Assembly: GCA_021234155.1 (NCBI GenBank) | Contig: JAJEKV010000174.1 | Span: 675,466-739,465 of the forward strand | DNA from: Isoetes taiwanensis | Lineage: Eukaryota > Streptophyta > Lycopodiopsida > Isoetales > Isoetaceae | Reading direction: 5' to 3' | DNA length: 64,000 nucleotides | In this document: piece by piece, positions 1 to 64,000 of the stretch | How the letters are laid out: each line of letters opens with the position of its first letter | Position numbering within the stretch: the stretch's first letter is position 1 | Notes under the pieces: model-generated | The model's database searches: none | What the model was told of the DNA's origin: nothing | The model's input: the letters and a program-made list of their open reading frames with translations, nothing else | Translations under genes and position numbers: made by a program

Positions 1-1099
1 TGCAAATTTTACTGTCATTCCGTTTCTTTTACCTGCATTTGTTTTGTGGCAATACACGTGGCACGACTGGATTGGGCCCAACCGTCCTCTACGTTGAGAG
101 AAAGGCCCTGTGGCCTTCTTCCTAGAAGGTCAAGCAGGCGCGCGCCGGCCAGCTTTCCCTTCCGAAAAGGCAGCCACAGCCACAGGTCCTTTCCCTTATA
201 CATCCAAGCATCTTATTTATCAACCACCGTCATGTTTGAACTAGCCTAAAATCAGAAAAACTCCAGTGTACTCCAGTGTGTTTTCCCCTTCGCAATAAAA
301 CTGGCTGAACACAAAAACCATGTGTATTTTCCTTGGTTCAAACATTACCGTGGTTGATAAATTAGACGTTCGAATCACAACATGTTTTTTTTATCAATGG
401 TGGAGTTCAACTTTTTCAATTCTATCTCCATACGATACGATGTTACGTGCCCAGATTCTTTGCCTTTTGGGCTACTTTCAAACCTTTTTGTCTTTTCTTA
501 AAATATTATTCGGTAATGGATTTTTTATTTTATTTTTGTGCTGGAATTGAGTACCAAGGCCCAAATTTTAAAGTCGAGAAAGATAACCTTTTCCACATTC
601 CCATTCCCACAATCATCATAACACTAGGCTTATCATAGCACATATTAGTCAATTGAGTTGACAACCTACTTGTACCATAGTTGCCTATATATGGAAAATT
701 CCATATGTACTATGAGCTGAATTTAAGCAAGATAACAAGCGCAAAATAGCTTTACCCTTATTAAGATGTTGATACATTCGTGAAGGTATTTCGTCCAGCA
801 GAATCACAACAAAAAAAATTCCGCCCCACGGACGCACTTGCAGTACCCAATAAGTCTTGAGTAAGTTAGTCACTACGTATTTTGGGGTAAAATTTTGCCC
901 TATTGCAACTCATCTAATTCGAACACGCTTGATCCTAGTTTGCTGCCATTTGCACATTCGATCCGCCTCATTCCAATCACTATGAAAGTGATCTGAAACG
1001 ATTTAGATCTATATCGAGGAAAAATCTCCACTCAAAAGTTTAGGGCAAAACCCTTAAAGGGGCATGCCAATCATTTTGATTGAGCAATTATGGCATGAT
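1..1099. other. No gene recognised
   Basis: Short open frames occur on both strands, but none carries a motif I recognise. The first 310 bases are moderately GC-rich and include a TTATACAT stretch that could belong to an old LTR promoter, but no matching second copy is visible in the window. From about 320 to 1,100 the DNA is AT-rich and unremarkable. Confidence 0.5.
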
Positions 1100-1129
1100 T
1101 TTTGTGAGCCGATTTTGTGATTTATGCCC

Positions 1130-3570
1130 AAGAGAATTTGCTGACTCGTGAGCCGAGTACGAAAAGAAGAGCGTATAGCTGATCAGATGCAAGAGAGATC
1201 ACTGCAAAGTAGAAAACAATGCTCAACTGATTCAGGTGCGCCCTTGCAGATTGGACACAAAGGACTGATATTTGGCTTGAAGGAGTGAACTCGAATATTA
1301 GTCTGCAATGCTCTATGCACAATCTGCCAGAAGATAACTATTGCTTTGGTATAACATTCTTGTTCCACACTCTAGACCAAACCAAGGTGTGTTTTGCTTC
1401 AGGGACTCCTTGTTGCCATTGTGGTGAAGGAGAAAGAGGAGGTTGCAATGTGAGATGTCTATAATAGGCCTGAACAATTTGCTTTCCCTAAGGCATATCC
1501 GATGTGATTGTCCACACACGCTCATTCGCCAGGTAAGGATGCAAGGGAATATTATATGTAACATCTTTCCTTATGTAATAATCTGATCGTATCAATCCAT
1601 AGGTGTCTCTAAACTCCTGTAATGAGCGAAGGCATCCATTGGAATACCAAACCTCAAAGTGGACTATGCCCGTAGAATGCCACCTGCACTGAGTCTTTAG
1701 GTGGATCGTGGAGGCTAAACGAGTCAAGTCAGGGAATTGCGGCAAAGTAACCACAGAAAGGGAGAAGAGATTTGAGATCAATTGTGAGGATGCAATGTAA
1801 GCAATGAGCTGACATCTTTCCAAGCTTTGAGAACTCTATGAAGGAAAGTAGAAGCACGAGGAGATGGTTTCAAGGGATAGGATAGAGTCCAAGGTAGACA
1901 AGGGACAAGGGAAGACTTGCTGAAAATACAAGACTGTTGTAAAGCCTGGACAAGCAACTGCATGCCACAAGACTACGTCTGATCAGAGAGAATTCTCCAT
2001 ATGAACTTTGAGATTAATAGCTTGCTATGGAGCAGTAAGTCCATCATACAAAGACCACCATCCCTCTTAGGGAGCAAACACTTCTTCCGTGCAAATGTGA
2101 CTGTTGCTCCAGCTTTATTACCACCCCAAACAGTTTTATTACCGCCATTATGTATAGCGGCCTGTATCTCTTTGTACTTTGAGACTGGAACTAACAAAGC
2201 AGAAGTGATGTAGACATGAGTGTTATTTAAAACAAACTTGGTGACCTGTGTATGCCCCAGCCAAAGAGAGCGATGCCCCTCGCCACCCAAAGCAGATGCC
2301 TCTGAAGGCCTAAGATAACATGATCCCAAGCCTATGTACTGTCCATCTCTATACCAATTGGTACACATAGGAGTCTAGTGATAGTATTGGGTGGGACAAG
2401 CGACCATGGATAGGCTTGAATGCATGCCGATGGAGGAGTGTCCAATGCCCATATGGCACTGCACTTATGCTAGTTCAACAAACATCCTGATGCCAAGGAA
2501 AAGAGATCGAAGAGCTGCTATCAAAATTTCCTTTAGATGCTTCCAGGAGAAGAAAAATATAATCTATGAACTGATTGCGCACAATCTAAGAGCCATCCGT
2601 CATGCCCAAGCCTTGTACAAAGGAGTCATTCACTGCACACTGGAGAAGCTAAGAGAGGCCTTCTACAATAGTAGTGAAAAGAAACGGGCCATAGGGCATA
2701 TTTCCCTAATACCTCTCCCAACAAAGAATATGTGGGAGGGTTCACCCTGGTATAACAATGTTGCCTTAGCTAACCTCAACAGCTTCCATACTGTTTCGAA
2801 GCCCAATTCTGCAGAATGAAGGTCCAAAAGACATTTTCATAGGCTTTGGAAAAATCCAACTTTAAGTACACCACATAATGATCAATATGTCGCCCCCAAT
2901 GCATACCTTCATATGTCGTTGCGACATTGTCGAGAATATGCTGACCTGGAAGAAAGCCAGATTGTTCCTAACTAATCGTTTTCCCCCAAATCACCCTTAA
3001 TTGTTCTGCATATGCCTTTGCTATAATCTTATAGACGACCAACAGCAAGGTAATAGGTCGCCAATCTGAAATCATCCTAGACTCTTTGACCTTTGGTATT
3101 AAGATGATGATGGGTGTTGAGAATCCTATCTAACTGTTGCGACTGTAGCATATCCTGATATGCGTGCCAGAGGAACTCCGATGACCAATCTCAGCAGACT
3201 CTGAAAAACTCCACATGGATACCATCCATACCCTGACATCTATCTGCTGCACTGCTTTTTCGAGATCTTGAATGGTGCGTGGAGCTTCTAATTGTCGTTG
3301 CTAAGCTAAAAAAATTATCAGACACACTTTCGATAGCACAATGTCTTGCGCTTCATTCTCAAAAGGAAGTGATTTCTTTGCAAAGAAGGAACTGAAGTGC
3401 ACTGAAAGGAACTGCTTAATCTGCTCTGGAGAGGATATGATATCACCATTCTCACCCTGAAGAAAAGATAGAGAGGTACTCTGACACCTCAAACGAGCCA
3501 TCTTGAAAAAGGCCTTTGAACACCTATCGTCATCCTTGAGCGAGGCAAGTCCTGCTTTCAACTTGGCCAC
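1130..3570 (-). pseudogene. LINE reverse transcriptase to zf-RVT region (broken)
   Basis: The minus strand of about 3,110-2,820 can be read, across frames, as L-I-P-K-V-K, W-R-P-I-T-L-L, V-V-Y-K-I-I-A-K, E-Q-S-G-F-L-P-G and D-F-S-K-A-Y-E-N-V. These are classic L1-clade RT motifs, and D-F-S-K-A-Y is the motif A region. A linker upstream (3,570-3,301) has the typical R-x-K-x-x-F-x-K-M-A-x-x-R-C layout. Around 2,080-2,000 a C-L-L-P-K-R-D-G-G-L motif marks the RT C-terminus. The frame 1,368-1,183 holds W-Q-I-V-H-R-A-L-Q-T-N and C-P-I-C-K-G-x-x-E-S-V-E-H-C-F-L-L-C, a clear zf-RVT zinc-binding signature. Numerous frameshifts and stops make it non-functional. Confidence 0.8.
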
Positions 3571-3889
3571 CCTTGCATCCTATTCTCCAATTCCTGGATG
3601 TGTCTCACAAGCTTTACTTCACGTGCAAGATTCAAACCCTGAGTCATATGCTGCTCTAACTCATCATATTTTTGCCCCAGCAGAGCCCTTTCCCATTAGA
3701 TATGCTCATGACCCATTGCTTCACAAAAGACTTGATATTGGCAAGAGCAAAAACAAGCATTCTCATAGGAGTGGTGGAAGATGGAGTGTACTTCGAAACC
3801 TATTTGCAGGTGTCAAGAAAGTCTTCTTCTTGAGATGCTGAGTGTTGAGCTTGAAGCTTGTCTTCCCGCACATGAGTGGGCAGATCGTT

Positions 3890-4320
3890 ATGCCTGATTA
3901 TTTAAGGGTGTGTAATCAGACATGGTTTGAAGCACATATTTTTTTCAGAACCTGAAACTATTTCACCACTACTAAGCCTATCAGCTGCCTTTTCAACCAT
4001 ATGAAAACCTCCAACAAGTAGCAACACAACATTGTCCCCACACTTTTTCATCTTATTTCTCAAAGAGGCCCACATACTGGCTCTCTGCCTAGGCACGTTA
4101 GAGCACAGACATTAACAATGCCCCACTCATGTGCATCCTGCTTCCACCTGATCACTGACCATCTGCTCCACTTGTCTTTCGCTATGAAGCTTACCCTAGT
4201 ATTCAAAGACCACAAGATGAAACTGCCTCCTCGGGATCTACCAGACACACTCATCAAACCAACATCCTGATGAATCATCAGGTTTAATGAAGCACCCACA
4301 GAACCTCTATGGCATTTATG
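3890..4320 (-). pseudogene. LINE endonuclease domain fragment
   Basis: The minus-strand frame from 4,299 contains a segment ending near W-G-I-V-N-V-C-A. A second frame from 4,096 contains V-V-L-L-L-V-G-G-F-H-x-V followed by A-D-R-L-S-S. These match the layout of the exonuclease-endonuclease-phosphatase domain of plant LINEs, in which a strand ending in (G)DFN is followed by a D/E-R-x-x-S motif. The usual G-D-F-N reads G-G-F-H here, so the catalytic Asp-Asn pair is lost. The fragment sits between ORF1 and RT as expected. Confidence 0.65.
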
Positions 4321-4429
4321 CTATTGCAAACAAAGGATCTGTGGAGTTAAAGTTTTTACTACATGTGTAGCCCCAGTTCTTTTTGTGGGGGAGGACTTAA
4401 GATCCCTTATATTCCAACTAACAATATTC

Positions 4430-5482
4430 ATTTGGAAAGAAATGGATCAAGTACACCTTTATCCTTTCTCCTCTTTGAAGCCTTAAACGCAAATCGGGAC
4501 GCACCGTCATAGACAACCACCGCGAGTTGATCAGCTGGTTGCATCGCTATATCGCCTTCAAGGGAGGTGTCTAAGCCAAATCTGGAGCCATCCCCATCAA
4601 CAACAAACACAGTGGCACTGTTGACCTCATCTGCCCAACAAAGATGCTGAGTGCGCTTGTGCCACCTAGATCGAACTTCGGTCCATTTCTATTACTGAGA
4701 TCGAGGGGAAGATGGAGTAATAAGAGCATGCTCTAAGGACTGAGGAGACAGTTGGGCGATTGGCATCAGAGCCACTTGTTTTAGGGGTGTTTGTGAAGTT
4801 AACGTATAGGCAGAGGAAGGGCAAGGTTGAATGGCCACAGAGTGGAAGGAACCGGGAAGGAAGGGTGCAGATCAGAGGCCTTTGAGGGAGCGGGGGGGGA
4901 GGCAAGAGCGGTTTTGGGTTGAGTAGAAGCTGGAAGCTTGACAGATGGAAAACAGGGGGAAATGTCAGTCGCGTTTAACAGTCGAAGCTTGAAGCAGGAA
5001 TAGAAAGTACCGCTTGTTCATGAATCTCCTTATCCATTGAGAGGGCCACGCATATCTTGGCACCACTAAACATAAAATGCGCAATGTGGATCCGCAGAGC
5101 ATTGGCAATTGATTCAGAAAGGTAGGTAGGTAAAGAAGGGATTTTTGCCTCGAGGGATACGTCAGTAGAAAACCTAGGAAAATAGTTTTGAAACAGAACC
5201 ACATTACCCTCCAATCTTGTCAATTGTTGTAGCCACTAGCTTATCAACGTCTTCAATAGCTTTGAGCATTATGAGAAAAAGCCGCTTCTCCAGCAACTTA
5301 ATTGAGTCAAACAGGTTAAAATGCTTCCTTCGCATGAGTGCAATCAACCACCTAGACAGTCCAGTAGCAAACAACATAGTACACCACAAGGTTCCGATGG
5401 ACACTACTGGTGTTGCAACAGGATTTGCGTCTTCTAGTTTGAAAATTTTACGCATATTTGCTATCTGTTTGCTCTGCTTCAA
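4430..5482 (-). pseudogene. LINE ORF1, DUF4283-like nucleic-acid-binding protein (broken)
   Basis: Two adjoining minus-strand frames (5,482-5,204 and 5,223-4,975) read like the N-terminal DUF4283 domain of plant LINE ORF1 proteins. A hydrophobic/aromatic segment is followed by the pattern V-V-L-F-x-x-Y-F-P-R-F, then an I-P-x-L-x-x-Y-L segment and an A-K-I-C-V-A-L-S-M-D stretch. In intact elements this protein binds the LINE RNA. Downstream frames to 4,430 are less clear and I assign them by position only. The call rests on the pattern plus its place immediately upstream of the endonuclease. The first part could also be misread from the neighbouring Copia 3' end. Confidence 0.55.
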
Positions 5483-5555
5483 TTTCAGCGTTTTTTTTTC
5501 TCCCTATCTCTTACAACCTCGATCCCAAGAAACTATTTTAGTTCACCTAAGTCTG

Positions 5556-6711
5556 TCATTTGAAACCTTCCCTTAGCAATCCTTTGAAGTGATCCAAGCA
5601 TTTTATATTATTTGCAAACATTATACAATCATCCACATAAAGTGCAATGATGCAAAAACTGTTCCCATCTTCAAATCTATATAAATTTCCATCATTTTTT
5701 AATTTCTCAAAGCTTTTCTCTCCCAAAAATTGATCCATACACAAATACCATTCCTTTGGTGCCTGTTTAAGACCATAGACTGCCATGTTAAGCTTCCAAA
5801 TTTTGTTTTCACCTATAGTAAATCCTGAGGCTTGTCTCATGTACAGATCACCATCAAGTTTAGCAATCAGGAATACTGTCTTCACGTCCATGTGGTGTAT
5901 CTCTAAGTTTAAGGCATTAGCAATACTGAGTAACAACAATCTAATGCTTGTTAGTTTTACAATAGGAGAATATGTTTCATCATAATTTATTCCCTTCTTT
6001 TATGTATACCCTTGTGCTATCAACCTGGCCTTGCACTTCTTGCTGCCATCTGCATATTCTTTTATTCTGTAAATCCATTTACTTCCTATAATGTTGTGGC
6101 CAGTTGGTTCTGCAACTTCTTCATAAGTTTGAGCTTTTTTAAAGGAATCCAATTCCTCCTACATGGCATGCATCCACTTTTTACTTTCAGTTGTTGCTAA
6201 GGCCTGTTCAAAAGAAGTGGGAACCATTATATCATCCATGATAGCTAAAATTTGATCAATGTCTTGTTGATCAAATTCATTCCCTGGATTCTCCAATCTC
6301 CTACTTCTTTCCTTTTTAGTTCTTCCATAGACATCATTATTTATTCTTGCTTCTTCAAGCAACCTTTCAGCTTGTCCTTTTTTAATGACCAGCAATTTCA
6401 GTGGGGTTCAACTCATGATGCCCTGCTAGAGTGTCATCAATATTGCTGATTATTTTCATTGAGTCATTGTCACTTGTCTCATCCACTTCATCATCTAAAT
6501 CCATATTTATATCTTGCTGTTTTGTAGAATTTTCTATGCTTTCTTGAGGCTCCTTGTTCATGTCATCATTTGCAATTCTGTCTTTATACAAAGTTCCTTC
6601 ATTAAAGACCACATCTCGGCTAATAATAATCTCTCTTATTTTTGGCACAAATATTCTATATCCCTTGGTTTGCTCATCATAACTACTAGATAGCCAACTT
6701 TCCCTTTGCAA
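5556..6711 (-). pseudogene. Copia reverse transcriptase (RVT_2) with upstream connector
   Basis: The frame 5,939-5,556 contains H-x-M-D-V-K-T-V-F-L (motif A), Y-M-R-Q-A-S-G-F, V-Y-G-L-K-Q-A-P-x-E-W and A-L-Y-V-D-D-C-I-M-F-A (motif C, Y-V-D-D). These are hallmark residues of Copia RT. Upstream frames (6,711-6,159) carry the usual acidic linker and the W-x-x-A-M segment that opens RVT_2. The active-site aspartates survive, but the protein is split over at least three frames and lacks the region after motif C plus RNase H. This is the most 3' part of the Copia element that is preserved. Confidence 0.85.
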
Positions 6712-6879
6712 CCTAATTTCTTTCTTAGCTCATCAGGTATGTGAAAATTTTTGCAACCATAACTTTTGAACATACTAAAGCTTAAATTATTTTTGGTATT
6801 AGACCAGAGAAGATCAGGCATATTACCTTTCAAACTTGAAGATGGTAATTTGTTTTGAATCAAAGTTGTAGTTTGCAAT

Positions 6880-7470
6880 GTTTCTTCACATGATCATTGA
6901 TCTGACAGCATTCATAAGTGTTCTGTTTTTCCTTTCTGCTACACCATTTTGCTGAGGGCTATACTTGCATGTTAATTGTCTTTTTATGCCATTAGATATG
7001 CAAAAAAACTTGAATTCGTTTGACTAATACTCTCCTCCTCTGTCTGACCTGATGCATTTCAATTTTGCTTCTATTTCTCTTTCCATTTCAAGTACATATT
7101 GTTTAAAAGCATTCAAGGCTTGAGATTTTCGAGTTAAACAATAGCATTTTCATTTTATACTATAATCATCTATGAAGGTAATAAAGTACCTTTTGGTTGT
7201 TCTTCCTCTTACATTAAGAGGTCCACATAAATCAGTATGTACTAATTCCAGTACACTACTGGATCTGGATTTTTATTCTGGAAAAGGAAATCTGGTAATT
7301 TTCCCAAGCAAGCAACCTTCACATATAAACTTATTTGCCTTTGGATCTTTGCATTCAATCCATCCCTTCTTAGCCAAAAACTTTAAATTGTTGTGGTGAG
7401 TATGTGCTAATCTGTTGTGCCAAAGTTCAAAATCTGTTACTGTTACAGAATTTATAGAGTCATGAACCAT
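6880..7470 (-). pseudogene. Copia GAG-pre-integrase and integrase core
   Basis: The frame 7,470-7,273 contains W-H-N-R-L-A-H-T-H-H followed by C-E-G-C-L-L-G-K, the His-Cys zinc-binding GAG-pre-integrase signature. Further along the minus strand (about 7,200-6,880, with interruptions) one can read F-I-D-D-Y-S, C-I-R-S-D-R-G-G-E-Y and Y-S-P-Q-Q-N-G-V-A-E-R-K-N-R-T. These supply the D, D and E of the integrase catalytic triad in the expected spacing. Integrase inserts the cDNA into the genome. Several in-frame stops show that this copy is inactive. Confidence 0.85.
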
Positions 7471-7979
7471 GTTGTCTAACTGAAAAAGATTTCCAACCCT
7501 TCTTGCAAGAAACTAGTTTGGTAAACGATTTTACAAGCATCAGAGTCAAAATTGACTCTATATCCTAGGTCTACAAGTTGACTAACAGAAATTAAATTCT
7601 TAACAATGGTTGGCACACTCAATGTCTATGACATTTCTACGCAAATCAAGCAGCTGCAACAATCCTTTGCCTTCAATCTTTTGCAGTGCACCATTTTCTA
7701 CTTGTATATTTCTCGAGTAAGTTCCCTCCAACATTTTTAAGTAGATCAGTAGTATGAACTATCGATCTTTCAGCTTTACTATAACTACAAGGACCCGAGA
7801 CTTATTAGTTTCAATTTTATCAAGAGGTACCTCATCTTCATCCTCAACTTCAGATTTTGCAACATCCTCTTGCTCCCTTGTGATATATGCTTCTGTAGAC
7901 CTGCCACCTCATCCCCTTGAAGTAGAATTTCTTGCTCCTCTTGTTGTTACATCTCTTCCTTTTCCAAAATCTTTTGGAG

Positions 7980-8746
7980 TGGGGCATTTAGATGCCAAAT
8001 GTCATCTCTCTCCACAAATATAGCAATTGAACTCCTTGTTCAATTTTGCACAATTGTTCTTAAAGTGTCCATGTTCATGATAATAAAAGCAAGTTCTATT
8101 ATCAATCTTATTTTTTCCCCTTTTTCCAGCATAAAGAATTTCGTGGATTCATCATCATCTTCTCTCATCACTTTCTTTTGTTCTATTTCTATTCTTAAGA
8201 CTTCTTCTGCTTTTTCCCTAGACTTATCCACATTTCTAATGAAACAAGAAAAGGTGTTCATTTTTCGCAAGAGATCGGATTTGATACCTATCAGATAGGT
8301 TGACTTCTGCACCACTCAAGTATGCTATGATATTGTCAAACTCGTTATAAAAATCAGATAAACCATTATCATCTTTCAACTTGAGTTTTCTTAATTCCTT
8401 TTTAAGCAAATCAATCTGAGAGGACGCCTTTACCAGAAAAAGGGTCGTGGTCCTTTTTTCCAGCTCAATCTGAGCTCCCTATGAATAGAACTAGGCCTTT
8501 TGCTGGATCCAAGTGTTTTAACAGAAATATCCACATTTCTCTAGCTGTCATATTTCTCAACTTCAATCTAATTGTAGGACTAACCTTTGAGGTGATTATC
8601 CCTTGTGCCTCCTTCTCGCTTTGCAAACAAACTCCCCGACAAGCATTACCACTTACAATGATTGTTGTAGATGTTCCTTTTGAAGTGGCACCTTCAAGAC
8701 CAATTTCGCGCATATTAGAATTAGTATTTGTTCCGGACCCCTGCAT
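7980..8746 (-). pseudogene. Copia gag with CCHC zinc knuckle
   Basis: The frame from 8,746 contains L-R-N-M-T-A-R-E-M-W, typical of the UBN2-type gag domain of plant Copia elements. A lysine/glutamate-rich coiled segment follows in 8,315-8,040. At about 8,035-7,988 the minus strand encodes C-Y-I-C-G-E-R-(stop)-H-L-A-S-K-C. This is a CX2CX4HX4C nucleic-acid-binding knuckle in which the residue before the His has become a stop codon. Gag packages the element RNA. This copy is broken. Confidence 0.75.
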
Positions 8747-8941
8747 CGGACCTTACATTAGTACTTATTGCAAGTACTACCTTTGTGCCTCATGATCACT
8801 CAATGGGTCAACAAGCTCCCGGATCTTCTACTTCTAGGATATGCTTAATAGCATCTTTCCACACCTAAAAAATTCAGTTCCACTTTTATACACCTCAATA
8901 GAACTTAACAATCCTGCACCAAATCTGGTAGACATGTTGTA

Positions 8942-8955
8942 TGGCTCTGATACCA
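8942..8955 (-). promoter_or_regulatory. Primer-binding site for initiator tRNA-Met
   Basis: On the minus strand this reads TGGTATCAGAGCCA, the standard complement to the 3' end of plant initiator tRNA-Met. It lies one base inside the LTR and so fixes the element as minus-strand and its 5' LTR on the right. Confidence 0.9.
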
Positions 8956-8956
8956 A

Positions 8957-9431
8957 TGTTAGATGTAGCTTATAGAGTCCAAGGCAACTTATTCAACAAC
9001 TTTGCACTAGCAATTCAAAACTAGAACTCACAAGCAACTTTCTTCTTCAACAAAATATATAACATGCAATAAATTCCAAATGAAATGGTCATTCAACCAT
9101 TGAGCACAATATCCACCATTTTACTTTATTTCTAGTGTAACTGCAGCAATGCAATTATTCAAAGGTGTTTGAACATTGAAATACTACACAAAAAGAACTT
9201 GAACTCGATATGATCAAACAGATGTATGTGATCATTCCATAACTCCCATGAGCTCCATTCGGCTCTGTCAACAACTAGGATCCATACTATACAGTATCTA
9301 TACATATGATCAACTGTACAATTATATGCTTAGATTAAAATATGTAATGAATTCCAACTATTTGTATGGGTATGGAGAGGATTCAGGCGTAGACTCTGTT
9401 CCCATCTAAGATGTAAGAAAATCTGCTAACA
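8957..9431 (-). repeat. 5' LTR of the Copia element
   Basis: The repeat is bounded by the inverted dinucleotides TG...CA within a longer inverted end TGTTAG...CTAACA, and it directly abuts the primer-binding site. Length is about 475 bp, usual for plant Copia. A TATA-like stretch (ATACTATACAGTATCTATA) lies inside at about 9,283-9,302. No second LTR is present in the window. Confidence 0.75.
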
Positions 9432-9470
9432 TCTCTCCCTCTCCCATGGGCAATCTATGGACGTAAAAGG

Positions 9471-9549
9471 TTTTATTCTATTCTATTCTATTCTATTCTA
9501 TTCTATTCTATTCTATTCTATTCTATTCTATTATATTCTATTCTATTCT
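9471..9549. repeat. (TTCTA)n microsatellite
   Basis: About 15 units of TTCTA with one interruption (TTATA). It lies just outside the Copia 5' LTR. Confidence 0.97.
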
Positions 9550-10540
9550 TAAACATAAGGTATTCTTCAAGGACTACAAACACATCTCGACAACTTGGCC
9601 TTCCAGTTGTGAGCTTTGCTTCCAAAAACTTATATATTCTTGGGTTTATTCTGGTCAACTGAACCTTACCTCTAGGTAATATGTTATATACAATGTATCT
9701 GCTTCCCAATACCTTATATGCATGCCCTTGATTATCATGCTCACCCTCCCAGACCCCGTACATAATTCCTGTCCTTGAACCCGACATGAAAGATTCGTAG
9801 TGTTATGGCTTGATTTGTATATTGTTATCATGTAAGGCGCATCGTTATTAGTTGGCCTTGAAACCCCTCCCCGTTTTCATGTAACTGTGGCCCTGTTAGT
9901 TTGGTTTCTTTTGCTTATGTCTACATCCACTGAATTGACACGATTGTCCTCTCCACTTTGTCTATCTACTTTTCTCACATACTTATATGCTTAAAATTCA
10001 CCTCCTAAAATCTTCCTATGTTCATGTGGATAATATTTTATACAAAATTTTATTACAAAAAAAAAAAAAAAAAAAAAAAATTGGTGTCTGCCAAAGGCAG
10101 GGTTGACCTTCTACCTAGCTTGCCGATTTTTTAGCACTTTGAGTGCCGATATCAGATTGCTGAGTCATTCCAGAATAGAAATCATTTCAAGGTGGGCTTA
10201 GTCATTTAGGCGCACATTGGCACATCGAAAGGCCAGGGGTAGTCCTTGATGCAGATCGATTCAGGGCTGATAGAAATTCCTCCTTCTTCTCTCCCTTTTC
10301 TTCCCATTTTCTGGATGATTCCCCTTAACCTTTTTTATTTTTTTGGTCCCCCTGGTAAGAAGTACCCTGCATATATAATCAATTAGGTTACTTTTCACAG
10401 CAATTTACATATACCTTTGCATAATCACCCACTAGGAGTAGACGCTGGTATCTATCTAATTTCTGCACTTCCCCGATTGCTTGTAGCAGATAAAAGCATT
10501 TTAGTGCCCGGAACTTTACCATCTTGCCTCACCGTATCAT
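9550..10540. other. No gene recognised; poly-A run inside
   Basis: A minus-strand frame (9,787-9,518) is open for 89 codons and runs into the microsatellite. I do not recognise it. An uninterrupted run of 24 A lies at 10,057-10,080 and could be the tail of a retroposed sequence on the plus strand, but no body upstream of it was recognised. Confidence 0.5.
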
Positions 10541-13500
10541 CATTTTATCACTCGGCTCCCATTAACATCCTCCTCCTCGCGAACCAATGGGGCATCCTCG
10601 CGGGGGTATGGGCGATGGGCCCCTGTGGGTCATAGTGGAGTCGCCGCAATACTTGCTCCCATTGCCCGGTGTGATGTCCCCCGTCGTCGGGCTGGCCTTC
10701 AAGCACTCTGCGCCAAAAGGTTCGAGGATGAGTGTCCAAAGAGTCTAACATCTCCCCGATGCACGGCAAGGTAGCGCCTTTATTCGCTTCGGATGGGCGC
10801 AATCGGTGGCCCGCAAGCCGGTACTGGATCCGTAATGTGACGGAGCTGGCATTTGCATTCTTTACACCCGCATCAAACCATCGGTTACGCTGAAATGTTG
10901 TCGACTCGAGCGGCGGCGAGGGTCCCGCCAAAGCACTCCGTCCCGCCGCATCCCCGTAATAAATAAGTCAACTGGTCTGGCTCGCTGCTCTAGTGTAGGG
11001 TCCGCAATTTGCCGGGTGGCATCCATGAGCATCTCGGCGTAGTCCTCCTCACCGCCATAATCTAGTCGAACCGGGATGATGGCGGGGCTGGCATAGTGGG
11101 GGTTCTCGCGCTTGCCAAACCATGTCCAAATAAAGTGGGAGGTGATCCGAGCTCTACCTCCACATCCCGGAATCGGGTGCCCCACCCTTAAACGACGATG
11201 AGATGCATATCTTGGCGCAACCACGAGCACATAGTCCACCACACTAGACCCTCCCAGATTGTCCCCGGCTGCATGTGCACTTACGGAAGCTGCCACCGCG
11301 GGATGTGCCATTGCAAATTATCGTCAAAAATACCACATAGCAGAGCAACCGCCACAAAGTGAGTGACCGCGGTCATCGGATCCTCGCGGCCAGGTTGCTT
11401 CGGGGACATAGCCGCGTAACATCGCCGTGAGGGGGGGTCAAGTCTCATGGGCTGGCCTACTCCCCGTCAGTGCATTGAAATCCCCAAGAAGGACGACCCT
11501 ACCCAATCGCGAAGCCGCCAGTATGTCATCATATAGATCGACATAAGGGTCCATCCCATCCGTGACGGGGTGGCTACGATAGAAGGTGCTCTTCGCGTGA
11601 GGGAAATAACAAAGACCGTAAAAGAGGGTTGCCACCGGTATTATGCACAACATTTTAACCCACAAATACCGGGTTGTGTCTGGGTCTATCTTCCTCGGAG
11701 GGTAAATCGAATGTGCCAAGGTTATCCGGTAGTAGCAAGCAACCCCACCATGACCCCGCTGTCCTCAGAGGTATTGAAGACCGAGAAATGTTGGTAACCC
11801 TACAGATCGTAGCCTATGCCCAAAGATGCTCCCATGTCTCCATGAGAAAGATGAAATCCATATCGGCTGCCAATGAAGAAGGAGATTGTCCTCCTCGCCA
11901 AGGGAAGCCTCGACACCCATGAGACCACCCGAGGCACAATTCCTATTTGGCGCTAGCCGTGGTATGCGCGCAAATGAAGCAGCGGGAGGACTCGGAAGCA
12001 GAGGTCGAAAGGGAGAAGTAGATGGAGCGAGGCGATGTGGCTGGGAGGGCATGGGTCGTGGGGGAGCAAGAGAAGGGGGGGTAGGAGAAGCGTATGTGGC
12101 CACGCCTCACCAGGTTGAGGTCGCGGTGGTCCGCAGCAGCGTGGCCGGGCGAAATGTGCAACCTGCCCAACCAATCCTCGGTGGCACCCCTTGGTGGCGA
12201 ATGCCTCGGACTCGACAAGCCCCGTCACAAGGCCTCCCCGCCAGGTGCGGTGTGAGGTCCCGGGTCCACGCATGGATGGATGTCCCCTTCAAAGATCTTG
12301 TCTCGCGCAATATGGTATCACGCACCGCGCATCCGCGAACCGGGAATATGACAATGCTGTCACGACCGCACCGAGCCCCATGGCTGCTGCCGGTGAAATG
12401 TGAATCGCCCCGAATGTCATCCGATCGAAATGTGTTCGGATGTTGTGGGCAGACTCTCCCTCATGTTCGCCCCCGCCTTTGGACTACTGTGATTGTGGCC
12501 TCCCTTCGAGTTCCCGCGCCCGGGTCAAAGGTGGGCGCAGGGTTGGGGCCCAGGCCGGGGTGCTGGTGGTGGCCGATGGATGATGGGGTGGCTTGAGCGG
12601 GCCGCAAGCGTGGTTTTGGTCACGGCTGCGGAGGCCGCGGCGGGTAGCTGCCTCGAGCCGCCCTCGCCCCCTGGGAAGTCGGGAGCACGGTCTTGCAGGC
12701 CTCGGCCGCTGCTTGGCCATCTCCCCGCCGCGACCGCCGCAGAGCCGACTATGAACCTTGGTAGGGAGATCCTCGCCCTGCCCATGGATGGCTGCCCGCA
12801 ACCCCCGGAGCTCCAGGCTCGGAAAGCTGCGAGCGCACGAGCCCCCAAAGACACGGCCCGGAGTCGCTTGCTTAAGGTTCGACCATACCACAGAAGAACC
12901 CGAAGTTGTGTCCGTCAGGCGTGCGAAGAGCGGCTGGCCCTCGATGCCATGGTGGTGGCGTCCTCAACCTCTCGGGAAGCCAGACACACCGTGACCATCG
13001 CCTCATGCATTGCCCGGCCCCTCTCCTCCGCTGTCATGGTGTCTAGAGTGATGAACCTGCGAGTCCCAGGGCAGCCCGCATGTCTTGCGGCTTTGTTCGC
13101 CTGCTGTCGAAGTGTGCGGAGCCAAGGCCATCTTCACGTCTTTGTGTCGCGGGTCTCCGGCCTTTGTGATGCGGTTCTTCGTCACCAGTTGCCTTCTAAG
13201 CACATGGAGTGCCGAGGACTCCATCTCCACCGCCATGCCGCCCCGGTAATCGCTTAGCCTCAATCACGGGCATTGTTAGCCTCTACCGGCTTTGACGTGG
13301 CTCCAATTCTCCGGGACGAGGCGAGTTCCTATGTGGTCCGAGCAATCAATCCCTTCCTCGGCCAGCCCAGGCTACCGAGGGGGCCTTAGCCTTAGCCTGG
13401 GCCTCCTTCTTCATGGAGGATGACTCTCCCCGTCCATGATGGCTGATCGGGACCGTTTGCGTGGCGGCCCCTCGCCTTGGGTTTCCCAGGCTAGCCCATC

Positions 13501-13560
13501 TTCTGTGGCCATGACTTCCAAAGTTTGAGGGGTCCCTGGTTGTGAAAAGGGTGCTTAGAA
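10540..13560 (-). mobile_element. GC-rich LINE fragment (ORF1-like region plus endonuclease)
   Basis: This island is visibly GC-rich against AT-rich flanks. On the minus strand an endonuclease domain (about 11,870-10,880) is followed by a post-endonuclease segment beginning N-R-W-F-D-A-G-V-K-N-A (about 10,890) and extending to 10,548. Upstream (13,263-12,480) are open GC-rich frames in the ORF1 position, which I cannot assign on sequence grounds. The RT is absent here, but a GC-rich LINE RT C-terminus of similar style lies at 26.1-27.2 kb and may belong to the same family. Confidence 0.65.
10880..11872 (-). pseudogene. LINE endonuclease (EEP fold), broken
   Basis: The minus strand near 11,870-11,820 reads D-M-D-F-I-F-L-M-E-T-W-E-H, where E-T-W carries the catalytic Glu of LINE endonucleases. 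At 11,800-11,740 it reads S-E-D-S-G-V-M-V-G-L. The frame 11,719-11,438 has V-V-L-L-G-D-F-N-A-L-T-G-S-R-P, with the catalytic D-x-N. The frame 11,311-10,862 has S-S-V-V-D-Y-V-L-V, which normally precedes the final SDH motif. The endonuclease nicks target DNA to prime reverse transcription. Several frame changes and a TAG after the ETW block make it non-functional as read. Confidence 0.8.
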
Positions 13561-14536
13561 TTCAATTTGGAGACTCAAAAACGCGGGCAGAGCACGTTTT
13601 GAGGGGAGAATTCCTTAAAAAAATAAAAAGTAGCCATAACTAAAACAAGTATTCCATTATTGTTTTAGGACTAGCCAAACTATTTTCCCCCTTTCCCTAA
13701 AAAAAAAGGGATTAGCCTTTCTTTATATTACAATTTTTATATACTAAATCATTAATAGCCAAACAAAAATAAATTCTTATTATAGACTTTTACACGTCTC
13801 CACCTACCATCATCATTGATAGTAGTCTTTCAAACTATGAATTTCTATTATATATATCATGTATGCATCTTCAAAAAAGAATTGTAAGAGATGGTCAATA
13901 TCCCTCCAGATGGCTGAGTTTGTTGCATAACATCTTCCTTCAATTAGGGTTGGAGATAAGTGCAATTTAATCACTATATCTAGAAGGTGTCATTGCATTG
14001 AATGTAGTTCAGACTATGGATGTTATAAGCTATGTTGTGAGCTTCTATTAACAGTTTTTTAATATTATTGTATGTTCCTTAATTGTTGATTATTATTTGT
14101 AATTGTAGTACAATATATCTAAGCTACAAAATCTAATTTATATTTTTTTCTTTTTCCAGTTAGGAAAAATAGCCAAGTGAAAATTTATAGTACATAATTC
14201 AAAAGTTTTGTCAAGTCCAAATACATATAAATTTAATAATAATAATAACTTTAGCCAAATGTATATCATAAAATACTGTAAAATTTTGAAAAATAGCCAA
14301 ACTATTTTTTATGAAAAAATATATTGTATGCTTAATTTTTTTCCTGTAGGCGAGGTTCTTCATCAACGTCTCATCGGCGCTTCCTCTTCTCTCTCAGCAG
14401 TACCTTATTGGAATTGATATGGTCTATGGGGTATGGGATAAAGCCTGGAAAGGTTGGGGCCCATTGGATAACGATTTCCTTGAAGGATCCGCCCTTTTGG
14501 TGTGTTGGTTATCACTAGAGGTGCTAGTGCGTAACA
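13561..14536. other. AT-rich spacer, no gene recognised
   Basis: Low-complexity AT-rich DNA with A/T runs and short ORFs only. Its right edge (GTAACA at 14,531-14,536) is immediately followed by a tRNA-iMet primer-binding site, so the last part is probably a decayed 5' LTR. I could not define the LTR start. Confidence 0.5.
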
Positions 14537-15750
14537 TTTGGTATCAGAGCCTGGCTATTCTTGACGTTTGCAAGTTATCTGGTTGGTGCTGGAGATTGAA
14601 AACTGGAATCGAGATTTTCTTTTTGACGTTTGCAAGTTATCTGGTTGGTGCTGGAGATTGAAAACTGGAATCGAGATTTTCTTTTTGGCTATTCTTGATA
14701 TTTGTAAGTCATCTAGTCGGTGCTAGTGATTGCAAACTGGAATAGAATTTCTTTTTCTAAGAATCTAAATGATCTTCGTCCTATGAATCTAAAATTTTAA
14801 CTTCTTGGATCATTCTTTCCAATCCGATTCTACCCAGAGTAATCAATCTTTGGATATCGGTACGATAAAATTGTTTGTTGCAGGAAACATATAGGTGCAG
14901 GTGATTGGTGACGTGGAATAAGCAAAGGGAATTGAGCCTAATCTTCCTTATCAATCCATTTCATTTGCCAAAATGGATCTCCTTCCAATCAAGCCTAACC
15001 AAAACTGACAATCCATCTCCTTGGCCAGGATGGATCTCCGTTGAAACTTTTCCTGCATCTACGGAGGGCGTATCTATGGTGGATGGATCAATCTTTATCT
15101 GAACTCTCTATCCTTGATAAATCTTGAACTATTCCAAACTAAACGAGTTTAGTGCGGCCCATTGTTTTAGTAAGACGTCTTAATAATGAATACCTGTTTG
15201 TAAGAAATTGTAGTTTAAAAGTAGAGGTGACTTCAAAATCTGTTAAAAGATTTTAAAGGATTCGTGCCTTTAGAGAAATTGTAAATCTATTTTATGATTG
15301 TGTTGCTTCCTTCTAATGAATGATCATGCCATTAATAGTTACACAATGGTTGGTGCCATAAGTGTTGATGTTAAAGGATGACATTGAAATTCTAGATTGG
15401 TGTTGAGAGTTTTGAGCAGTAGTTGGTGCTACTGGTTGGAGTCGGTGCTTCAACGGAACCCTTGATCTTTTCTTAATCTTGCCTTTATCTTAAAACTTAA
15501 ATTTTATCTAGTAGATCTTAAGCTTTGCTAATATATCTCAAAAGAATAAATCAAATCTTCCCTGAATCTTTATCTTAATCTTTAGCCACAACAGTTGTGA
15601 TTGTCATAAATAAATTGGTGCTATTTATGCGATCATAATCCTAGCTTTTGGTCCTTAAAATGGATTAAGTTGGTGCTCATGTACAAATTTAATTGGTGCT
15701 TAATTTGTGGTTTACAACTGAGGTCAGTTGCTTCCAAAAAGGGAAGAATT
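14537..15750 (+). mobile_element. Non-coding LTR-retrotransposon remnant (LARD/TRIM-like)
   Basis: TGGTATCAGAGCC at 14,539-14,551 is a perfect plant initiator-tRNA-Met primer-binding site preceded by an LTR-like end (taaca). At 15,735-15,750 a purine-rich tract (aaaaagggaagaat) is followed by TGTTATGA, which looks like a polypurine tract and the start of a 3' LTR. The 1.2 kb between them has no recognisable gag or pol and is dominated by repeated TTGGTGCT phrases. The pair of priming signals supports a non-autonomous LTR element. The missing 5' LTR boundary keeps confidence modest. Confidence 0.45.
14563..14750 (+). repeat. 62-bp tandem repeat, about 2.7 units
   Basis: The unit starting GACGTTTGCAAGTTATCTGG begins at 14,563 and again at 14,625. 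A third, diverged unit begins at about 14,697 (gatatttgtaagtcatctag) after an extra 10 bases. The first two units are nearly identical, so the duplication is recent. Confidence 0.9.
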
Positions 15751-15759
15751 GTTATGAAT

Positions 15760-15882
15760 ATGTAGCATAATAACAGGGGGTTTTCTTTGTGTTTTTGTAC
15801 GCTTTTCACTAAGGTTTTCCTATGATTTCGTGATGTATTCAAATTGATGTACTAATGCGTACATCTAGAGTGCACCATTTCT
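15760..15882 (+). repeat. Dispersed repeat, copy a (AACAGGGGGTTT...CTAGAGTGCACC)
   Basis: Starts near agcataataacaggggg and ends near catctagagtgcacc. Related copies lie at about 19,570-19,690 on the same strand and at about 22,560-22,710 in inverted orientation. The outer copies (a and c) therefore bracket the whole foldback-rich interval 15.8-22.7 kb. Confidence 0.7.
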
Positions 15883-15885
15883 GAG

Positions 15886-16083
15886 CCATTGATTTTAGCC
15901 TTTTTTTTTCAATGGTCAACAACCAATGGTTCACAACAAAAGCCCCTTTTTTGTGCGTGTGGTGCATAATGGGCACATGAAGGGCCATTGATTTTAGCCT
16001 TTTTTTTTCAATGGTCAACAACCAATGGCCCATAACAAAAGCCCTCTTTTTGTGTGTGTGGTGCATAATGGGCATATGAAGGG
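15886..16083 (+). repeat. 99-bp tandem repeat, two units
   Basis: The phrase CCATTGATTTTAGCC begins at 15,886 and again at 15,985. The units differ at few positions (for example ggttcacaac versus ggcccataac). Reading frames spanning this (minus strand 16,126-15,839) are products of the repeat, not genes. Confidence 0.92.
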
Positions 16084-16120
16084 CTTGACGGGCGCATGTA
16101 GTGTAGTTTCCCCGCCGGCA

Positions 16121-17936
16121 ACACATTTCTTATCATAACATTTGATCCAGAGCTCTGTTTGAGATGATTTTTATTGCGTTGGAAAGCTCTCGAGATCTTT
16201 TGATAGTGTATGATATGGATATGTTTGGTTAAGTTATGTATGCTATAACAGCAATTTTTTCGGCCGGGTTTGGTAGGCTTTCCCATCCAACCGACTGATT
16301 AATACAAGGATTAGCTATTGGATATTGTTTTATGGCTCATTCGAATGAAGCTTGCAAAAAAATTACCATGCATTTTTAGATTTTGAGGTAGTTATTAAGC
16401 AAATTCAAGGCTTCTAGATCCTTGTGCTAACAAAGCGAAAAGTTTCCCACTTTGGTTTCTCACCCGCAGAATCCATGGAGGCCAAAGGCTTTATTAAATT
16501 CAGGTTGAAAAATGTTTGTGTATGGGTGTTGCAAACTTTATGACTTTTAGAATAATGGGATCAATCTGCTCTATCTTTATGGTAACTTTTACTTATGTTC
16601 TATTTGTTTTATTGTGATCAAATTCAAAAAGCTACGGTGATGAAAGCCTCAAATGAATTCTAGTTTTTTTACGGTTTGAATTCCTAAGGCCCCAAAGGGG
16701 CCAAAAATTTTTTTGCAACACAAACCATTAACATCCAACATATAAAAATTAAATCCCCAACACATAACAACCAACACATAACAACCATTGACATTAACAA
16801 CCAACATATAACTACCATTGACATTAATTAACACAACCATTGGGTCCAACACATTTAAATTAAAATCCACAGATTAAACCCCATTTGGTTTTGGGTGCAT
16901 ATTCACACGGGGTGGCGAGGGGCAGCGAGAGCCCTCATAATTGTATTTTGCACGCATGCTGAAATCAACACCATATAGTATTCCGCTTGAAATCTTATAG
17001 TATTTTGCGAATCTTGTTATACAGTATAGCAAATTTTGTACTTGCATACCCCATAAATGAGAAACTTTACGTACGGTGTAGATTAAGGAATAAGGGGTGA
17101 ATATGCCTATCCAACAGCTCTCGTTGCCCGGAGTCACCCTCCGTGTGAATATGCACCCAAACCAAAGGGGGTTTAACGGGGATTTTAATTTAAATGTGTT
17201 GGACCCAATGGTTGTGTTAATTAATGTCAATGGTAGTTATATGTTGGTTGTTAATGTCAATGGTTGTTATGTGTTGGTTGTTATGTGTTGGGGGATTTAA
17301 TTTTTATATGTTGGATGTTAATGGTTTGTGTTGCAAAAAAAATTTTTTGGCCCCTTTGGGGCCTTAGGGAATTCAAACCAGAAAAAAACTAGAATTCATT
17401 TGAGGCTTTCATCACCTGCAGCTTTTGAATTTGATCACAATAAAACAAATAGAACATAAGTAAAAGTTACCATAAAGATAGAGCAGATTGATCCCATTAT
17501 TCTAAAAGTCATAAAGTTTGCAACACCCATACACAAACATTTTTCAACTGGAATTTAATAGCAGCCTTTGGCCTCCATGGATTCTTGTGGTGAGAAACCA
17601 AAGTGGGAAACTTTTCTGCTTGTTAGCACAAGGATCTAGAAGCCTTGGAATTTGCTTAATAACTGCCTCAAAATCTAAAAATGCATGGTACTTTTTTGCA
17701 AGCTTCATTCGGAATGAGCCATAAAACAATATCCAATAGCGCAGTCCTGTATTAATCAGCTGGTAGGATGTGAAAGCCTACCAAACCCGGCCGAAAAATT
17801 GCTGTTATAGCATACATAACTTAACCAAACATATCCATATCATACACTATCAAAAAGATCTCGGAGAGAGCTTTCCAACGCAATAAAAATCATCTCAAAC
17901 AGAGCTCTGGATCAAATGCTATGATAAGAAATGTGT
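16121..17936. mobile_element. Foldback element FB1: 0.8-kb inverted repeat with 0.18-kb loop
   Basis: The left arm (16,121-16,934) and right arm (17,116-17,936) are near-perfect reverse complements. The outer end ACACATTTCTTATCATA pairs with TATGATAAGAAATGTGT. The innermost part, beginning GGGTGCATATTCACACGG, pairs with the right-arm CCGTGTGAATATGCACCC. A GC hairpin GGCCCCAAAGGGGCC sits inside each arm. The two arms give mirror-image short ORFs (minus 16,870-16,649 and plus 17,097-17,300), which are therefore not genes. As RNA the element would fold into a long double strand. Confidence 0.9.
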
Positions 17937-18366
17937 GAATATGCTAGCTCGAGGGAGGAGCTACCAGTGGAAACTGATTATCAGGCCTTGCCATAATTCT
18001 GCCAATTCTTACCACCGAATGACCCGGTTGGGTGGTGAACTATCATACATTGGTTATTGCATCTTGACCTAACTCTGATTTTGGTGAACTAGAGCTTGGC
18101 CAATCTGAGTTATCCATGTAACTCATATTGTATGTTTGTTTCAAATAGATATCTTTTGTCATTGCTAACAGTTTGATTGTGGATTATGTAGCAATTCTAG
18201 ATGGATTACAGATTGGGATTCTGATGCCTTACGATAGAAGTATCCATTGGTTTATCTTTCAAATCTGGTCAAATTTTTGTTGCGGATGTTCTTACATACC
18301 ATATAGGCACATCATGAAGATGATTTGTGCCTAGATTTTGGTCTGTAGTGCAAAGGCATTACATGC

Positions 18367-19268
18367 GTATTGCTATAGTTTCATAAACATTGTCTTCAAT
18401 CTCAGTTTTAGGTATAAGCATTTCAGAAGTATTGGCAAACCTCTTGCAAAGGAATGTGCTGCAGACTATTCACCATGTTGTGTTGCATGTTCAAAAAGAT
18501 ATGCCAACGACTTGGTTTATAATAAGCAACCAAGACCCAAATTTTTTAAAATAAATACAATTCATTACATTCGGACCCTTTGGTTTGTTGAAGGCCCCGA
18601 AGGGGCCAAAAAAAATTTAGATATAACACAAACCATTACATTCCACACTTAAAAATAAAATTCCCCCTTAAACCCCCTTTGGTTTGGGTGCATACACGGG
18701 GGGTGACTCCGGGCATCGAGAGCTGTTGGATAAGCATATATGCCCTTTATTCCTCAATATAGACCGTACGTAGAGATCCTTATTTGTGGGGTATCGTGTA
18801 CAAGTTTTTGGTATCTTTGTATAACACGGTTTTACAAAAAATACTATAAGATTTGAGGCAATATACTATATGTTGTTGATTTTATACATGTATAATATGA
18901 TTTTAGGGGCTCTCGCTGCCCTACGTCACCCACCGTGTGAATATGCACCTAAACCAAAGGGGGTTTAAGGGGGAATTTTATTTTTAAGTGTGGAATGTAA
19001 TGGTTTGTGTTATATCTAAAAATGGTTTGGCCCCTTCGGGGCCTTCAACAAACCAAAGGGCCCGAATGTAATGAATTGTATTTATTTTAGAAAAAATTGG
19101 GTCTTGGTTGCTTATTATAAACCAAGTCGTTGACATATCTTTTTGAACATGCAACACAACATGGTGAATAGTCTGCGGCACATTCCTTTGCAAGAGGTTT
19201 GCCAATACTTCTAAAATGCTTATACCTAAAACTGAGATTGAAGACAATGTTTATGAAACTTTAGCAAT
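18367..19268. mobile_element. Foldback element FB2: 0.36-kb arms around a 0.18-kb core
   Basis: The arms at 18,367-18,725 and 18,907-19,268 are reverse complements and share the same inner motif (gggtgcat...cacgggg...cgagagct) and the same roughly 180-bp loop type as FB1. The arm hairpin is GGCCCCGAAGGGGCC. The outer parts of the arms differ from FB1. However, the sequence just beyond the right arm (19,283-19,380) resembles the outer right arm of FB1 (17,840-17,936), so FB2 appears to be the same family with different arm content. Confidence 0.85.
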
Positions 19269-19569
19269 ACCAAAGATGGGCATACCATACACCATCAAAA
19301 GATCCCGAGAGAGCTTTCCAAAGCAATAAGCCTTTTACCAAACGGAGTTCGATCAAAAGTTATGCTAGAAATTGTGTTGCCCATGAAAAAGTCTACATGG
19401 CGCCTAGAGTTTCCGCTGAGTAAGGGTAAAGGTTCTATCTTTTTCTTTTTTATTTTATTTCTATTTTGATTTTTTACTTTTTGAAAAGGGCTTTTATTGT
19501 AAGCCATTCAATCTCATCCTTTTTAAAGAGGGCTTTTGTTATGAGCCCTTTGATTCTTGACCATTAAAT

Positions 19570-19690
19570 ATCTAGCATTATAACAGGGGGTTTTTTTTTT
19601 TTTTTTGTTTTTCTTTCTAAAAGGTTTTCATATGATTTGGTGGCCGTATTCATCCAGGTGTGCTAAATAGTATTTCTAGAGTGCACCCTT
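19570..19690 (+). repeat. Dispersed repeat, copy b
   Basis: Shares agcattataacagggggttt, aaaggttttcatatgattt and tctagagtgcaccc with the copy at 15,760. A run of T has expanded inside it. Confidence 0.6.
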
Positions 19691-19904
19691 TTGTTAGCCG
19701 TTTATTTTACAAAAGGGGGCAAATCCTGTGGTGGAGGCTTTTTTTTTTTTTTGTGGTCAGATGATTTCACCACATCCTCGAGTTACATCCGGCCACAAAC
19801 CCTAACCTCCAGCTTCTCGATTCCACAAACCCTAACCTTGCCCTAATTCCGGCTGTCTCCAATTTCGGCCGCCTTCACCTTTACTTGGTTGTTTGTAGCA
19901 TTCA

Positions 19905-21000
19905 ATGGGGAATCAGTTCTTTGAATATCGATCGGGCAATGCGCCTAGATTCCCAACAGCCCGGGGGCCATGCCTCGCGACGTTTTGTTTCAAATCATTC
20001 TTTGTGCTAGTTTTTTTAGCCGCAATGCGGTTGTGGGTATTGATGGTCAAGCCCGAAATCACCGTCTGTGCGCCCGTGGAGGGTTCATACTTTGTTCTCC
20101 GCTGAATGTGATAATTATTTTTGATTGGCGCATCAGGAATCTCATGACCGCAGCTTATATTGCAAACGGATTAGGTAGTGAAGCATTGCAAGTGTTTCAA
20201 AGAATTGCCTTGGAAAAGATATGCATAACCTTATATCTAAGAGTGGATTGGTCCGAATGAAGCTAACATGGAAGCTCTTTATCTTTTCCAACAAATGCAA
20301 ACTTCGTGGTATGGAGCCCAATAAGATCACCTTTTGTTGATCTTCTAGATGCTCATTGCATGCTTAGCAACAATTGAATTTGGTAAGGAAATGCATTCTT
20401 TAGTCATGCACTGCAGCCTTCAATCCGACCTCATTATTGGTGTGGATGTCTCCAGGATGCAGAAATGGTGTTCAATGGGATGATTGAACAAGATGTAGTT
20501 TTGTGGAATGCCATGATTGCGATCTACGGGCAAAATGGCTATGACCGGGAGGCAATCCATCTTGTTTCACAGATGAAATTAGGAGGAATTGCACCAAATG
20601 GAAAAAGCTTTATTGTTACCCTTTCGCTTGTGCTCATGCAAGCCTAGTACAGAAGGCACCCACTATTTTGTTTCAACTTTGTCATGATCATGGTGTGGCA
20701 CCATGGCTGGAGCACTATGGATGCATGATTGCTATTCTCTAAGGGAGGGAAACTTGAAAGAGGCAGAGGATGTAATCCATTCTATGCCATTTCATCCGGA
20801 TGGAATAACGGATGTATTTGCTAAGTGCATGCAGCTTATATCAAGATTTTGAACGTGGTAAATGCGCCGGCATTACATGTTTTGAAATTGGAGCGAATAA
20901 TGCCGCTAAAGATATGTCTTACTATCAAATATTTGTCTTTAGGCGGCAAGTGGGATGAAATGAGGAGCATGAAAAACAGCTGCTCCAAGGTAGTATAAGT
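19905..21000 (+). pseudogene. PLS-type pentatricopeptide-repeat gene, decayed
   Basis: Plus-strand fragments read as PPR motifs: L-M-T-A-A-Y-I-A-N-G-L-G-S-E-A-L-Q-V-F-Q (about 20,140-20,205), G-M-E-P-N-K-I-T-F (about 20,310), then V-F-N-G-M-I-E-Q-D-V-V-L-W-N-A-M-I-A-I-Y-G-Q-N-G (20,468-20,540) and an H-Y-G-C-M-I-A-I-L segment (about 20,720). The last is followed by an E-type tail, L-K-E-A-E-D-V-I-H-S-M-P-F-x-P-D (about 20,755-20,800) and G-K-W-D-E-M (about 20,945). PLS-class PPR proteins act in organelles on specific RNAs, often in C-to-U editing. Frameshifts and stops separate the pieces, and no DYW domain was seen. The first part (19,905-20,105) has no clear PPR motif. Likely a decayed gene or retroposed copy. 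Confidence 0.82.
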
Positions 21001-22149
21001 GATGCATAACCGTTGCTTGATTGAAGAGGTTGAATGAGGAGACTGAAATTTGGACACGATCCTATTTTTCTGTGGATTTTGATGCCATTTGCAACTTAAT
21101 GCTCTATAATTGGAGCTGTATTTATCATGCTAAGTTGTGGCCTTGAAATCTTCAAGGTTTCACTGATTTTGCATATGAAATTGGTGGGAAGCAGCAGAGA
21201 TTAAGATACTTCCTCCCGGTCCTGAAAAACACCAAGTGAATATTCAATATTCGTATGTGCAGATTAATGCACGTGATAAGCTTGGCTTATTCAAGCACAG
21301 AAATATATGGTCATTTTTCAAGTACATTTGAGTTCAAAGGAATCAACATCAGAAGCTCCATCTAGGGCGTCAAGTTTGAGCTTAATTAGAGAAATATGGG
21401 ACATATGTCTGGACAAATTTAGGAGCACAATTTGGGCATGCAAATGGCTGGATGTGGATGAGCTTGGTGCTTAGTGTTCAACGTTGATTTCTGCATACTT
21501 TTGTGCATCGACAGATGAGGTGTCTCAATCACGTTAAGGAGGATTTCATCTTGACGTTTGTAATTACATTTTGAGACAAATTGAACGAGCTCCAACTTCT
21601 ACTAGTTATAGAAAAAGTGGCGATGTTGGTCCTATCACTTCCTTTCACCACACACCCTCGAGAAGCCGAAAAGAACACAGGGTATGGACTTGGCTCCCAC
21701 TCATGTTGTTCCTTCCATGAGCCGACATCCAGTAACTTGGGGACTGGTAAGACTTTTACTATTGTGTGAATATGTGTTCCATAATTCTCTTCTAATTGCA
21801 AGTACTGTAATTGGCTTTATTTGCTCTTTATTTCTCTCTTCGTTAATAGGGGTTTTTCAGTTATTGATCTCGGGCGCCCTATCAATTGCCATAGCATACC
21901 GTCCAAGGCATATGTGTAAAACGATGTCGATTAAAACTCCTATATTATGGTTCCCTTTATTCTTTCCATATGTTTTTATCCTTTATCTTTATTCTAATCT
22001 TGGCAAATCACTATATTCTTCTACAGCTTGTTTGTTCTTTGGCACTTATGTACTTACATAAACAACCTCTATAGTGTATATTTCTTGGCACTTACATACT
22101 TACATAAACAAGCTAACTGGCACATAAAGTTTACCTATGTTTGCTTTAG
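21001..22149. other. No gene recognised; short tandem duplication
   Basis: Open frames of up to 125 codons occur (for example plus 21,684-22,061, hydrophobic), but none has a recognisable motif. At 22,038-22,112 the phrase TTGGCACTTAYRTACTTACAT is duplicated with a 47-bp period. Confidence 0.5.
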
Positions 22150-22540
22150 TTAGGGCCCGAAGGGCCCAAATTTTTTTTTAATATATCAATCAACACACAA
22201 CTACCATTAACATTATTAACACAAACCATTGCATTTAACACATTTAAATTAAAATCCCCCTTAAACCCCCTTTGGTTTGGGTGCATATTCACACGGGGGG
22301 TTACGTAGGGCAGCGAGAGCCCCAAAAATATAGTTATAATACATGTACAAAATTAACACCATTAAGTACATTCTTTCAAACCTTATAGTATTTTGCAAAT
22401 CTCAATATACAGTATACAAAAACTTATACATATATACCCCACAAACGAGGATCGCTATGTACGGTCCAGATCTTGGAATAAAGGGCAAATATGCCCATCT
22501 GACAGCTCTCGTTGCCCAGAGTAACCCCCCGTGTGAAGGA
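22150..22540. mobile_element. Foldback family copy FB3, one-sided
   Basis: The core with both inner ends is present: gtttgggtgcatattcacacgg at about 22,275 and ccgtgtgaa at 22,529-22,537, each with its AGAGC/GCTCT segment. The left arm extends to a GGGCCCGAAGGGCCC hairpin at about 22,155, but the outer right arm is missing. The loop resembles those of FB1 and FB2 (shared atagtattttgc and gtacggt). Confidence 0.75.
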
Positions 22541-22555
22541 AAAACAATTTAGCAC

Positions 22556-22715
22556 AAGTTGCATGCAAATACTTGGCACACTCTAGATGTACCAATTAGT
22601 ACACCTCATGTAATACGGCCACCAAATGATATAAAAACCATTGAAAAAAGTGTACAAAATACAAAAGAAACCCCCTTTTATTATGCTAGATATTCTCTAT
22701 TCTTTGAAACCCACC
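22556..22715 (-). repeat. Dispersed repeat, copy c (inverted)
   Basis: Reverse complement of the repeat at 15,760: read on the minus strand it gives ctagcataataaaaggggg, tatcatttggtggccgtat and catctagagtgtgcc. Just to its right, ACACGCGTGAYCARCCCCTC occurs twice (22,752 and 22,806 approximately). Confidence 0.65.
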
Positions 22716-23040
22716 CTCCCCCCCTTAATTATTTAATGTATTTGTCGCCTGACACGCGTGACCAGCCCCTCTATTTGAAGAGGTTTTTGTTTTGTTGTCG
22801 CGTGGCACGCGTGATCAACCCCTCCACTTTGGGAGTTTTGTCACATTTGTTCTAGTATTGGTGATGTGCAGTGCACAGTTGGCAAGCGGCAAAGAGCGGC
22901 CGACTTCTCCATTAGTTGGTTTTTGGAAGCGAATTCTTAGGCTTACGTTTTCCTTGAAAACCCGAAAGGGCGGGGTTTTTTAATCCCGATGATAAGCTTT
23001 CGGCAGGTACACAAACCAAACATCTATTAGCATTGTATTT

Positions 23041-23400
23041 TAGCTAATTTCGGCCCATAGAAAGGCCAGGGCCTTTTTTCCAACTCCAAATATCCAGCTT
23101 TAACATGGATTCGACGTCCTGTGCTAGATCCGGCAGATCCGAATCAAGGCGACGGAAAAGGGAATTTTCCCCTAAAAACACCCAACCAATGGGGTTCGCC
23201 ACGGGACCCTTTATTTTAATGGTTAAGTGACTTTTAGTGATCTTTAACATTTATATTTAAATGTCATGTTAGCATAATGGCAAAAAGCCATTTAAAAAGA
23301 GCCCAACATTGCCCCTAGGTAGTAACGGTTAAGCTTGAATGTTTCAGGCCATCGAGTGGCAAACAAGGCCAACTTCGCACTCTCCCGACTCTTAACAACT
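23041..23400 (-). repeat. 3' terminal direct repeat (partial LTR)
   Basis: Matches 29,626-29,995 over its length with small indels. It lacks the promoter-containing part seen in the right copy, so it is truncated. Confidence 0.75.
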
Positions 23401-24589
23401 ATAACAGCTTTCCTCCCTCCTCCTAGGACCTTGCCCTCAAGGTCAAGGAACTTGAAAGGAAAAACAACGTTACGTAAAAAGCAATACCAAGAAGCGCCCA
23501 CGCTTAGCTCATAAATGTTCATCATCTAGAACAAGACATTGGCTCCACATTTGCAAACACAACTTTGTTAGACTTTCTTGCAATCCAAAAGTTGCATCAA
23601 CAACAAGAAGCAAATTTAGATCACCTGTCTTAGCCTAGAATGCATCAAGCACTACTCGCCAACAGATATTCTTGGAGAGACCAGCACCAAGCCCAAGCCA
23701 AATTGCTGATTAGGCAAGATAGCATGACTGGAGGCGGTTTGGCATACATCCAAAGGATGCAACCCCAAAACAAGAACCCTTGCCTTTGCAAGAAAAGAAA
23801 AAGTTGTACTTTGCATTCTTGGTATATTTACCTTTAGATTGACCTAGCCAATCATGGTTGTCCTGTCAACCCATACAACACAATGGTTTCAAGTCCATTC
23901 TTATACTCCTTAACCTTGTTTTTATTGCCACCTAAGCATGCGAACAAACTATTGCCATCTCACAATTCAGTATTCGCACTTAGTAGATACAAGTCATCTA
24001 CTTATGTCAATCATAACCTAGACCACCCAGTGGTAAGATCGACACAACTCCGCAACTATGGACGTCCCATAGGGTCTAGCATGCATGACATGCCCCCAAA
24101 TTACCTGTAACACTTTATTTTCTCCCCCTCCTTAGAACCTTGGCCTCAAGGTCTAACTAAGGATTCAATATAGGAAAGATATTGTACAATTTCTTATTCT
24201 CCCAATGGCCACTTAGGATTTCTCATGTCCCTACGAGACCTTGATATTCCATGAATATCCTTATTGTACAACTTCGGAACAAATTGGAGCATCTAAAATT
24301 AGTTCGGGTTACAGTAAAATTTAACACGAACGCTATATGATGGAATTAGCCTTGTTATCCACCATAATATAGTTCGTATAGCTAGCTTTCACAATACTCG
24401 GTACTAGATCTAGTTTTCCCAACAATGCCAACTCATATGCTAATATGCCCAGCCTTTTCCTCGAAAAGGATTAGCATAATGCGGAATAAACATTTGCACT
24501 TTTCTTAACCATATTATTAAGAAAATTGTTCGTATAACTAAGAAATTATCATTTCTTAAGTTGACACAGTCATCTTCCTCAAGATGACC

Positions 24590-24720
24590 TCAATTTGCAT
24601 GGGTTTGACTCTACTTGGAGATTCACACAACTCTACTTCTGGAAAAGTGAGAATTGCCTCTCCATCATGCAACAACTTGAAGTAGAATCCTTTTGAGGCA
24701 CTCATGATCATAGGATTCTA
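24590..24720 (-). pseudogene. Small open segment of the LTR element, function not recognised
   Basis: The minus strand at about 24,711-24,562 is open from ATG for about 50 codons (M-I-M-S-A-S-K-G-F-Y-F-K-L-L-H-D-G-E ...) to TAA. Its codon usage looks coding. I cannot assign a domain. It lies in the internal region of the decayed LTR element, so a gag or pol remnant is likely. Confidence 0.35.
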
Positions 24721-25892
24721 CTTCCATCCACACATACTAGATCGTTTTAGATCGTTTACATAGGTTAATTCGAAGCAACAGGGTAGGGTAGCTAATCCTT
24801 CATCATAGTTAACTTCTCATGGATAAATTTTACGCTCAACACGTCTTCCAAGACTGCATTGATCAAAGTACAGCTAGATGATTCCCACATTTATCCACCA
24901 CCAAATCTCACGATCCTTCGCATAGACCATTTCAATGGTCCCATCATGTTGCATGCATATTTTAACCACATTAGGTTAACAATATCTACTACGCTAGGGT
25001 ACTTGGTCAAACCTTACTAGAATCAAGTGCTCTGCCTAGTAGTCTCGAGCAATGTGACTCATGCTCTCACACTTACATAATGGTTCCATGTAAGTTAGCT
25101 TGTGGCAATCTTAGTATGCAACTATGCTTGGCTTTCATAGCCTGGCACATTGCACACTCAACTCCAAGTAACAACTTGGCAAACTTGACCCATAGCTTCC
25201 TAGTATAGGATTTTGCGATGCATTGCACATGAACACGAGAATCAATCACCAGGACATAACCACTTTTCCACAAGCAAGGACTCTAATGCACCAGTCCCAG
25301 TCATAGTCACCATGCCCTTTAGTCAATCTTCTCGAGGTGCATTAATAATCCTTCAAACAAGGATTATAGCACAATTCAGACACAATTTAAGAAACACTAT
25401 CAACCTTGTTAATTTGGGATTTTCAGGTTTGCATAAAAATATTTTTGGAATTTTTTTTAGGTCATTTCCTAAGATTTTAGGGGTTTTATCTGCTTGAAAA
25501 ACTTTCAGATTTGCAAAATATTGTGGATTTTTTTGTGCCTATGATTTTTGGTGATGAATTTCCTCCCTTATCTGATCGAAATGGCATACAGAGATTGCTA
25601 TGGTCATCTGTACATTATCCTCCAGATAATATCCAACACTTTGGCTCATGAACTTCTAATCATAAGTTCTCAACCCATGGTTATATAATCTCACCTAGCT
25701 ACACTTAGCTTGAGATTACTTAGGCAACCCTTTTGACCTTGGCAATTCCAATAGTCCTTCAGACTCACCCCTAACATCAGTTTTATTAGCATTCAAGTCC
25801 CAACCCTTGAAGCAGCATTGCTAACAACAGCTTTTGACCATGCCAATAGCTTTTCATTGAGCTCTAATCCATTCAATTCTTGACCCTAAGTC

Positions 25893-25920
25893 AGAAGGAA
25901 GGAAGGAAGGAAGGAAGGAA
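25893..25920. repeat. (GGAA)n microsatellite
   Basis: About six to seven GGAA units, just right of a TCAGAA phrase. It marks a low-complexity spot near the LINE insertion. Confidence 0.9.
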
Positions 25921-26099
25921 GTATATTTTAACGTCCGCGGAGGCCAAACTTGACCTATGAGACGGTACATGCAGTACACAAAGCAGATAAAACCACACCA
26001 AAAAGACAAATGCTACTATACAATGTGTCCCTACTACTGGGATGAAAAAACCCCCACATGGGAGGAAAAACCCTGGTAGTAGGCTCTCAGATCCCTTGT

Positions 26100-27240
26100 C
26101 CTGTAAGGGATTCTCTAACGGTAGAGACTTGCAAAATGTAGGATGCGAGAGGCGTGCAACCATTGGCGATGCCGCCAATTGATCTGGCGGTGCCTCGAGC
26201 ATCTAAGATCAGCATGTGTTGCTTTCGGATATCGCGTATATGCGGACACTCTTGCGAGCATGGTGCTCATCCTCTGTCGCATGTGGCAACACCGGCATAT
26301 TCTCTCATGCCGGGGATTCTCACCCTCCATCCGTAGTCCAACGACTGTTTCAATTACGAGATGATGGGACCCCGCCCCTTCTGGGAGGCAATAGCTCTCC
26401 GTTTCTTCATAGATATATCGCTTTCAAAATCTTGGTGTGGGCCATGTTCCGGTGTTGGATTAACTATGCGTGTGGTAGTGCTCTGTTTTTTAGGCTTTGC
26501 ACGTGGTTGCATCCCACGAGTGGTGGCAAAGCTCATTCGTGTCGCGGCGTGTCCCCGGGCATCAAGCATAGCCACAATCTGGCGGTAGTCTATAGACCCG
26601 CGTTGCGAACCACCCACGGCGGTGCTCAGCCGCCATACCCTCTTCGGTCGTTGTGGCTCTTGTGCCAATAACAAAGCCCTCTTGGGAAGACGTTGTGCAT
26701 CCATGCTGGTGACCTTGTGGAAATATGCAAGATGTCCTACGCGATAGCGGAATGTTGCGAGGGGCGGAACCAGTCTCATATAGCAAAATCGATAAGGCAC
26801 CGCGTGTCCTTGATACCTAGGCCGTATGTTAAGAAGGCCTTTTTGCACCCTCTCTAGCTTATCCCGGGTGTTCTTGCTAATTCTTTGGACCCCGGACCTC
26901 TACCCCATACAACAATCTTGGTTCAACGAGTGCTTTCGACAGGTGTGCTCTCGTGCCGGAGTCACATAGGTCTATTCTCAGTAGCGGCTATTCTCGCATA
27001 GCATACGGGGCTTTCCATCCCCATGCCCGGCCCGCCTTTCCACACAGTCATCCCATAACATGCTGGCGCAAAAGTCGATTCCCAGATACTTGAAGGTCCT
27101 TACAACATCCACCTTCTGTCCTCTGTAATAGAGATCTGGGAAATTCCATGAATGAAGTAGTCGAAGATTAAGAATTTTTTTGCAACCCCAAGACACACTT
27201 AGGTTGAATTCTAATCTTCCATAACGCGCTCATTACCAAT
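26100..27240 (-). mobile_element. GC-rich LINE fragment: RT C-terminus and zinc region
   Basis: The minus-strand frame 27,196-26,978 contains V-D-V-V-R-T-F-K-Y-L-G-I-D-F, the conserved FKYLG motif after the LINE RT thumb. The frame 26,848-26,354 contains F-R-Y-R-V-G-H-L-A-Y-F and V-T-S-M-D-A-Q-R-L-P-K-R-A. The frame 26,330-26,115 contains E-R-I-C-R-C-C, resembling the C-terminal zinc-binding cluster. Composition and style match the 10.5-13.5 kb island. The flanks are AT-rich decayed LTR-element DNA, so this is an insertion within it. Confidence 0.7.
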
Positions 27241-29339
27241 GTCATAAAACCTTTCCTCCTCCGGGAGAAATTGAGCCGTTAAAGCAATTCGTTGCTTAGA
27301 AAAGACACTTTGCTGGATGATTATAGAACAAACTATAAGTCTGGAATTGTAAAAGTGCATATTAGATTTTCGAATGTGCATATCATATGTCTAAATGCCA
27401 TTGGGTAATTATTCTTCGGAAAGAAGACAATATGCACCTAACTAAATTTCCATAATGAACTCTAATTGTCTAAATCGAATTTATTGTACCAGAATCCAAT
27501 TACGGAGACACCAGTATGGTTTAGAGCAATATTAGCATGTTGGTCATAATTATTCAAGCATTGCTTGAATCTTTTGAACCAAAATATCTTGGTTCAACCA
27601 TTGCTTAATAAAAGCCAACATACAATTACACAAATTGGTGGTTTATAAAATAGTAACCCCAATGCTCTAGAACATATTATCAGTTCATTTCGTTCAAATT
27701 TAAGCCCAGCTTAAATCAACTCTATGGACTAATATTATATACATTGTATGTTTTCAACTTGTAAAGCATATTAACATGCTACCTTATGTTCTTTTCAGGA
27801 AGAACCATGAGTAGTCTCATAACAAAATCTCTACGACCTATGTCGTGGTTACATAAGCTATTCCATTTCTATGGAACAAAGCATCAACTTGTACATCAAT
27901 AGAGTGCCCATACACTCTTTTTACATGCTTTACCTAACTGAAAATAATACCAACAATTACTTTCTTTGACGCCACAACCCTTATTTGATTGCATGAATTC
28001 ATCAAGTAATCAACCTAGGCTTCGACCGAAGTCTGGTCCAATTCTCACAATAGTGCACCTAGTGCAACACACCAGAACCTTCCAATTTTGACTCCCAGAG
28101 TCGATTGATTGTTTTGCAAAAAGGAAGGAACTATAGACAAATCAAAGGTCTATCTTGTCCGATCCCCAAGGCAAAATCCTTGTGAGGTCAGACGCAAGAA
28201 TGTGCACAAAACCTTTGTGATAATAACTAAAATGATTACACATTCTTAAGTACCTTCAATGGACCTTTTTTTTTGGCTCAAAATGACCAACTCATCCATC
28301 CCTTAACATCCCGGATGTTAAGTTAGGACCGAAAGTAACAATATGGTCGGGTTTCAATTGCCCGTATATATATCTATATGGGATTATTGCCATCAAAGGA
28401 TTCTACCACGTCCATAACTGCTCAAGACTCCCGGGGTCCTAATGGAAGCTCGCTTCCAAAACACAATATTTAAATTATGAAGTCCTAACATGTAGGAACC
28501 GTGATGAAATTCACCTCAACAATTCCTAATTATTGTGAACTTCCAAAGACGGGACCCTAGGTCGAGCTCTATTAACTCCTCGAGTATATAATAACATAGT
28601 CGTCACCAACTCCTTACAAAAATTTGGTTAAGAGCTAACAAAGTTGGACGCAGTTCGTCTACCTCCCACCACTGAGCCTCGGGCTCCCCACGACACAACT
28701 GCTTAGCATCATTAAAGTGCCAAAGGTAATTGGTCCACTTTCAAAGTGTACACGTAGCCAGCAAACCTGGGCTTGCGGTTTTGCAACACCCTCGGCTTCA
28801 GAGCAAGGATCCCGAGATCCTTTAGAGTAATAGCTTGGCTAATAATGGATAATAGTTAGCTAAGTCAATAATATTAACCTTAGGAACTATTAAAGTTATA
28901 AAAGGGTGGAATTAGAAACCCATTATCAGCCAGCAAGCTTCAACGTACTTGGATTCCGGCCTCTTTTTGGACGATCGATGCTCCTCGACAGCTTCACCAA
29001 ATGCCCAAGGAGTCTTCTTTCGCGGCTTCGAAACAAACAGAGCCTACGAGAAAACCGCAAAAGCGGCACCTCTTTTCTTAGCTGCAAATGTGGGTTGCAC
29101 TAAAGACTTCTGCGGTAGCTTCCCGATTGCTTCTCAGGTCTCCAAGAAGTTACCCAAATTCTCGTGCTAAAGCGGGCTTGTTTCATGAATTGCGGATGCA
29201 CAAGCCCCTTCCGCTTGCGTAACTTGTTAAAGAGAACCCAAGGCAACAACTCCGAAGAAGTCTGAGGAATGATTCTCGGGCCAAAACACGAGAACTATAG
29301 ATGCTCGAGATCCTTCAACACAATCTGTCTCGATACCAA
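27241..29339. other. Internal region of the decayed LTR element, no domain recognised
   Basis: Mixed AT-rich DNA with no frame above about 75 codons that I recognise. Frames on the plus strand at 28,906-29,170 overlap each other and look incidental. Confidence 0.45.
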
Positions 29340-29995
29340 ATTGTCACAGACCTACAAATAGTAGGATCAGGTTGCACTACCTTGAACTTCCCCGAGTTCC
29401 CTGCAACCTTGAGTTCCCCTGGGAAAATCTCCAATTGGCAAAGAAACCTTGGAGAATTACTCCCGAGAGATCAAGACGACCTCTAGCTATCTCCGAGAGA
29501 CAATCTAACTCGGATCACAGCGGCTGAAGAAGGGACAAGAAGGTTGAATCTGATCAAAGGAAAACTCCTTCTAATTTTCTTGTCCTTCTCTAAAGCCACC
29601 AATCTGCTTATATACTTAGCTTCGAGCTAATTTCGGCCTATAGAAAGGCCAGGGCCTTTTCCAACTCCAAATGTCCAAATTTTAACATGGATTCGACCTC
29701 TCAGTGCTAGATACTGGCAGTCCCGGGCTAGCAAGCCTTGTCCCGAGAAAAGGGAATATTTCCTTAAAAAAACACCAACCAATGGGGTTACGCCCACATG
29801 ACCCCCTTATTTTAATGGTTAAGTGACTTTTAGTGATCTTTAACATTTATATCTTAATGTCATGTAGCATACGAAGTAAAAGCCATTTAAAAGAGCCCAA
29901 CATTGCCCCTAGGTAGTAACGGCCGCTTGGAATGTTCCCAGGCCATCGAGTGGCACTTCCAAGGCCAACTCGGGCGATCTCCCAGCTCTTAACAA
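29340..29995 (-). repeat. 5' LTR of the decayed element
   Basis: Begins TGTCACAGACC next to a TGGTATCGAGAC-type primer site (minus strand), contains a TATA box, and its right 370 bp match the repeat at 23,041. The transposase-like gene resumes at about 29,998, so this LTR has replaced or interrupted that gene's end. Confidence 0.6.
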
Positions 29996-31559
29996 ACTTA
30001 GGTAGCCATCCAACTTTCAGTTCATCAGAGGATATGTCAACTTGTCCCAATAATCCATGTACCTATGTCCAATAATCTATCAATGCAAGGTTGGTATCAT
30101 CAGGGTTATTTTTCCAATACTTTATGTATTCAGAAATGTCGTCCAATGTGCTTTGCAATGAATCCACCTCTGCAAAAGGCCTAAGAGCTTTTGGTTGACC
30201 CCAGGGAATCTTAGGTTTACCATTTCATCTTTGTGTCATATAGGTACTCCCTCATCTGGCCTCCATTTATCATCTGAAGGTCTCATCTTCCATTGCATTA
30301 TTGGCTTATTTCCCATGACCCAGAAAGTGTACTGAAGAGGTCTAGATTAACCTTCCATATCAAGAGCATAACCTTCGATAAAATTCTTCCAATCAGGTAC
30401 CTCTTGTATGATAAACCCTATAAACAAGGTTTAAAATGAAACGCACTTATTTAAGAAGTGCGTTTGGAAGATTCCTTCTGAAAATTTATAAAATTCTAAA
30501 ATCCCTCTAAAAAGGGCCCTTTTATTAGCTTTAGTCCAAAGATTTATAAAACTGCTCGTGAAAACAGACATTTTAAGAAGACTTAATATTAAGAAAAAAC
30601 ACACACAAAAAAAAAAATCCCATTGTAGAGGGGGAAAGAACTACAATGAAATTCAAAGATTGACTATGGGGCAAATTAGGTATGAAGAAATTAGATGCTT
30701 TTGTACCTTGTCCCCGAAAAGTTTTATATTAGGCGTTTTAGAAGAGGGGAAATTTGTTATGTCACAACCATTTTGGCTGAACATCCTAATGGACCCTAAA
30801 AACACATTGGGAGGCAGGTTTGAACAAACTTCTTGAATGACAAACCATTGTTTTGCATCATATAGTATTACAAATACCAATACATCCACGATGTCTTGTA
30901 GTTAAAAATGAAGTTTTAGTTGATGATGCAATATAAATTTATACCGAGGATACAAAAGTTGAAGTAATGAAGCCATGTGATTACATGCCCTCCTTTTATT
31001 CTCGAGATGTATTTCTGAACACACATACCAATCTACAACATGGTGATTCTCAAAAGATAGTCAACCTCCTTAGCGATGTTGAGCATATTCATCACAATTA
31101 CATCATCTCGTAGCGATTGGGCACCATGCACATTTCTCTGGCAAAGGAAGTATTCGCGCCTTACCCTTTCCTATATATTTTGTAAATAAATAGGTAAACT
31201 TCTGAGGGTTGCTACTCCTCGCTCTCCTCTGGATAAACTATGTGGTTTCTTCGGTCAAACACACCGTGTCACCATAATATTTTGGAGTTCCTTGCCTTTA
31301 GTAGCAATTTTTTTAGTGCACGAGTGAAGTTCGCATGTATGTAGAAAAAAAAAAAAAAAGTAGAAATAACAACATGATTCGACTACTTTATGCTCTAACA
31401 TTGCATTACAAGCTCAGAAAATTTAGAACCGTTTTAGAACTTTTTAGACTAAAAAACTAAGAACAATATGTAAAATTATCCCTTATGTGTGTTACTTTAG
31501 TAGTTTTCAGTTGTCAAACCCTTTGGCGAGCAAGAAAGACCCCAAAAGATTTTACACGA

Positions 31560-31775
31560 TATATACTTTATCTCTGGACTGCATATATATATATTATATA
31601 TATACATATATATATAAAAGTCTTATATATATATATGTAATTCGCATAAATTTATACCGTTTCTCAGATAGATTTATCTGCAAGAGTTCTCTTTTCTTGT
31701 CTTGGATATATATATGTAATTATGTGTATATATTATATATCTATATATATATACACATATATGTGTATAAATTGG
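31560..31775. repeat. (TA/ATAT)n low-complexity block
   Basis: Alternating TATATA runs, some with interspersed CATATA/GTGTATA. They explain the plus-strand frame 31,487-31,831, which is Tyr/Ile-rich and not a gene. Confidence 0.9.
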
Positions 31776-31797
31776 TTGTCCGAAGGTTTTCACAGGG

Positions 31798-32072
31798 TAT
31801 AAATTTATCACCGAGAGTCGTCATGGTATAAATTTATACCGAGAGCTCTCGTGGTATATTAGGGGGAGCTCTCACTCGTATAAATTTATACCGCGAGAGC
31901 TCTCAGATGAATCGAGAGAGAGCTCTCGCAGTATAAATTTATACCGCTCGAGTCCTCTTTATGTATAAATTTATACCGCCAAGTCCACTTATGTATAAAT
32001 TTATACCATCATGCGAACTCTCCGGCATGTCATATCCGCACATCACTACCTATTGTGGTATAAATCTATACC
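31798..32072. repeat. Array of TATAAATTTATACC palindromes alternating with GAGAGCTCTC
   Basis: Copies of (G)GTATAAATTTATACC occur at 31,825, 31,878, 31,931, 31,963 and 31,993, with variant copies at 31,798 and 32,057. Two outliers lie at 30,932 and 31,646. Between them the second palindrome GAGAGCTCTC (or GGAGCTCTC) occurs about four times. Spacings are about 53, 53, 32, 30 and 64 bp. Both are perfect dyads, which suggests protein-binding sites rather than random slippage. Confidence 0.9.
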
Positions 32073-34739
32073 ACCCGAAATTTATTTTGAAGACGTTATG
32101 TCCACGCATTGTCATCGTGGTATACATAAGTCTATAGCAAGATGGATGAGCAAATAAGAGCAAGTATATAAGATTTAAGAAGCGGCGTCTTCGACTCCAA
32201 CTTGCGCTTCAAAGTGTAAGTTTGTTCAATGAGGCATACTTTCATGTGAAAATGTTTGCTTCAATGAGGCAATGTCAAAATGTGTTGCATTTTTTACAGT
32301 TTTGTTCATAGTTTTGTACTGATTTGGAAAACTTTGAATAAAATACCTTTTGGCACTTTAGTGTGCTTGCTGTTTTTTTTTTTCAATGTCTATTTTGTTT
32401 AGTTTTTGAAAATATTACTATTTCAAGAAAAAACCAAACTAGGGGGCCAAAAAAAGGGATGTCAAACAATTTTGAATGGAAGCTAAGTTCACACTCCCCT
32501 CCAAAATGATGCCTAAAATTTTCAAATTGTCACACTTGTCACAAATATACCACAAAAGGGACATTTTTTGGGGGGATTTTAGGGAATCTTTCAAAGATTC
32601 CTTTTGAAGTGCATTTTGAGCAAATTAGTGCGTTTCATTTTAAACTTTGTTTATAGGAGAAGGTGAAATGCATTCACTAAGAACTTCCATTAGTCTAGGA
32701 AGATTAGTCACAATTTGAGATTTCAACTGCGCACTATACTTTTCAAACAATGCATCCACATCCTCATGAGTATGTCTAGGCATTAAGAACCCTAAATTTA
32801 CTATTTCAAAGACACCCAACAGCTGTTAAATAAGATAGGAATGAGAACATATACTTGTTTTTATTCTGTCCAGCACAATTTCAAGTTGGAGGAGGAACTT
32901 TGGTGGTAGATCTCGAGGTTGGGGACGTGAACTTGAGGCTCCAACATGTTCAGAAGCACCTGACTCCCTAAACCTTGCCTTAGTAAACTTCTCTAAATTA
33001 TTAGGTTTTCTATCCAACAATGCACTGAAGAGTGGTTGGCTACCACTTCCAGGTCACCAGAATAACCACTCTCATAGTTCCTCAAGCACCTCATCACAGT
33101 TCCAATATGAAAATCAGGATCATCACTCCACAATTGCAAACTAAAATGGCCATAATAAATTGGCACCGAGCTATGCACTATTGCACCTGTCAGAGAGACT
33201 TGCATAGGATAAGCTTTATTGCTTTGCTTGGGTATGTAACTATACTATGGCAAACAAGTCTTCGATTGATCGATCTTGTCATGTATAATACAAACATAGT
33301 TATTGGGTTCCAACCATGATAATGTTCTCCACATCCAATAAGTGGACCTACATCATAGTTGGTCTGTCATGTGATCTTTCATTTGCTCCCTTATCTTAGC
33401 CCGTTGGCTTGGTTGCTTGGTCTTATCCAGAATCTCTTTCAACTTAGCACACAAGTTGCACTTTGCAAAGTTGTTCGAAGTGTCTATAGTGACATGCTTG
33501 AAGTGCTTGCTCCATAGTCTACTGAAGCTGGGTTGAGATATTGCAGGTACCATTAGTTCTCGAAGCAAAGCATTCACTTCCTTCAATATGCTCTTCTGTG
33601 TACAATGGGATGGCAATCTCTTCTCGACAACTATTTTTTCCTGTTGATCCTTCCTACTTTTATGTGGCATATTCTCAGCATTGAATTCAACATATTTATC
33701 AAAAACCTCCCTAGCATCTAGGATCCTAGAAGTTGGCCTCAACATACCATTATTTCCATGTAATGCAATTTTGCTCCCCTTTGCATGACTTGCTTTGCCA
33801 ATTTTGCCAAGATGAAATTGGAATGCCATGAATATTTATCCATGCAACTTTATATATCCATGTCCCTAGCAGTGGGTATCTTTTTTTCTTTCGATATTTT
33901 TCATCTTGAAGTGCAAGCTCATGAATGGAGTTATAAGTCCTCCTCTCATCACAATCAATTTCAAACTTCTGAACACAATTAGCCCAACAACATTCCATTC
34001 CCCTTACCGTAGGCATAGCTTCACGTGAACAATCACTACTTGACTTGGAACTCTTGCTAGGGTAATGTTTCACTATTGAGAGTGCCCTCTTTTCTGAAAA
34101 TGTAGTCTTGGCAGCTATTGGAGGTGCATTAAGAAAATCAGTGTCATCCACAACCCCTGGCTCTGGTAAAAGGAAATCTCCTATAAACTCAATGCAGGTT
34201 ATAGACCATGGCATGATGCATAAAACCTCCAATTGTTTAACACAAGCAGTGCAATCCTGGTGATTTGACCCTTTTTCCTTCCATTTTTCTTCTAAACTTG
34301 TTATGGCCACACCCACTTTATCCTCTCCTAACCTTTCATCATTGACAGCTTGGATAGGATTAGCTAGTATGATAGTTCCTTCACCTACTAACTCCTTATT
34401 GAATTGTTGCTTCACTTTCACCTTCTTATTCTTCCAATCCAACCTACTGTAGAGGATAATTTGCTCAGTAGTCTCAGCCTCAACACCCTTTGGGTGGTCC
34501 ACAACATTGACCTACAAGAACAATGTTAACAATGGGGTAACAATGTGATAAGAATATGTGGTAATAATGTTGATACATGTTGGGGGTGAAAGGCATTACA
34601 TTTTTACCCTTTTTAGGATGCACACTCTTCACCTATATAAATTTAAATGTTCTTAGTATCAGTTCGAAAAAAGGGCAAATTAATTATGAGAATAAATTAA
34701 AGAGAACTTCAAAAAATACAAAAAACCATTAAATGGTCA

Positions 34740-35130
34740 AATATATGTTGTAAATGTAGGCAAAAATAGGTTGCAAGTATAGATGAGGTGTAGTTAATTA
34801 TACAAAATTAATGATAACATATAGGGTATATGTAAGTAGTACTAAAGAGTTAAGTATAGGTTGTAATTCTAGAGTATTAAGTATAGGCAAAAATAGGTTA
34901 TAAGTATAGCTGAGATGTAGGTAATTATACAAAATTAATGATAACATAGGGTGTATATAAGTAGTACTAAAGAGTTAAATATAGGTTGTAATTCTAGGGT
35001 ATTAAGTATAGGCAAAAATAGGTTGTAAGTATAGATGACGTGTGGATAATTCTAGAGAATTAATGATAACCTAGGGTGTAATGAATTCAATAGAATTAAT
35101 GATAGCTAATTCGTATAGGGTATAATTCGT
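34740..35130. repeat. Tandem repeat block A, period about 125 bp
   Basis: The unit (aatgataacatagggtgta... gtagtactaaagagttaa... attaagtataggcaaaaata... gtaattatacaaaatt) starts near 34,685 (partial), 34,809 and 34,932, and is followed by a shortened unit ending gaattcaatagaattaatgatag. The array is AT-rich and non-coding. Confidence 0.85.
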
Positions 35131-35714
35131 ATATGATGTGATGGAATCGTAATGATAACCACCCTCAAATTTTGCCTCTATTTTACCACGCAGATTTGTC
35201 CTCTGAATTTGCAGAGCAGCGCCGCCTACATTTTCCACAGAGTTCTTCGCACAGACTCTTAGTCGCAGAGATTCTTCGTCGCAGAGAGCTTCCATGGTTA
35301 TCTTCCCTCAGTTTCTGGTGCAGATCTTCTCGTATTTGAGCAGTGATGGAAATAGAAGCTCCATGCCTCTAAACGCGTTGAAACAGAGAAAAAATATCAA
35401 GTTGTGCAGAGCCTCTTCTCTGTCTATTCCAAGCTCATTCTCTGCCATATCCAGAACCTGGGTGCCGTTGGTTCTGAAAAATTCGGTTTGGGAACTGGAG
35501 CAAAGATGAGCGCATTTGCAAGGGTTGCTGGATCTTCCTTTTTATTTTTCCTTTGCCTCTTCAATCTCATTCCGGGACTCATTTCTCAGAAAACAAGCTC
35601 ATTCCGGAACTCATTTCTCAGTCTTCATTCCAGAATCTTCATTCCAAAACTCATTTCTCAGAAATCAAGCTCAGATCTGAAAAAAACAGAGCTCAGATCT
35701 AAAGAAAAACAGAG
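35131..35714 (+). other. Unique segment between repeat blocks; small ORFs of unknown function
   Basis: Two overlapping plus-strand frames (35,294-35,509 and 35,404-35,748) are open, with a short serine/phenylalanine-rich composition. Small repeats of ctcattccggaactcatttctcag occur. On the minus strand 35,295-35,071 is open for 74 codons. I recognise no domain. Composition is less AT-rich than the flanking repeats. Confidence 0.4.
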
Positions 35715-36050
35715 GTCGATCATTAATGATAACATAGGGTGTATGTAAGTAGTACTAAAGAGTTAAGTATAGGTTGTAATTCTAGAGTATTAAATATAGG
35801 CAAAAATAGGTTGTAAGTATAGCTGAGATATAGGTAATTATACAAAATTAATGATAACATAGGGTGTATGTAAGTAGTACTAAAGAGTTAAGTATAGGTT
35901 GTAATTCTCATGTATTAAGTATAGGCAAAAATAGGTTGTAAGTATAGCTGGCGTGTGGATAATTCTAGAGAATTAATGATAACCTAGGGTGTAATGAATT
36001 CAATGGAATTAATGATAGATAATTCGTATAGGGTATAATTCATATATATA
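35715..36050. repeat. Tandem repeat block B, same units as block A
   Basis: Two units, at 35,724 and about 35,850, then the same terminal segment (gaattcaatggaattaatgatagataattcgtatagggtataatt) that ends block A. Blocks A and B are therefore direct repeats flanking the 0.58-kb unique segment. Confidence 0.85.
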
Positions 36051-36089
36051 TGAAATCTTGCATGCAACTACTATAACTTGCATGAAACC

Positions 36090-36190
36090 CTTCATTCCTT
36101 CAAGCGCCCATCCTTTCTTCCTTCAAGCGCCCATCCTTCCAACGCCCATCCATCCTTCCTTCCTTCATTCCTTCCTTCCTTCCTTACCAT
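36090..36190. repeat. CCTTC/CATC-rich low-complexity tract
   Basis: Repeated caagcgcccatcc and ccttccttcctt units directly precede the acidic ORF. Confidence 0.85.
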
Positions 36191-36236
36191 GGTGAGCCAT
36201 GCCGCCTGGCCCGCTCCATCCCCCGGCTGAACTTGC

Positions 36237-36633
36237 TTGAGAGAGGCGAAGAAGGAGATCAAGAAATTGATCTCGAAATCCCTTCCCCCCTCCCGCAGAT
36301 GCTGTTGTGGCTGTCTTCTGCACCACAGTCCAGAGGAATGCGAGAAGCTTTTTCTTGAGGGCAAGCTTTGCCCAGGAAATCCAAATCTAAGTAGCAGCAC
36401 TAGCAGCCCGGAGTCCCCCATACACCAGCAGATTCTGATGAAGAGCTGGAGAAGGAGGTCGAAAAAGCAGAAGAAATGGAGGAAGCGGATGAGGAGTGGC
36501 GCGAAGAATTGGAAGAAGAGACAAAGCAGATTATCATGAATGCCTTTTCCTCCTCTGATGATGAAGATGTTGCAGAAGCCATCCTTGAAGAGATGGCAGA
36601 AGAAAGCAAAGAGGAAGGGAAGGAGGACAAATA
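36237..36633 (+). pseudogene. Acidic protein fragment with a Cys/His cluster; function not recognised
   Basis: The plus-strand frame from 36,237 contains C-C-C-G-C-L-L-H-H-S-P-E-E-C-E-K, a Cys/His cluster resembling a zinc knuckle. After about 36,415 the same frame becomes Arg/Lys-rich, whereas the next frame over is strongly coding-like and acidic: D-S-D-E-E-L-E-K-E-V-E-K-A-E-E-M-E-E ... ending E-G-K-E-D-K-stop at 36,633. A one-base indel in the CCCCC run near 36,415 would join them. The C-terminal part is probably a charged coiled coil. Seven bases after the stop, the T-run of element E1 begins. It could be a TE gag fragment or the end of a host gene. Confidence 0.45.
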
Positions 36634-36640
36634 GGATGAG

Positions 36641-39100
36641 TTTTTTTTTTTTTTTTTTAATTACTAATAAACAGTTGGTATGACATATCTTATTATACCT
36701 CTACGGCAGGTTATACAAAGATCATTCTATGTTATATGCTCCCAATATATGAAAAGATAAATGTCCGCAACGCTTAGCATATAAGACATGAATATGACTT
36801 CTTCATTTGACAAAAATGTGTATCTAAAATTTGCATATTTTTTAGCACTTAGAACTAGGATAATTCTGAACAGTTAGGTTTCCATATTTCTAACACTTGG
36901 GTTGGTATCTAGGCAACATATTTCTTACATTTGCGTAAATAGTAACATGAAAATTTGACGATTATATGGCTTTACTAGCAAAATGGATGCAACAAAAATA
37001 TTAGGGCTTCGACCGATGGTCGTTGTCCAACATGGCCGATGATTCCAACTGGATAATCTATCATCTTGCTCGACCATGCGGGTAAGTCTATTGCATGCAT
37101 GACACATAGATATTACGCTATGAATCAGATGATTTTGCTTTACTGGTTCTAGCCTTACGGGTGTAAATCGGCACATGATGTTAAAGGCAAAGAGCTAAGA
37201 AATTAACAAATCGAAAATATGATTGTAGATAAATAGGGCAAAGAGGTCTAAATCGTCTGCGACTTCATTTTGCATCTCCTTGTGGATCAAGAGCATGACT
37301 AGGAAGAAGGGGAGATCTTGGCATGGCCACCGAAAAAAAAAGAATGGAAGAAAGAAGGCTAAATCGCCAAAGTAAGGAAGCTCTATCAGTTCCATAAGCA
37401 CCAATGTCACCAATGTAACGATGGATCTACCACAAAGATAAGCAATACTCTTGTATCCTGATCCGACCGGGAAACGAGCATTCAAGAAGGTGCGCCTTCA
37501 CGAGAAAAGCAATGAAGCGGATCCTATCCCCATGCGAGGCAAAAAGAAAATAATGAAGATTCAGGCAAAGGCAAAGACATCATGGAGCAGGGATGCTGAA
37601 AATATACCTTCAAGGCAATCTCATCAGGTTATATCCTTTCTAGTTATTGTTCATTTATTGCTAAATAGGATCGATACAATAAATGTTTGCCTGGTTGTTC
37701 CATGCTCAAGTAATCTTGTTGACAACTTCAGCTAGATTAGATCGACCACCCATATACTTGTTATAATTTTATTTAAAGGATTTCCTATTTGTATCGGTTA
37801 TTTTGCTCCATATTTGGCTTGATGTTGCTCTTAAAAGTCTTGATTACATAGCTTATTGCATGTCATTTCTTGTTTCATTGAATATTACTTAGCCATGCAT
37901 GTTCAACATCTTTGAAACGAATCTGCTTAACATTGCGAGAAATAGATTGTAGCCTAAATGATTGCTAAATCTGAAATATAATTGCATATTGATTATCCTC
38001 TTGTGTAAGCTTCCTAGTGATTTAGTATGCTTACATTTGCACTATATCATGCATGATCGATGTTAAGGGAATAGGCTTGGCTCTCTATTCTTGTCTAAAA
38101 GACTTATCTCTACATGTTGAGCAATAAATTTGTTAAAACTATAAGTTAGCATGTTTTAGCGGCATAGACGGATTACATATGTTGATCTTGCTGATATATA
38201 ATGGATCTGTGGCTAGGAAATATGGTTGGGCTCTATATTCTTGTCTAAAGAACAGTGCACTATATTCTCTATAGGCTGTTCAATATTTCTTACTAAAGGC
38301 CGTAAGAAAAAGTCATCTGGCCAAAGATATTGCTTTTCTTAATGCATTAATGCCATCATGTTGTTTCACAATAGGGCCTTTGGCCGATGAGGTGAAAGCT
38401 ATCATGAAGTTCACATAAATGCAAAACATCACTTACTAACATATTTGTTTTGCATTTTTTATATTTTATACCATTTTTTGGGAACTCCTTCGATGTGAAG
38501 GGTGGTAAACCCAAGAAGTTTATTGCTTACCTACATGTCCTTTTGATTTTACCCTTCTTAGGCTAATAATTGAATGGTTGGCATGCAGGTAACCAAACTT
38601 CTTGCTCATCGTTGGAGTTTATGAATATTCTTCATGAAATAAACATCTATTGTATTGGCTAAGATTCAAGTACTCTTGTAAGTATCTTATCCGAAAAATG
38701 TTCTAGTCTTTGTTTGTACAAGTGGAACAATCATTGCCCATCTTACTGCTATCTTGAATCTTTTGACAAGGTAGTTTGCACTACATAATACAATGATTCT
38801 TGATTTTGCTTATATGAAAAATTCTTTTTCAGATGACTATTACTGTTGTAATATGGTTCAAATTTCTTAAAAACAATGTATGATTCTTTTTTTGATCTCA
38901 GATGTACATATTTACTATTTTGTCACTAAATTGTTTTCAGATACTATGAAGTAATTAAATATGATTGACCAAATCAAGGCCTAAGTTTACATGGTCACCT
39001 GGTGTATTCTTAGGACTGCTAATTGGATTTTAAATTCCCTGAACAGGGTTTTTAAGATTAGAATTTTGTCTAGACTTAGACAAGATTAAAGGATTTTTTT
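36641..39100 (+). repeat. E1 5' direct repeat (DR1)
   Basis: Starts T18-aattactaataaacag and ends ...gacaagattaaagga-T7. Contains a broken copy of exon 1 (37,295-37,627) and a terminal small hairpin (39,068-39,081). Most of the repeat is non-coding, AT-rich DNA with no long frame. Confidence 0.92.
37295..37627 (+). pseudogene. E1 exon 1, 5' DR copy (frame broken)
   Basis: Homologous to the open exon at 43,972-44,301, but with several small indels, for example aggaagaagggg versus aggaagaaggg and atcctgatccgaccggg versus atctgcatctgactggg. The donor catcag|gttata is kept. The indels sit mostly at CAG/CTG sites and may be assembly errors rather than real damage. Confidence 0.7.
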
Positions 39101-39130
39101 GCTTAACTCAGTGCTCTAGTTTAACTAGAG
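39068..39130 (+). promoter_or_regulatory. E1 5' junction: hairpin A, T7, hairpin B
   Basis: Hairpin A is GTCTA-gact-TAGAC (39,068-39,081). After 12 bases comes T7 (39,094-39,100), then hairpin B CTCTAGTT-T-AACTAGAG (39,114-39,130). The same order with compensatory base changes occurs in E2 and E3, so it is likely a functional RNA or DNA structure at the DR/internal boundary. Confidence 0.75.
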
Positions 39131-39199
39131 TCCTTGATTCTGGTCACATGATGACAGGTGTACACACTTTTCTTACCATATGTACACTTATTTGTTCAG

Positions 39200-40814
39200 G
39201 TAAAATCTGTCTTCGACATACAAGATGATGACATGAATAATATCCAGTGGATAAAAGAGCTGGCCAGTCTCAAATATAATGAGTGTGAAGTGGATAGCCC
39301 AAGTTATGCAGTTCAAACACTTCTAGCCTGTATCAAGAACAAGGAGATACACGCATTTATTACACTCAAGGAAAGAAATCTTATTGATAAATCCAGATCG
39401 CCTGTTACCTATCTCGGGTATAGTTGCTGGTCCAGAATGTTCTACAACATGAAAAAAGTCAACTTCGAGTTCAATAAATGTAAGGATAGCATTTCACTAT
39501 TATACAAGGAATTTCCAAGCATTCTCTATAACAGGACATGTAATGAAATGAAGCGACCGGAAAATTTAAAATTGCCGTGGGAATTATGGCCCTTGAAGAG
39601 GCCAATAATATTAAACCTCCCACTTTTTTGAAAAAGAGGAAAAACTCTCTACGCTCCTGTATATCTCACGGGGAAGAAATACATATTTGCGTTTTCGGAT
39701 ACAGACCTTCTTGAGGAAGACTTTCAAAGTCTTGATGCCAATAAGGCCATAAATCGATGAATCCAATCGAGAACTTTTCTCTGACGGATGAAAATGTCCC
39801 AAATCTTAATTTGGCAAATTCTGCCTGCTTTCCTATGGCCAGTGAACAAATTGTTGAATGCAACAGTGCCTCTTATGGCCATGCTATATGGAAAAGCATG
39901 AATTTTGGTGCACTTGCCCCATTAAACCTTGAAACATGGATCTGCATTGCTGGCATAACTGATGCAGAAGTGAAAAAGGCGAAATCAGCTGCCCTAAGCT
40001 TTGAGAAGATGTTTACTGTTATCGACTTGGCTGAATTACCATTTGACATAACTTTTTTTGATCAGCCCTGCATAAAAAATTCAGGTTTATGTGTCAAACA
40101 GAAAGGACATATGGCCTACACTACCATAACGCGTGATGACTTCTACTTGAAAAGGATCTGGAGATCCTTCTGTCCCTATTTTACATGCAAATGCATCAAG
40201 AACAATGCCAAGAATTCTTGCAAAAGCGGAATTATTTGGATTGACCATGGATTATGGTATCTCCTCAACAATATGGAAGTTATCTACGATAATGACACCA
40301 ATGATGAAAATGGTCATCTTCTCCAAGCTGCTCAACAAAGTGCTAAAACCTGCCATCATTGCCTATGCAGGCTATCTGGATGTGAGAAAAATGCTCATTG
40401 ATATGACAATGGCATATGCTAAAACACCCAATGCAAATCTGAAAGCTATGTTTGGTAACAATAAATTAGCTGATTTAGCGGAGAAGACTATCAAACCTAT
40501 CACATTTCTGGAAAAACAAGCGCAGAGCAGCAAAAGTGCCTATATGCAGAAAACAAATTCTAATAAAAGTGGCAGTTCTTTGGAATACAGCAGAGGGATT
40601 AACAAGATCATTCCTAAGTACCCTCCAAGAATCACTAAAGACCCAAAGATTGGATATTCAGAAAATGCTTCATCTGCTTCACCTAGCATCGACCCCAAGG
40701 GCACGTCAACTATCAACCTGGATGAATATTCTGTTACAAAGGGAGGCAATAAAACTATCTCAATTGGAGGGCGATTCGGGGCTGGAACTTAACTTTGCAA
40801 ATATTCCCAAGTAA
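39200..40814 (+). pseudogene. E1 ORF1, conserved element protein of unknown function (frameshifted)
   Basis: An acceptor-like cttatttgttcag precedes 39,200, where the reading frame V-K-S-V-F-D-I-Q-D-D-D begins in phase 0. Frames 39,158-39,631, 39,757-40,401 and 40,205-40,792 together match the E2 ORF1: A-V-Q-T-L-L-A-C-I-K, N-F-G-A-L-A-P, K-G-H-M-A-Y, T-R-D-D-F-Y-L-K-R-I-W-R, C-P-Y-F-T-C-K-C, W-I-D-H-G-L-W-Y and A-E-K-T-I-K-P-I-T-F-L. At least two frameshifts are needed to connect them. The conserved Cys/His and aromatic residues suggest a folded, possibly zinc-binding core. I do not recognise the family. By position it corresponds to a gag/ORF1. Confidence 0.7.
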
Positions 40815-41299
40815 TAAGAGGCTGGATACTGAGCTCTGACAGATCTTGATGGTCTATCATTAAACTCTTTTTAGAATAATAACTCTATTATATGAAGTCA
40901 CAAATATGTGTTTTTGTACGCACACCATTTTGGCCTGCTAAATGCATTGGCACCATGACTTGGATAGTCACATATAATACATATAGCTGTCGTTTATGAT
41001 TCCTATGTCTAGAGCAATTTTTCATTTACATGTTTCCTTTTATCAAAGTTAGAGTACTTACGATGGTTAACAAAGGGTATTCATTCAGTTAAGCAGGGGA
41101 GAACCAAGATCTTTTTTTATAAAGATCCAAATGGAAAAGAGACACTGCTTGAATAACAGAGCCAAAAAGCAAGAGCGGATCATTCACATGACTTTTTATC
41201 CAAATCATTGGATAAATTTAATATCGAAGAATATTTCAAGAGGTACCGACCGAAATCCTAGACCAAAGAGGGACTGATTTAGTAAATGCAACTATTTTT

Positions 41300-43103
41300 A
41301 GCTGGAAATATGTAGATCAAATCAGGGGAAAAAGTCTAAAACCATTACAAGGTGTTTCTTTGAGGAAACGACCAATAAATGTCCTTTGCCCGAACCGTCT
41401 CTAGCAAAGTTTGTTGATCCCAAGATCATTACATTCAAACTACCAATTTGGATATAATTCACGCCCAAAATTAAAACTAGCAATGGCCAAAGGACTCAAT
41501 CACATACCGGATCTTTGGGTTTGGCACACAAACATTCATGGAAGAATTCTGGCAAGCTTTGTTTCTGATTTTCTCGGTTATAAGTTTGAGTTACTTTCGA
41601 CATTTTCGAGGGATGACATCAGAAAATAAAAGAAGTCCTGATGCACTATGCTCATCTTTGAGATTGTAGATTTCGGAAAAGAAATGTAAAGGAAAAAGAT
41701 TCCTATGGGATGACAAAAATGTTATGAAGAACATGGATTGGTGACAAAGAATTTCTACATTGCGGATTGGACAAAGCAAATAATAATGCACGGCGTTCAT
41801 ATGTCGAAATTTATTGCCGAGATAAGGCACTTTGCGAACTTAATAGTGCTGATTTTGAGATCATCAATGAGCATACTGATACAATCAAAGAAAAATGCAA
41901 AGCTGAAATATGTAGCATGCTTAATACAGGGAACTTCAAAAAGCGATAACTTGCCATATTTAATGGCCACTTTCAAAATGCACAAAAAAGAATCTGGATG
42001 GCTTACAAATGCCCATCATCTTGTATTCCGCAAATTCTTGAGGTCATCACTACTATTCTTAACAATATTTTGGACATATGGCCTCTTATCATCCACGAAA
42101 TACTTGCTAAATATAAATTATGGCATAAAAATGGATTAATGCAGCTGGATAGTAAATTACGCCTATGATAGGGTGCTTAATCTCCCAACCAAAATTTATG
42201 ATGTATTCTCTACCGACATTACTAAATGCTCTGAGAACATCCTTAGAGGGAGGATGGTATCTCTGAAATTATAAATGATATTGCTGATTTAATATGGGAT
42301 TACATGAGAGATGATCAGCGCAAGTTCCATATGCTTATTAAATCCGGCGGGGTCAAGTATATTATATGTTGGGAGAAGAACCTCAAAAAGATAAGGAAAG
42401 CATATCTTTGAAGTGCGAAATTACAAAAGAACATTTCAAACATATGAACCAATGGCTACTCAATCACTGCTATCTCTGCAAATGGGCAGTAAAATATGGA
42501 GACAGAGAAAAGGAATACCAATGGGTTTTGCATCGAGCCCAGCATGTGGTGTAACTTGTACCGGCACATGCAATTGAAATTCATTCTTAAATTAGCTTTC
42601 GTCTGAAGCGAGGTTTCAAGATATCTATAAATTTCAGTCTGGCGGCTAGATACATTGATGACCTCAATATCCTTAATGGGGGTAATGTCAAGCAATTCCT
42701 TACAGATGATGCTGATATCTCAATCTACAATATGCAACACCTTGGAATTAAGGATGAGGCGGAATACAAAGAGATGATGGATATACATGAACAGGTTGGT
42801 TTTAAATGCAATTTCTTGAATGTATCCATTGAAGTCAGCGATCAAGCTAGGGGATATTCAACATCACAAGGTATGATAAACGCCGCAAATTACCCTTCAC
42901 GGCTCAAAAATATTTATTATATGGGCGAGATGGATCACGAGACCATATGGACAAGCATCAAGGGTTATAATATCTCAAATTACGCCCTATGTTTACACCA
43001 ACTCATGTCCATTCATTGCGGCGGCATATATTGCTCAACTAGCTCAAAATTACGCAAAAATGGATTTGCAAAGCGGATTTATGATTGGTTATACAAACTC
43101 TAG
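41300..43103 (+). pseudogene. E1 reverse transcriptase (broken), YIDD box
   Basis: Pieces in several frames align to the E2 RT: A-K-G-L-N-H-I-P (about 41,485), D-K-A-N-N-N-A (41,767), L-P-Y-L-M-A-T-F-K-M-H-K-K (about 41,950), Q-W-L-L-N-H-C-Y-L-C (42,452), A-R-Y-I-D-D-L-N-I-L-N (42,645; Y-I-D-D at 42,651-42,662), and a C-terminal F-L-N-V-S-I-E-V. The catalytic Asp pair of motif C survives, but frameshifts throughout make this copy dead. Its divergence from E2 at the protein level while motifs are kept implies both descend from active, selected elements. Confidence 0.8.
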
Positions 43104-43200
43104 AAGGCGACCGGTTCAATTATTCTTTACAATATAAATGATATGCTTAAAGTACTGAAAGCAGCACTATATGGATAAGTTGATAATGGAGTAATTGCAA

Positions 43201-43328
43201 CTATAGGGAGAGTAGGGCCTTTGATGCAGTAAGGCCCTACTCCCCTTACTGTATCCTAAATGATCGCATGTTTAGGAATGCTATCTGAACAAAGGCCCCT
43301 CAAACTACGGAAGGAGGTAGGTTTTTTT
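43201..43328 (+). ncRNA. E1 3' terminal structured module
   Basis: Starts CTATAGGG (43,201). The hairpin GAGTAGGGCCTT-(9-nt loop)-AAGGCCCTACTC (43,210-43,242) is perfect over 12 bp. A second hairpin, CCTAAA...TTTAGG, follows. CAAAGGCCCCT downstream can compete for the first hairpin's 5' strand. The module ends CTACGGAAGGAGGTAGG-T7 at the 3' DR start. It is a structural counterpart of E2 53,023-53,133 and E3 62,566-62,677. The expected role is RNA-level (RT recognition, 3' end formation or processing), by inference. Confidence 0.7.
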
Positions 43329-45762
43329 ATTACTAATAAACAGTTGGTATGACATATCTTGTTATACCTCTACGGCAGGTTATACAAAGATCATTCTATG
43401 TTATATATGAAAAGATAAATGTCCGCAACGCTTAGCATATAAGACATGAATATGACTTCTTCATTTGACAAAAATGTGTATCTAAGCTGCATATTTTTAG
43501 CACTTAGAACTAGGATAATTCCTGAACCAGTTAGGTTTCCATATTTCTAACACTTGGGTTGGTATCTAGGCAACATATTTCTTACATTTGCGTAAATAGT
43601 AACATGAAAATTTGACGATTATATGGCTTTACTAGCAAAATGGATGCAACAAAAATATTAGGGCTTCGAATAAGTAAACTGGAGTATGATACGGCCGATG
43701 GCCGTTGCTCCAACATGGCCGTGATTCCAACCTGGATAATCTGCATACTGCTCAGCCATGCAGGTAAGTCTATTGCATGCATGACACATAGATATTCTGT
43801 TATGAATCAGATGATTTTGCTTTACGGTTCTAGCCTTCTGGTGTAAATCGGCACATGACGGTAGCAAGGGCTAAGAAATTAGCAAATCGAAAATATGATT
43901 GTAGATAAATAGGGCAGCAGGTCTAAATGCGTCTGCAGCTTCATTTTTGCATCTCCTTGTGGATCAGTAGCATGACTAGGAAGAAGGGAGATCTTGGCAT
44001 GGCCACACGAAAAAGAATGGAAGAAGAGAAGGCTAAATCTGCCAAAGTAAGGAAGCTCTATCAGTTCCATAAGCCTGCCAATGTCACCAATGTAGCAGAT
44101 GGATCTACCACAAAGATAAGCAATACTCTTGTATCTGCATCTGACTGGGAACAGAGCATTCAAGAAGGCTGCCTTCCTGAGAAAAGCAATGAAGCAGATC
44201 CTATCCCCATGCAGGGCAAAGAAAATAATGAAGATTCAGGCAAAGGCAAAGACATCATGGAGCAGGATGCTGAAAATATACCTTCAAGGCAATCTCATCA
44301 GGTTATATCCTTTCTAGTTATTGTTCATTTATTGCTAAATAGGATCTGATACAATAAATGTTTGCTGGTTGTTCCATGCTCAAGTAATCTTGTTGACAAC
44401 TTCAGTTAGATCTGACCACCCATATACTTGTTATAATTTTATTTAAAGGATTTCCTATTTGTATCAGTTATTTTGCTCCATATTTGGCTTGATGTTGCTC
44501 TTAAAAGTCTTCAGTACATAGCTTATTGCATGTCATTTCTTGTTTCATTGAATATTACTTAGCCATGCATGTTCAGCATGCTGAACAAATCTGCCTAACA
44601 TTGCAGAAATAGATTGTAGCCTAAATGATTGCTAAATCTGAAATATAATTGCATATTGATTATCCTCTTGTGTAAGCTTCCTAGTGATTTAGTATGCTTA
44701 CATTTGCAGCCTTATCATGCATGATCTGATGTTAAGGGAATAGGCTTGGCTCTCTATTCTTGTCTAAAAGACTTATCTCTACATGTTGAGCAATAAATTT
44801 GTTAAAACTATAAGTTAGCATGTTTTAGCAGCATAGACGGATTACATATGTTGATCTTGCTGATATATAATGGATCTGTGGCTAGGAAATATGGTTGGGC
44901 TCTATATTCTTGTCTAAAGAACAGTGCACTATATTCTCTATAGGCTGTTCAATATTTCTTGCTAAGGCTGTAAGAAAAAGTCATGCAGCAGTATATTGCT
45001 TTCTTAATGCATTAATGCCATCATGTTGTTTCACAATAGGGCACTGGCCGACTGAGGTGAAGCTATCATGAAGTTCACATAAATGCAAAACATCACTTAC
45101 TAACATATTTGTTTTGCATTTTTATATTTTATACCATTTTTTGGGAACTCCTTCGATGTGAAGGGTGGTAAACCCAAGAAGTTTATTGCTTACCTGCATG
45201 TCCTTTTGATTTTACCCTTCTTAGGCTAATAATTGAATGGTTGGCATGCAGGTAACCAAACTTCTTGCTCATCGTTTGGAGTTTATGAATATTCTTCATG
45301 AAATAAACATCTATTGTATTGGCTAAGATTCAAGTACTCTTGTAAGTATCTTATCTGAAAAATGTTCTAGTGCTGTTTGTACAAGTGGAACAATCATTGC
45401 CCATCTTACTGCTATACTGAATACTGGCAGCAAGGTAGTTTGCACTACATAATACAATGATTACTGATTTTGCTTATATGAAAAATTCTTTCAGATGACT
45501 ATTACTGTTGTAATATGGTTCAAATTTCTTAAAAACAATGTATGATTCTTTTTTTGATCTCAGATGTACATATTTACTATTTTGTCACTAAATTGTTTTC
45601 AGATACTATGAAGTAATTAAATATGATTGACCAAATCAAGGCCTAAGTTTACATGGTCACCTGGTGTATTCTTAGGACTGCTAATTGGATTTTAAATTCC
45701 CTGAACAGGGTTTTTAAGATTAGAATTTTGTCTAGACTTAGACAAGATTAAAGGATTTTTTT
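43322..45762 (+). repeat. E1 3' direct repeat (DR1')
   Basis: Starts T7-attactaataaacag and follows DR1 to its end ...gattaaagga-T, merging into the T17 run that opens E2. It contains the open copy of exon 1. Confidence 0.92.
43972..44301 (+). CDS. E1 exon 1 (inside the DR), intact in the 3' copy
   Basis: Open from ATG at 43,972 (M-T-R-K-K-G-D-L-G-M) for 110 codons to a donor CATCAG|GTTATA, ending in phase 0 (...N-I-P-S-R-Q-S-H-Q). The protein is highly charged, Lys/Arg-rich at the N-terminus and Glu/Asp/Ser-rich later, and resembles a basic RNA- or nucleus-targeting leader. In the 5' DR the equivalent exon would splice to the acceptor at 39,199, also phase 0. Frame and donor are seen in the sequence. 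The splicing itself is inferred. I recognise no family. Confidence 0.55.
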
Positions 45763-48700
45763 TTTTTTTTTTATATATATGTATGAAAAATAGTGCATTT
45801 CCAGTTCAAAACTTCTGGCTGAGCAGGGGCTTCTTGTCTATGAATAAATACCAGTGACAAAATAACCATTTGAGATGTACACTAGAGAGCCCAAATGGGA
45901 TTTTTTATCTACATATTATACTAGGCCACCACAATGTTATACATTGGACTCATGTTCCAGAATGCACATAATAACTCGTTCATCCTGCATAAAGCATAAA
46001 ATCATATAGATATAACTAGGTATCTTTATCTCCTTACTTCATCCTTGATGCTGAAACTGGCCTTTTGCAGAGTATACCATGTAATTACTTGTTGTACACC
46101 ATGTAATTACTTGTTGAGTGATATTTCAAAAAATTCTAAAGACCCGCTGTGATCTAGTTTTTTTATCTCACTCATATATTTGGAAATTCTTGCACATTTA
46201 AACTATAGTTCACTTCACATCCTAGTGTTTTCTACTAGCTGGATACTAGACTGACCCCTTACACCTTGTACAAAGGCTTATGGTACCTCTCACCTAACAT
46301 GAATTTGACACTTCTAACTACTGTAAATTGTAATAACATTTACTTCTACATATATAATCTATGTTTAACCTAAAAATGTTTTTTTCCCACGCTCGATAGC
46401 CCTGAGGATAGAAGAAAAAACCTTACCCTACATGCAAGCTAGCTGACAGTCCAGAATATCGGCCAGGCATGGCGATGGCGACTTACCTATTGAATTGGTG
46501 CACTAGAGCAGGGTTTCCCACCCTTTTTTTTGCAGATCCGGTAAGATCCTACCCACCTTAACCTAGGATTCGGATTGGTAACTTAGGGTTTCCAAAGAGC
46601 CTCAAATGTGGAACCTGGATTCAGACCAAAACCCCCTCACTTCTAGTTCAGACGAGGAAGCGTTGAGGGAGGAGTTCTTCTGGTGAATTTCTTGCTTGTC
46701 TATCGGACTCGATTTTTCTTGAATACAATAAATCAATGACCCGTCGTAAGGAATATAAAAGAGGCGAAAAAGAGGAATTCGTTTGGAGCTAGGGCCCTTA
46801 GCGGTAACAAAAAAGCATAATGGTGAATCCAAAGGTATACACAATAGTATTGGTGATAAAGACTTCTGGCTGGCTGAGCTATCCATTCACCAAACACAAC
46901 AAGAAGATGAGATTTCTTCGATCAAAGAAGATTGTCGGGTATAACCTTTAAGTTTTAAACTTAAATCGGGGATATGGATGCTGAAAATAGTCAGATTCAT
47001 TAGCTCCACTTGAGTTAGTTGATTAATGACTGAGATGCTCGCCATAATACAGGTCAACGTATTCAAACTATGGCTTTTTATTGAATTTCGAAATATTTTC
47101 CTTTGTAATATTACCTTAAATACTAGTCTCTTTTTCTACCTTGTCTTTCAAGCATGCAGTGGTAAAAAGGATACAATGGTGAACGGTGATAAACCGAGAA
47201 GTCTCATTGTACCTTTTGGCCCTTCATGCATTACCATTCTTATGCTAATGTCATGTTGTTTTGGCTGCAGTACCAGAGCTTCTCACGCCATTGTATTTTC
47301 TTTGTTTCGGTTTTGCTTGAAGATAATGGTGTTCTCGAGACTGGACTGGATTGCATACTTAGCTTTAAGGAAAAGAAAATGATGGAGACAAATTGACTAT
47401 AACTATGGTTTTTCTATCTCAAAACTTTTGGATCTCGGTGGTTGACTTTAATTGTTTCTAAATGAATAGATAGTTCATTGCATAGCTGGTAAATATGCAA
47501 TATTTTGCTTTTGCTAGGTGTCGATAGCACCCCTTGAAAGTTACAAGGCGTTTTTTTTTACTGCGGTTTATCGATATGATTAACAAGGGATATCTCGGAC
47601 CAAGTGACACACATACATGCCTCTCGGTTTTTTCTACCATACAAGAGCTAATGTCTATTAAGATTTTTGAATCGGTGTAGCCTTTGTTTCTTCGTTTAAT
47701 CAAAATAGACCACGGAATTCTAATGATTGTAAAGAGCTTCTTGCTTTTTAAAAGTTTGTGGTTTAAGTGATATCTTAGGCTGACCATAAAAGGGCATGAG
47801 GTTGAAACAAATCCACCTATAGCTTCCCTGGATCGTGCTTTTGTTACATATGAACTTTAAGTTTGCCAAAGGCTAGTATCTCTATAATACTACAAAGAAA
47901 TTATCTTAGCTGCTAGTGTGGCATATGATTCTGCTAAAACTACTCCATACACTTTGTTTTGGTCTCTTTTAAACCTACAGTAAGTACTATAATATGAAGT
48001 CCGATAGGCATGATCATTTTTCACCGAAGGTTTCTTTGTTTAATCGAGTCCCCTTTTTTTAAGGGTCAAATGCTCATAGTAGTCCAAGCACATCATTGGC
48101 AGTTATGTCCCTACCATGATATTTGTCTAACAACTGAAATATACATTTAGATTCAGTATTTGAGTCTGTTTATAAGAATGGCATGGCCTATTAGGAATAG
48201 CTTTTAAATCTTTGCTGGATTGCCTCTATACACTACTTAATACATAGTCGGAGCATAAATAGGCATTGGGCTGAATCTGTCCACATATAGATTCACCGCT
48301 TGTTTGTGTTACATAGTCTTTATGACTGTTAAAGGTTATTTTCTCCAGAGTACTACAATAATAATTGTAACAGTAGGGGTAACATATGTTGCAGGTTTAT
48401 AATACTCCATACGCACTATTTTGACTACTGCAACACAATATCCGTGCTATAATTTGCAGTCTAGTATTCAAGAGTATTGTCCTGGAAGACGTAGCTGTTT
48501 AATCGAGTGCCCTTTATAAAAGTTTAAATGAGTATAGTAGACCAAGCACGTCTTTGGCATTTAGGCTCCTACCATGTTTTATGTTTAAGAACTGAAATAA
48601 ACATTTTGACGCAATAATAGGGTCTAAATATAAAGATTGCACTTTCTTTTAAGAATTGCTCTTAAATCTCTGCCAAAGAGCCTCTTCACACTATATAATA

Positions 48701-48993
48701 TAATGGTTCAATGGTTCTAGGTAGGTTTACTTGGCCTCTAGATTTCAAGATCTGTCTATTGTAATTGATTCAAGGGTTCCCGATATGATCACTTGGCCTC
48801 TAGGCTTTAAGATTTTTTGATTACAATGGTTTCTGTAATAATAATAATATGTTTTGGAAAAGAATGATAAGACTTATAGATCACAGGCACCAGATTTGAA
48901 TGTACTTTCAAATGATTGGATTGATAATACGGTGGAAGGATTGACTGAAGCCGATGTCTGACCTAGGATTCTAGGTTAAGCCGGGTTTTTTTT
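45763..48993 (+). repeat. E2 5' direct repeat (DR2)
   Basis: Starts T-run-atatatatgtatgaaaaatag and ends ...ctaggttaagccggg-T8. Contains a frame-broken exon 1 (46,736-46,938). The remainder has no recognisable coding sequence. Confidence 0.93.
46736..46938 (+). pseudogene. E2 exon 1, 5' DR copy (frame broken as read)
   Basis: Aligns to the open exon at 54,102-54,296 but is 8 bases longer and out of frame. Differences cluster at CAG/CTG positions (cggactcgatttttcttg versus cagactctgattttgctg just upstream). The donor tgtcgg|gtataa is intact. Confidence 0.7.
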
Positions 48994-49023
48994 AGATACT
49001 TCAATTCTCTGGTTTAACCAGAG
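48962..49023 (+). promoter_or_regulatory. E2 5' junction: hairpin A, T8, hairpin B
   Basis: CCTAG-gatt-CTAGG (48,962-48,975), then 10 bases, T8 (48,986-48,993), 13 bases, and CTCTGGTT-T-AACCAGAG (49,007-49,023). Relative to E1, an A-T pair in hairpin B is replaced by G-C, and hairpin A is re-paired throughout. Confidence 0.78.
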
Positions 49024-49119
49024 TTGCCTGTATCTATGTAGTTTCTGTCGTTCTTTCCTTTATTACGCAAACTATTTCTACTCACAATGCTACACACTCA
49101 TATGTGCTGAACATTACAG

Positions 49120-50652
49120 GAAACTTTTGATGAAGAACAGTTCATTGTTATACCTCCCACATGGAACAAAGAATTATCTGATTTAGGATATGCTATGAGC
49201 AAGATGGAATGTCCAAATAATGCTGTACAGACTCTTTTATGTTGCATCAAAGACAACCGTGTACACGAATACATACATGAGAAAGAGGCTTTGAGAAAAG
49301 AGGGAGACTTCTCTGCTATCTCACACCTTGGATGTAGCGAGTGGATTTACCTAATTCCAGTTATAAACAAGGCCAAAGGCGAGGAGTATTTGGCTATTAT
49401 TGACGAGGTATATAATTCTCTGCCCAACAAAATCTATACCTGGACTACTGAGGAGGACACTTGCAAGGCAATGTTCAGCAAAGGGCTGTCGGCACTCAAG
49501 GCAGCCAATAAAATTCTGGAAGATGGTGAAGAAGCAGACCCACTTCTACTAGCACAAGAAGAAGGTATGGATGATCCTTTTGGAGCTTCTCTTCTGTCAG
49601 AAAATGATAAAAAGGCATTGCAAAAGGATTGCAATAGACTTGACCCTAACAATGATCAATTCAACTTTACACTTGAAAATTGTCTTCTCTTTCCTATTAT
49701 ACCAGAAAGACAAGTTGAACATCAAGCACTATTATATAACCAGGGCATCTGGAGGTCCAAAAATTTTGGGGCACTAGCACCTATCAGTAGGGAGGCCTGG
49801 ATTATTCTCGGAGGCATAACACCAGCCCAAATTGAAGCTACCAAGGTGGCTGCTGAAAAGATGGACAAATTTGTCAAAAAAGACAGAATTAAATTGATGA
49901 TTGACTGCAGATATTTTGATAAGACATGTAATAGGGAACCATATATATACATCAGTCAAAAAGGACACCAAGCATACCCCACTGAAACGAGGGATGATTT
50001 CTATGTGAAAAAAATGTGGAGGACCTTATGCCCTTACCTGAAGTGTGGTTGTGAAAACCGTGGCAAAAACTTCAAAGACAAAAAGCTGCAATGCAGAGAC
50101 AACATGACATGGTTTGACCATGCTATCTGGTACATGTTTAACAACCTCGATGAGCTTTTTCCTAGCATGTCTGCTGCTGCTCAGATGTTCTCGTTTACTA
50201 GCCTTCTCAAGAGTACTTTCAAAAAGAGCATTCTGGCATACTTGTCATACTTAGAAATGAGGAATGTTTTTATCTCTATGACAATGGATTTGGCGGCTGA
50301 CCCATGGGCAGACTTTAAGCTCAACAGGTCTAAATGCAAGATGGTCGAGATCACTGAGAAAACTATTAAACCAATCAGTTTTCTGAAAAATACAAGGATC
50401 CCCGCCCCATCTTTTCGTGGCAAAAAAACGTACAAGCAGGCCCGCACAAGTATCTCAAGTTGTTCCAACACCAAGGTTAGTTACCCGCCAAGAATGACCA
50501 TAGCTCCAGGCAGCAGTACAAAGAAAGAGACCGACGTGGATTCAATTGAATACTTGGGATCCTGTAAAAATGCTGAAACCTCAGTCAACAAAGCTGCACC
50601 ACAAGTTGGAGATCGTACTGCTGGTGCACAGGGACAGAAACTCAAATATTGA
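49120..50652 (+). CDS. E2 ORF1, conserved element protein of unknown function
   Basis: Open from an acceptor-like acattacag (ends 49,119) in phase 0 (E-T-F-D-E-E-Q-F) to TGA at 50,650-50,652, about 510 codons. The first ATG inside is at 49,195, so the true N-terminus is probably exon 1. Shared with E1: A-V-Q-T-L-L-x-C-I-K near the start; I-W-R-S-K-N-F-G-A-L-A-P; G-I-T-x-A; C-R-Y-F-D-K-T-C; Q-K-G-H-Q-A-Y-P-T-E-T-R-D-D-F-Y; W-R-T-L-C-P-Y-L-K-C-G-C; W-F-D-H-A-I-W-Y-M-F-N-N; E-K-T-I-K-P-I-S-F-L. The C-terminal 80 residues are Lys/Ser/Thr-rich and disordered-looking. The Cys/His pattern could bind zinc. It occupies the gag/ORF1 position before the RT. I recognise no family, protease or GIY-YIG motif. 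Confidence 0.8.
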   Translation, partial: ETFDEEQFIVIPPTWNKELSDLGYAMSKMECPNNAVQTLLCCIKDNRVHEYIHEKEALRKEGDFSAISHLGCSEWIYLIPVINKAKGEEYLAIIDEVYNSLPNKIYTWTTEEDTCKAMFSKGLSALKAANKILEDGEEADPLLLAQEEGMDDPFGASLLSENDKKALQKDCNRLDPNNDQFNFTLENCLLFPIIPERQVEHQALLYNQGIWRSKNFGALAPISREAWIILGGITPAQIEATKVAAEKMDKFVKKDRIKLMIDCRYFDKTCNREPYIYISQKGHQAYPTETRDDFYVKKMWRTLCPYLKCGCENRGKNFKDKKLQCRDNMTWFDHAIWYMFNNLDELFPSMSAAAQMFSFTSLLKSTFKKSILAYLSYLEMRNVFISMTMDLAADPWADFKLNRSKCKMVEITEKTIKPISFLKNTRIPAPSFRGKKTYKQARTSISSCSNTKVSYPPRMTIAPGSSTKKETDVDSIEYLGSCKNAETSVNKAAPQVGDRTAGAQGQKLKY

Positions 50653-50905
50653 GGTATTTACTATTGTGATTGATCACGCACTTTAAATCTGTAAAATATG
50701 CACTTGTTTATTCATTAGTTCTGTGTTACACTAGTATTCGTATGTCAAAAATAAATTTTTGACTATACACAATTTCCCCCTCTGCCACTTGGCTTGATCA
50801 AATACGTAATGACTACGTCATCCGGTATCCATATCTAGGCTACTCCTAGCTGGGAAGTTTTATATTGGTTTGTTTTAAGAATGATTTCCCTGGTGTTTAT
50901 TCCAG
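50653..50905 (+). other. Possible intron between E2 ORF1 and RT
   Basis: Right after the ORF1 stop comes G|GTATTT (GT at 50,654), and the RT frame opens after ttattccag (ends 50,905). The 250-bp interval is AT-rich with stops in all frames. If spliced, the ORF1 stop stays in the message, so the RT would be a second cistron unless another donor is used. Confidence 0.35.
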
Positions 50906-52977
50906 ATTCATAAAACGGTTAGAAAAGACTGTTTAGGAAGAGCACATCTTGCTATGGTGGGAGCCAAAGACAAAAAGAAGATTATCCATAGCATTTTCTT
51001 GTCCAAAGTTTTAGATAAGATTTGTTTACCCAAAATCTTCCTTAAAATCCTTACAGATACCCTCGGTGATGTTGGTAATCATATAATGGAAAACACTATG
51101 TTCAGTTGGAGGTACACAGAGAACTTGAGGGATATTTGCTATAAACCGTTTCCCATTTTTGCTACTGACAGAATCATCTCATGTCCTTGCAAAAACCCTA
51201 CTCTTTCAGAATTCATTAACGCTGGAATGGGACATGTTTGCACAACAGACCTCAGGGTAATACATAATAAAAAGCTCAGAAGGCTTTTCAAGAAAGGGTT
51301 AAACCATATTCCCAACAAGATGCTGGATATGGAAGATTTTAAGAAAGAATTGGAAAGTACTTGTACTAGTCTATTTTCGGCCCACAAGTATGCATTCCCA
51401 TACATCAAGGAAGACACAATAACCTTTATCAGAGACAAGCTCATTGGCACTGCCAGTTCCTCTATCAAAATGGCTTACAAAGACGACTGTTCTAGGAGCT
51501 TTGCACTGAATGATCCACTAGTTATTTGCAATCTAGAATGGTTGATCAAGAATTTTATATTTCTGGCATTGATAAGGCCAGTAATAACCCTGCATTTATC
51601 TGCCCACAGTTCATTAGAGACCTTGCTATTAAAAGGCTGAGTAGCAAAGACTTTCTCCCCATTGATAAACGCCCTGAGGCAATTAAAGATGAGATCAAAA
51701 GGGATATTCTACAGTTAACCAGCATCAATGCTTTTGAACATGAGAGACTCCCGTATTTACTGGGTATCTATAAGGCGCATAAGAATGATTTTCGCTGGAT
51801 CACAAATGCTCATGGGACGCTATACACAGAAATATCACAAATCATTACAAGTGTTCTCAATAATATTCTGGAAGAATGGCCAGAAATTTCTAAATGGGCA
51901 TGTGCTGGAATTTGCACCATAATCCCTGGTAAAGTATCCCCTAACTGGATAGTGGCTTCTATATACGATGTACTTCTCAATCTCCCTGATAAGGTTCATG
52001 AAGTCTTCGTAGCGGACATAACCAAGTGCTACGAGAATATTCCTTTACATGGTGATATTGGTATTTGCCGGATTATGGAACTGATCTTTGAGACTGCCTG
52101 GCAGTATATGAAAGGAGTCAATAAACACTATGATCTTTGGGTGAAAAAAAGTCCAGACAACCAATATGTTAGTAAATGGTTCAAGCATGTTCCACAAGGC
52201 AAGTGCTGGAGCAAAGTTGACCAACTTAACTTCTCAAATACTAACACGTGGCTCCTCAAAAACTGCTATATTAATATGGGAGTTGGCATTTGGAAACAAA
52301 TTTGTGGAATACCTATGGGTTTCTCTTGTAGCCCTTGCTGGTGTAATTTATACCTGGCTTGGTTCGAAATGAACTTCATAAAGAACCTTGCAAAACAGGG
52401 AAAGTACAAAGAAATAGAATCATTCAAATATACTTTTAGATACATGGATGATCTATTAGCTGTCAACAGCCCGAATATCAGAGATTTCCTGAAAAACTCA
52501 TTTATTGATGGTGTCAAACAGATCCAAATCTATGACATGGATACCCTAGGGATCAAAGAGGAAACAAGGTTCAAAAGTTTTTATGGGCAAGACAAGTACT
52601 TTGGTTTTATGGCCAACTTCCTCAACATGACCATAGAGGTTATCAGCAGAGAACTCGGCATCTATAGAACATGCAAATTCGACAAAAGGGATAATTTGCC
52701 CTTTACAGCACTTAAATATGTTCATGCTGACAGCTGCCGACCATACCATCAGGCATGTAATGTGATTCTATCACAGATAATGCCTTTCCTGTATATCAAC
52801 TCATGCCAAGCTTCTGCAACAGAAGACATAATTGCCTTACTCAACTGCTTCATCAAAAATGGCTTCGAACGTAATGGACTCAAAAGGAGAGTTATGATGT
52901 ATATCCACAACAATGAATTCCCTGGCCTCAAATTTGACAAGGAGATACTACTGCAGAACATTAAAAGCAGACATTAG
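50906..52977 (+). CDS. E2 reverse transcriptase, Penelope-like or unclassified, YMDD box
   Basis: Open from 50,906 (ATG at 50,954) to about 51,535. It then continues one frame over from about 51,520 to TAG at 52,977, so a single one-base frameshift near 51,512-51,535 separates the two. The N-terminal part carries F-K-K-G-L-N-H-I-P and a C-P-C segment. RT motifs: D-K-A-S-N-N-P (about 51,570), L-P-Y-L-L-G-I-Y-K-A-H-K with R-W-I-T-N-A (about 51,750-51,810), V-A-D-I-T-K-C-Y-E-N-I-P-L (motif A, about 52,010-52,050), G-I-P-M-G-F-S-C-S-P (motif B, about 52,305), F-R-Y-M-D-D-L-L-A-V-N (motif C, YMDD at 52,441-52,452) and F-L-N-M-T-I-E-V. A C-terminal H-A-D-S-C-R-P segment follows. The D-x-x-x-x-Y-x-N-I-P and KxHK patterns recall Penelope-like elements. 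No endonuclease, integrase or RNase H was recognised. Confidence 0.85.
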
Positions 52978-53022
52978 AGGTATTTCTCTTCGTAAGGCAG
53001 TTCTTTTAACATCAATATTTCG

Positions 53023-53133
53023 TATAGGGTTTTGGCATGACCTCTACTCAGTAGTAGGGGTCTGCCTTCCCTACTACTAAAATTACTAAAACAGAGGTCA
53101 AAGCCACCCTACGGGTGGCGGTAGGTTTTTTTT
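53023..53133 (+). ncRNA. E2 3' terminal structured module
   Basis: Starts TATAGGG. An outer stem pairs TAGGG (53,025), TGGC (53,033) and TGACCTCT (53,038-53,045) with AGAGGTCA (53,093-53,100), GCCA (53,103) and CCCTA (53,107-53,111). Inside sits a perfect 10-bp hairpin AGTAGTAGGG-(9 nt)-CCCTACTACT (53,050-53,078). The end is CCTACGGGTGGCGGTAGG-T8. CCACCC/GGGTGG can form an alternative hairpin that competes with the outer stem, so a conformational switch is possible. Confidence 0.75.
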
Positions 53134-54101
53134 ATATATGTATGAAAAATAGTGCATTTCCAGTTCAAAACTTCTGGCTGAGCAGGGGCTTCTTGTCTAT
53201 GAATAAATACCAGTGACAAAATAACCATTTGAGATGTACACTAGAGAGCCCAAATGGGATTTTTTATCTACATATTATACTAGGCCACCACAATGTTATA
53301 CATTGGACTCATGTTCCAGAATGCACATAATAACTCGTTCATCCTGCATAAAGCATAAAATCATATAGATATAACTAGGTATCTTTATCTCCTTACTTCA
53401 TCCTTGATGCTGAAACTTTGGCCCCGGCCTTTTGCGGAGTATACCATGTAATTACTTGTTGTACACCATGTAATTACTTGTTGAGTGATATTTCAAAAAA
53501 TTCTAAAGACCCGCTGTGATCTAGTTTTTTTATCTCACTCATATATTTGGAAATTCTTGCACATTTAAACTATAGTTCACTTCACATCCTAGTGTTTTCT
53601 ACTAGCTGGATACTAGACTGACCCCTTACACCTTGTACAAAGGCTTATGGTACCTCTCACCTAACATGAATTTGACACTTCTAACTACTGTAAATTGTAA
53701 TAACATTTACTTCTACATATATAATCTATGTTTAACCTAAAAATGTTTTTTTCCCACGCTCGATAGCCCTGAGGATAGAAGAAAAAACCTTACCCTACAT
53801 GCAAGCTAGCTGACAGTCCGGAATATCGGCCAGGCATGGCGATGGCGACTTACCTATTGAATTGGTGCACTAGAGCAGGGTTTCCCACCCTTTTTTTTGC
53901 AGATCCGGTAAGATCCTACCCACCTTAACCTAGGATTCGGATTGGTAACTTAGGGTTTCCAAAGAGCCTCAAATGTGGAACCTGGATTCAGACCAAAACC
54001 CCCTCACTTCTAGTTCGGGGCCGAGGAAGTTGAGGGAGGAGTTCTTCTGGTAATTTCTTGCTTGTCTATCAGACTCTGATTTTGCTGAATACAATAAATC
54101 A

Positions 54102-54296
54102 ATGACTGATCGTAAGGAATATAAGGGGCAGAAGAGGAATTCGTTTGGAGCTAGGGCCCTTAGCAGTAACAAAAAGCATAATGGTGAATCCAGCAGTATA
54201 CACAATAGTATTGGTGATAAAGACTCTGCTGCTGAGCTATCCATTCCTGAAACACAACAAGAAGATGAGATTTCTTCTGATCAAGAAGATTGTCGG
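54102..54296 (+). CDS. E2 exon 1 (inside the DR), intact in the 3' copy
   Basis: Open from ATG (M-T-D-R-K-E-Y-K-G-Q-K-R-N-S-F) for 65 codons to the donor TGTCGG|GTATAA, ending in phase 0 (...S-S-D-Q-E-D-C-R). Basic N-terminus, then Ser/Asn/Glu-rich: the same style as E1 exon 1, although the sequence similarity is limited to the basic start. In the 5' DR the same exon would splice to 49,120 (phase 0). Function unknown. A nuclear-localisation or RNA-binding leader is a guess. Confidence 0.55.
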
Positions 54297-55192
54297 GTAT
54301 AACCTTTAAGTTTTAAACTTAAATCCCGGGATATGGATCTTTGAAAATAGTCGATTCATTAGCTCCACTTGAGTTAGTTGATTAATGACACGAGATGCTC
54401 GCCATAATACAGTCACCGTATTCAAACTATGGCTTTTACTTGAATTTTGAAATATTTTCCTTTGTAATATTACCTTAAATACTAGTCTCTTTTTTCTACC
54501 TTGTCTTTCAAGCATGCGGGGGCAAAAGGATACAATGGCTGAATCGGTGATAAACCGAGAAGTCTCATTGTACCTTTTGGCCCTTCATCTGATACCATTC
54601 TTATGCTAATGTCATGTTGTTTGGTCAAGCCCAGTACCCGAGCTTCTCCACGCCATTGTATTTTCTTTATTTTCGTTTTTGCTTGAAGATAATGGTGTTA
54701 CGGAGACCGGACCGATTGCATACTTAGCTTTAAGGAAAGAAAATGATGGAGACAACAAATATAACTATGGTTTTCTATCTCAAAACTTTTGGATCTCGGT
54801 GGTTGACTTTCTTGTTTCTAAATGAATAGATAGTTCATTGCATAGGCGGTAAATATGCAATATTTTGCTTTTGCTAGGTGTTGATAGCACCCTTGAAAGT
54901 TACAAAGGCGTTTTTTTACTCCACGGTTTATGAGATATGATTAACAAAGGGATATCTCGGACCAGTGGACACATACATCTTTGCTCGGGTTTTTCTACCA
55001 TACAAGAGCTAATGTCTATTAAGATTTTGAATCGATGTAGCCTTTGTTTCTTCATTTAATCAAAATAGACCACGGAATTCTAATGATTGTAAAGAGCTTC
55101 TTGCTTTAAAAGTTTGTGGTTTAAGTGATATCTTAGAGCTGACCATAAAAGGCATGAGGTTGAAAGCAGTCCACCTATAGCTTCCCACAATG

Positions 55193-55355
55193 TTTTTTTT
55201 TTTTGAAGAACGTGTCGGCAATATATTAAAAAAGAATGGTAATGTTACAAAGCAAGTGAGGAGGAAGGAGAACTTTGCCCCAAAGAGACGCGATGATACC
55301 TCGACACTCCACAACAACCTGCAACTCTTCTTTTTTGTACAAACTTCCCCCCAAG
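55193..55355 (-). mobile_element. Short 5'-truncated LINE insertion in DR2'
   Basis: Present only in the 3' DR copy. Starts with T12 (a poly-A tail on the minus strand) followed by gaagaacgtgtcggcaatat, which resembles the 3' end of plant L1 elements. The other copy (about 47,835) reads straight across. Confidence 0.7.
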
Positions 55356-56447
55356 TTTTGTTACATATGAACTTTAAGTTTGCCAAAGGCTAGTATCTCT
55401 ATAATACTACGGTAATTATCTTAGCCGCTAGTGTGGCATATGATTCTATTTAAAACTACTCCATACACTTTGTTTTGGTTCTTTTAACACGCAGTAAGTG
55501 CTATAATATGAAGTCGATAGGCATGATCATTTTTCTGGAAGGTTTTGCTGTTTAATCGAGTCCCCTTTTTTTAAGGGTCAAATGCTCATAGTAGTATATA
55601 CATTTAGATTCAGTATTTGAGTCTGTTTATAAGAATGGCATGGCCTATTAGGAATAGCTTTTAAATCTTTCTGCCGGATTGCCTCTATACACTACTACTT
55701 AATACATAGTGAGACATAAATAGGCATTGGGGGCAATACGTCCACATATAGATTCACCGCTTGTTTGTGTTACATAGTCTTTATGACTGTTAAAGGTTAT
55801 TTTCTCCAGAGTACTACAATAATAATTGTAACAGTAGGGGTAACATATGTTGCAGGTTTATAATACTCCATACGCACTATTTTGACTACTGCAACACAAT
55901 ATCCGTGCTATAATTTGCGGTCTACTATTCATGAGTATTGTCCTGGAAGACGTAGCTGTTTAATCGAGTGCCCTTTATAAAAGTTTAAATGAGTATAGTA
56001 GACCAAACGCGTCTTTGGCATTTAGGCTCCTACCATGTTTTATGTTTAAGAACCCCGAAATAAACATTTTGGCCTTAATAATAGGGTCCGAATATAAAGA
56101 TTGCACTTTCTTTTAAAATTGCTCTTAAATCTACTCAAAAGAGCCTCTTCACACTATATAATATAATGGTTCAATGGTTCTAGGTAGGTTTACTTGGCCT
56201 CTAGATTTCAAGATCTGTCTATTGTAATTGATTCAAGGGTTCCCGATATGATCACTTGGCCTCTAGGCTTTAAGATTTTTTGATTACAATGGTTTCTGTA
56301 ATAATAATAATAGGTTTTGGAAAAGAATGATAAGACTTATAGATCACAGGCACCAGATTTGAATGAACTTTCAAATGATTGGATTGATAATACGGTGGAA
56401 GGATTGACTGAAGCCGATGTCTGACCTAGGATTCTAGGTTAAGCCGG

Positions 56448-58750
56448 TTTTTTTTTGCATTAATAAATGTAAATATCCAATTGCTTAGACATGGGGTCTT
56501 TTTTGATGAAGTATTGGCCATTGTGGGCTTTACAAATTAAAATGATCCTTTAAACTCTTGTTTGCCATATGTTGGAAATCCATACTTAATGCGTGGAACT
56601 GCTTGAATGGGCTATGCATTTGGACTTCGCAAGGGAAGTTGCATTATTTAATATTTTACATAACCCTTTTAATGCATGGTTTCTATCTGGCTTGCATGCA
56701 TGCACTTTTAGCATGAGATTATTATTACTTGCAAGGAAATTGAAGTGTATTGCTAAAAGAGGGAGAATAGATGAAGATTGAATGCCCATTTGGCAACCCA
56801 ACATATTGGGTTCGTTGCCCCAATACAAGGAGCACAAAGGTATGTTTTTTACTTCAGTGCTGCCCTATGGCTGATAACAGTAGAAGATATCACTTATATA
56901 TTTTGGTTGTTGCACCGTTTTGCGGTGCGAATCATTCATGTGCCCTAGCAATGCCGCAAGAGGCTGCAAGGTTACCATGCACCTTTTGTGTTCATATTCC
57001 AAAGACTATGCATCTTCTACAACTCTACAAATTTACTTTTTATTTGATAAATCTTTGTAATGTTCAATAGTTTATTGGTTAAGACACTTGCATGCTGTAG
57101 AAATGGCAGAGGTTCAAAACTGTAGTAGAACACTTTTCACATGGCATTTTTATTTTATGCCCTAAAGCGGCCGAAAGCCTAATGCGGCCGCCATGCTTTT
57201 TTACTCCAGTGCGGCCAAGCATAAAATTGCTCTTATGTGCGCCATGGCTTGACCGGATTTGCTATTGCTTCTCTAAGACTTGTACCGCTTCAAATCCAGG
57301 CTTTAGTGCAAAGCCTTGTGAAGCTCTTGCCAAGAAATCTGCCAGATAACTGGATTTGGTCATTGTCTACACATTCTTAGCATCGGTGAAGCTGATCTTC
57401 TAAAATGGATGTTATCTCATGCTACTGATGCAACACTAAGATATGCTGATCTTCTTACACCGACGGCTTCATTCCAGGTCGGTATATATCTAATTTGACA
57501 TTTGAATATTTATTCCTATCTGTTATTCCGTGGATCGGCAAATAGGTGAAGTTAAAAGCTGCCTGATATTCAATAATCTGATTTGTTAATATGCAATTTT
57601 GCATTGATTTTCCATGTGAGTACACAAGTTTCCATTAATTTTTCATATAGCTTATCTTTGTCTTTGCTTTGGACAAAAACTATAAGCATTTCACATGCTG
57701 TTACTATATAATCAAGGGCTCTAATTTCTTAGACTTAATAATGCATCTGCTGAAATTTGGATCAGCATATCCATTGCTGGAATTTAGTGCATCCAATGCT
57801 GGAATGCTATACTGGAACTTTGCTATTCTATACATTATACAAAGCAGTGTCTATTTCTAACGTATATACTGTTGACTAATAACCTCTATTGAGAATAAGG
57901 TGAAAGGCGATAAGCCGTGGTGTTCTATAGCTTACCTGTCATCCCTTGTCTAGTTACCAAGTTTATTGCTAACTTTGGCATGTTTGGGTGCAGGTAACCA
58001 GAACTCCACCTCCTTGAGTTTTTGTAGGATGTTACAATGCTGTTATTCGGATTACGACCATGTTAATACATGGTTCTAATTATTGAGATAAGTATCTCTG
58101 TTTTTCTAACTTTCTAGAAGAATAAGTTTTGAGCACAATGTTTACTTTTCATTTTCTGATAGTTGAAATCGTAGAACAAGGCAGCTTGAGAGTTTTGCCT
58201 AGTTGTGTATTCCAAAGAAATAGAAGATTGATGGCGATATCAAAAGACATGGAATAAACAGGATTGTTTTATATTATGTGGAAATGTCTGATTTTTGCTA
58301 TTCTATTTCTTATGCAAACATCTTTGTTGTTCCTTTTGGGAACTTTGACATTGATCTTTGTTTCAAACGAGTTGGACATAAGGAAATGTTTTCCTTTTTA
58401 AGGTTTCACTTGAGTTTTCATTCCAAGGTATCACTTGGGCATTGGACACGAGTTTTGGAGTTTCATGTCTTTCTAGTGTGATGTATAAAGATTTTTCTTA
58501 TTAATTCTCTTGTGTTCAAGGATCGGATGTGCTGTCATTGGACACTCATTTGGAGGTTCCATGTTTTTCATGATCTGTATGAAAGTTTATCTTGTTAATT
58601 CTCCTGTGTGCTCAAGGACCTGATGTGCCGTAGGTGGCCTAAATGGTTACATGTACGGATAGATAACAGTACCAAGGGATTGACTGCGGTATGTAGAGGT
58701 GGCTAGTATGGCTTCTGTCAAGGCTAGTGCTGTCTGGGTTTTTTTTTTTT
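56448..58750 (+). repeat. DR4: candidate solo direct repeat of the same element type
   Basis: The unit is bounded by a T9 run (56,448-56,456) on the left and a T12 run (58,739-58,750) on the right, exactly abutting DR2' and DR3. Its 3' end (gggattgactgcggt...ctgtctggg-T) is laid out like the E2 and E3 DR ends (ggattgac...ccggg-T). An internal segment (ggtgcaggtaaccagaactc, about 57,990) resembles DR1 (gcatgcaggtaaccaaactt, about 38,585). No second copy or internal region is present. Sequence similarity to the other DRs is low, so this is a positional and structural call. Confidence 0.45.
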
Positions 58751-61700
58751 AATTCCATAAATTTTGCTATGGCAAACAATATAGTGAATTATATAGTGGA
58801 ACAATAGTGAAGTATTGCTAGTTCAAATTATAGTGAAACAATAGTGATCATGCTTATAATTATAATTCTGTACCTATGTGAAATGATTGTGAAGCATGTT
58901 GGTCCATAACTTGGAGTTCCTCATGAAGCTAAAAAGAAAATAGGGGAACGTCTTGTAATCTGCAAGAGAACAAGACATGTAAAATGTTCCTGGCTCATAG
59001 ACATGTAAAATGTTCCTAGCTCATATTGCAGGGAAACAATATAGATCAGGCTTAGGGACGCCTCATGGAAAATATAATGGGACGGGACTCAGAAGGAAAT
59101 GATTTCCAAAAAAGAGAACAAGATATATAGAATTTTCCCTGGTTATGTAAAGGTATTGAGGTATCTAGGTCTGTATCTCAAGTCTTAGTGGGCAGATAGT
59201 GCCCCAAGTTGAATCAATAAATGATAGTTAACACTAGTGGTGGTGCTGAGGTTATTTAAAAATTTGTTGTATGGATGATACAATGGAAAAAAAAATAACG
59301 ACTTGTAGTGCATATAATCTAGGTTGAGTATGAAATAACTTGACAAAATTGGGTTAAGGATTTACATAGAACAGTAGGAGATGGATGATGGAAAAACCAG
59401 GGCATATCTGCAACATAAGGTTTTTTTTTTAAAAGAAACATATCTTAAAATATTGGGCCTAAGGTTGTCAATTATGGTTTATCTGGAAATAGTATTGAGG
59501 CTAATGGCCGAAAAGCTATCTGGAAATAGTATTGAGGCTAATGGCTAAAAACCTAACCGATCAAACTTCGGCTTACACTATTCGATGGCGATGGTCGGGC
59601 GATGTCCGGCAACTAAACGCATGGTAGCGGTAGAATCTGCGGGGAGTACCTCTGTTTCAAGCATGAGAGATAAAGCAACCGCCAGACAAGGTAAGTGAAT
59701 CCCCCATGCTAGATCTGTTCTAAGAATTTTGAGTCAAAACCTCTGCACGACAAACATGTAAGGGAATAGGTCTCCCGCTTTAAGAAAGCTCTTATCGCGG
59801 TTTATGGCGAAAAAAATCCCATTGAATAGTTAGAGTTAAATCCTTAGATATTTAGATCTTTACGAAATATGGAATGGGAATATGATTCGACTGAGACCCC
59901 TTAGTTCCAACTCAATATGAAGCATGAATGATAAAGGGTTAGAGGAAGAATTCAAAACCCAGTATTTCCTTATCCGAATGTTCTAAGGGCTACACAATGG
60001 GAGATATGCAAAGAAATCTTTGAAACTCAAAGAGGGAAGCAAATGCTTCCGAGGAGGAGGATATACCAACAAGAAGAGCAATTTTGGAGCAAAAATATGC
60101 ACACTAACAAAGGGAACTTGGATATTGAGATCTAGTATTCACGAAACCACGTACCGCAACAAGAATATGCATCGACAAGGGCCAATTTCAGTGTATTGTT
60201 GTTCAAAATAAATGTGGGCGTCGCGGCAATTAAGATCTAAATTAATGGGCATATAATGCTTAGTACAAAGAGTTACAATCAATGGGAAATGACTTGTAAG
60301 TTAGTACTTCAACCAAAATATCAAAGTTACTTGAAATTCGTTATATATTCAGTTCTAGTTATTTCTCTAAGCGGGCAAGAGGATACAAGGGCCTGATCGG
60401 CTATATCTTAGAGGCTCGGTATGCTGGCCCTTAAAATTACATTACCAATATTTTTGCTAATGTCATGATGTTTGGGCTTTTGCAGTCTTGGACCTCTCCT
60501 GCCCTTGTCTTTTCTTTGCTCGAAGTTTTTGAATTTGCTAGGATCTGGAATTGGAAATGGTTCCCCTACTTTCTGGGAAAACATTAATGATTGGAGATGT
60601 TTTTGCAAGCACCACCAGCATAACAGGGTTTGATATCAATCTATATTTCGTCTAAATACAGGTTGTATTGCATATGTGAATTTTCTGATAAACAATAGAC
60701 AAAATATGTACTTGATATGTACTCAAAGTTTGTTTACTGTATGGAAAAGGTAGAATTCTGTCATAAGTTATCGTTATTACAGTAATGGAAATCTGATTTT
60801 GGTATAAACATGTAAACATTCTCTATTTTTAAGAACAAGGATAAAGTTATGGAAAACTAGTGTCTATGAGCTATGGCATGTATTAAAATTTTAAATATAG
60901 TCTTGCAAAAGCAATGGTGGCAAGGAGTAAAAGCGGTCGCGTAAGTGTTTAAATAGGCATCCACTTTGAAGTGGCTAAGCGAAAAAATACAGGTCCTTGT
61001 ACAATAGGTTTTGGTCACGATAAACGTGCTCGAGGTTAAATAATTGTATGGCATTTTAGTGCTTAAACATGCCGCCTCCTTGAAGTTATAAAACAGGATG
61101 TCCCGCCCATGTATAGAAGGTCAGCTTGAGAAAAGAATAAAGTGCCATGAGGAATAAAAGCGGGTTGGTAATCTGGAGCTAATTGTCTAAGGTGTAATTC
61201 TCGTAATATGCAACCAAGCAATGGGCAACATGCATGCAAATATGGGCAAGCATTAGTCAAATTTTAGCTTAGAATTGACATGCAAGGGATGTGTGGTTCA
61301 GCGGCATGCATGCATGGCACGTAGCCTCTTCTAAAATGTTCCTCCTAAGGCTATAGGGTTGGTATGTAACCAAGGTTTAGGTATGTAACTATTGAGATAA
61401 ATGTTTTAAGACTTACATGTACTCGCATTATTTCCTTGAAAATCTGGAATGGATTGCACAGATGGTCTAAGAATGTAAGTAAGCATGGGGAAATGAAACT
61501 GTAAGGACAAGATTTTGCATGGATATATGTGCTGTAGGAATAAGGGCTTTAGACCATTGGAGTTTGTACCTCGAACCATTAAACTTTAATTCTGCTTGCT
61601 TATATTGACTATAGGCTTCTTTGGTATTATGACTTGTATTTACAAATTGGGGTGCTTGAGGCTAAAGGATAATAAGTACCGGTCTCATATGAAATTTCGT

Positions 61701-61781
61701 ATCCGGATTGATAATACAGCTACTGGGATTGACCAGGGTTGATGTTTGGCCTAGGGATCTAGGTTTGACCGGGTTTTTTTT
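58739..61781 (+). repeat. E3 5' direct repeat (DR3)
   Basis: Starts T12-aattccataaattttgctatgg and ends ctaggtttgaccggg-T8. Contains an early donor caag|gtaagt (about 59,690) and a frame-broken exon-1-like segment (atgggagatatgcaaag at about 59,998), which in the second copy is open. Confidence 0.9.
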
Positions 61782-61811
61782 AGACACTTCGATTCCTTGG
61801 TTTAACCAGGG
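61750..61811 (+). promoter_or_regulatory. E3 5' junction: hairpin A, T8, hairpin B
   Basis: CCTAG-ggat-CTAGG (61,750-61,763), T8 (61,774-61,781), then CCTTGGTT-T-AACCAGGG (61,795-61,811, including one G-T wobble). Same spacing and order as E1 and E2. Confidence 0.78.
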
Positions 61812-62030
61812 TTGCTTGTGTCCTTTAGCCTCATCCCTAATGTCCTTAGAGAAATATATGACTATATTTGAACAGATAACTTACTGGCTGTATTTCAGGA
61901 TGAAAATAGATATCTAGAAGAAGTGGGCTTTGAAGTAGTCCAACCTACATGAAAAATAGATGCACTTGTGCTTCAGGAAATATGTAACAGGTGATGGCAT
62001 GCCATTTATATTAATCTGACACTGTTGCAG

Positions 62031-62171
62031 GATGAAATCAATTACAAAGAAGAAGTGGAATTCGGTCCTTCCTATATAGAACAATGGGCTGACTGCTTTG
62101 GGATATACAGGTTGCAAAATGATGTTCTCGAACAGAATTCTGCTGGTCATCCAAAGCTTCAATGTCACTAA
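62031..62171 (+). CDS. E3 short internal exon
   Basis: After an acceptor (cactgttgcag, ends 62,030) the frame D-E-I-N-Y-K-E-E-V-E-F-G-P-S-Y-I-E-Q-W-A is open for 46 codons to TAA. Another acceptor-like site (ctgtatttcag, 61,898) starts D-E-N-R-Y-L-E-E-V-G-F and stops soon after. Both resemble the start of E2 ORF1 (F-D-E-E-Q-F ... P-P-T-W). So E3 may encode only exon 1 plus this short tail. Splicing is inferred. Confidence 0.4.
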   Translation, partial: DEINYKEEVEFGPSYIEQWADCFGIYRLQNDVLEQNSAGHPKLQCH

Positions 62172-62565
62172 GTAAAAGGTATGCAATTGTTCAAGTTTAT
62201 AAGTCTATCTTTTTTAAGGGCTGACCAGCTGAATAAAGCATATGGCAGTACCATTATATTACACACCAGATATCTGGTATAAAACAAAGAGGGCAAGTCC
62301 CTCATATACCATTTGGCAACAATAACTGAAAAGCCATATATATGGCTGTCGTTTTATCACTGCTTCTTCCAGTAGAAACGATCAACAACTTCAGTGCAAC
62401 AGTATAGCCCCAAAAGCAGAAAATTGTTGTACATATGAAGCAATGGCCTCCAAGATTCAAATATGGTGTACAAGTTCTCAACAAAGATTCAACAACCAGT
62501 ACTGATACGGTATGTCTTTAACTTGATGTTTTGGTTGGTATGGTTCAATAGGGAATAAATATTTA

Positions 62566-62677
62566 CTATAGGGTTGGGTCTGACCTCTGCTGTACTGTAG
62601 GGGTCAACCCTCCCCTATGCTATAGATTTCTCAAAAAATGGTCAACCCAGTCCTACGGAAGGAGGTAGGCTTTTTTT
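62566..62677 (+). ncRNA. E3 3' terminal structured module
   Basis: Starts CTATAGGG. The inner hairpin TAGGGG-(8 nt)-CCCCTA lies at 62,598-62,617. The outer pairing GGGTTG (62,571) with CAACCC (62,643) has lower stability than in E2. The end CCTACGGAAGGAGGTAGGC-T7 matches E1 closely. The module survives although all RT coding is gone, which fits a cis-acting role. Confidence 0.72.
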
Positions 62678-64000
62678 AATTCCATAAATTTTGCTATGGC
62701 AAACAATATAGTGAATTATATAGTGGAACAATAGTGAAGTATTGCTAGTTCAAATTATAGTGAAACAATAGTGATCATGCTTATAATTATAATTCTGTAC
62801 CTATGTGAAATGATTGTGAAGCATGTTGGTCCATAACTTGGAGTTCCTCATGAAGCTAAAAAGAAAATAGGGGAACGTCTTGTAATCTGCAAGAGAACAA
62901 GACATGTAAAATGTTCCTGGCTCATAGACATGTAAAATGTTCCTAGCTCATATTGCAGGGAAACAATATAGATCAGGCTTAGGGACGCCTCATGGAAAAT
63001 ATAATGGGACGAGACTCAGAAGAAAATGATTTCCAAAAAAGAGAACAAGACATATAGAATTTTCCCTGGCCACGTAAAGGTATTGAGGTATCTAGGTCTG
63101 TATCTCAGGACTTAGTGGGCAGATAGTGCCCCAAGTTGAATCAATTAATGATAATACTGGTGGTGGTACTGAGCTTATTTAAAAATTTGTTGTATGGATG
63201 ATACAAGGAAAAAAAATAACGACTTCTAGTGCATATAATCTAGGTTGAGTATGAAATAACTTGACAAAATTGGGTTAAGGTTTCACATAGAACAATAGGA
63301 GATGGATGATGGAAAAACCAAGGCATATCTGCAACATAAGGGTTTTTCTTAAAAGAAACATATCTTAAAATATTGGGCCTAAGGTTGTCAATTATGGTTT
63401 ATCTGGAAATAGTATTGAGGCTAATGGCCGAAAACCTATCTGGAAATAGTATTGAGGCTAATGGCGGAAAACCTAACTGACCGAAACTCAGCTTGCACTA
63501 TTCGATGGCGATGGCTGGCGATGTCTGGCAACTAAACGCATGGTAGCAGGCCGGAATCTGCAGGGAGTACCTCTGTTTCAAGCATGAGAGATAAAGCAAC
63601 TGCCAGACAAGGTAAGTGAATCCCCCATGCTAGATCTGTTCTAAGAATTTTGAGTCAAAACCTACAGACAGCAAACATGTAAGGGAATAGGTCTCCCGCT
63701 TTAAGAAAGCTCTGCACGGTTTATGGCAGAAAAAATCCCATTGAATAGTTGGAGTTAAATCCTTAGATATTTAGATCTTTCTGATATGGAATGGGAATAT
63801 GATTCAGACGGCAGACCCCTTAGTTCCAACTCTGAATATGAAGCATGAATGATAAAGGGTTAGAGGAAGAATTCAAAGCCTGTATTTCCTTATCTGAATG
63901 TTCTAAGGGCGTCTACACAATGGGAGATATGCAAAGAAATGCTGCAAACTCAAAGAGGGAAGCAAATGCTTCCAGAGGAGGATATACCAACAAGAAGAGC
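62671..64000 (+). repeat. E3 3' direct repeat (DR3'), incomplete at window end
   Basis: Starts T7-aattccataaattttgc and matches DR3 over at least 1.3 kb. The exon-1-like frame is open here from ATG at about 63,920 (M-G-D-M-Q-R-N-A-A-N-S-K-R-E) to the window end. It is basic and Ser/Asn-rich like E1 and E2 exon 1. Confidence 0.88.

Follow-up and report, generated by a model that had tools for sequence, protein, structure and literature searches.

Organization of the T-run-bounded elements

The window analyzed here, a stretch of 64,000 nucleotides of the Isoetes taiwanensis genome, carries at positions 36641-64000 three elements (E1, E2, and E3) with long direct repeats (DRs), and this locus raises the question of what kind of retroelement has such a layout and how it could be copied. 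A sequence-only reading had claimed that the three elements share one plan, DR-internal-DR, with a T-run at every listed DR boundary and without TG...CA ends. Self-alignment, with the right end of E3 completed from the genome contig, bore out the common plan, and the DR pairs aligned at 90.1-93.9% identity. The T-runs start exactly at 36,641, 39,094, 43,322, 45,756, 48,986, 53,126, 56,448, 58,739, 61,774, and 62,671, and their lengths are, in this order, 18, 7, 7, 17, 8, 8, 9, 12, 8, and 7, so that 10/10 boundaries are T7-18; of all positions in 36641-64000, 2.0% have a T-run of at least 7 no more than 6 nt away. The element ends are likewise T-runs, as had been claimed.

All of the window features described below lie on the forward strand, and the DR borders were set by self-alignment and T-run counts. 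E1 starts with an outer left T18 (36641..36658), followed by the 5' DR (36659..39100), which closes in T7, an internal segment (INT; 39101..43328) with broken ORF1 and reverse transcriptase (RT) frames and the end GGAAGGAGGTAGG-T7, and the 3' DR (43329..45772), whose closing T17 is a single run serving as the common border with the adjoining E2. The E1 DR pair (36653-39100 versus 43322-45762) showed 93.2% identity. E2 consists of a 5' DR (45773..48993) closing in T8, an internal segment (48994..53133) closing in T8 with the 3' end CCCTACGGGTGGCGGTAGG-T8 (53107..53133), and a 3' DR (53134..56456) closing in T9; its DR pair (45767-48993 versus 53126-56456) aligned in two pieces at 93.9% and 90.1%. 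Although both elements adjoin, the DRs of E1 and those of E2 do not align with each other. The segment between E2 and E3 (56457..58750), with T9 and T12 at its borders, was considered as a spacer, and this reading was rejected because a DR in a tandem array on contig C46 aligns with all of it except the first ~70 nt, at 88-97%; the segment is a solo DR from a different family within the group. E3 has a 5' DR (58751..61781) closing in T8, a short internal segment of 0.9 kb (61782..62677) that lacks the RT (non-autonomous) and keeps the INT start and the INT end, and a 3' DR (62678..64000) that continues past the window to a T19. Inside the window, whose end cuts the 3' DR, the E3 pair (58744-60079 versus 62671-64000) showed 93.8% identity, and when the following 5 kb of the contig was added, it extended to 3075 alignment columns at 93.4%, ending in the T19. 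T-runs are not confined to the DRs, since the internal segments close in T7-8 as well.

Copies elsewhere in the genome

The 1.658-Gb I. taiwanensis genome was searched, and ten further RT-anchored elements were examined, of which six were read to both outer ends, three continue as tandems, and one is incomplete. The DR/INT junction was a T7-9 in 10/10 of these elements and the INT/DR junction a T7-12 in 9/10, the tenth (on contig C919) having T6, whereas the outer T-runs ranged from 8 to 39. The six elements read to both ends are single DR-INT-DR units with T-runs of 8-39 on both sides. The proposed order T-run/DR/T-run/internal/T-run/DR thus holds in other full copies; instead of ending at different points, the ten copies keep the junctions, and the DRs are tied to the RT-coding region rather than being duplications unrelated to it. 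Complete DRs measured 2.2-3.6 kb, with 90-99.5% identity within an element. The E2 DR was 81-84% identical to its relatives on C1058, C916, and C1089, and the C1078 copies showed 88-90% identity to E2, one piece reaching 93%, which is as close as the two DRs of E2 are to each other.

A T-free motif retrieved 226 INT starts genome-wide, and among 40 of them examined at least T6 stood directly before the motif in 35, and exactly T8 in 28. The INT-end motif occurred 1067 times in the genome, versus 0 for the reversed control, and for 8/9 ORF2 matches on contigs listed in full it followed the match at a distance of 135-182 bp. Tandem organization was also found, as ladders of INT ends or starts at 2.5-3.9-kb spacing, a 7.8-kb ladder on C1078, and arrays on C46 and C112, so that the forms seen are DR-INT-DR or (DR-INT)n-DR, plus the solo DR. 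No relatives on viral contigs were found among 74 pattern matches. All of these data establish that each DR and each INT closes in an encoded T-run, mostly T7-8.

Coding capacity and predicted splicing

The DR carries the first coding exon of a long ORF1, whose exon 2 is located in the INT together with the RT. In E2, exon 2 (about 510 amino acids; 49120..50652) follows a predicted CAG acceptor, and the last part of exon 1 lies in the 3' DR (54102..54296; ..SIPETQQEDEISSDQEDCR|GT, a predicted splice site), its start being located upstream of 54102, past a broken frame. The 3' DR of E1 has at the same place an open frame (43972..44301) with a predicted CAG|GT end and without the PETQ motif found in the other families. 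This exon 1 end, PETQ...|GT, was at the same place in 11/11 RT-bearing families other than E1, and exon 1 showed dN/dS values of 0.18-0.42 in 16/17 pairs with estimable dS. AG acceptors with open frames were read by eye, and the ORF2 acceptor is in the same phase as that of ORF1 exon 2. Judged from these sequence features, exon 1 is probably joined to exon 2 by splicing across the DR/INT junction, and it may perhaps be spliced alternatively to ORF2. Splicing of exon 1 to exon 2 would place the DR/INT junction, together with the two RNA structures described below (SL-A and the INT-start hairpin), inside an intron kept only by the full-length unspliced RNA. Among the best-scored matches, ORF1 was free of stops in 58/84 and ORF2 in 72/88. 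An ATG was present within the first 25 codons in 17/30 ORF2 frames and absent there in 13/30, and therefore ORF2 need not borrow a start codon. No known relative of ORF1 exon 2 was found, and ORF1 is new.

The ORF2 of E2 (50906..52977), whose frame is broken near 51514-51640, belongs to a family in which 26/26 proteins matched the Pfam profile RVT_1 at E ≤ 1 (best, 8.4e-8), the score being under the Pfam cut-off in 2/3 intact proteins scanned singly. In single-sequence profile comparisons, ORF2 matched the host telomerase with an E value of 0.0043 (hhalign probability, 8%), versus 0.11 for a LINE, compared as a 134-amino acid piece only, and 0.35 for Ty3/gypsy. The RT motifs presumably resemble those of Penelope. 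The class of ORF2 was judged from these motifs and from the weak telomerase profile match, which make an RT of the Penelope/telomerase type likely. Pfam searches of 26 ORF2 and 5 ORF1 proteins revealed no GIY-YIG endonuclease, the type present in canonical Penelope-like elements, at E ≤ 1 and no RNase H, integrase, or protease; a tyrosine recombinase was likewise not matched in ORF1 or ORF2, nor an endonuclease of the LINE type in the ORF2 proteins. Of 140 GIY-YIG places in the genome, four were examined, and none of the four had an RT of the ORF2 family beside it; one of them adjoins a PIF1-like helicase. Comparison with solved structures gave nothing meaningful for ORF2 or ORF1, and structure predictions of the window ORF2 and ORF1 were discarded (mean pLDDT of 36 and 37, with E1 fragments as sole partners).

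RNA structures in the repeats and internal segments

The DRs contain, within the predicted intron, an RNA structure of ~150 nt, SL-A, which an RNA model matched in the 5' DR of E1 (38475..38626; 93.6 bits) and E2 (47160..47308; 137.7 bits) and which is represented by model-building sequences in the 3' DR of E1 (45138..45289; 94.7 bits), the 3' DR of E2 (54519..54673; 123.5 bits), and the solo DR (57873..58031; 104.5 bits). The copy in the 5' DR of E3 (60372..60522; 38.6 bits, E 2.4e-7) lies outside the model-building set, the E3 copies being independent of the model, and SL-A was also found in two tandem arrays. Its covariation score was 0.418, versus 0.160 for shuffled alignments, and 23/34 base pairs showed two-sided changes, in an alignment (A6) that was fitted to the structure and in which 9/30 rows are training sequences and some further rows their partner DRs, with two weak rows (E 0.008 and 0.085) and one row (L015:533) located outside the C908 element. 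No Rfam 15 family matched SL-A above its gathering score.

The INT start, directly after the DR-end T8, is a conserved motif followed by a hairpin, which in E2 (48994..49035) reads AGATACTTCAATT and then CTCTGGT/ACCAGAG. Two of the 7 pairs of this stem showed two-sided changes, a number reached by 116/500 shuffles, and both the covariation score and the fraction of cells that are paired exceeded those of all shuffles, the 5' side of the stem being partly fixed by the search pattern. At the INT end, a candidate hairpin was dropped, and is not claimed here, because the common GCAGG variant breaks its CTAC/GTAG pairing. Spaced GG doublets are present at this end and could form a two-tier G-quadruplex. 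A hairpin at the DR end is supported for one subfamily only; among 39 distinct ends retrieved with a loose pattern, 13 had an inner C-G with an outer A-T, 5 had C-G with G-C, 2 had C-G with G-T, 2 had T-A with G-C, and the remaining 17 were unpaired in this register. Many Penelope-like elements carry a hammerhead ribozyme in the pseudo-LTR. In 20 loci of the Isoetes elements no Rfam family reached its gathering score, a hammerhead was not found at E ≤ 2 in positions 30000-64000 of the window, and a loose pattern of the hammerhead core gave a few scattered matches with no common place. A double telomere-type repeat was found neither in positions 36001-64000 nor in the ten other element stretches.

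Putative insertion targets

Empty sites were sought with the flank pairs of the elements on C1058, C963, and C1040b, those on C1089, C908, and C907 being left out. The right-flank paralogue of C1058 showed a bare T11 tract without an element, in a one-sided comparison with only ~22 nt in common to the left of the T-tract, and the left flank of this element is itself repetitive, with 32 further occurrences, and resembles the terminus of a different DR family. The left-flank paralogue of C963 had no T-run; the right flank is a high-copy repeat, and its matches include the T-run. C1040b has a nearby paralogue with a T23 followed by other sequence. The element ends lack TG...CA, and a target-site duplication inside a T-run is indistinguishable from the run.

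Proposed copying mechanism and alternatives

The reading that we favor, with a confidence somewhat better than even, is that of an endonuclease-less Penelope-like lineage whose DRs are pseudo-LTRs and whose RNA primes copying through pairing of its U8 with A-tracts in the genome. This mechanism is inferred, and we hold it less firmly than the likely RT class and, above all, than the anatomy observed in the copies. The RT would bind the INT-start structure on the unspliced RNA, a step modeled on the anole Poseidon protein, which needs RNA just inside its ORF. Copying would then start internally, at the U8 that closes the DR and that is base-paired with the A-strand of an A/T tract in the genome. 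It would run upstream through DR, INT, and DR, until the A8 of the cDNA, derived from the T-run before a DR, pairs with the opposite side of this tract and closes the insertion. A stop at the first such site would leave a solo DR, and reading on would produce a tandem array. Such tracts may be supplied by the poly(A) tails that other retroposons leave behind and by the termini of older copies.

Both ends of the elements are T-runs, and hence either end could prime. An antisense RNA ending in an A8, the complement of the T-run before the DR, could be primed by a T-run 3' end of the kind made by LINE endonucleases and copied from DR through INT to DR; T-run targets fit LINE-type nicks. This route would also account for retained introns, for which reason Arkhipova et al. 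discuss antisense templates in the case of Penelope (PMC3846280). Against this route, the conserved structured INT start adjoins the T8 of the DR end and not the T-run before the DR, the DR start downstream of the latter run looks unconserved by eye, and the left end of the C46 array is a 5'-truncated INT, as expected if copying begins at the right (n = 1); we regard an antisense template as unlikely. The frequency of tandems (the 2.5-3.9-kb ladders, C46, C112, the C1078 ladder, and three of the ten RT-anchored elements) could instead indicate that only a DR-INT unit transposes and that the repeats are by-products of its tandem amplification and unequal recombination. The six single DR-INT-DR elements with T-runs at their outer ends and the lack of alignment between the DRs of the adjoining E1 and E2 argue against this possibility, which seems to us quite improbable.

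The likeness of the DRs within an element, the solo DR, the splice donor in the repeat, and the purine-rich stretch immediately upstream of the 3' DR would also suit a giant LTR retrotransposon, in which the DRs are true LTRs made via strand transfers, the purine-rich INT end (GGNNGGNGGYAGG) is a polypurine tract, and an integrating enzyme has escaped detection. Nevertheless, no RNase H, integrase, or protease was found in ORF1 or ORF2, the ORF2 RT does not match that of the host Ty3/gypsy, and T-run ends replace TG...CA, the T8 closing the INT not being predicted by LTR replication; this explanation is mostly refuted and retains a very small probability. A more far-reaching reading can be put forward tentatively, as a possible but rather doubtful one, in which DR and INT would be independent modules at the RNA level, each closing at its 3' side in a T8 of its own. 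A telomerase-like RT without an endonuclease would copy and join the two, finding A/T tracts through U:A pairing. Such a two-module retroelement would exploit the poly(A) tails that other retroposons leave behind as well as the termini of its kin, and the intron, carrying the packaging and start signals, would separate genome RNA from mRNA.

Comparison with known retroelements

Selaginella, in which endonuclease-deficient Penelope-like elements were reportedly described by Gladyshev and Arkhipova in 2007, is a lycophyte like Isoetes. An internal copying start, tandem organization, and pseudo-LTRs (pLTRs) have been described for Penelope-like elements (PMC11167929 and PMC3846280). The Penelope/Poseidon clade, with PAc of Anolis and the Pen families of Adineta vaga, has pseudo-LTRs around the coding part, partial and full tandems, and solo pLTRs, as do the Isoetes elements, and it has a telomerase-related RT and introns kept in genomic copies (PMC11167929 and PMC3846280), the former being likely and the latter predicted in our case. 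In contrast, the Isoetes elements have no detected GIY-YIG endonuclease or hammerhead, and they possess an encoded T-run at each junction and a separate ORF1, one exon of which lies in the DR. The pLTRs of A. vaga are given as 193-218 bp (PMC3846280), versus 2.2-3.6 kb for the Isoetes DRs. For the anole element, the copying start has been placed 111-118 bp within the ORF, where the sequence has no homology to the target (PMC11167929); the junctional U:A pairing that we propose differs from this.

The endonuclease-deficient Athena elements and Terminons of rotifers also have an RT without an endonuclease, and the Terminon template end is complementary to the repeat at the target (PMC12477314). 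They use telomeric repeats as the complement, whereas a U-run and interstitial T-tracts are proposed for the Isoetes elements, in which no telomere-type repeats were found. Ty3/gypsy LTR retrotransposons have the DR-internal-DR plan, a solo repeat, and a purine-rich tract before the 3' repeat in common with the Isoetes elements, which differ in the RT type, in lacking a detected integrase, RNase H, or protease, and in having no TG...CA. DIRS/PAT elements are alike in their repeats around an RT and the lack of a DDE integrase; the Isoetes elements show no detected tyrosine recombinase or RNase H, and their direct repeats are simple, not split. LINEs have their own endonuclease and no terminal repeats, whereas the Isoetes elements gave no endonuclease match and the six copies with both outer ends available all carry direct repeats. 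No published description of such a lineage was found in the literature searched, two key papers on plant and protist Penelope-like elements and Repbase/Dfam lying outside its scope. The earlier claim of an undescribed or poorly described lineage is supported to this extent only, and it has to be narrowed, since Penelope-like elements with direct repeats around an RT gene, tandems, and introns are already known and the RT motifs and the weak telomerase profile match point to this group.

The movement of Penelope-like elements is among the least known steps of retroelement biology, and it is chiefly at telomeres that those without an endonuclease have been described. A plant genome with more than 1000 INT ends, many unbroken ORFs, sharp ends, and two covarying RNA structures offers clean test substrates, which bear on internal priming, on the role of the retained intron, and on how a nuclease-less RT finds a 3' end inside chromosomes, and SL-A is open to direct testing for RT binding or self-cleavage.

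Organization of the elements in the window

The sequence-only reading proposed that three retroelements (E1, E2 and E3) share the plan DR-INT-DR, in which two multi-kilobase direct repeats (DRs) enclose an internal segment (INT), and that every DR boundary is a T-run. Self-alignment recovered all three DR pairs where they had been placed, and the ten boundaries were all runs of at least seven Ts starting at exactly the predicted nucleotide, whereas only 2.0% of the positions in 36641-64000 lie near such a run. Adding the 5 kb of contig that lie past the window end completed E3, whose DRs then aligned over 3075 columns at 93.4%, the second one ending in T19. Between E2 and E3 stands a solo DR, without INT (56457-58750), which aligns at 88-97%, except for its first ~70 nt, with the DR present in a tandem array on another contig, C46, and which contains, as do the other DRs, the conserved RNA structure SL-A described below. 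E1, E2, the solo DR and E3 adjoin one another.

The E1 DRs (36659-39092 and 43329-45755) differ mostly at CAG/CTG: 49 of the 74 difference events touch such triplets in the 3' copy, where 18.6 would be expected, and these triplets number 33 in the 5' copy versus 75 in the 3' copy. The effect is weak in the E2 pair (17 of 59 events versus 9.7 expected). These differences look like Nanopore errors left uncorrected at methylated CHG sites of repetitive DNA, and DR divergence may therefore overstate age. The E2 3' DR holds a 0.17-kb insert (55187-55355, with T12 near its start) that is absent from the 5' DR; its sequence resembles a poly(A) retroposon tail in reverse. The E2 DR also has a 0.47-kb tandem duplication (47776-48242 and 48245-48700, ~68% identity), and a similar one is present in the DRs of the element on contig C1058. 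Immediately left of E1 (36300-36640), the + strand reads as the end of a protein with many acidic residues, its stop codon just ahead of T18; we take this frame to resemble the start of a Harbinger-type gene. Related repeats of ~125-330 bp form a separate cluster at 34751-36047, a short way upstream of E1, and 10001-14000 has a GC content of 51-56%, versus 35-44% in the rest of the window, and two overlapping long frames.

Conservation of the plan in the genome

The genome searched comprised 1,658,258,908 bases in 1110 contigs; the published Isoetes taiwanensis assembly, built from Nanopore and Illumina reads and an optical map, has 1658.30 Mb, with 204 scaffolds and 909 contigs (PMC8566536). 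With ORF2 of E2, the reverse transcriptase (RT) frame, as query, the best 88 of 4176 candidate places showed 54-100% identity, and 72 of these 88 matches lacked a stop, most of them in frames of ~690-700 codons. Ten matches outside the window were examined with their surroundings. The expectation that full copies repeat the T-run order held at the DR/INT junction in all ten (T7-9) and at the INT/DR junction in nine (T7-12), the exception being the element on C919, with T6. Six of the ten are complete single DR-INT-DR copies, with outer T-runs of 15, 30, 29, 23, 16 and 28 nt on the left (the last interrupted by one A) and 8, 39, 27, 12, 13 and 10 nt on the right; three others (on C1, C919 and C905) continue past the second DR into another INT, and the sequence examined for the remaining one (C1040a) stops before the element end. 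The inner T-runs, which are short and vary little in length, are therefore encoded; the outer ones merge with the target. Non-autonomous forms with a short INT, like E3, make ladders of 2.5-3.9 kb.

INT opens with AGAYAYTTCAWTTC or a closely similar sequence, followed by a hairpin. Among 40 such sites fetched of 226, at least six Ts directly precede the motif in 35 (exactly eight in 28), and the other five have T1, T1, T1, T4 and T5. The INT end, CTACGGNNGGNGGYAGG and then Ts, was found 1067 times in the genome, versus none for the reversed control pattern, and lies 135-182 bp past the ORF2 match in eight of the nine ORF2 matches on contigs listed in full (all but that on C184). The INT 3' end (e.g. 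53107-53125) conserves GG-NN-GG-N-GG-YA-GG, in which the letters separating the doublets vary freely, possibly a two-tier G-quadruplex or a polypurine signal.

Proteins and predicted splicing

All 26 ORF2 proteins matched Pfam RVT_1 at E<=1, with other families at E 0.036 or worse; in single-protein scans, P0004 scored above the Pfam cut-off and P0006 and P0008 below it. The 26-sequence alignment contains K-A-H-K...R-W-I-T-N-A-H, D-I-T-x-C-Y-E-x-I, G-I-P-M-G, Y-x-D-D and H-x-x-x-C-R-P-Y-x-Q, whose order and kind we take to be those of Penelope RTs. Setting the ORF2 profile against three RT sequences from this genome weakly favours the telomerase side (two-exon telomerase, E 0.0043, probability 8%; a 134-aa LINE piece, 0.11; Ty3/gypsy, 0.35). 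A Pfam scan of the ORF1 and ORF2 proteins found no endonuclease, RNase H, integrase or recombinase, and the four sampled of 140 GIY-YIG matches in the genome were all located away from the ORF2 elements. At one of these four, L086 (2658-6001, - strand), a GIY-YIG frame adjoins a PIF1-like helicase frame, perhaps in a Helitron-like element carrying a GIY-YIG nuclease. ORF1, the other long frame of the group, had no known relatives in Pfam or PDB, and a stop was absent from 58 of the 84 matches scored out of 3796 candidates.

On sequence grounds, the DR is partly coding. An exon ending in PETQ... and then GT, corresponding to ORF1 exon 1, is conserved in the DRs of 11 of 11 RT-bearing families other than E1, with a predicted donor that is mostly CAG/GT (AAG/GT in C908; CGG/GT in E2 and one of two C1040b copies); the E1 DR has at this position an open frame ending in CAG/GT without the PETQ motif. 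Exon 1 dN/dS was 0.18-0.42 in 16 of the 17 pairs for which dS could be estimated; the closest pair gave 0.86. These values are rough because most dS were above 1. In INT, AG acceptors with in-phase open frames were read by eye, which predicts splicing from DR exon 1 across the DR/INT junction to ORF1 exon 2. ORF2, by eye, also starts at an AG acceptor, in the same phase as that of ORF1; since 17 of 30 ORF2 frames have an ATG within their first 25 codons, some upstream of the acceptor, and 13 lack one, its use of DR exon 1 is only a possibility.

Conserved RNA structures

SL-A is a ~150-nt structure downstream of exon 1 in each DR, predicted from twelve sequences with 34 pairs, 18 of them with two-sided changes. 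The model found six window copies, in the four DRs of E1 and E2, the solo DR and the first DR of E3, the last being independent of model building; the second E3 DR also has it. At E<=0.1 the model gave 30 matches, spread over 25 loci; nine of these matches were training sequences. In 25 distinct rows, 92.4% of the cells could pair, versus 77.3% when shuffled, and covariation was 0.418 versus 0.160 shuffled, every slid version giving <=0.112; the alignment had been fitted to the structure, which favours these figures. The INT-start hairpin reached 97.8% versus 89.4% and 0.353 versus 0.197, with two-sided changes in only two of seven pairs. An Rfam search gave no match above the gathering score for these element loci. 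Both structures and the DR/INT junction lie within the predicted intron, so that only unspliced RNA would carry them. Retroviral packaging signals are likewise carried by unspliced RNA only.

Insertion targets and a proposed copying mechanism

On C915 lies a sequence paralogous to the one that flanks the C1058 element on its right (91% over 521 columns); no element is present there, and the paralogue follows CTTTTTAG and T11. The same CTTTTTAG stands ahead of the left T15 of the C1058 element; farther left the two loci diverge, from which we infer an earlier insertion of another element into TTTTT at the left of C1058. On its left, the C1058 element is flanked by a repeat that recurs in 32 other places and looks like the end of a different DR family. 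The C963 element has on its right a high-copy repeat whose matches include the T-run, which is what the poly(A) tail of an oppositely oriented retroposon would give. Together with the abutting window elements, these flanks and the T11 of C915 make A/T tracts, the group's own ends included, look like the targets. Counting against this, no T-run stands at the corresponding place in the paralogue of the C963 left flank. At C1040b, a nearby paralogue has T23 and then different sequence.

For the anole Poseidon element, the minimal RNA maps to the first 172 nt of the ORF, and copying on RNA of tandem copies begins internally, 111-118 bp inside the ORF (PMC11167929). In the present group a comparable place is taken by the start of INT, which is conserved and structured and immediately follows the T8 at the DR end, and an internal start is therefore proposed here: copying would begin at the DR-end U8, paired with a genomic A-tract, and insertion would close at a T-run that precedes a DR. 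One truncated copy agrees with copying from the right: at its left end, the C46 array has an INT that lacks its 5' part. The main rival is that an antisense RNA is copied from a T-run 3' end.

Pseudo-LTRs, tandems and introns are already described for Penelope-like elements (PMC3846280), and endonuclease-less members are reported from Selaginella (PMC12477314). The literature searched, which did not extend to main specialist papers, contained no account of such elements in Isoetes or of T8-ended, T-tract-targeting Penelope-like elements. The copying mechanism of this group is open to direct test.
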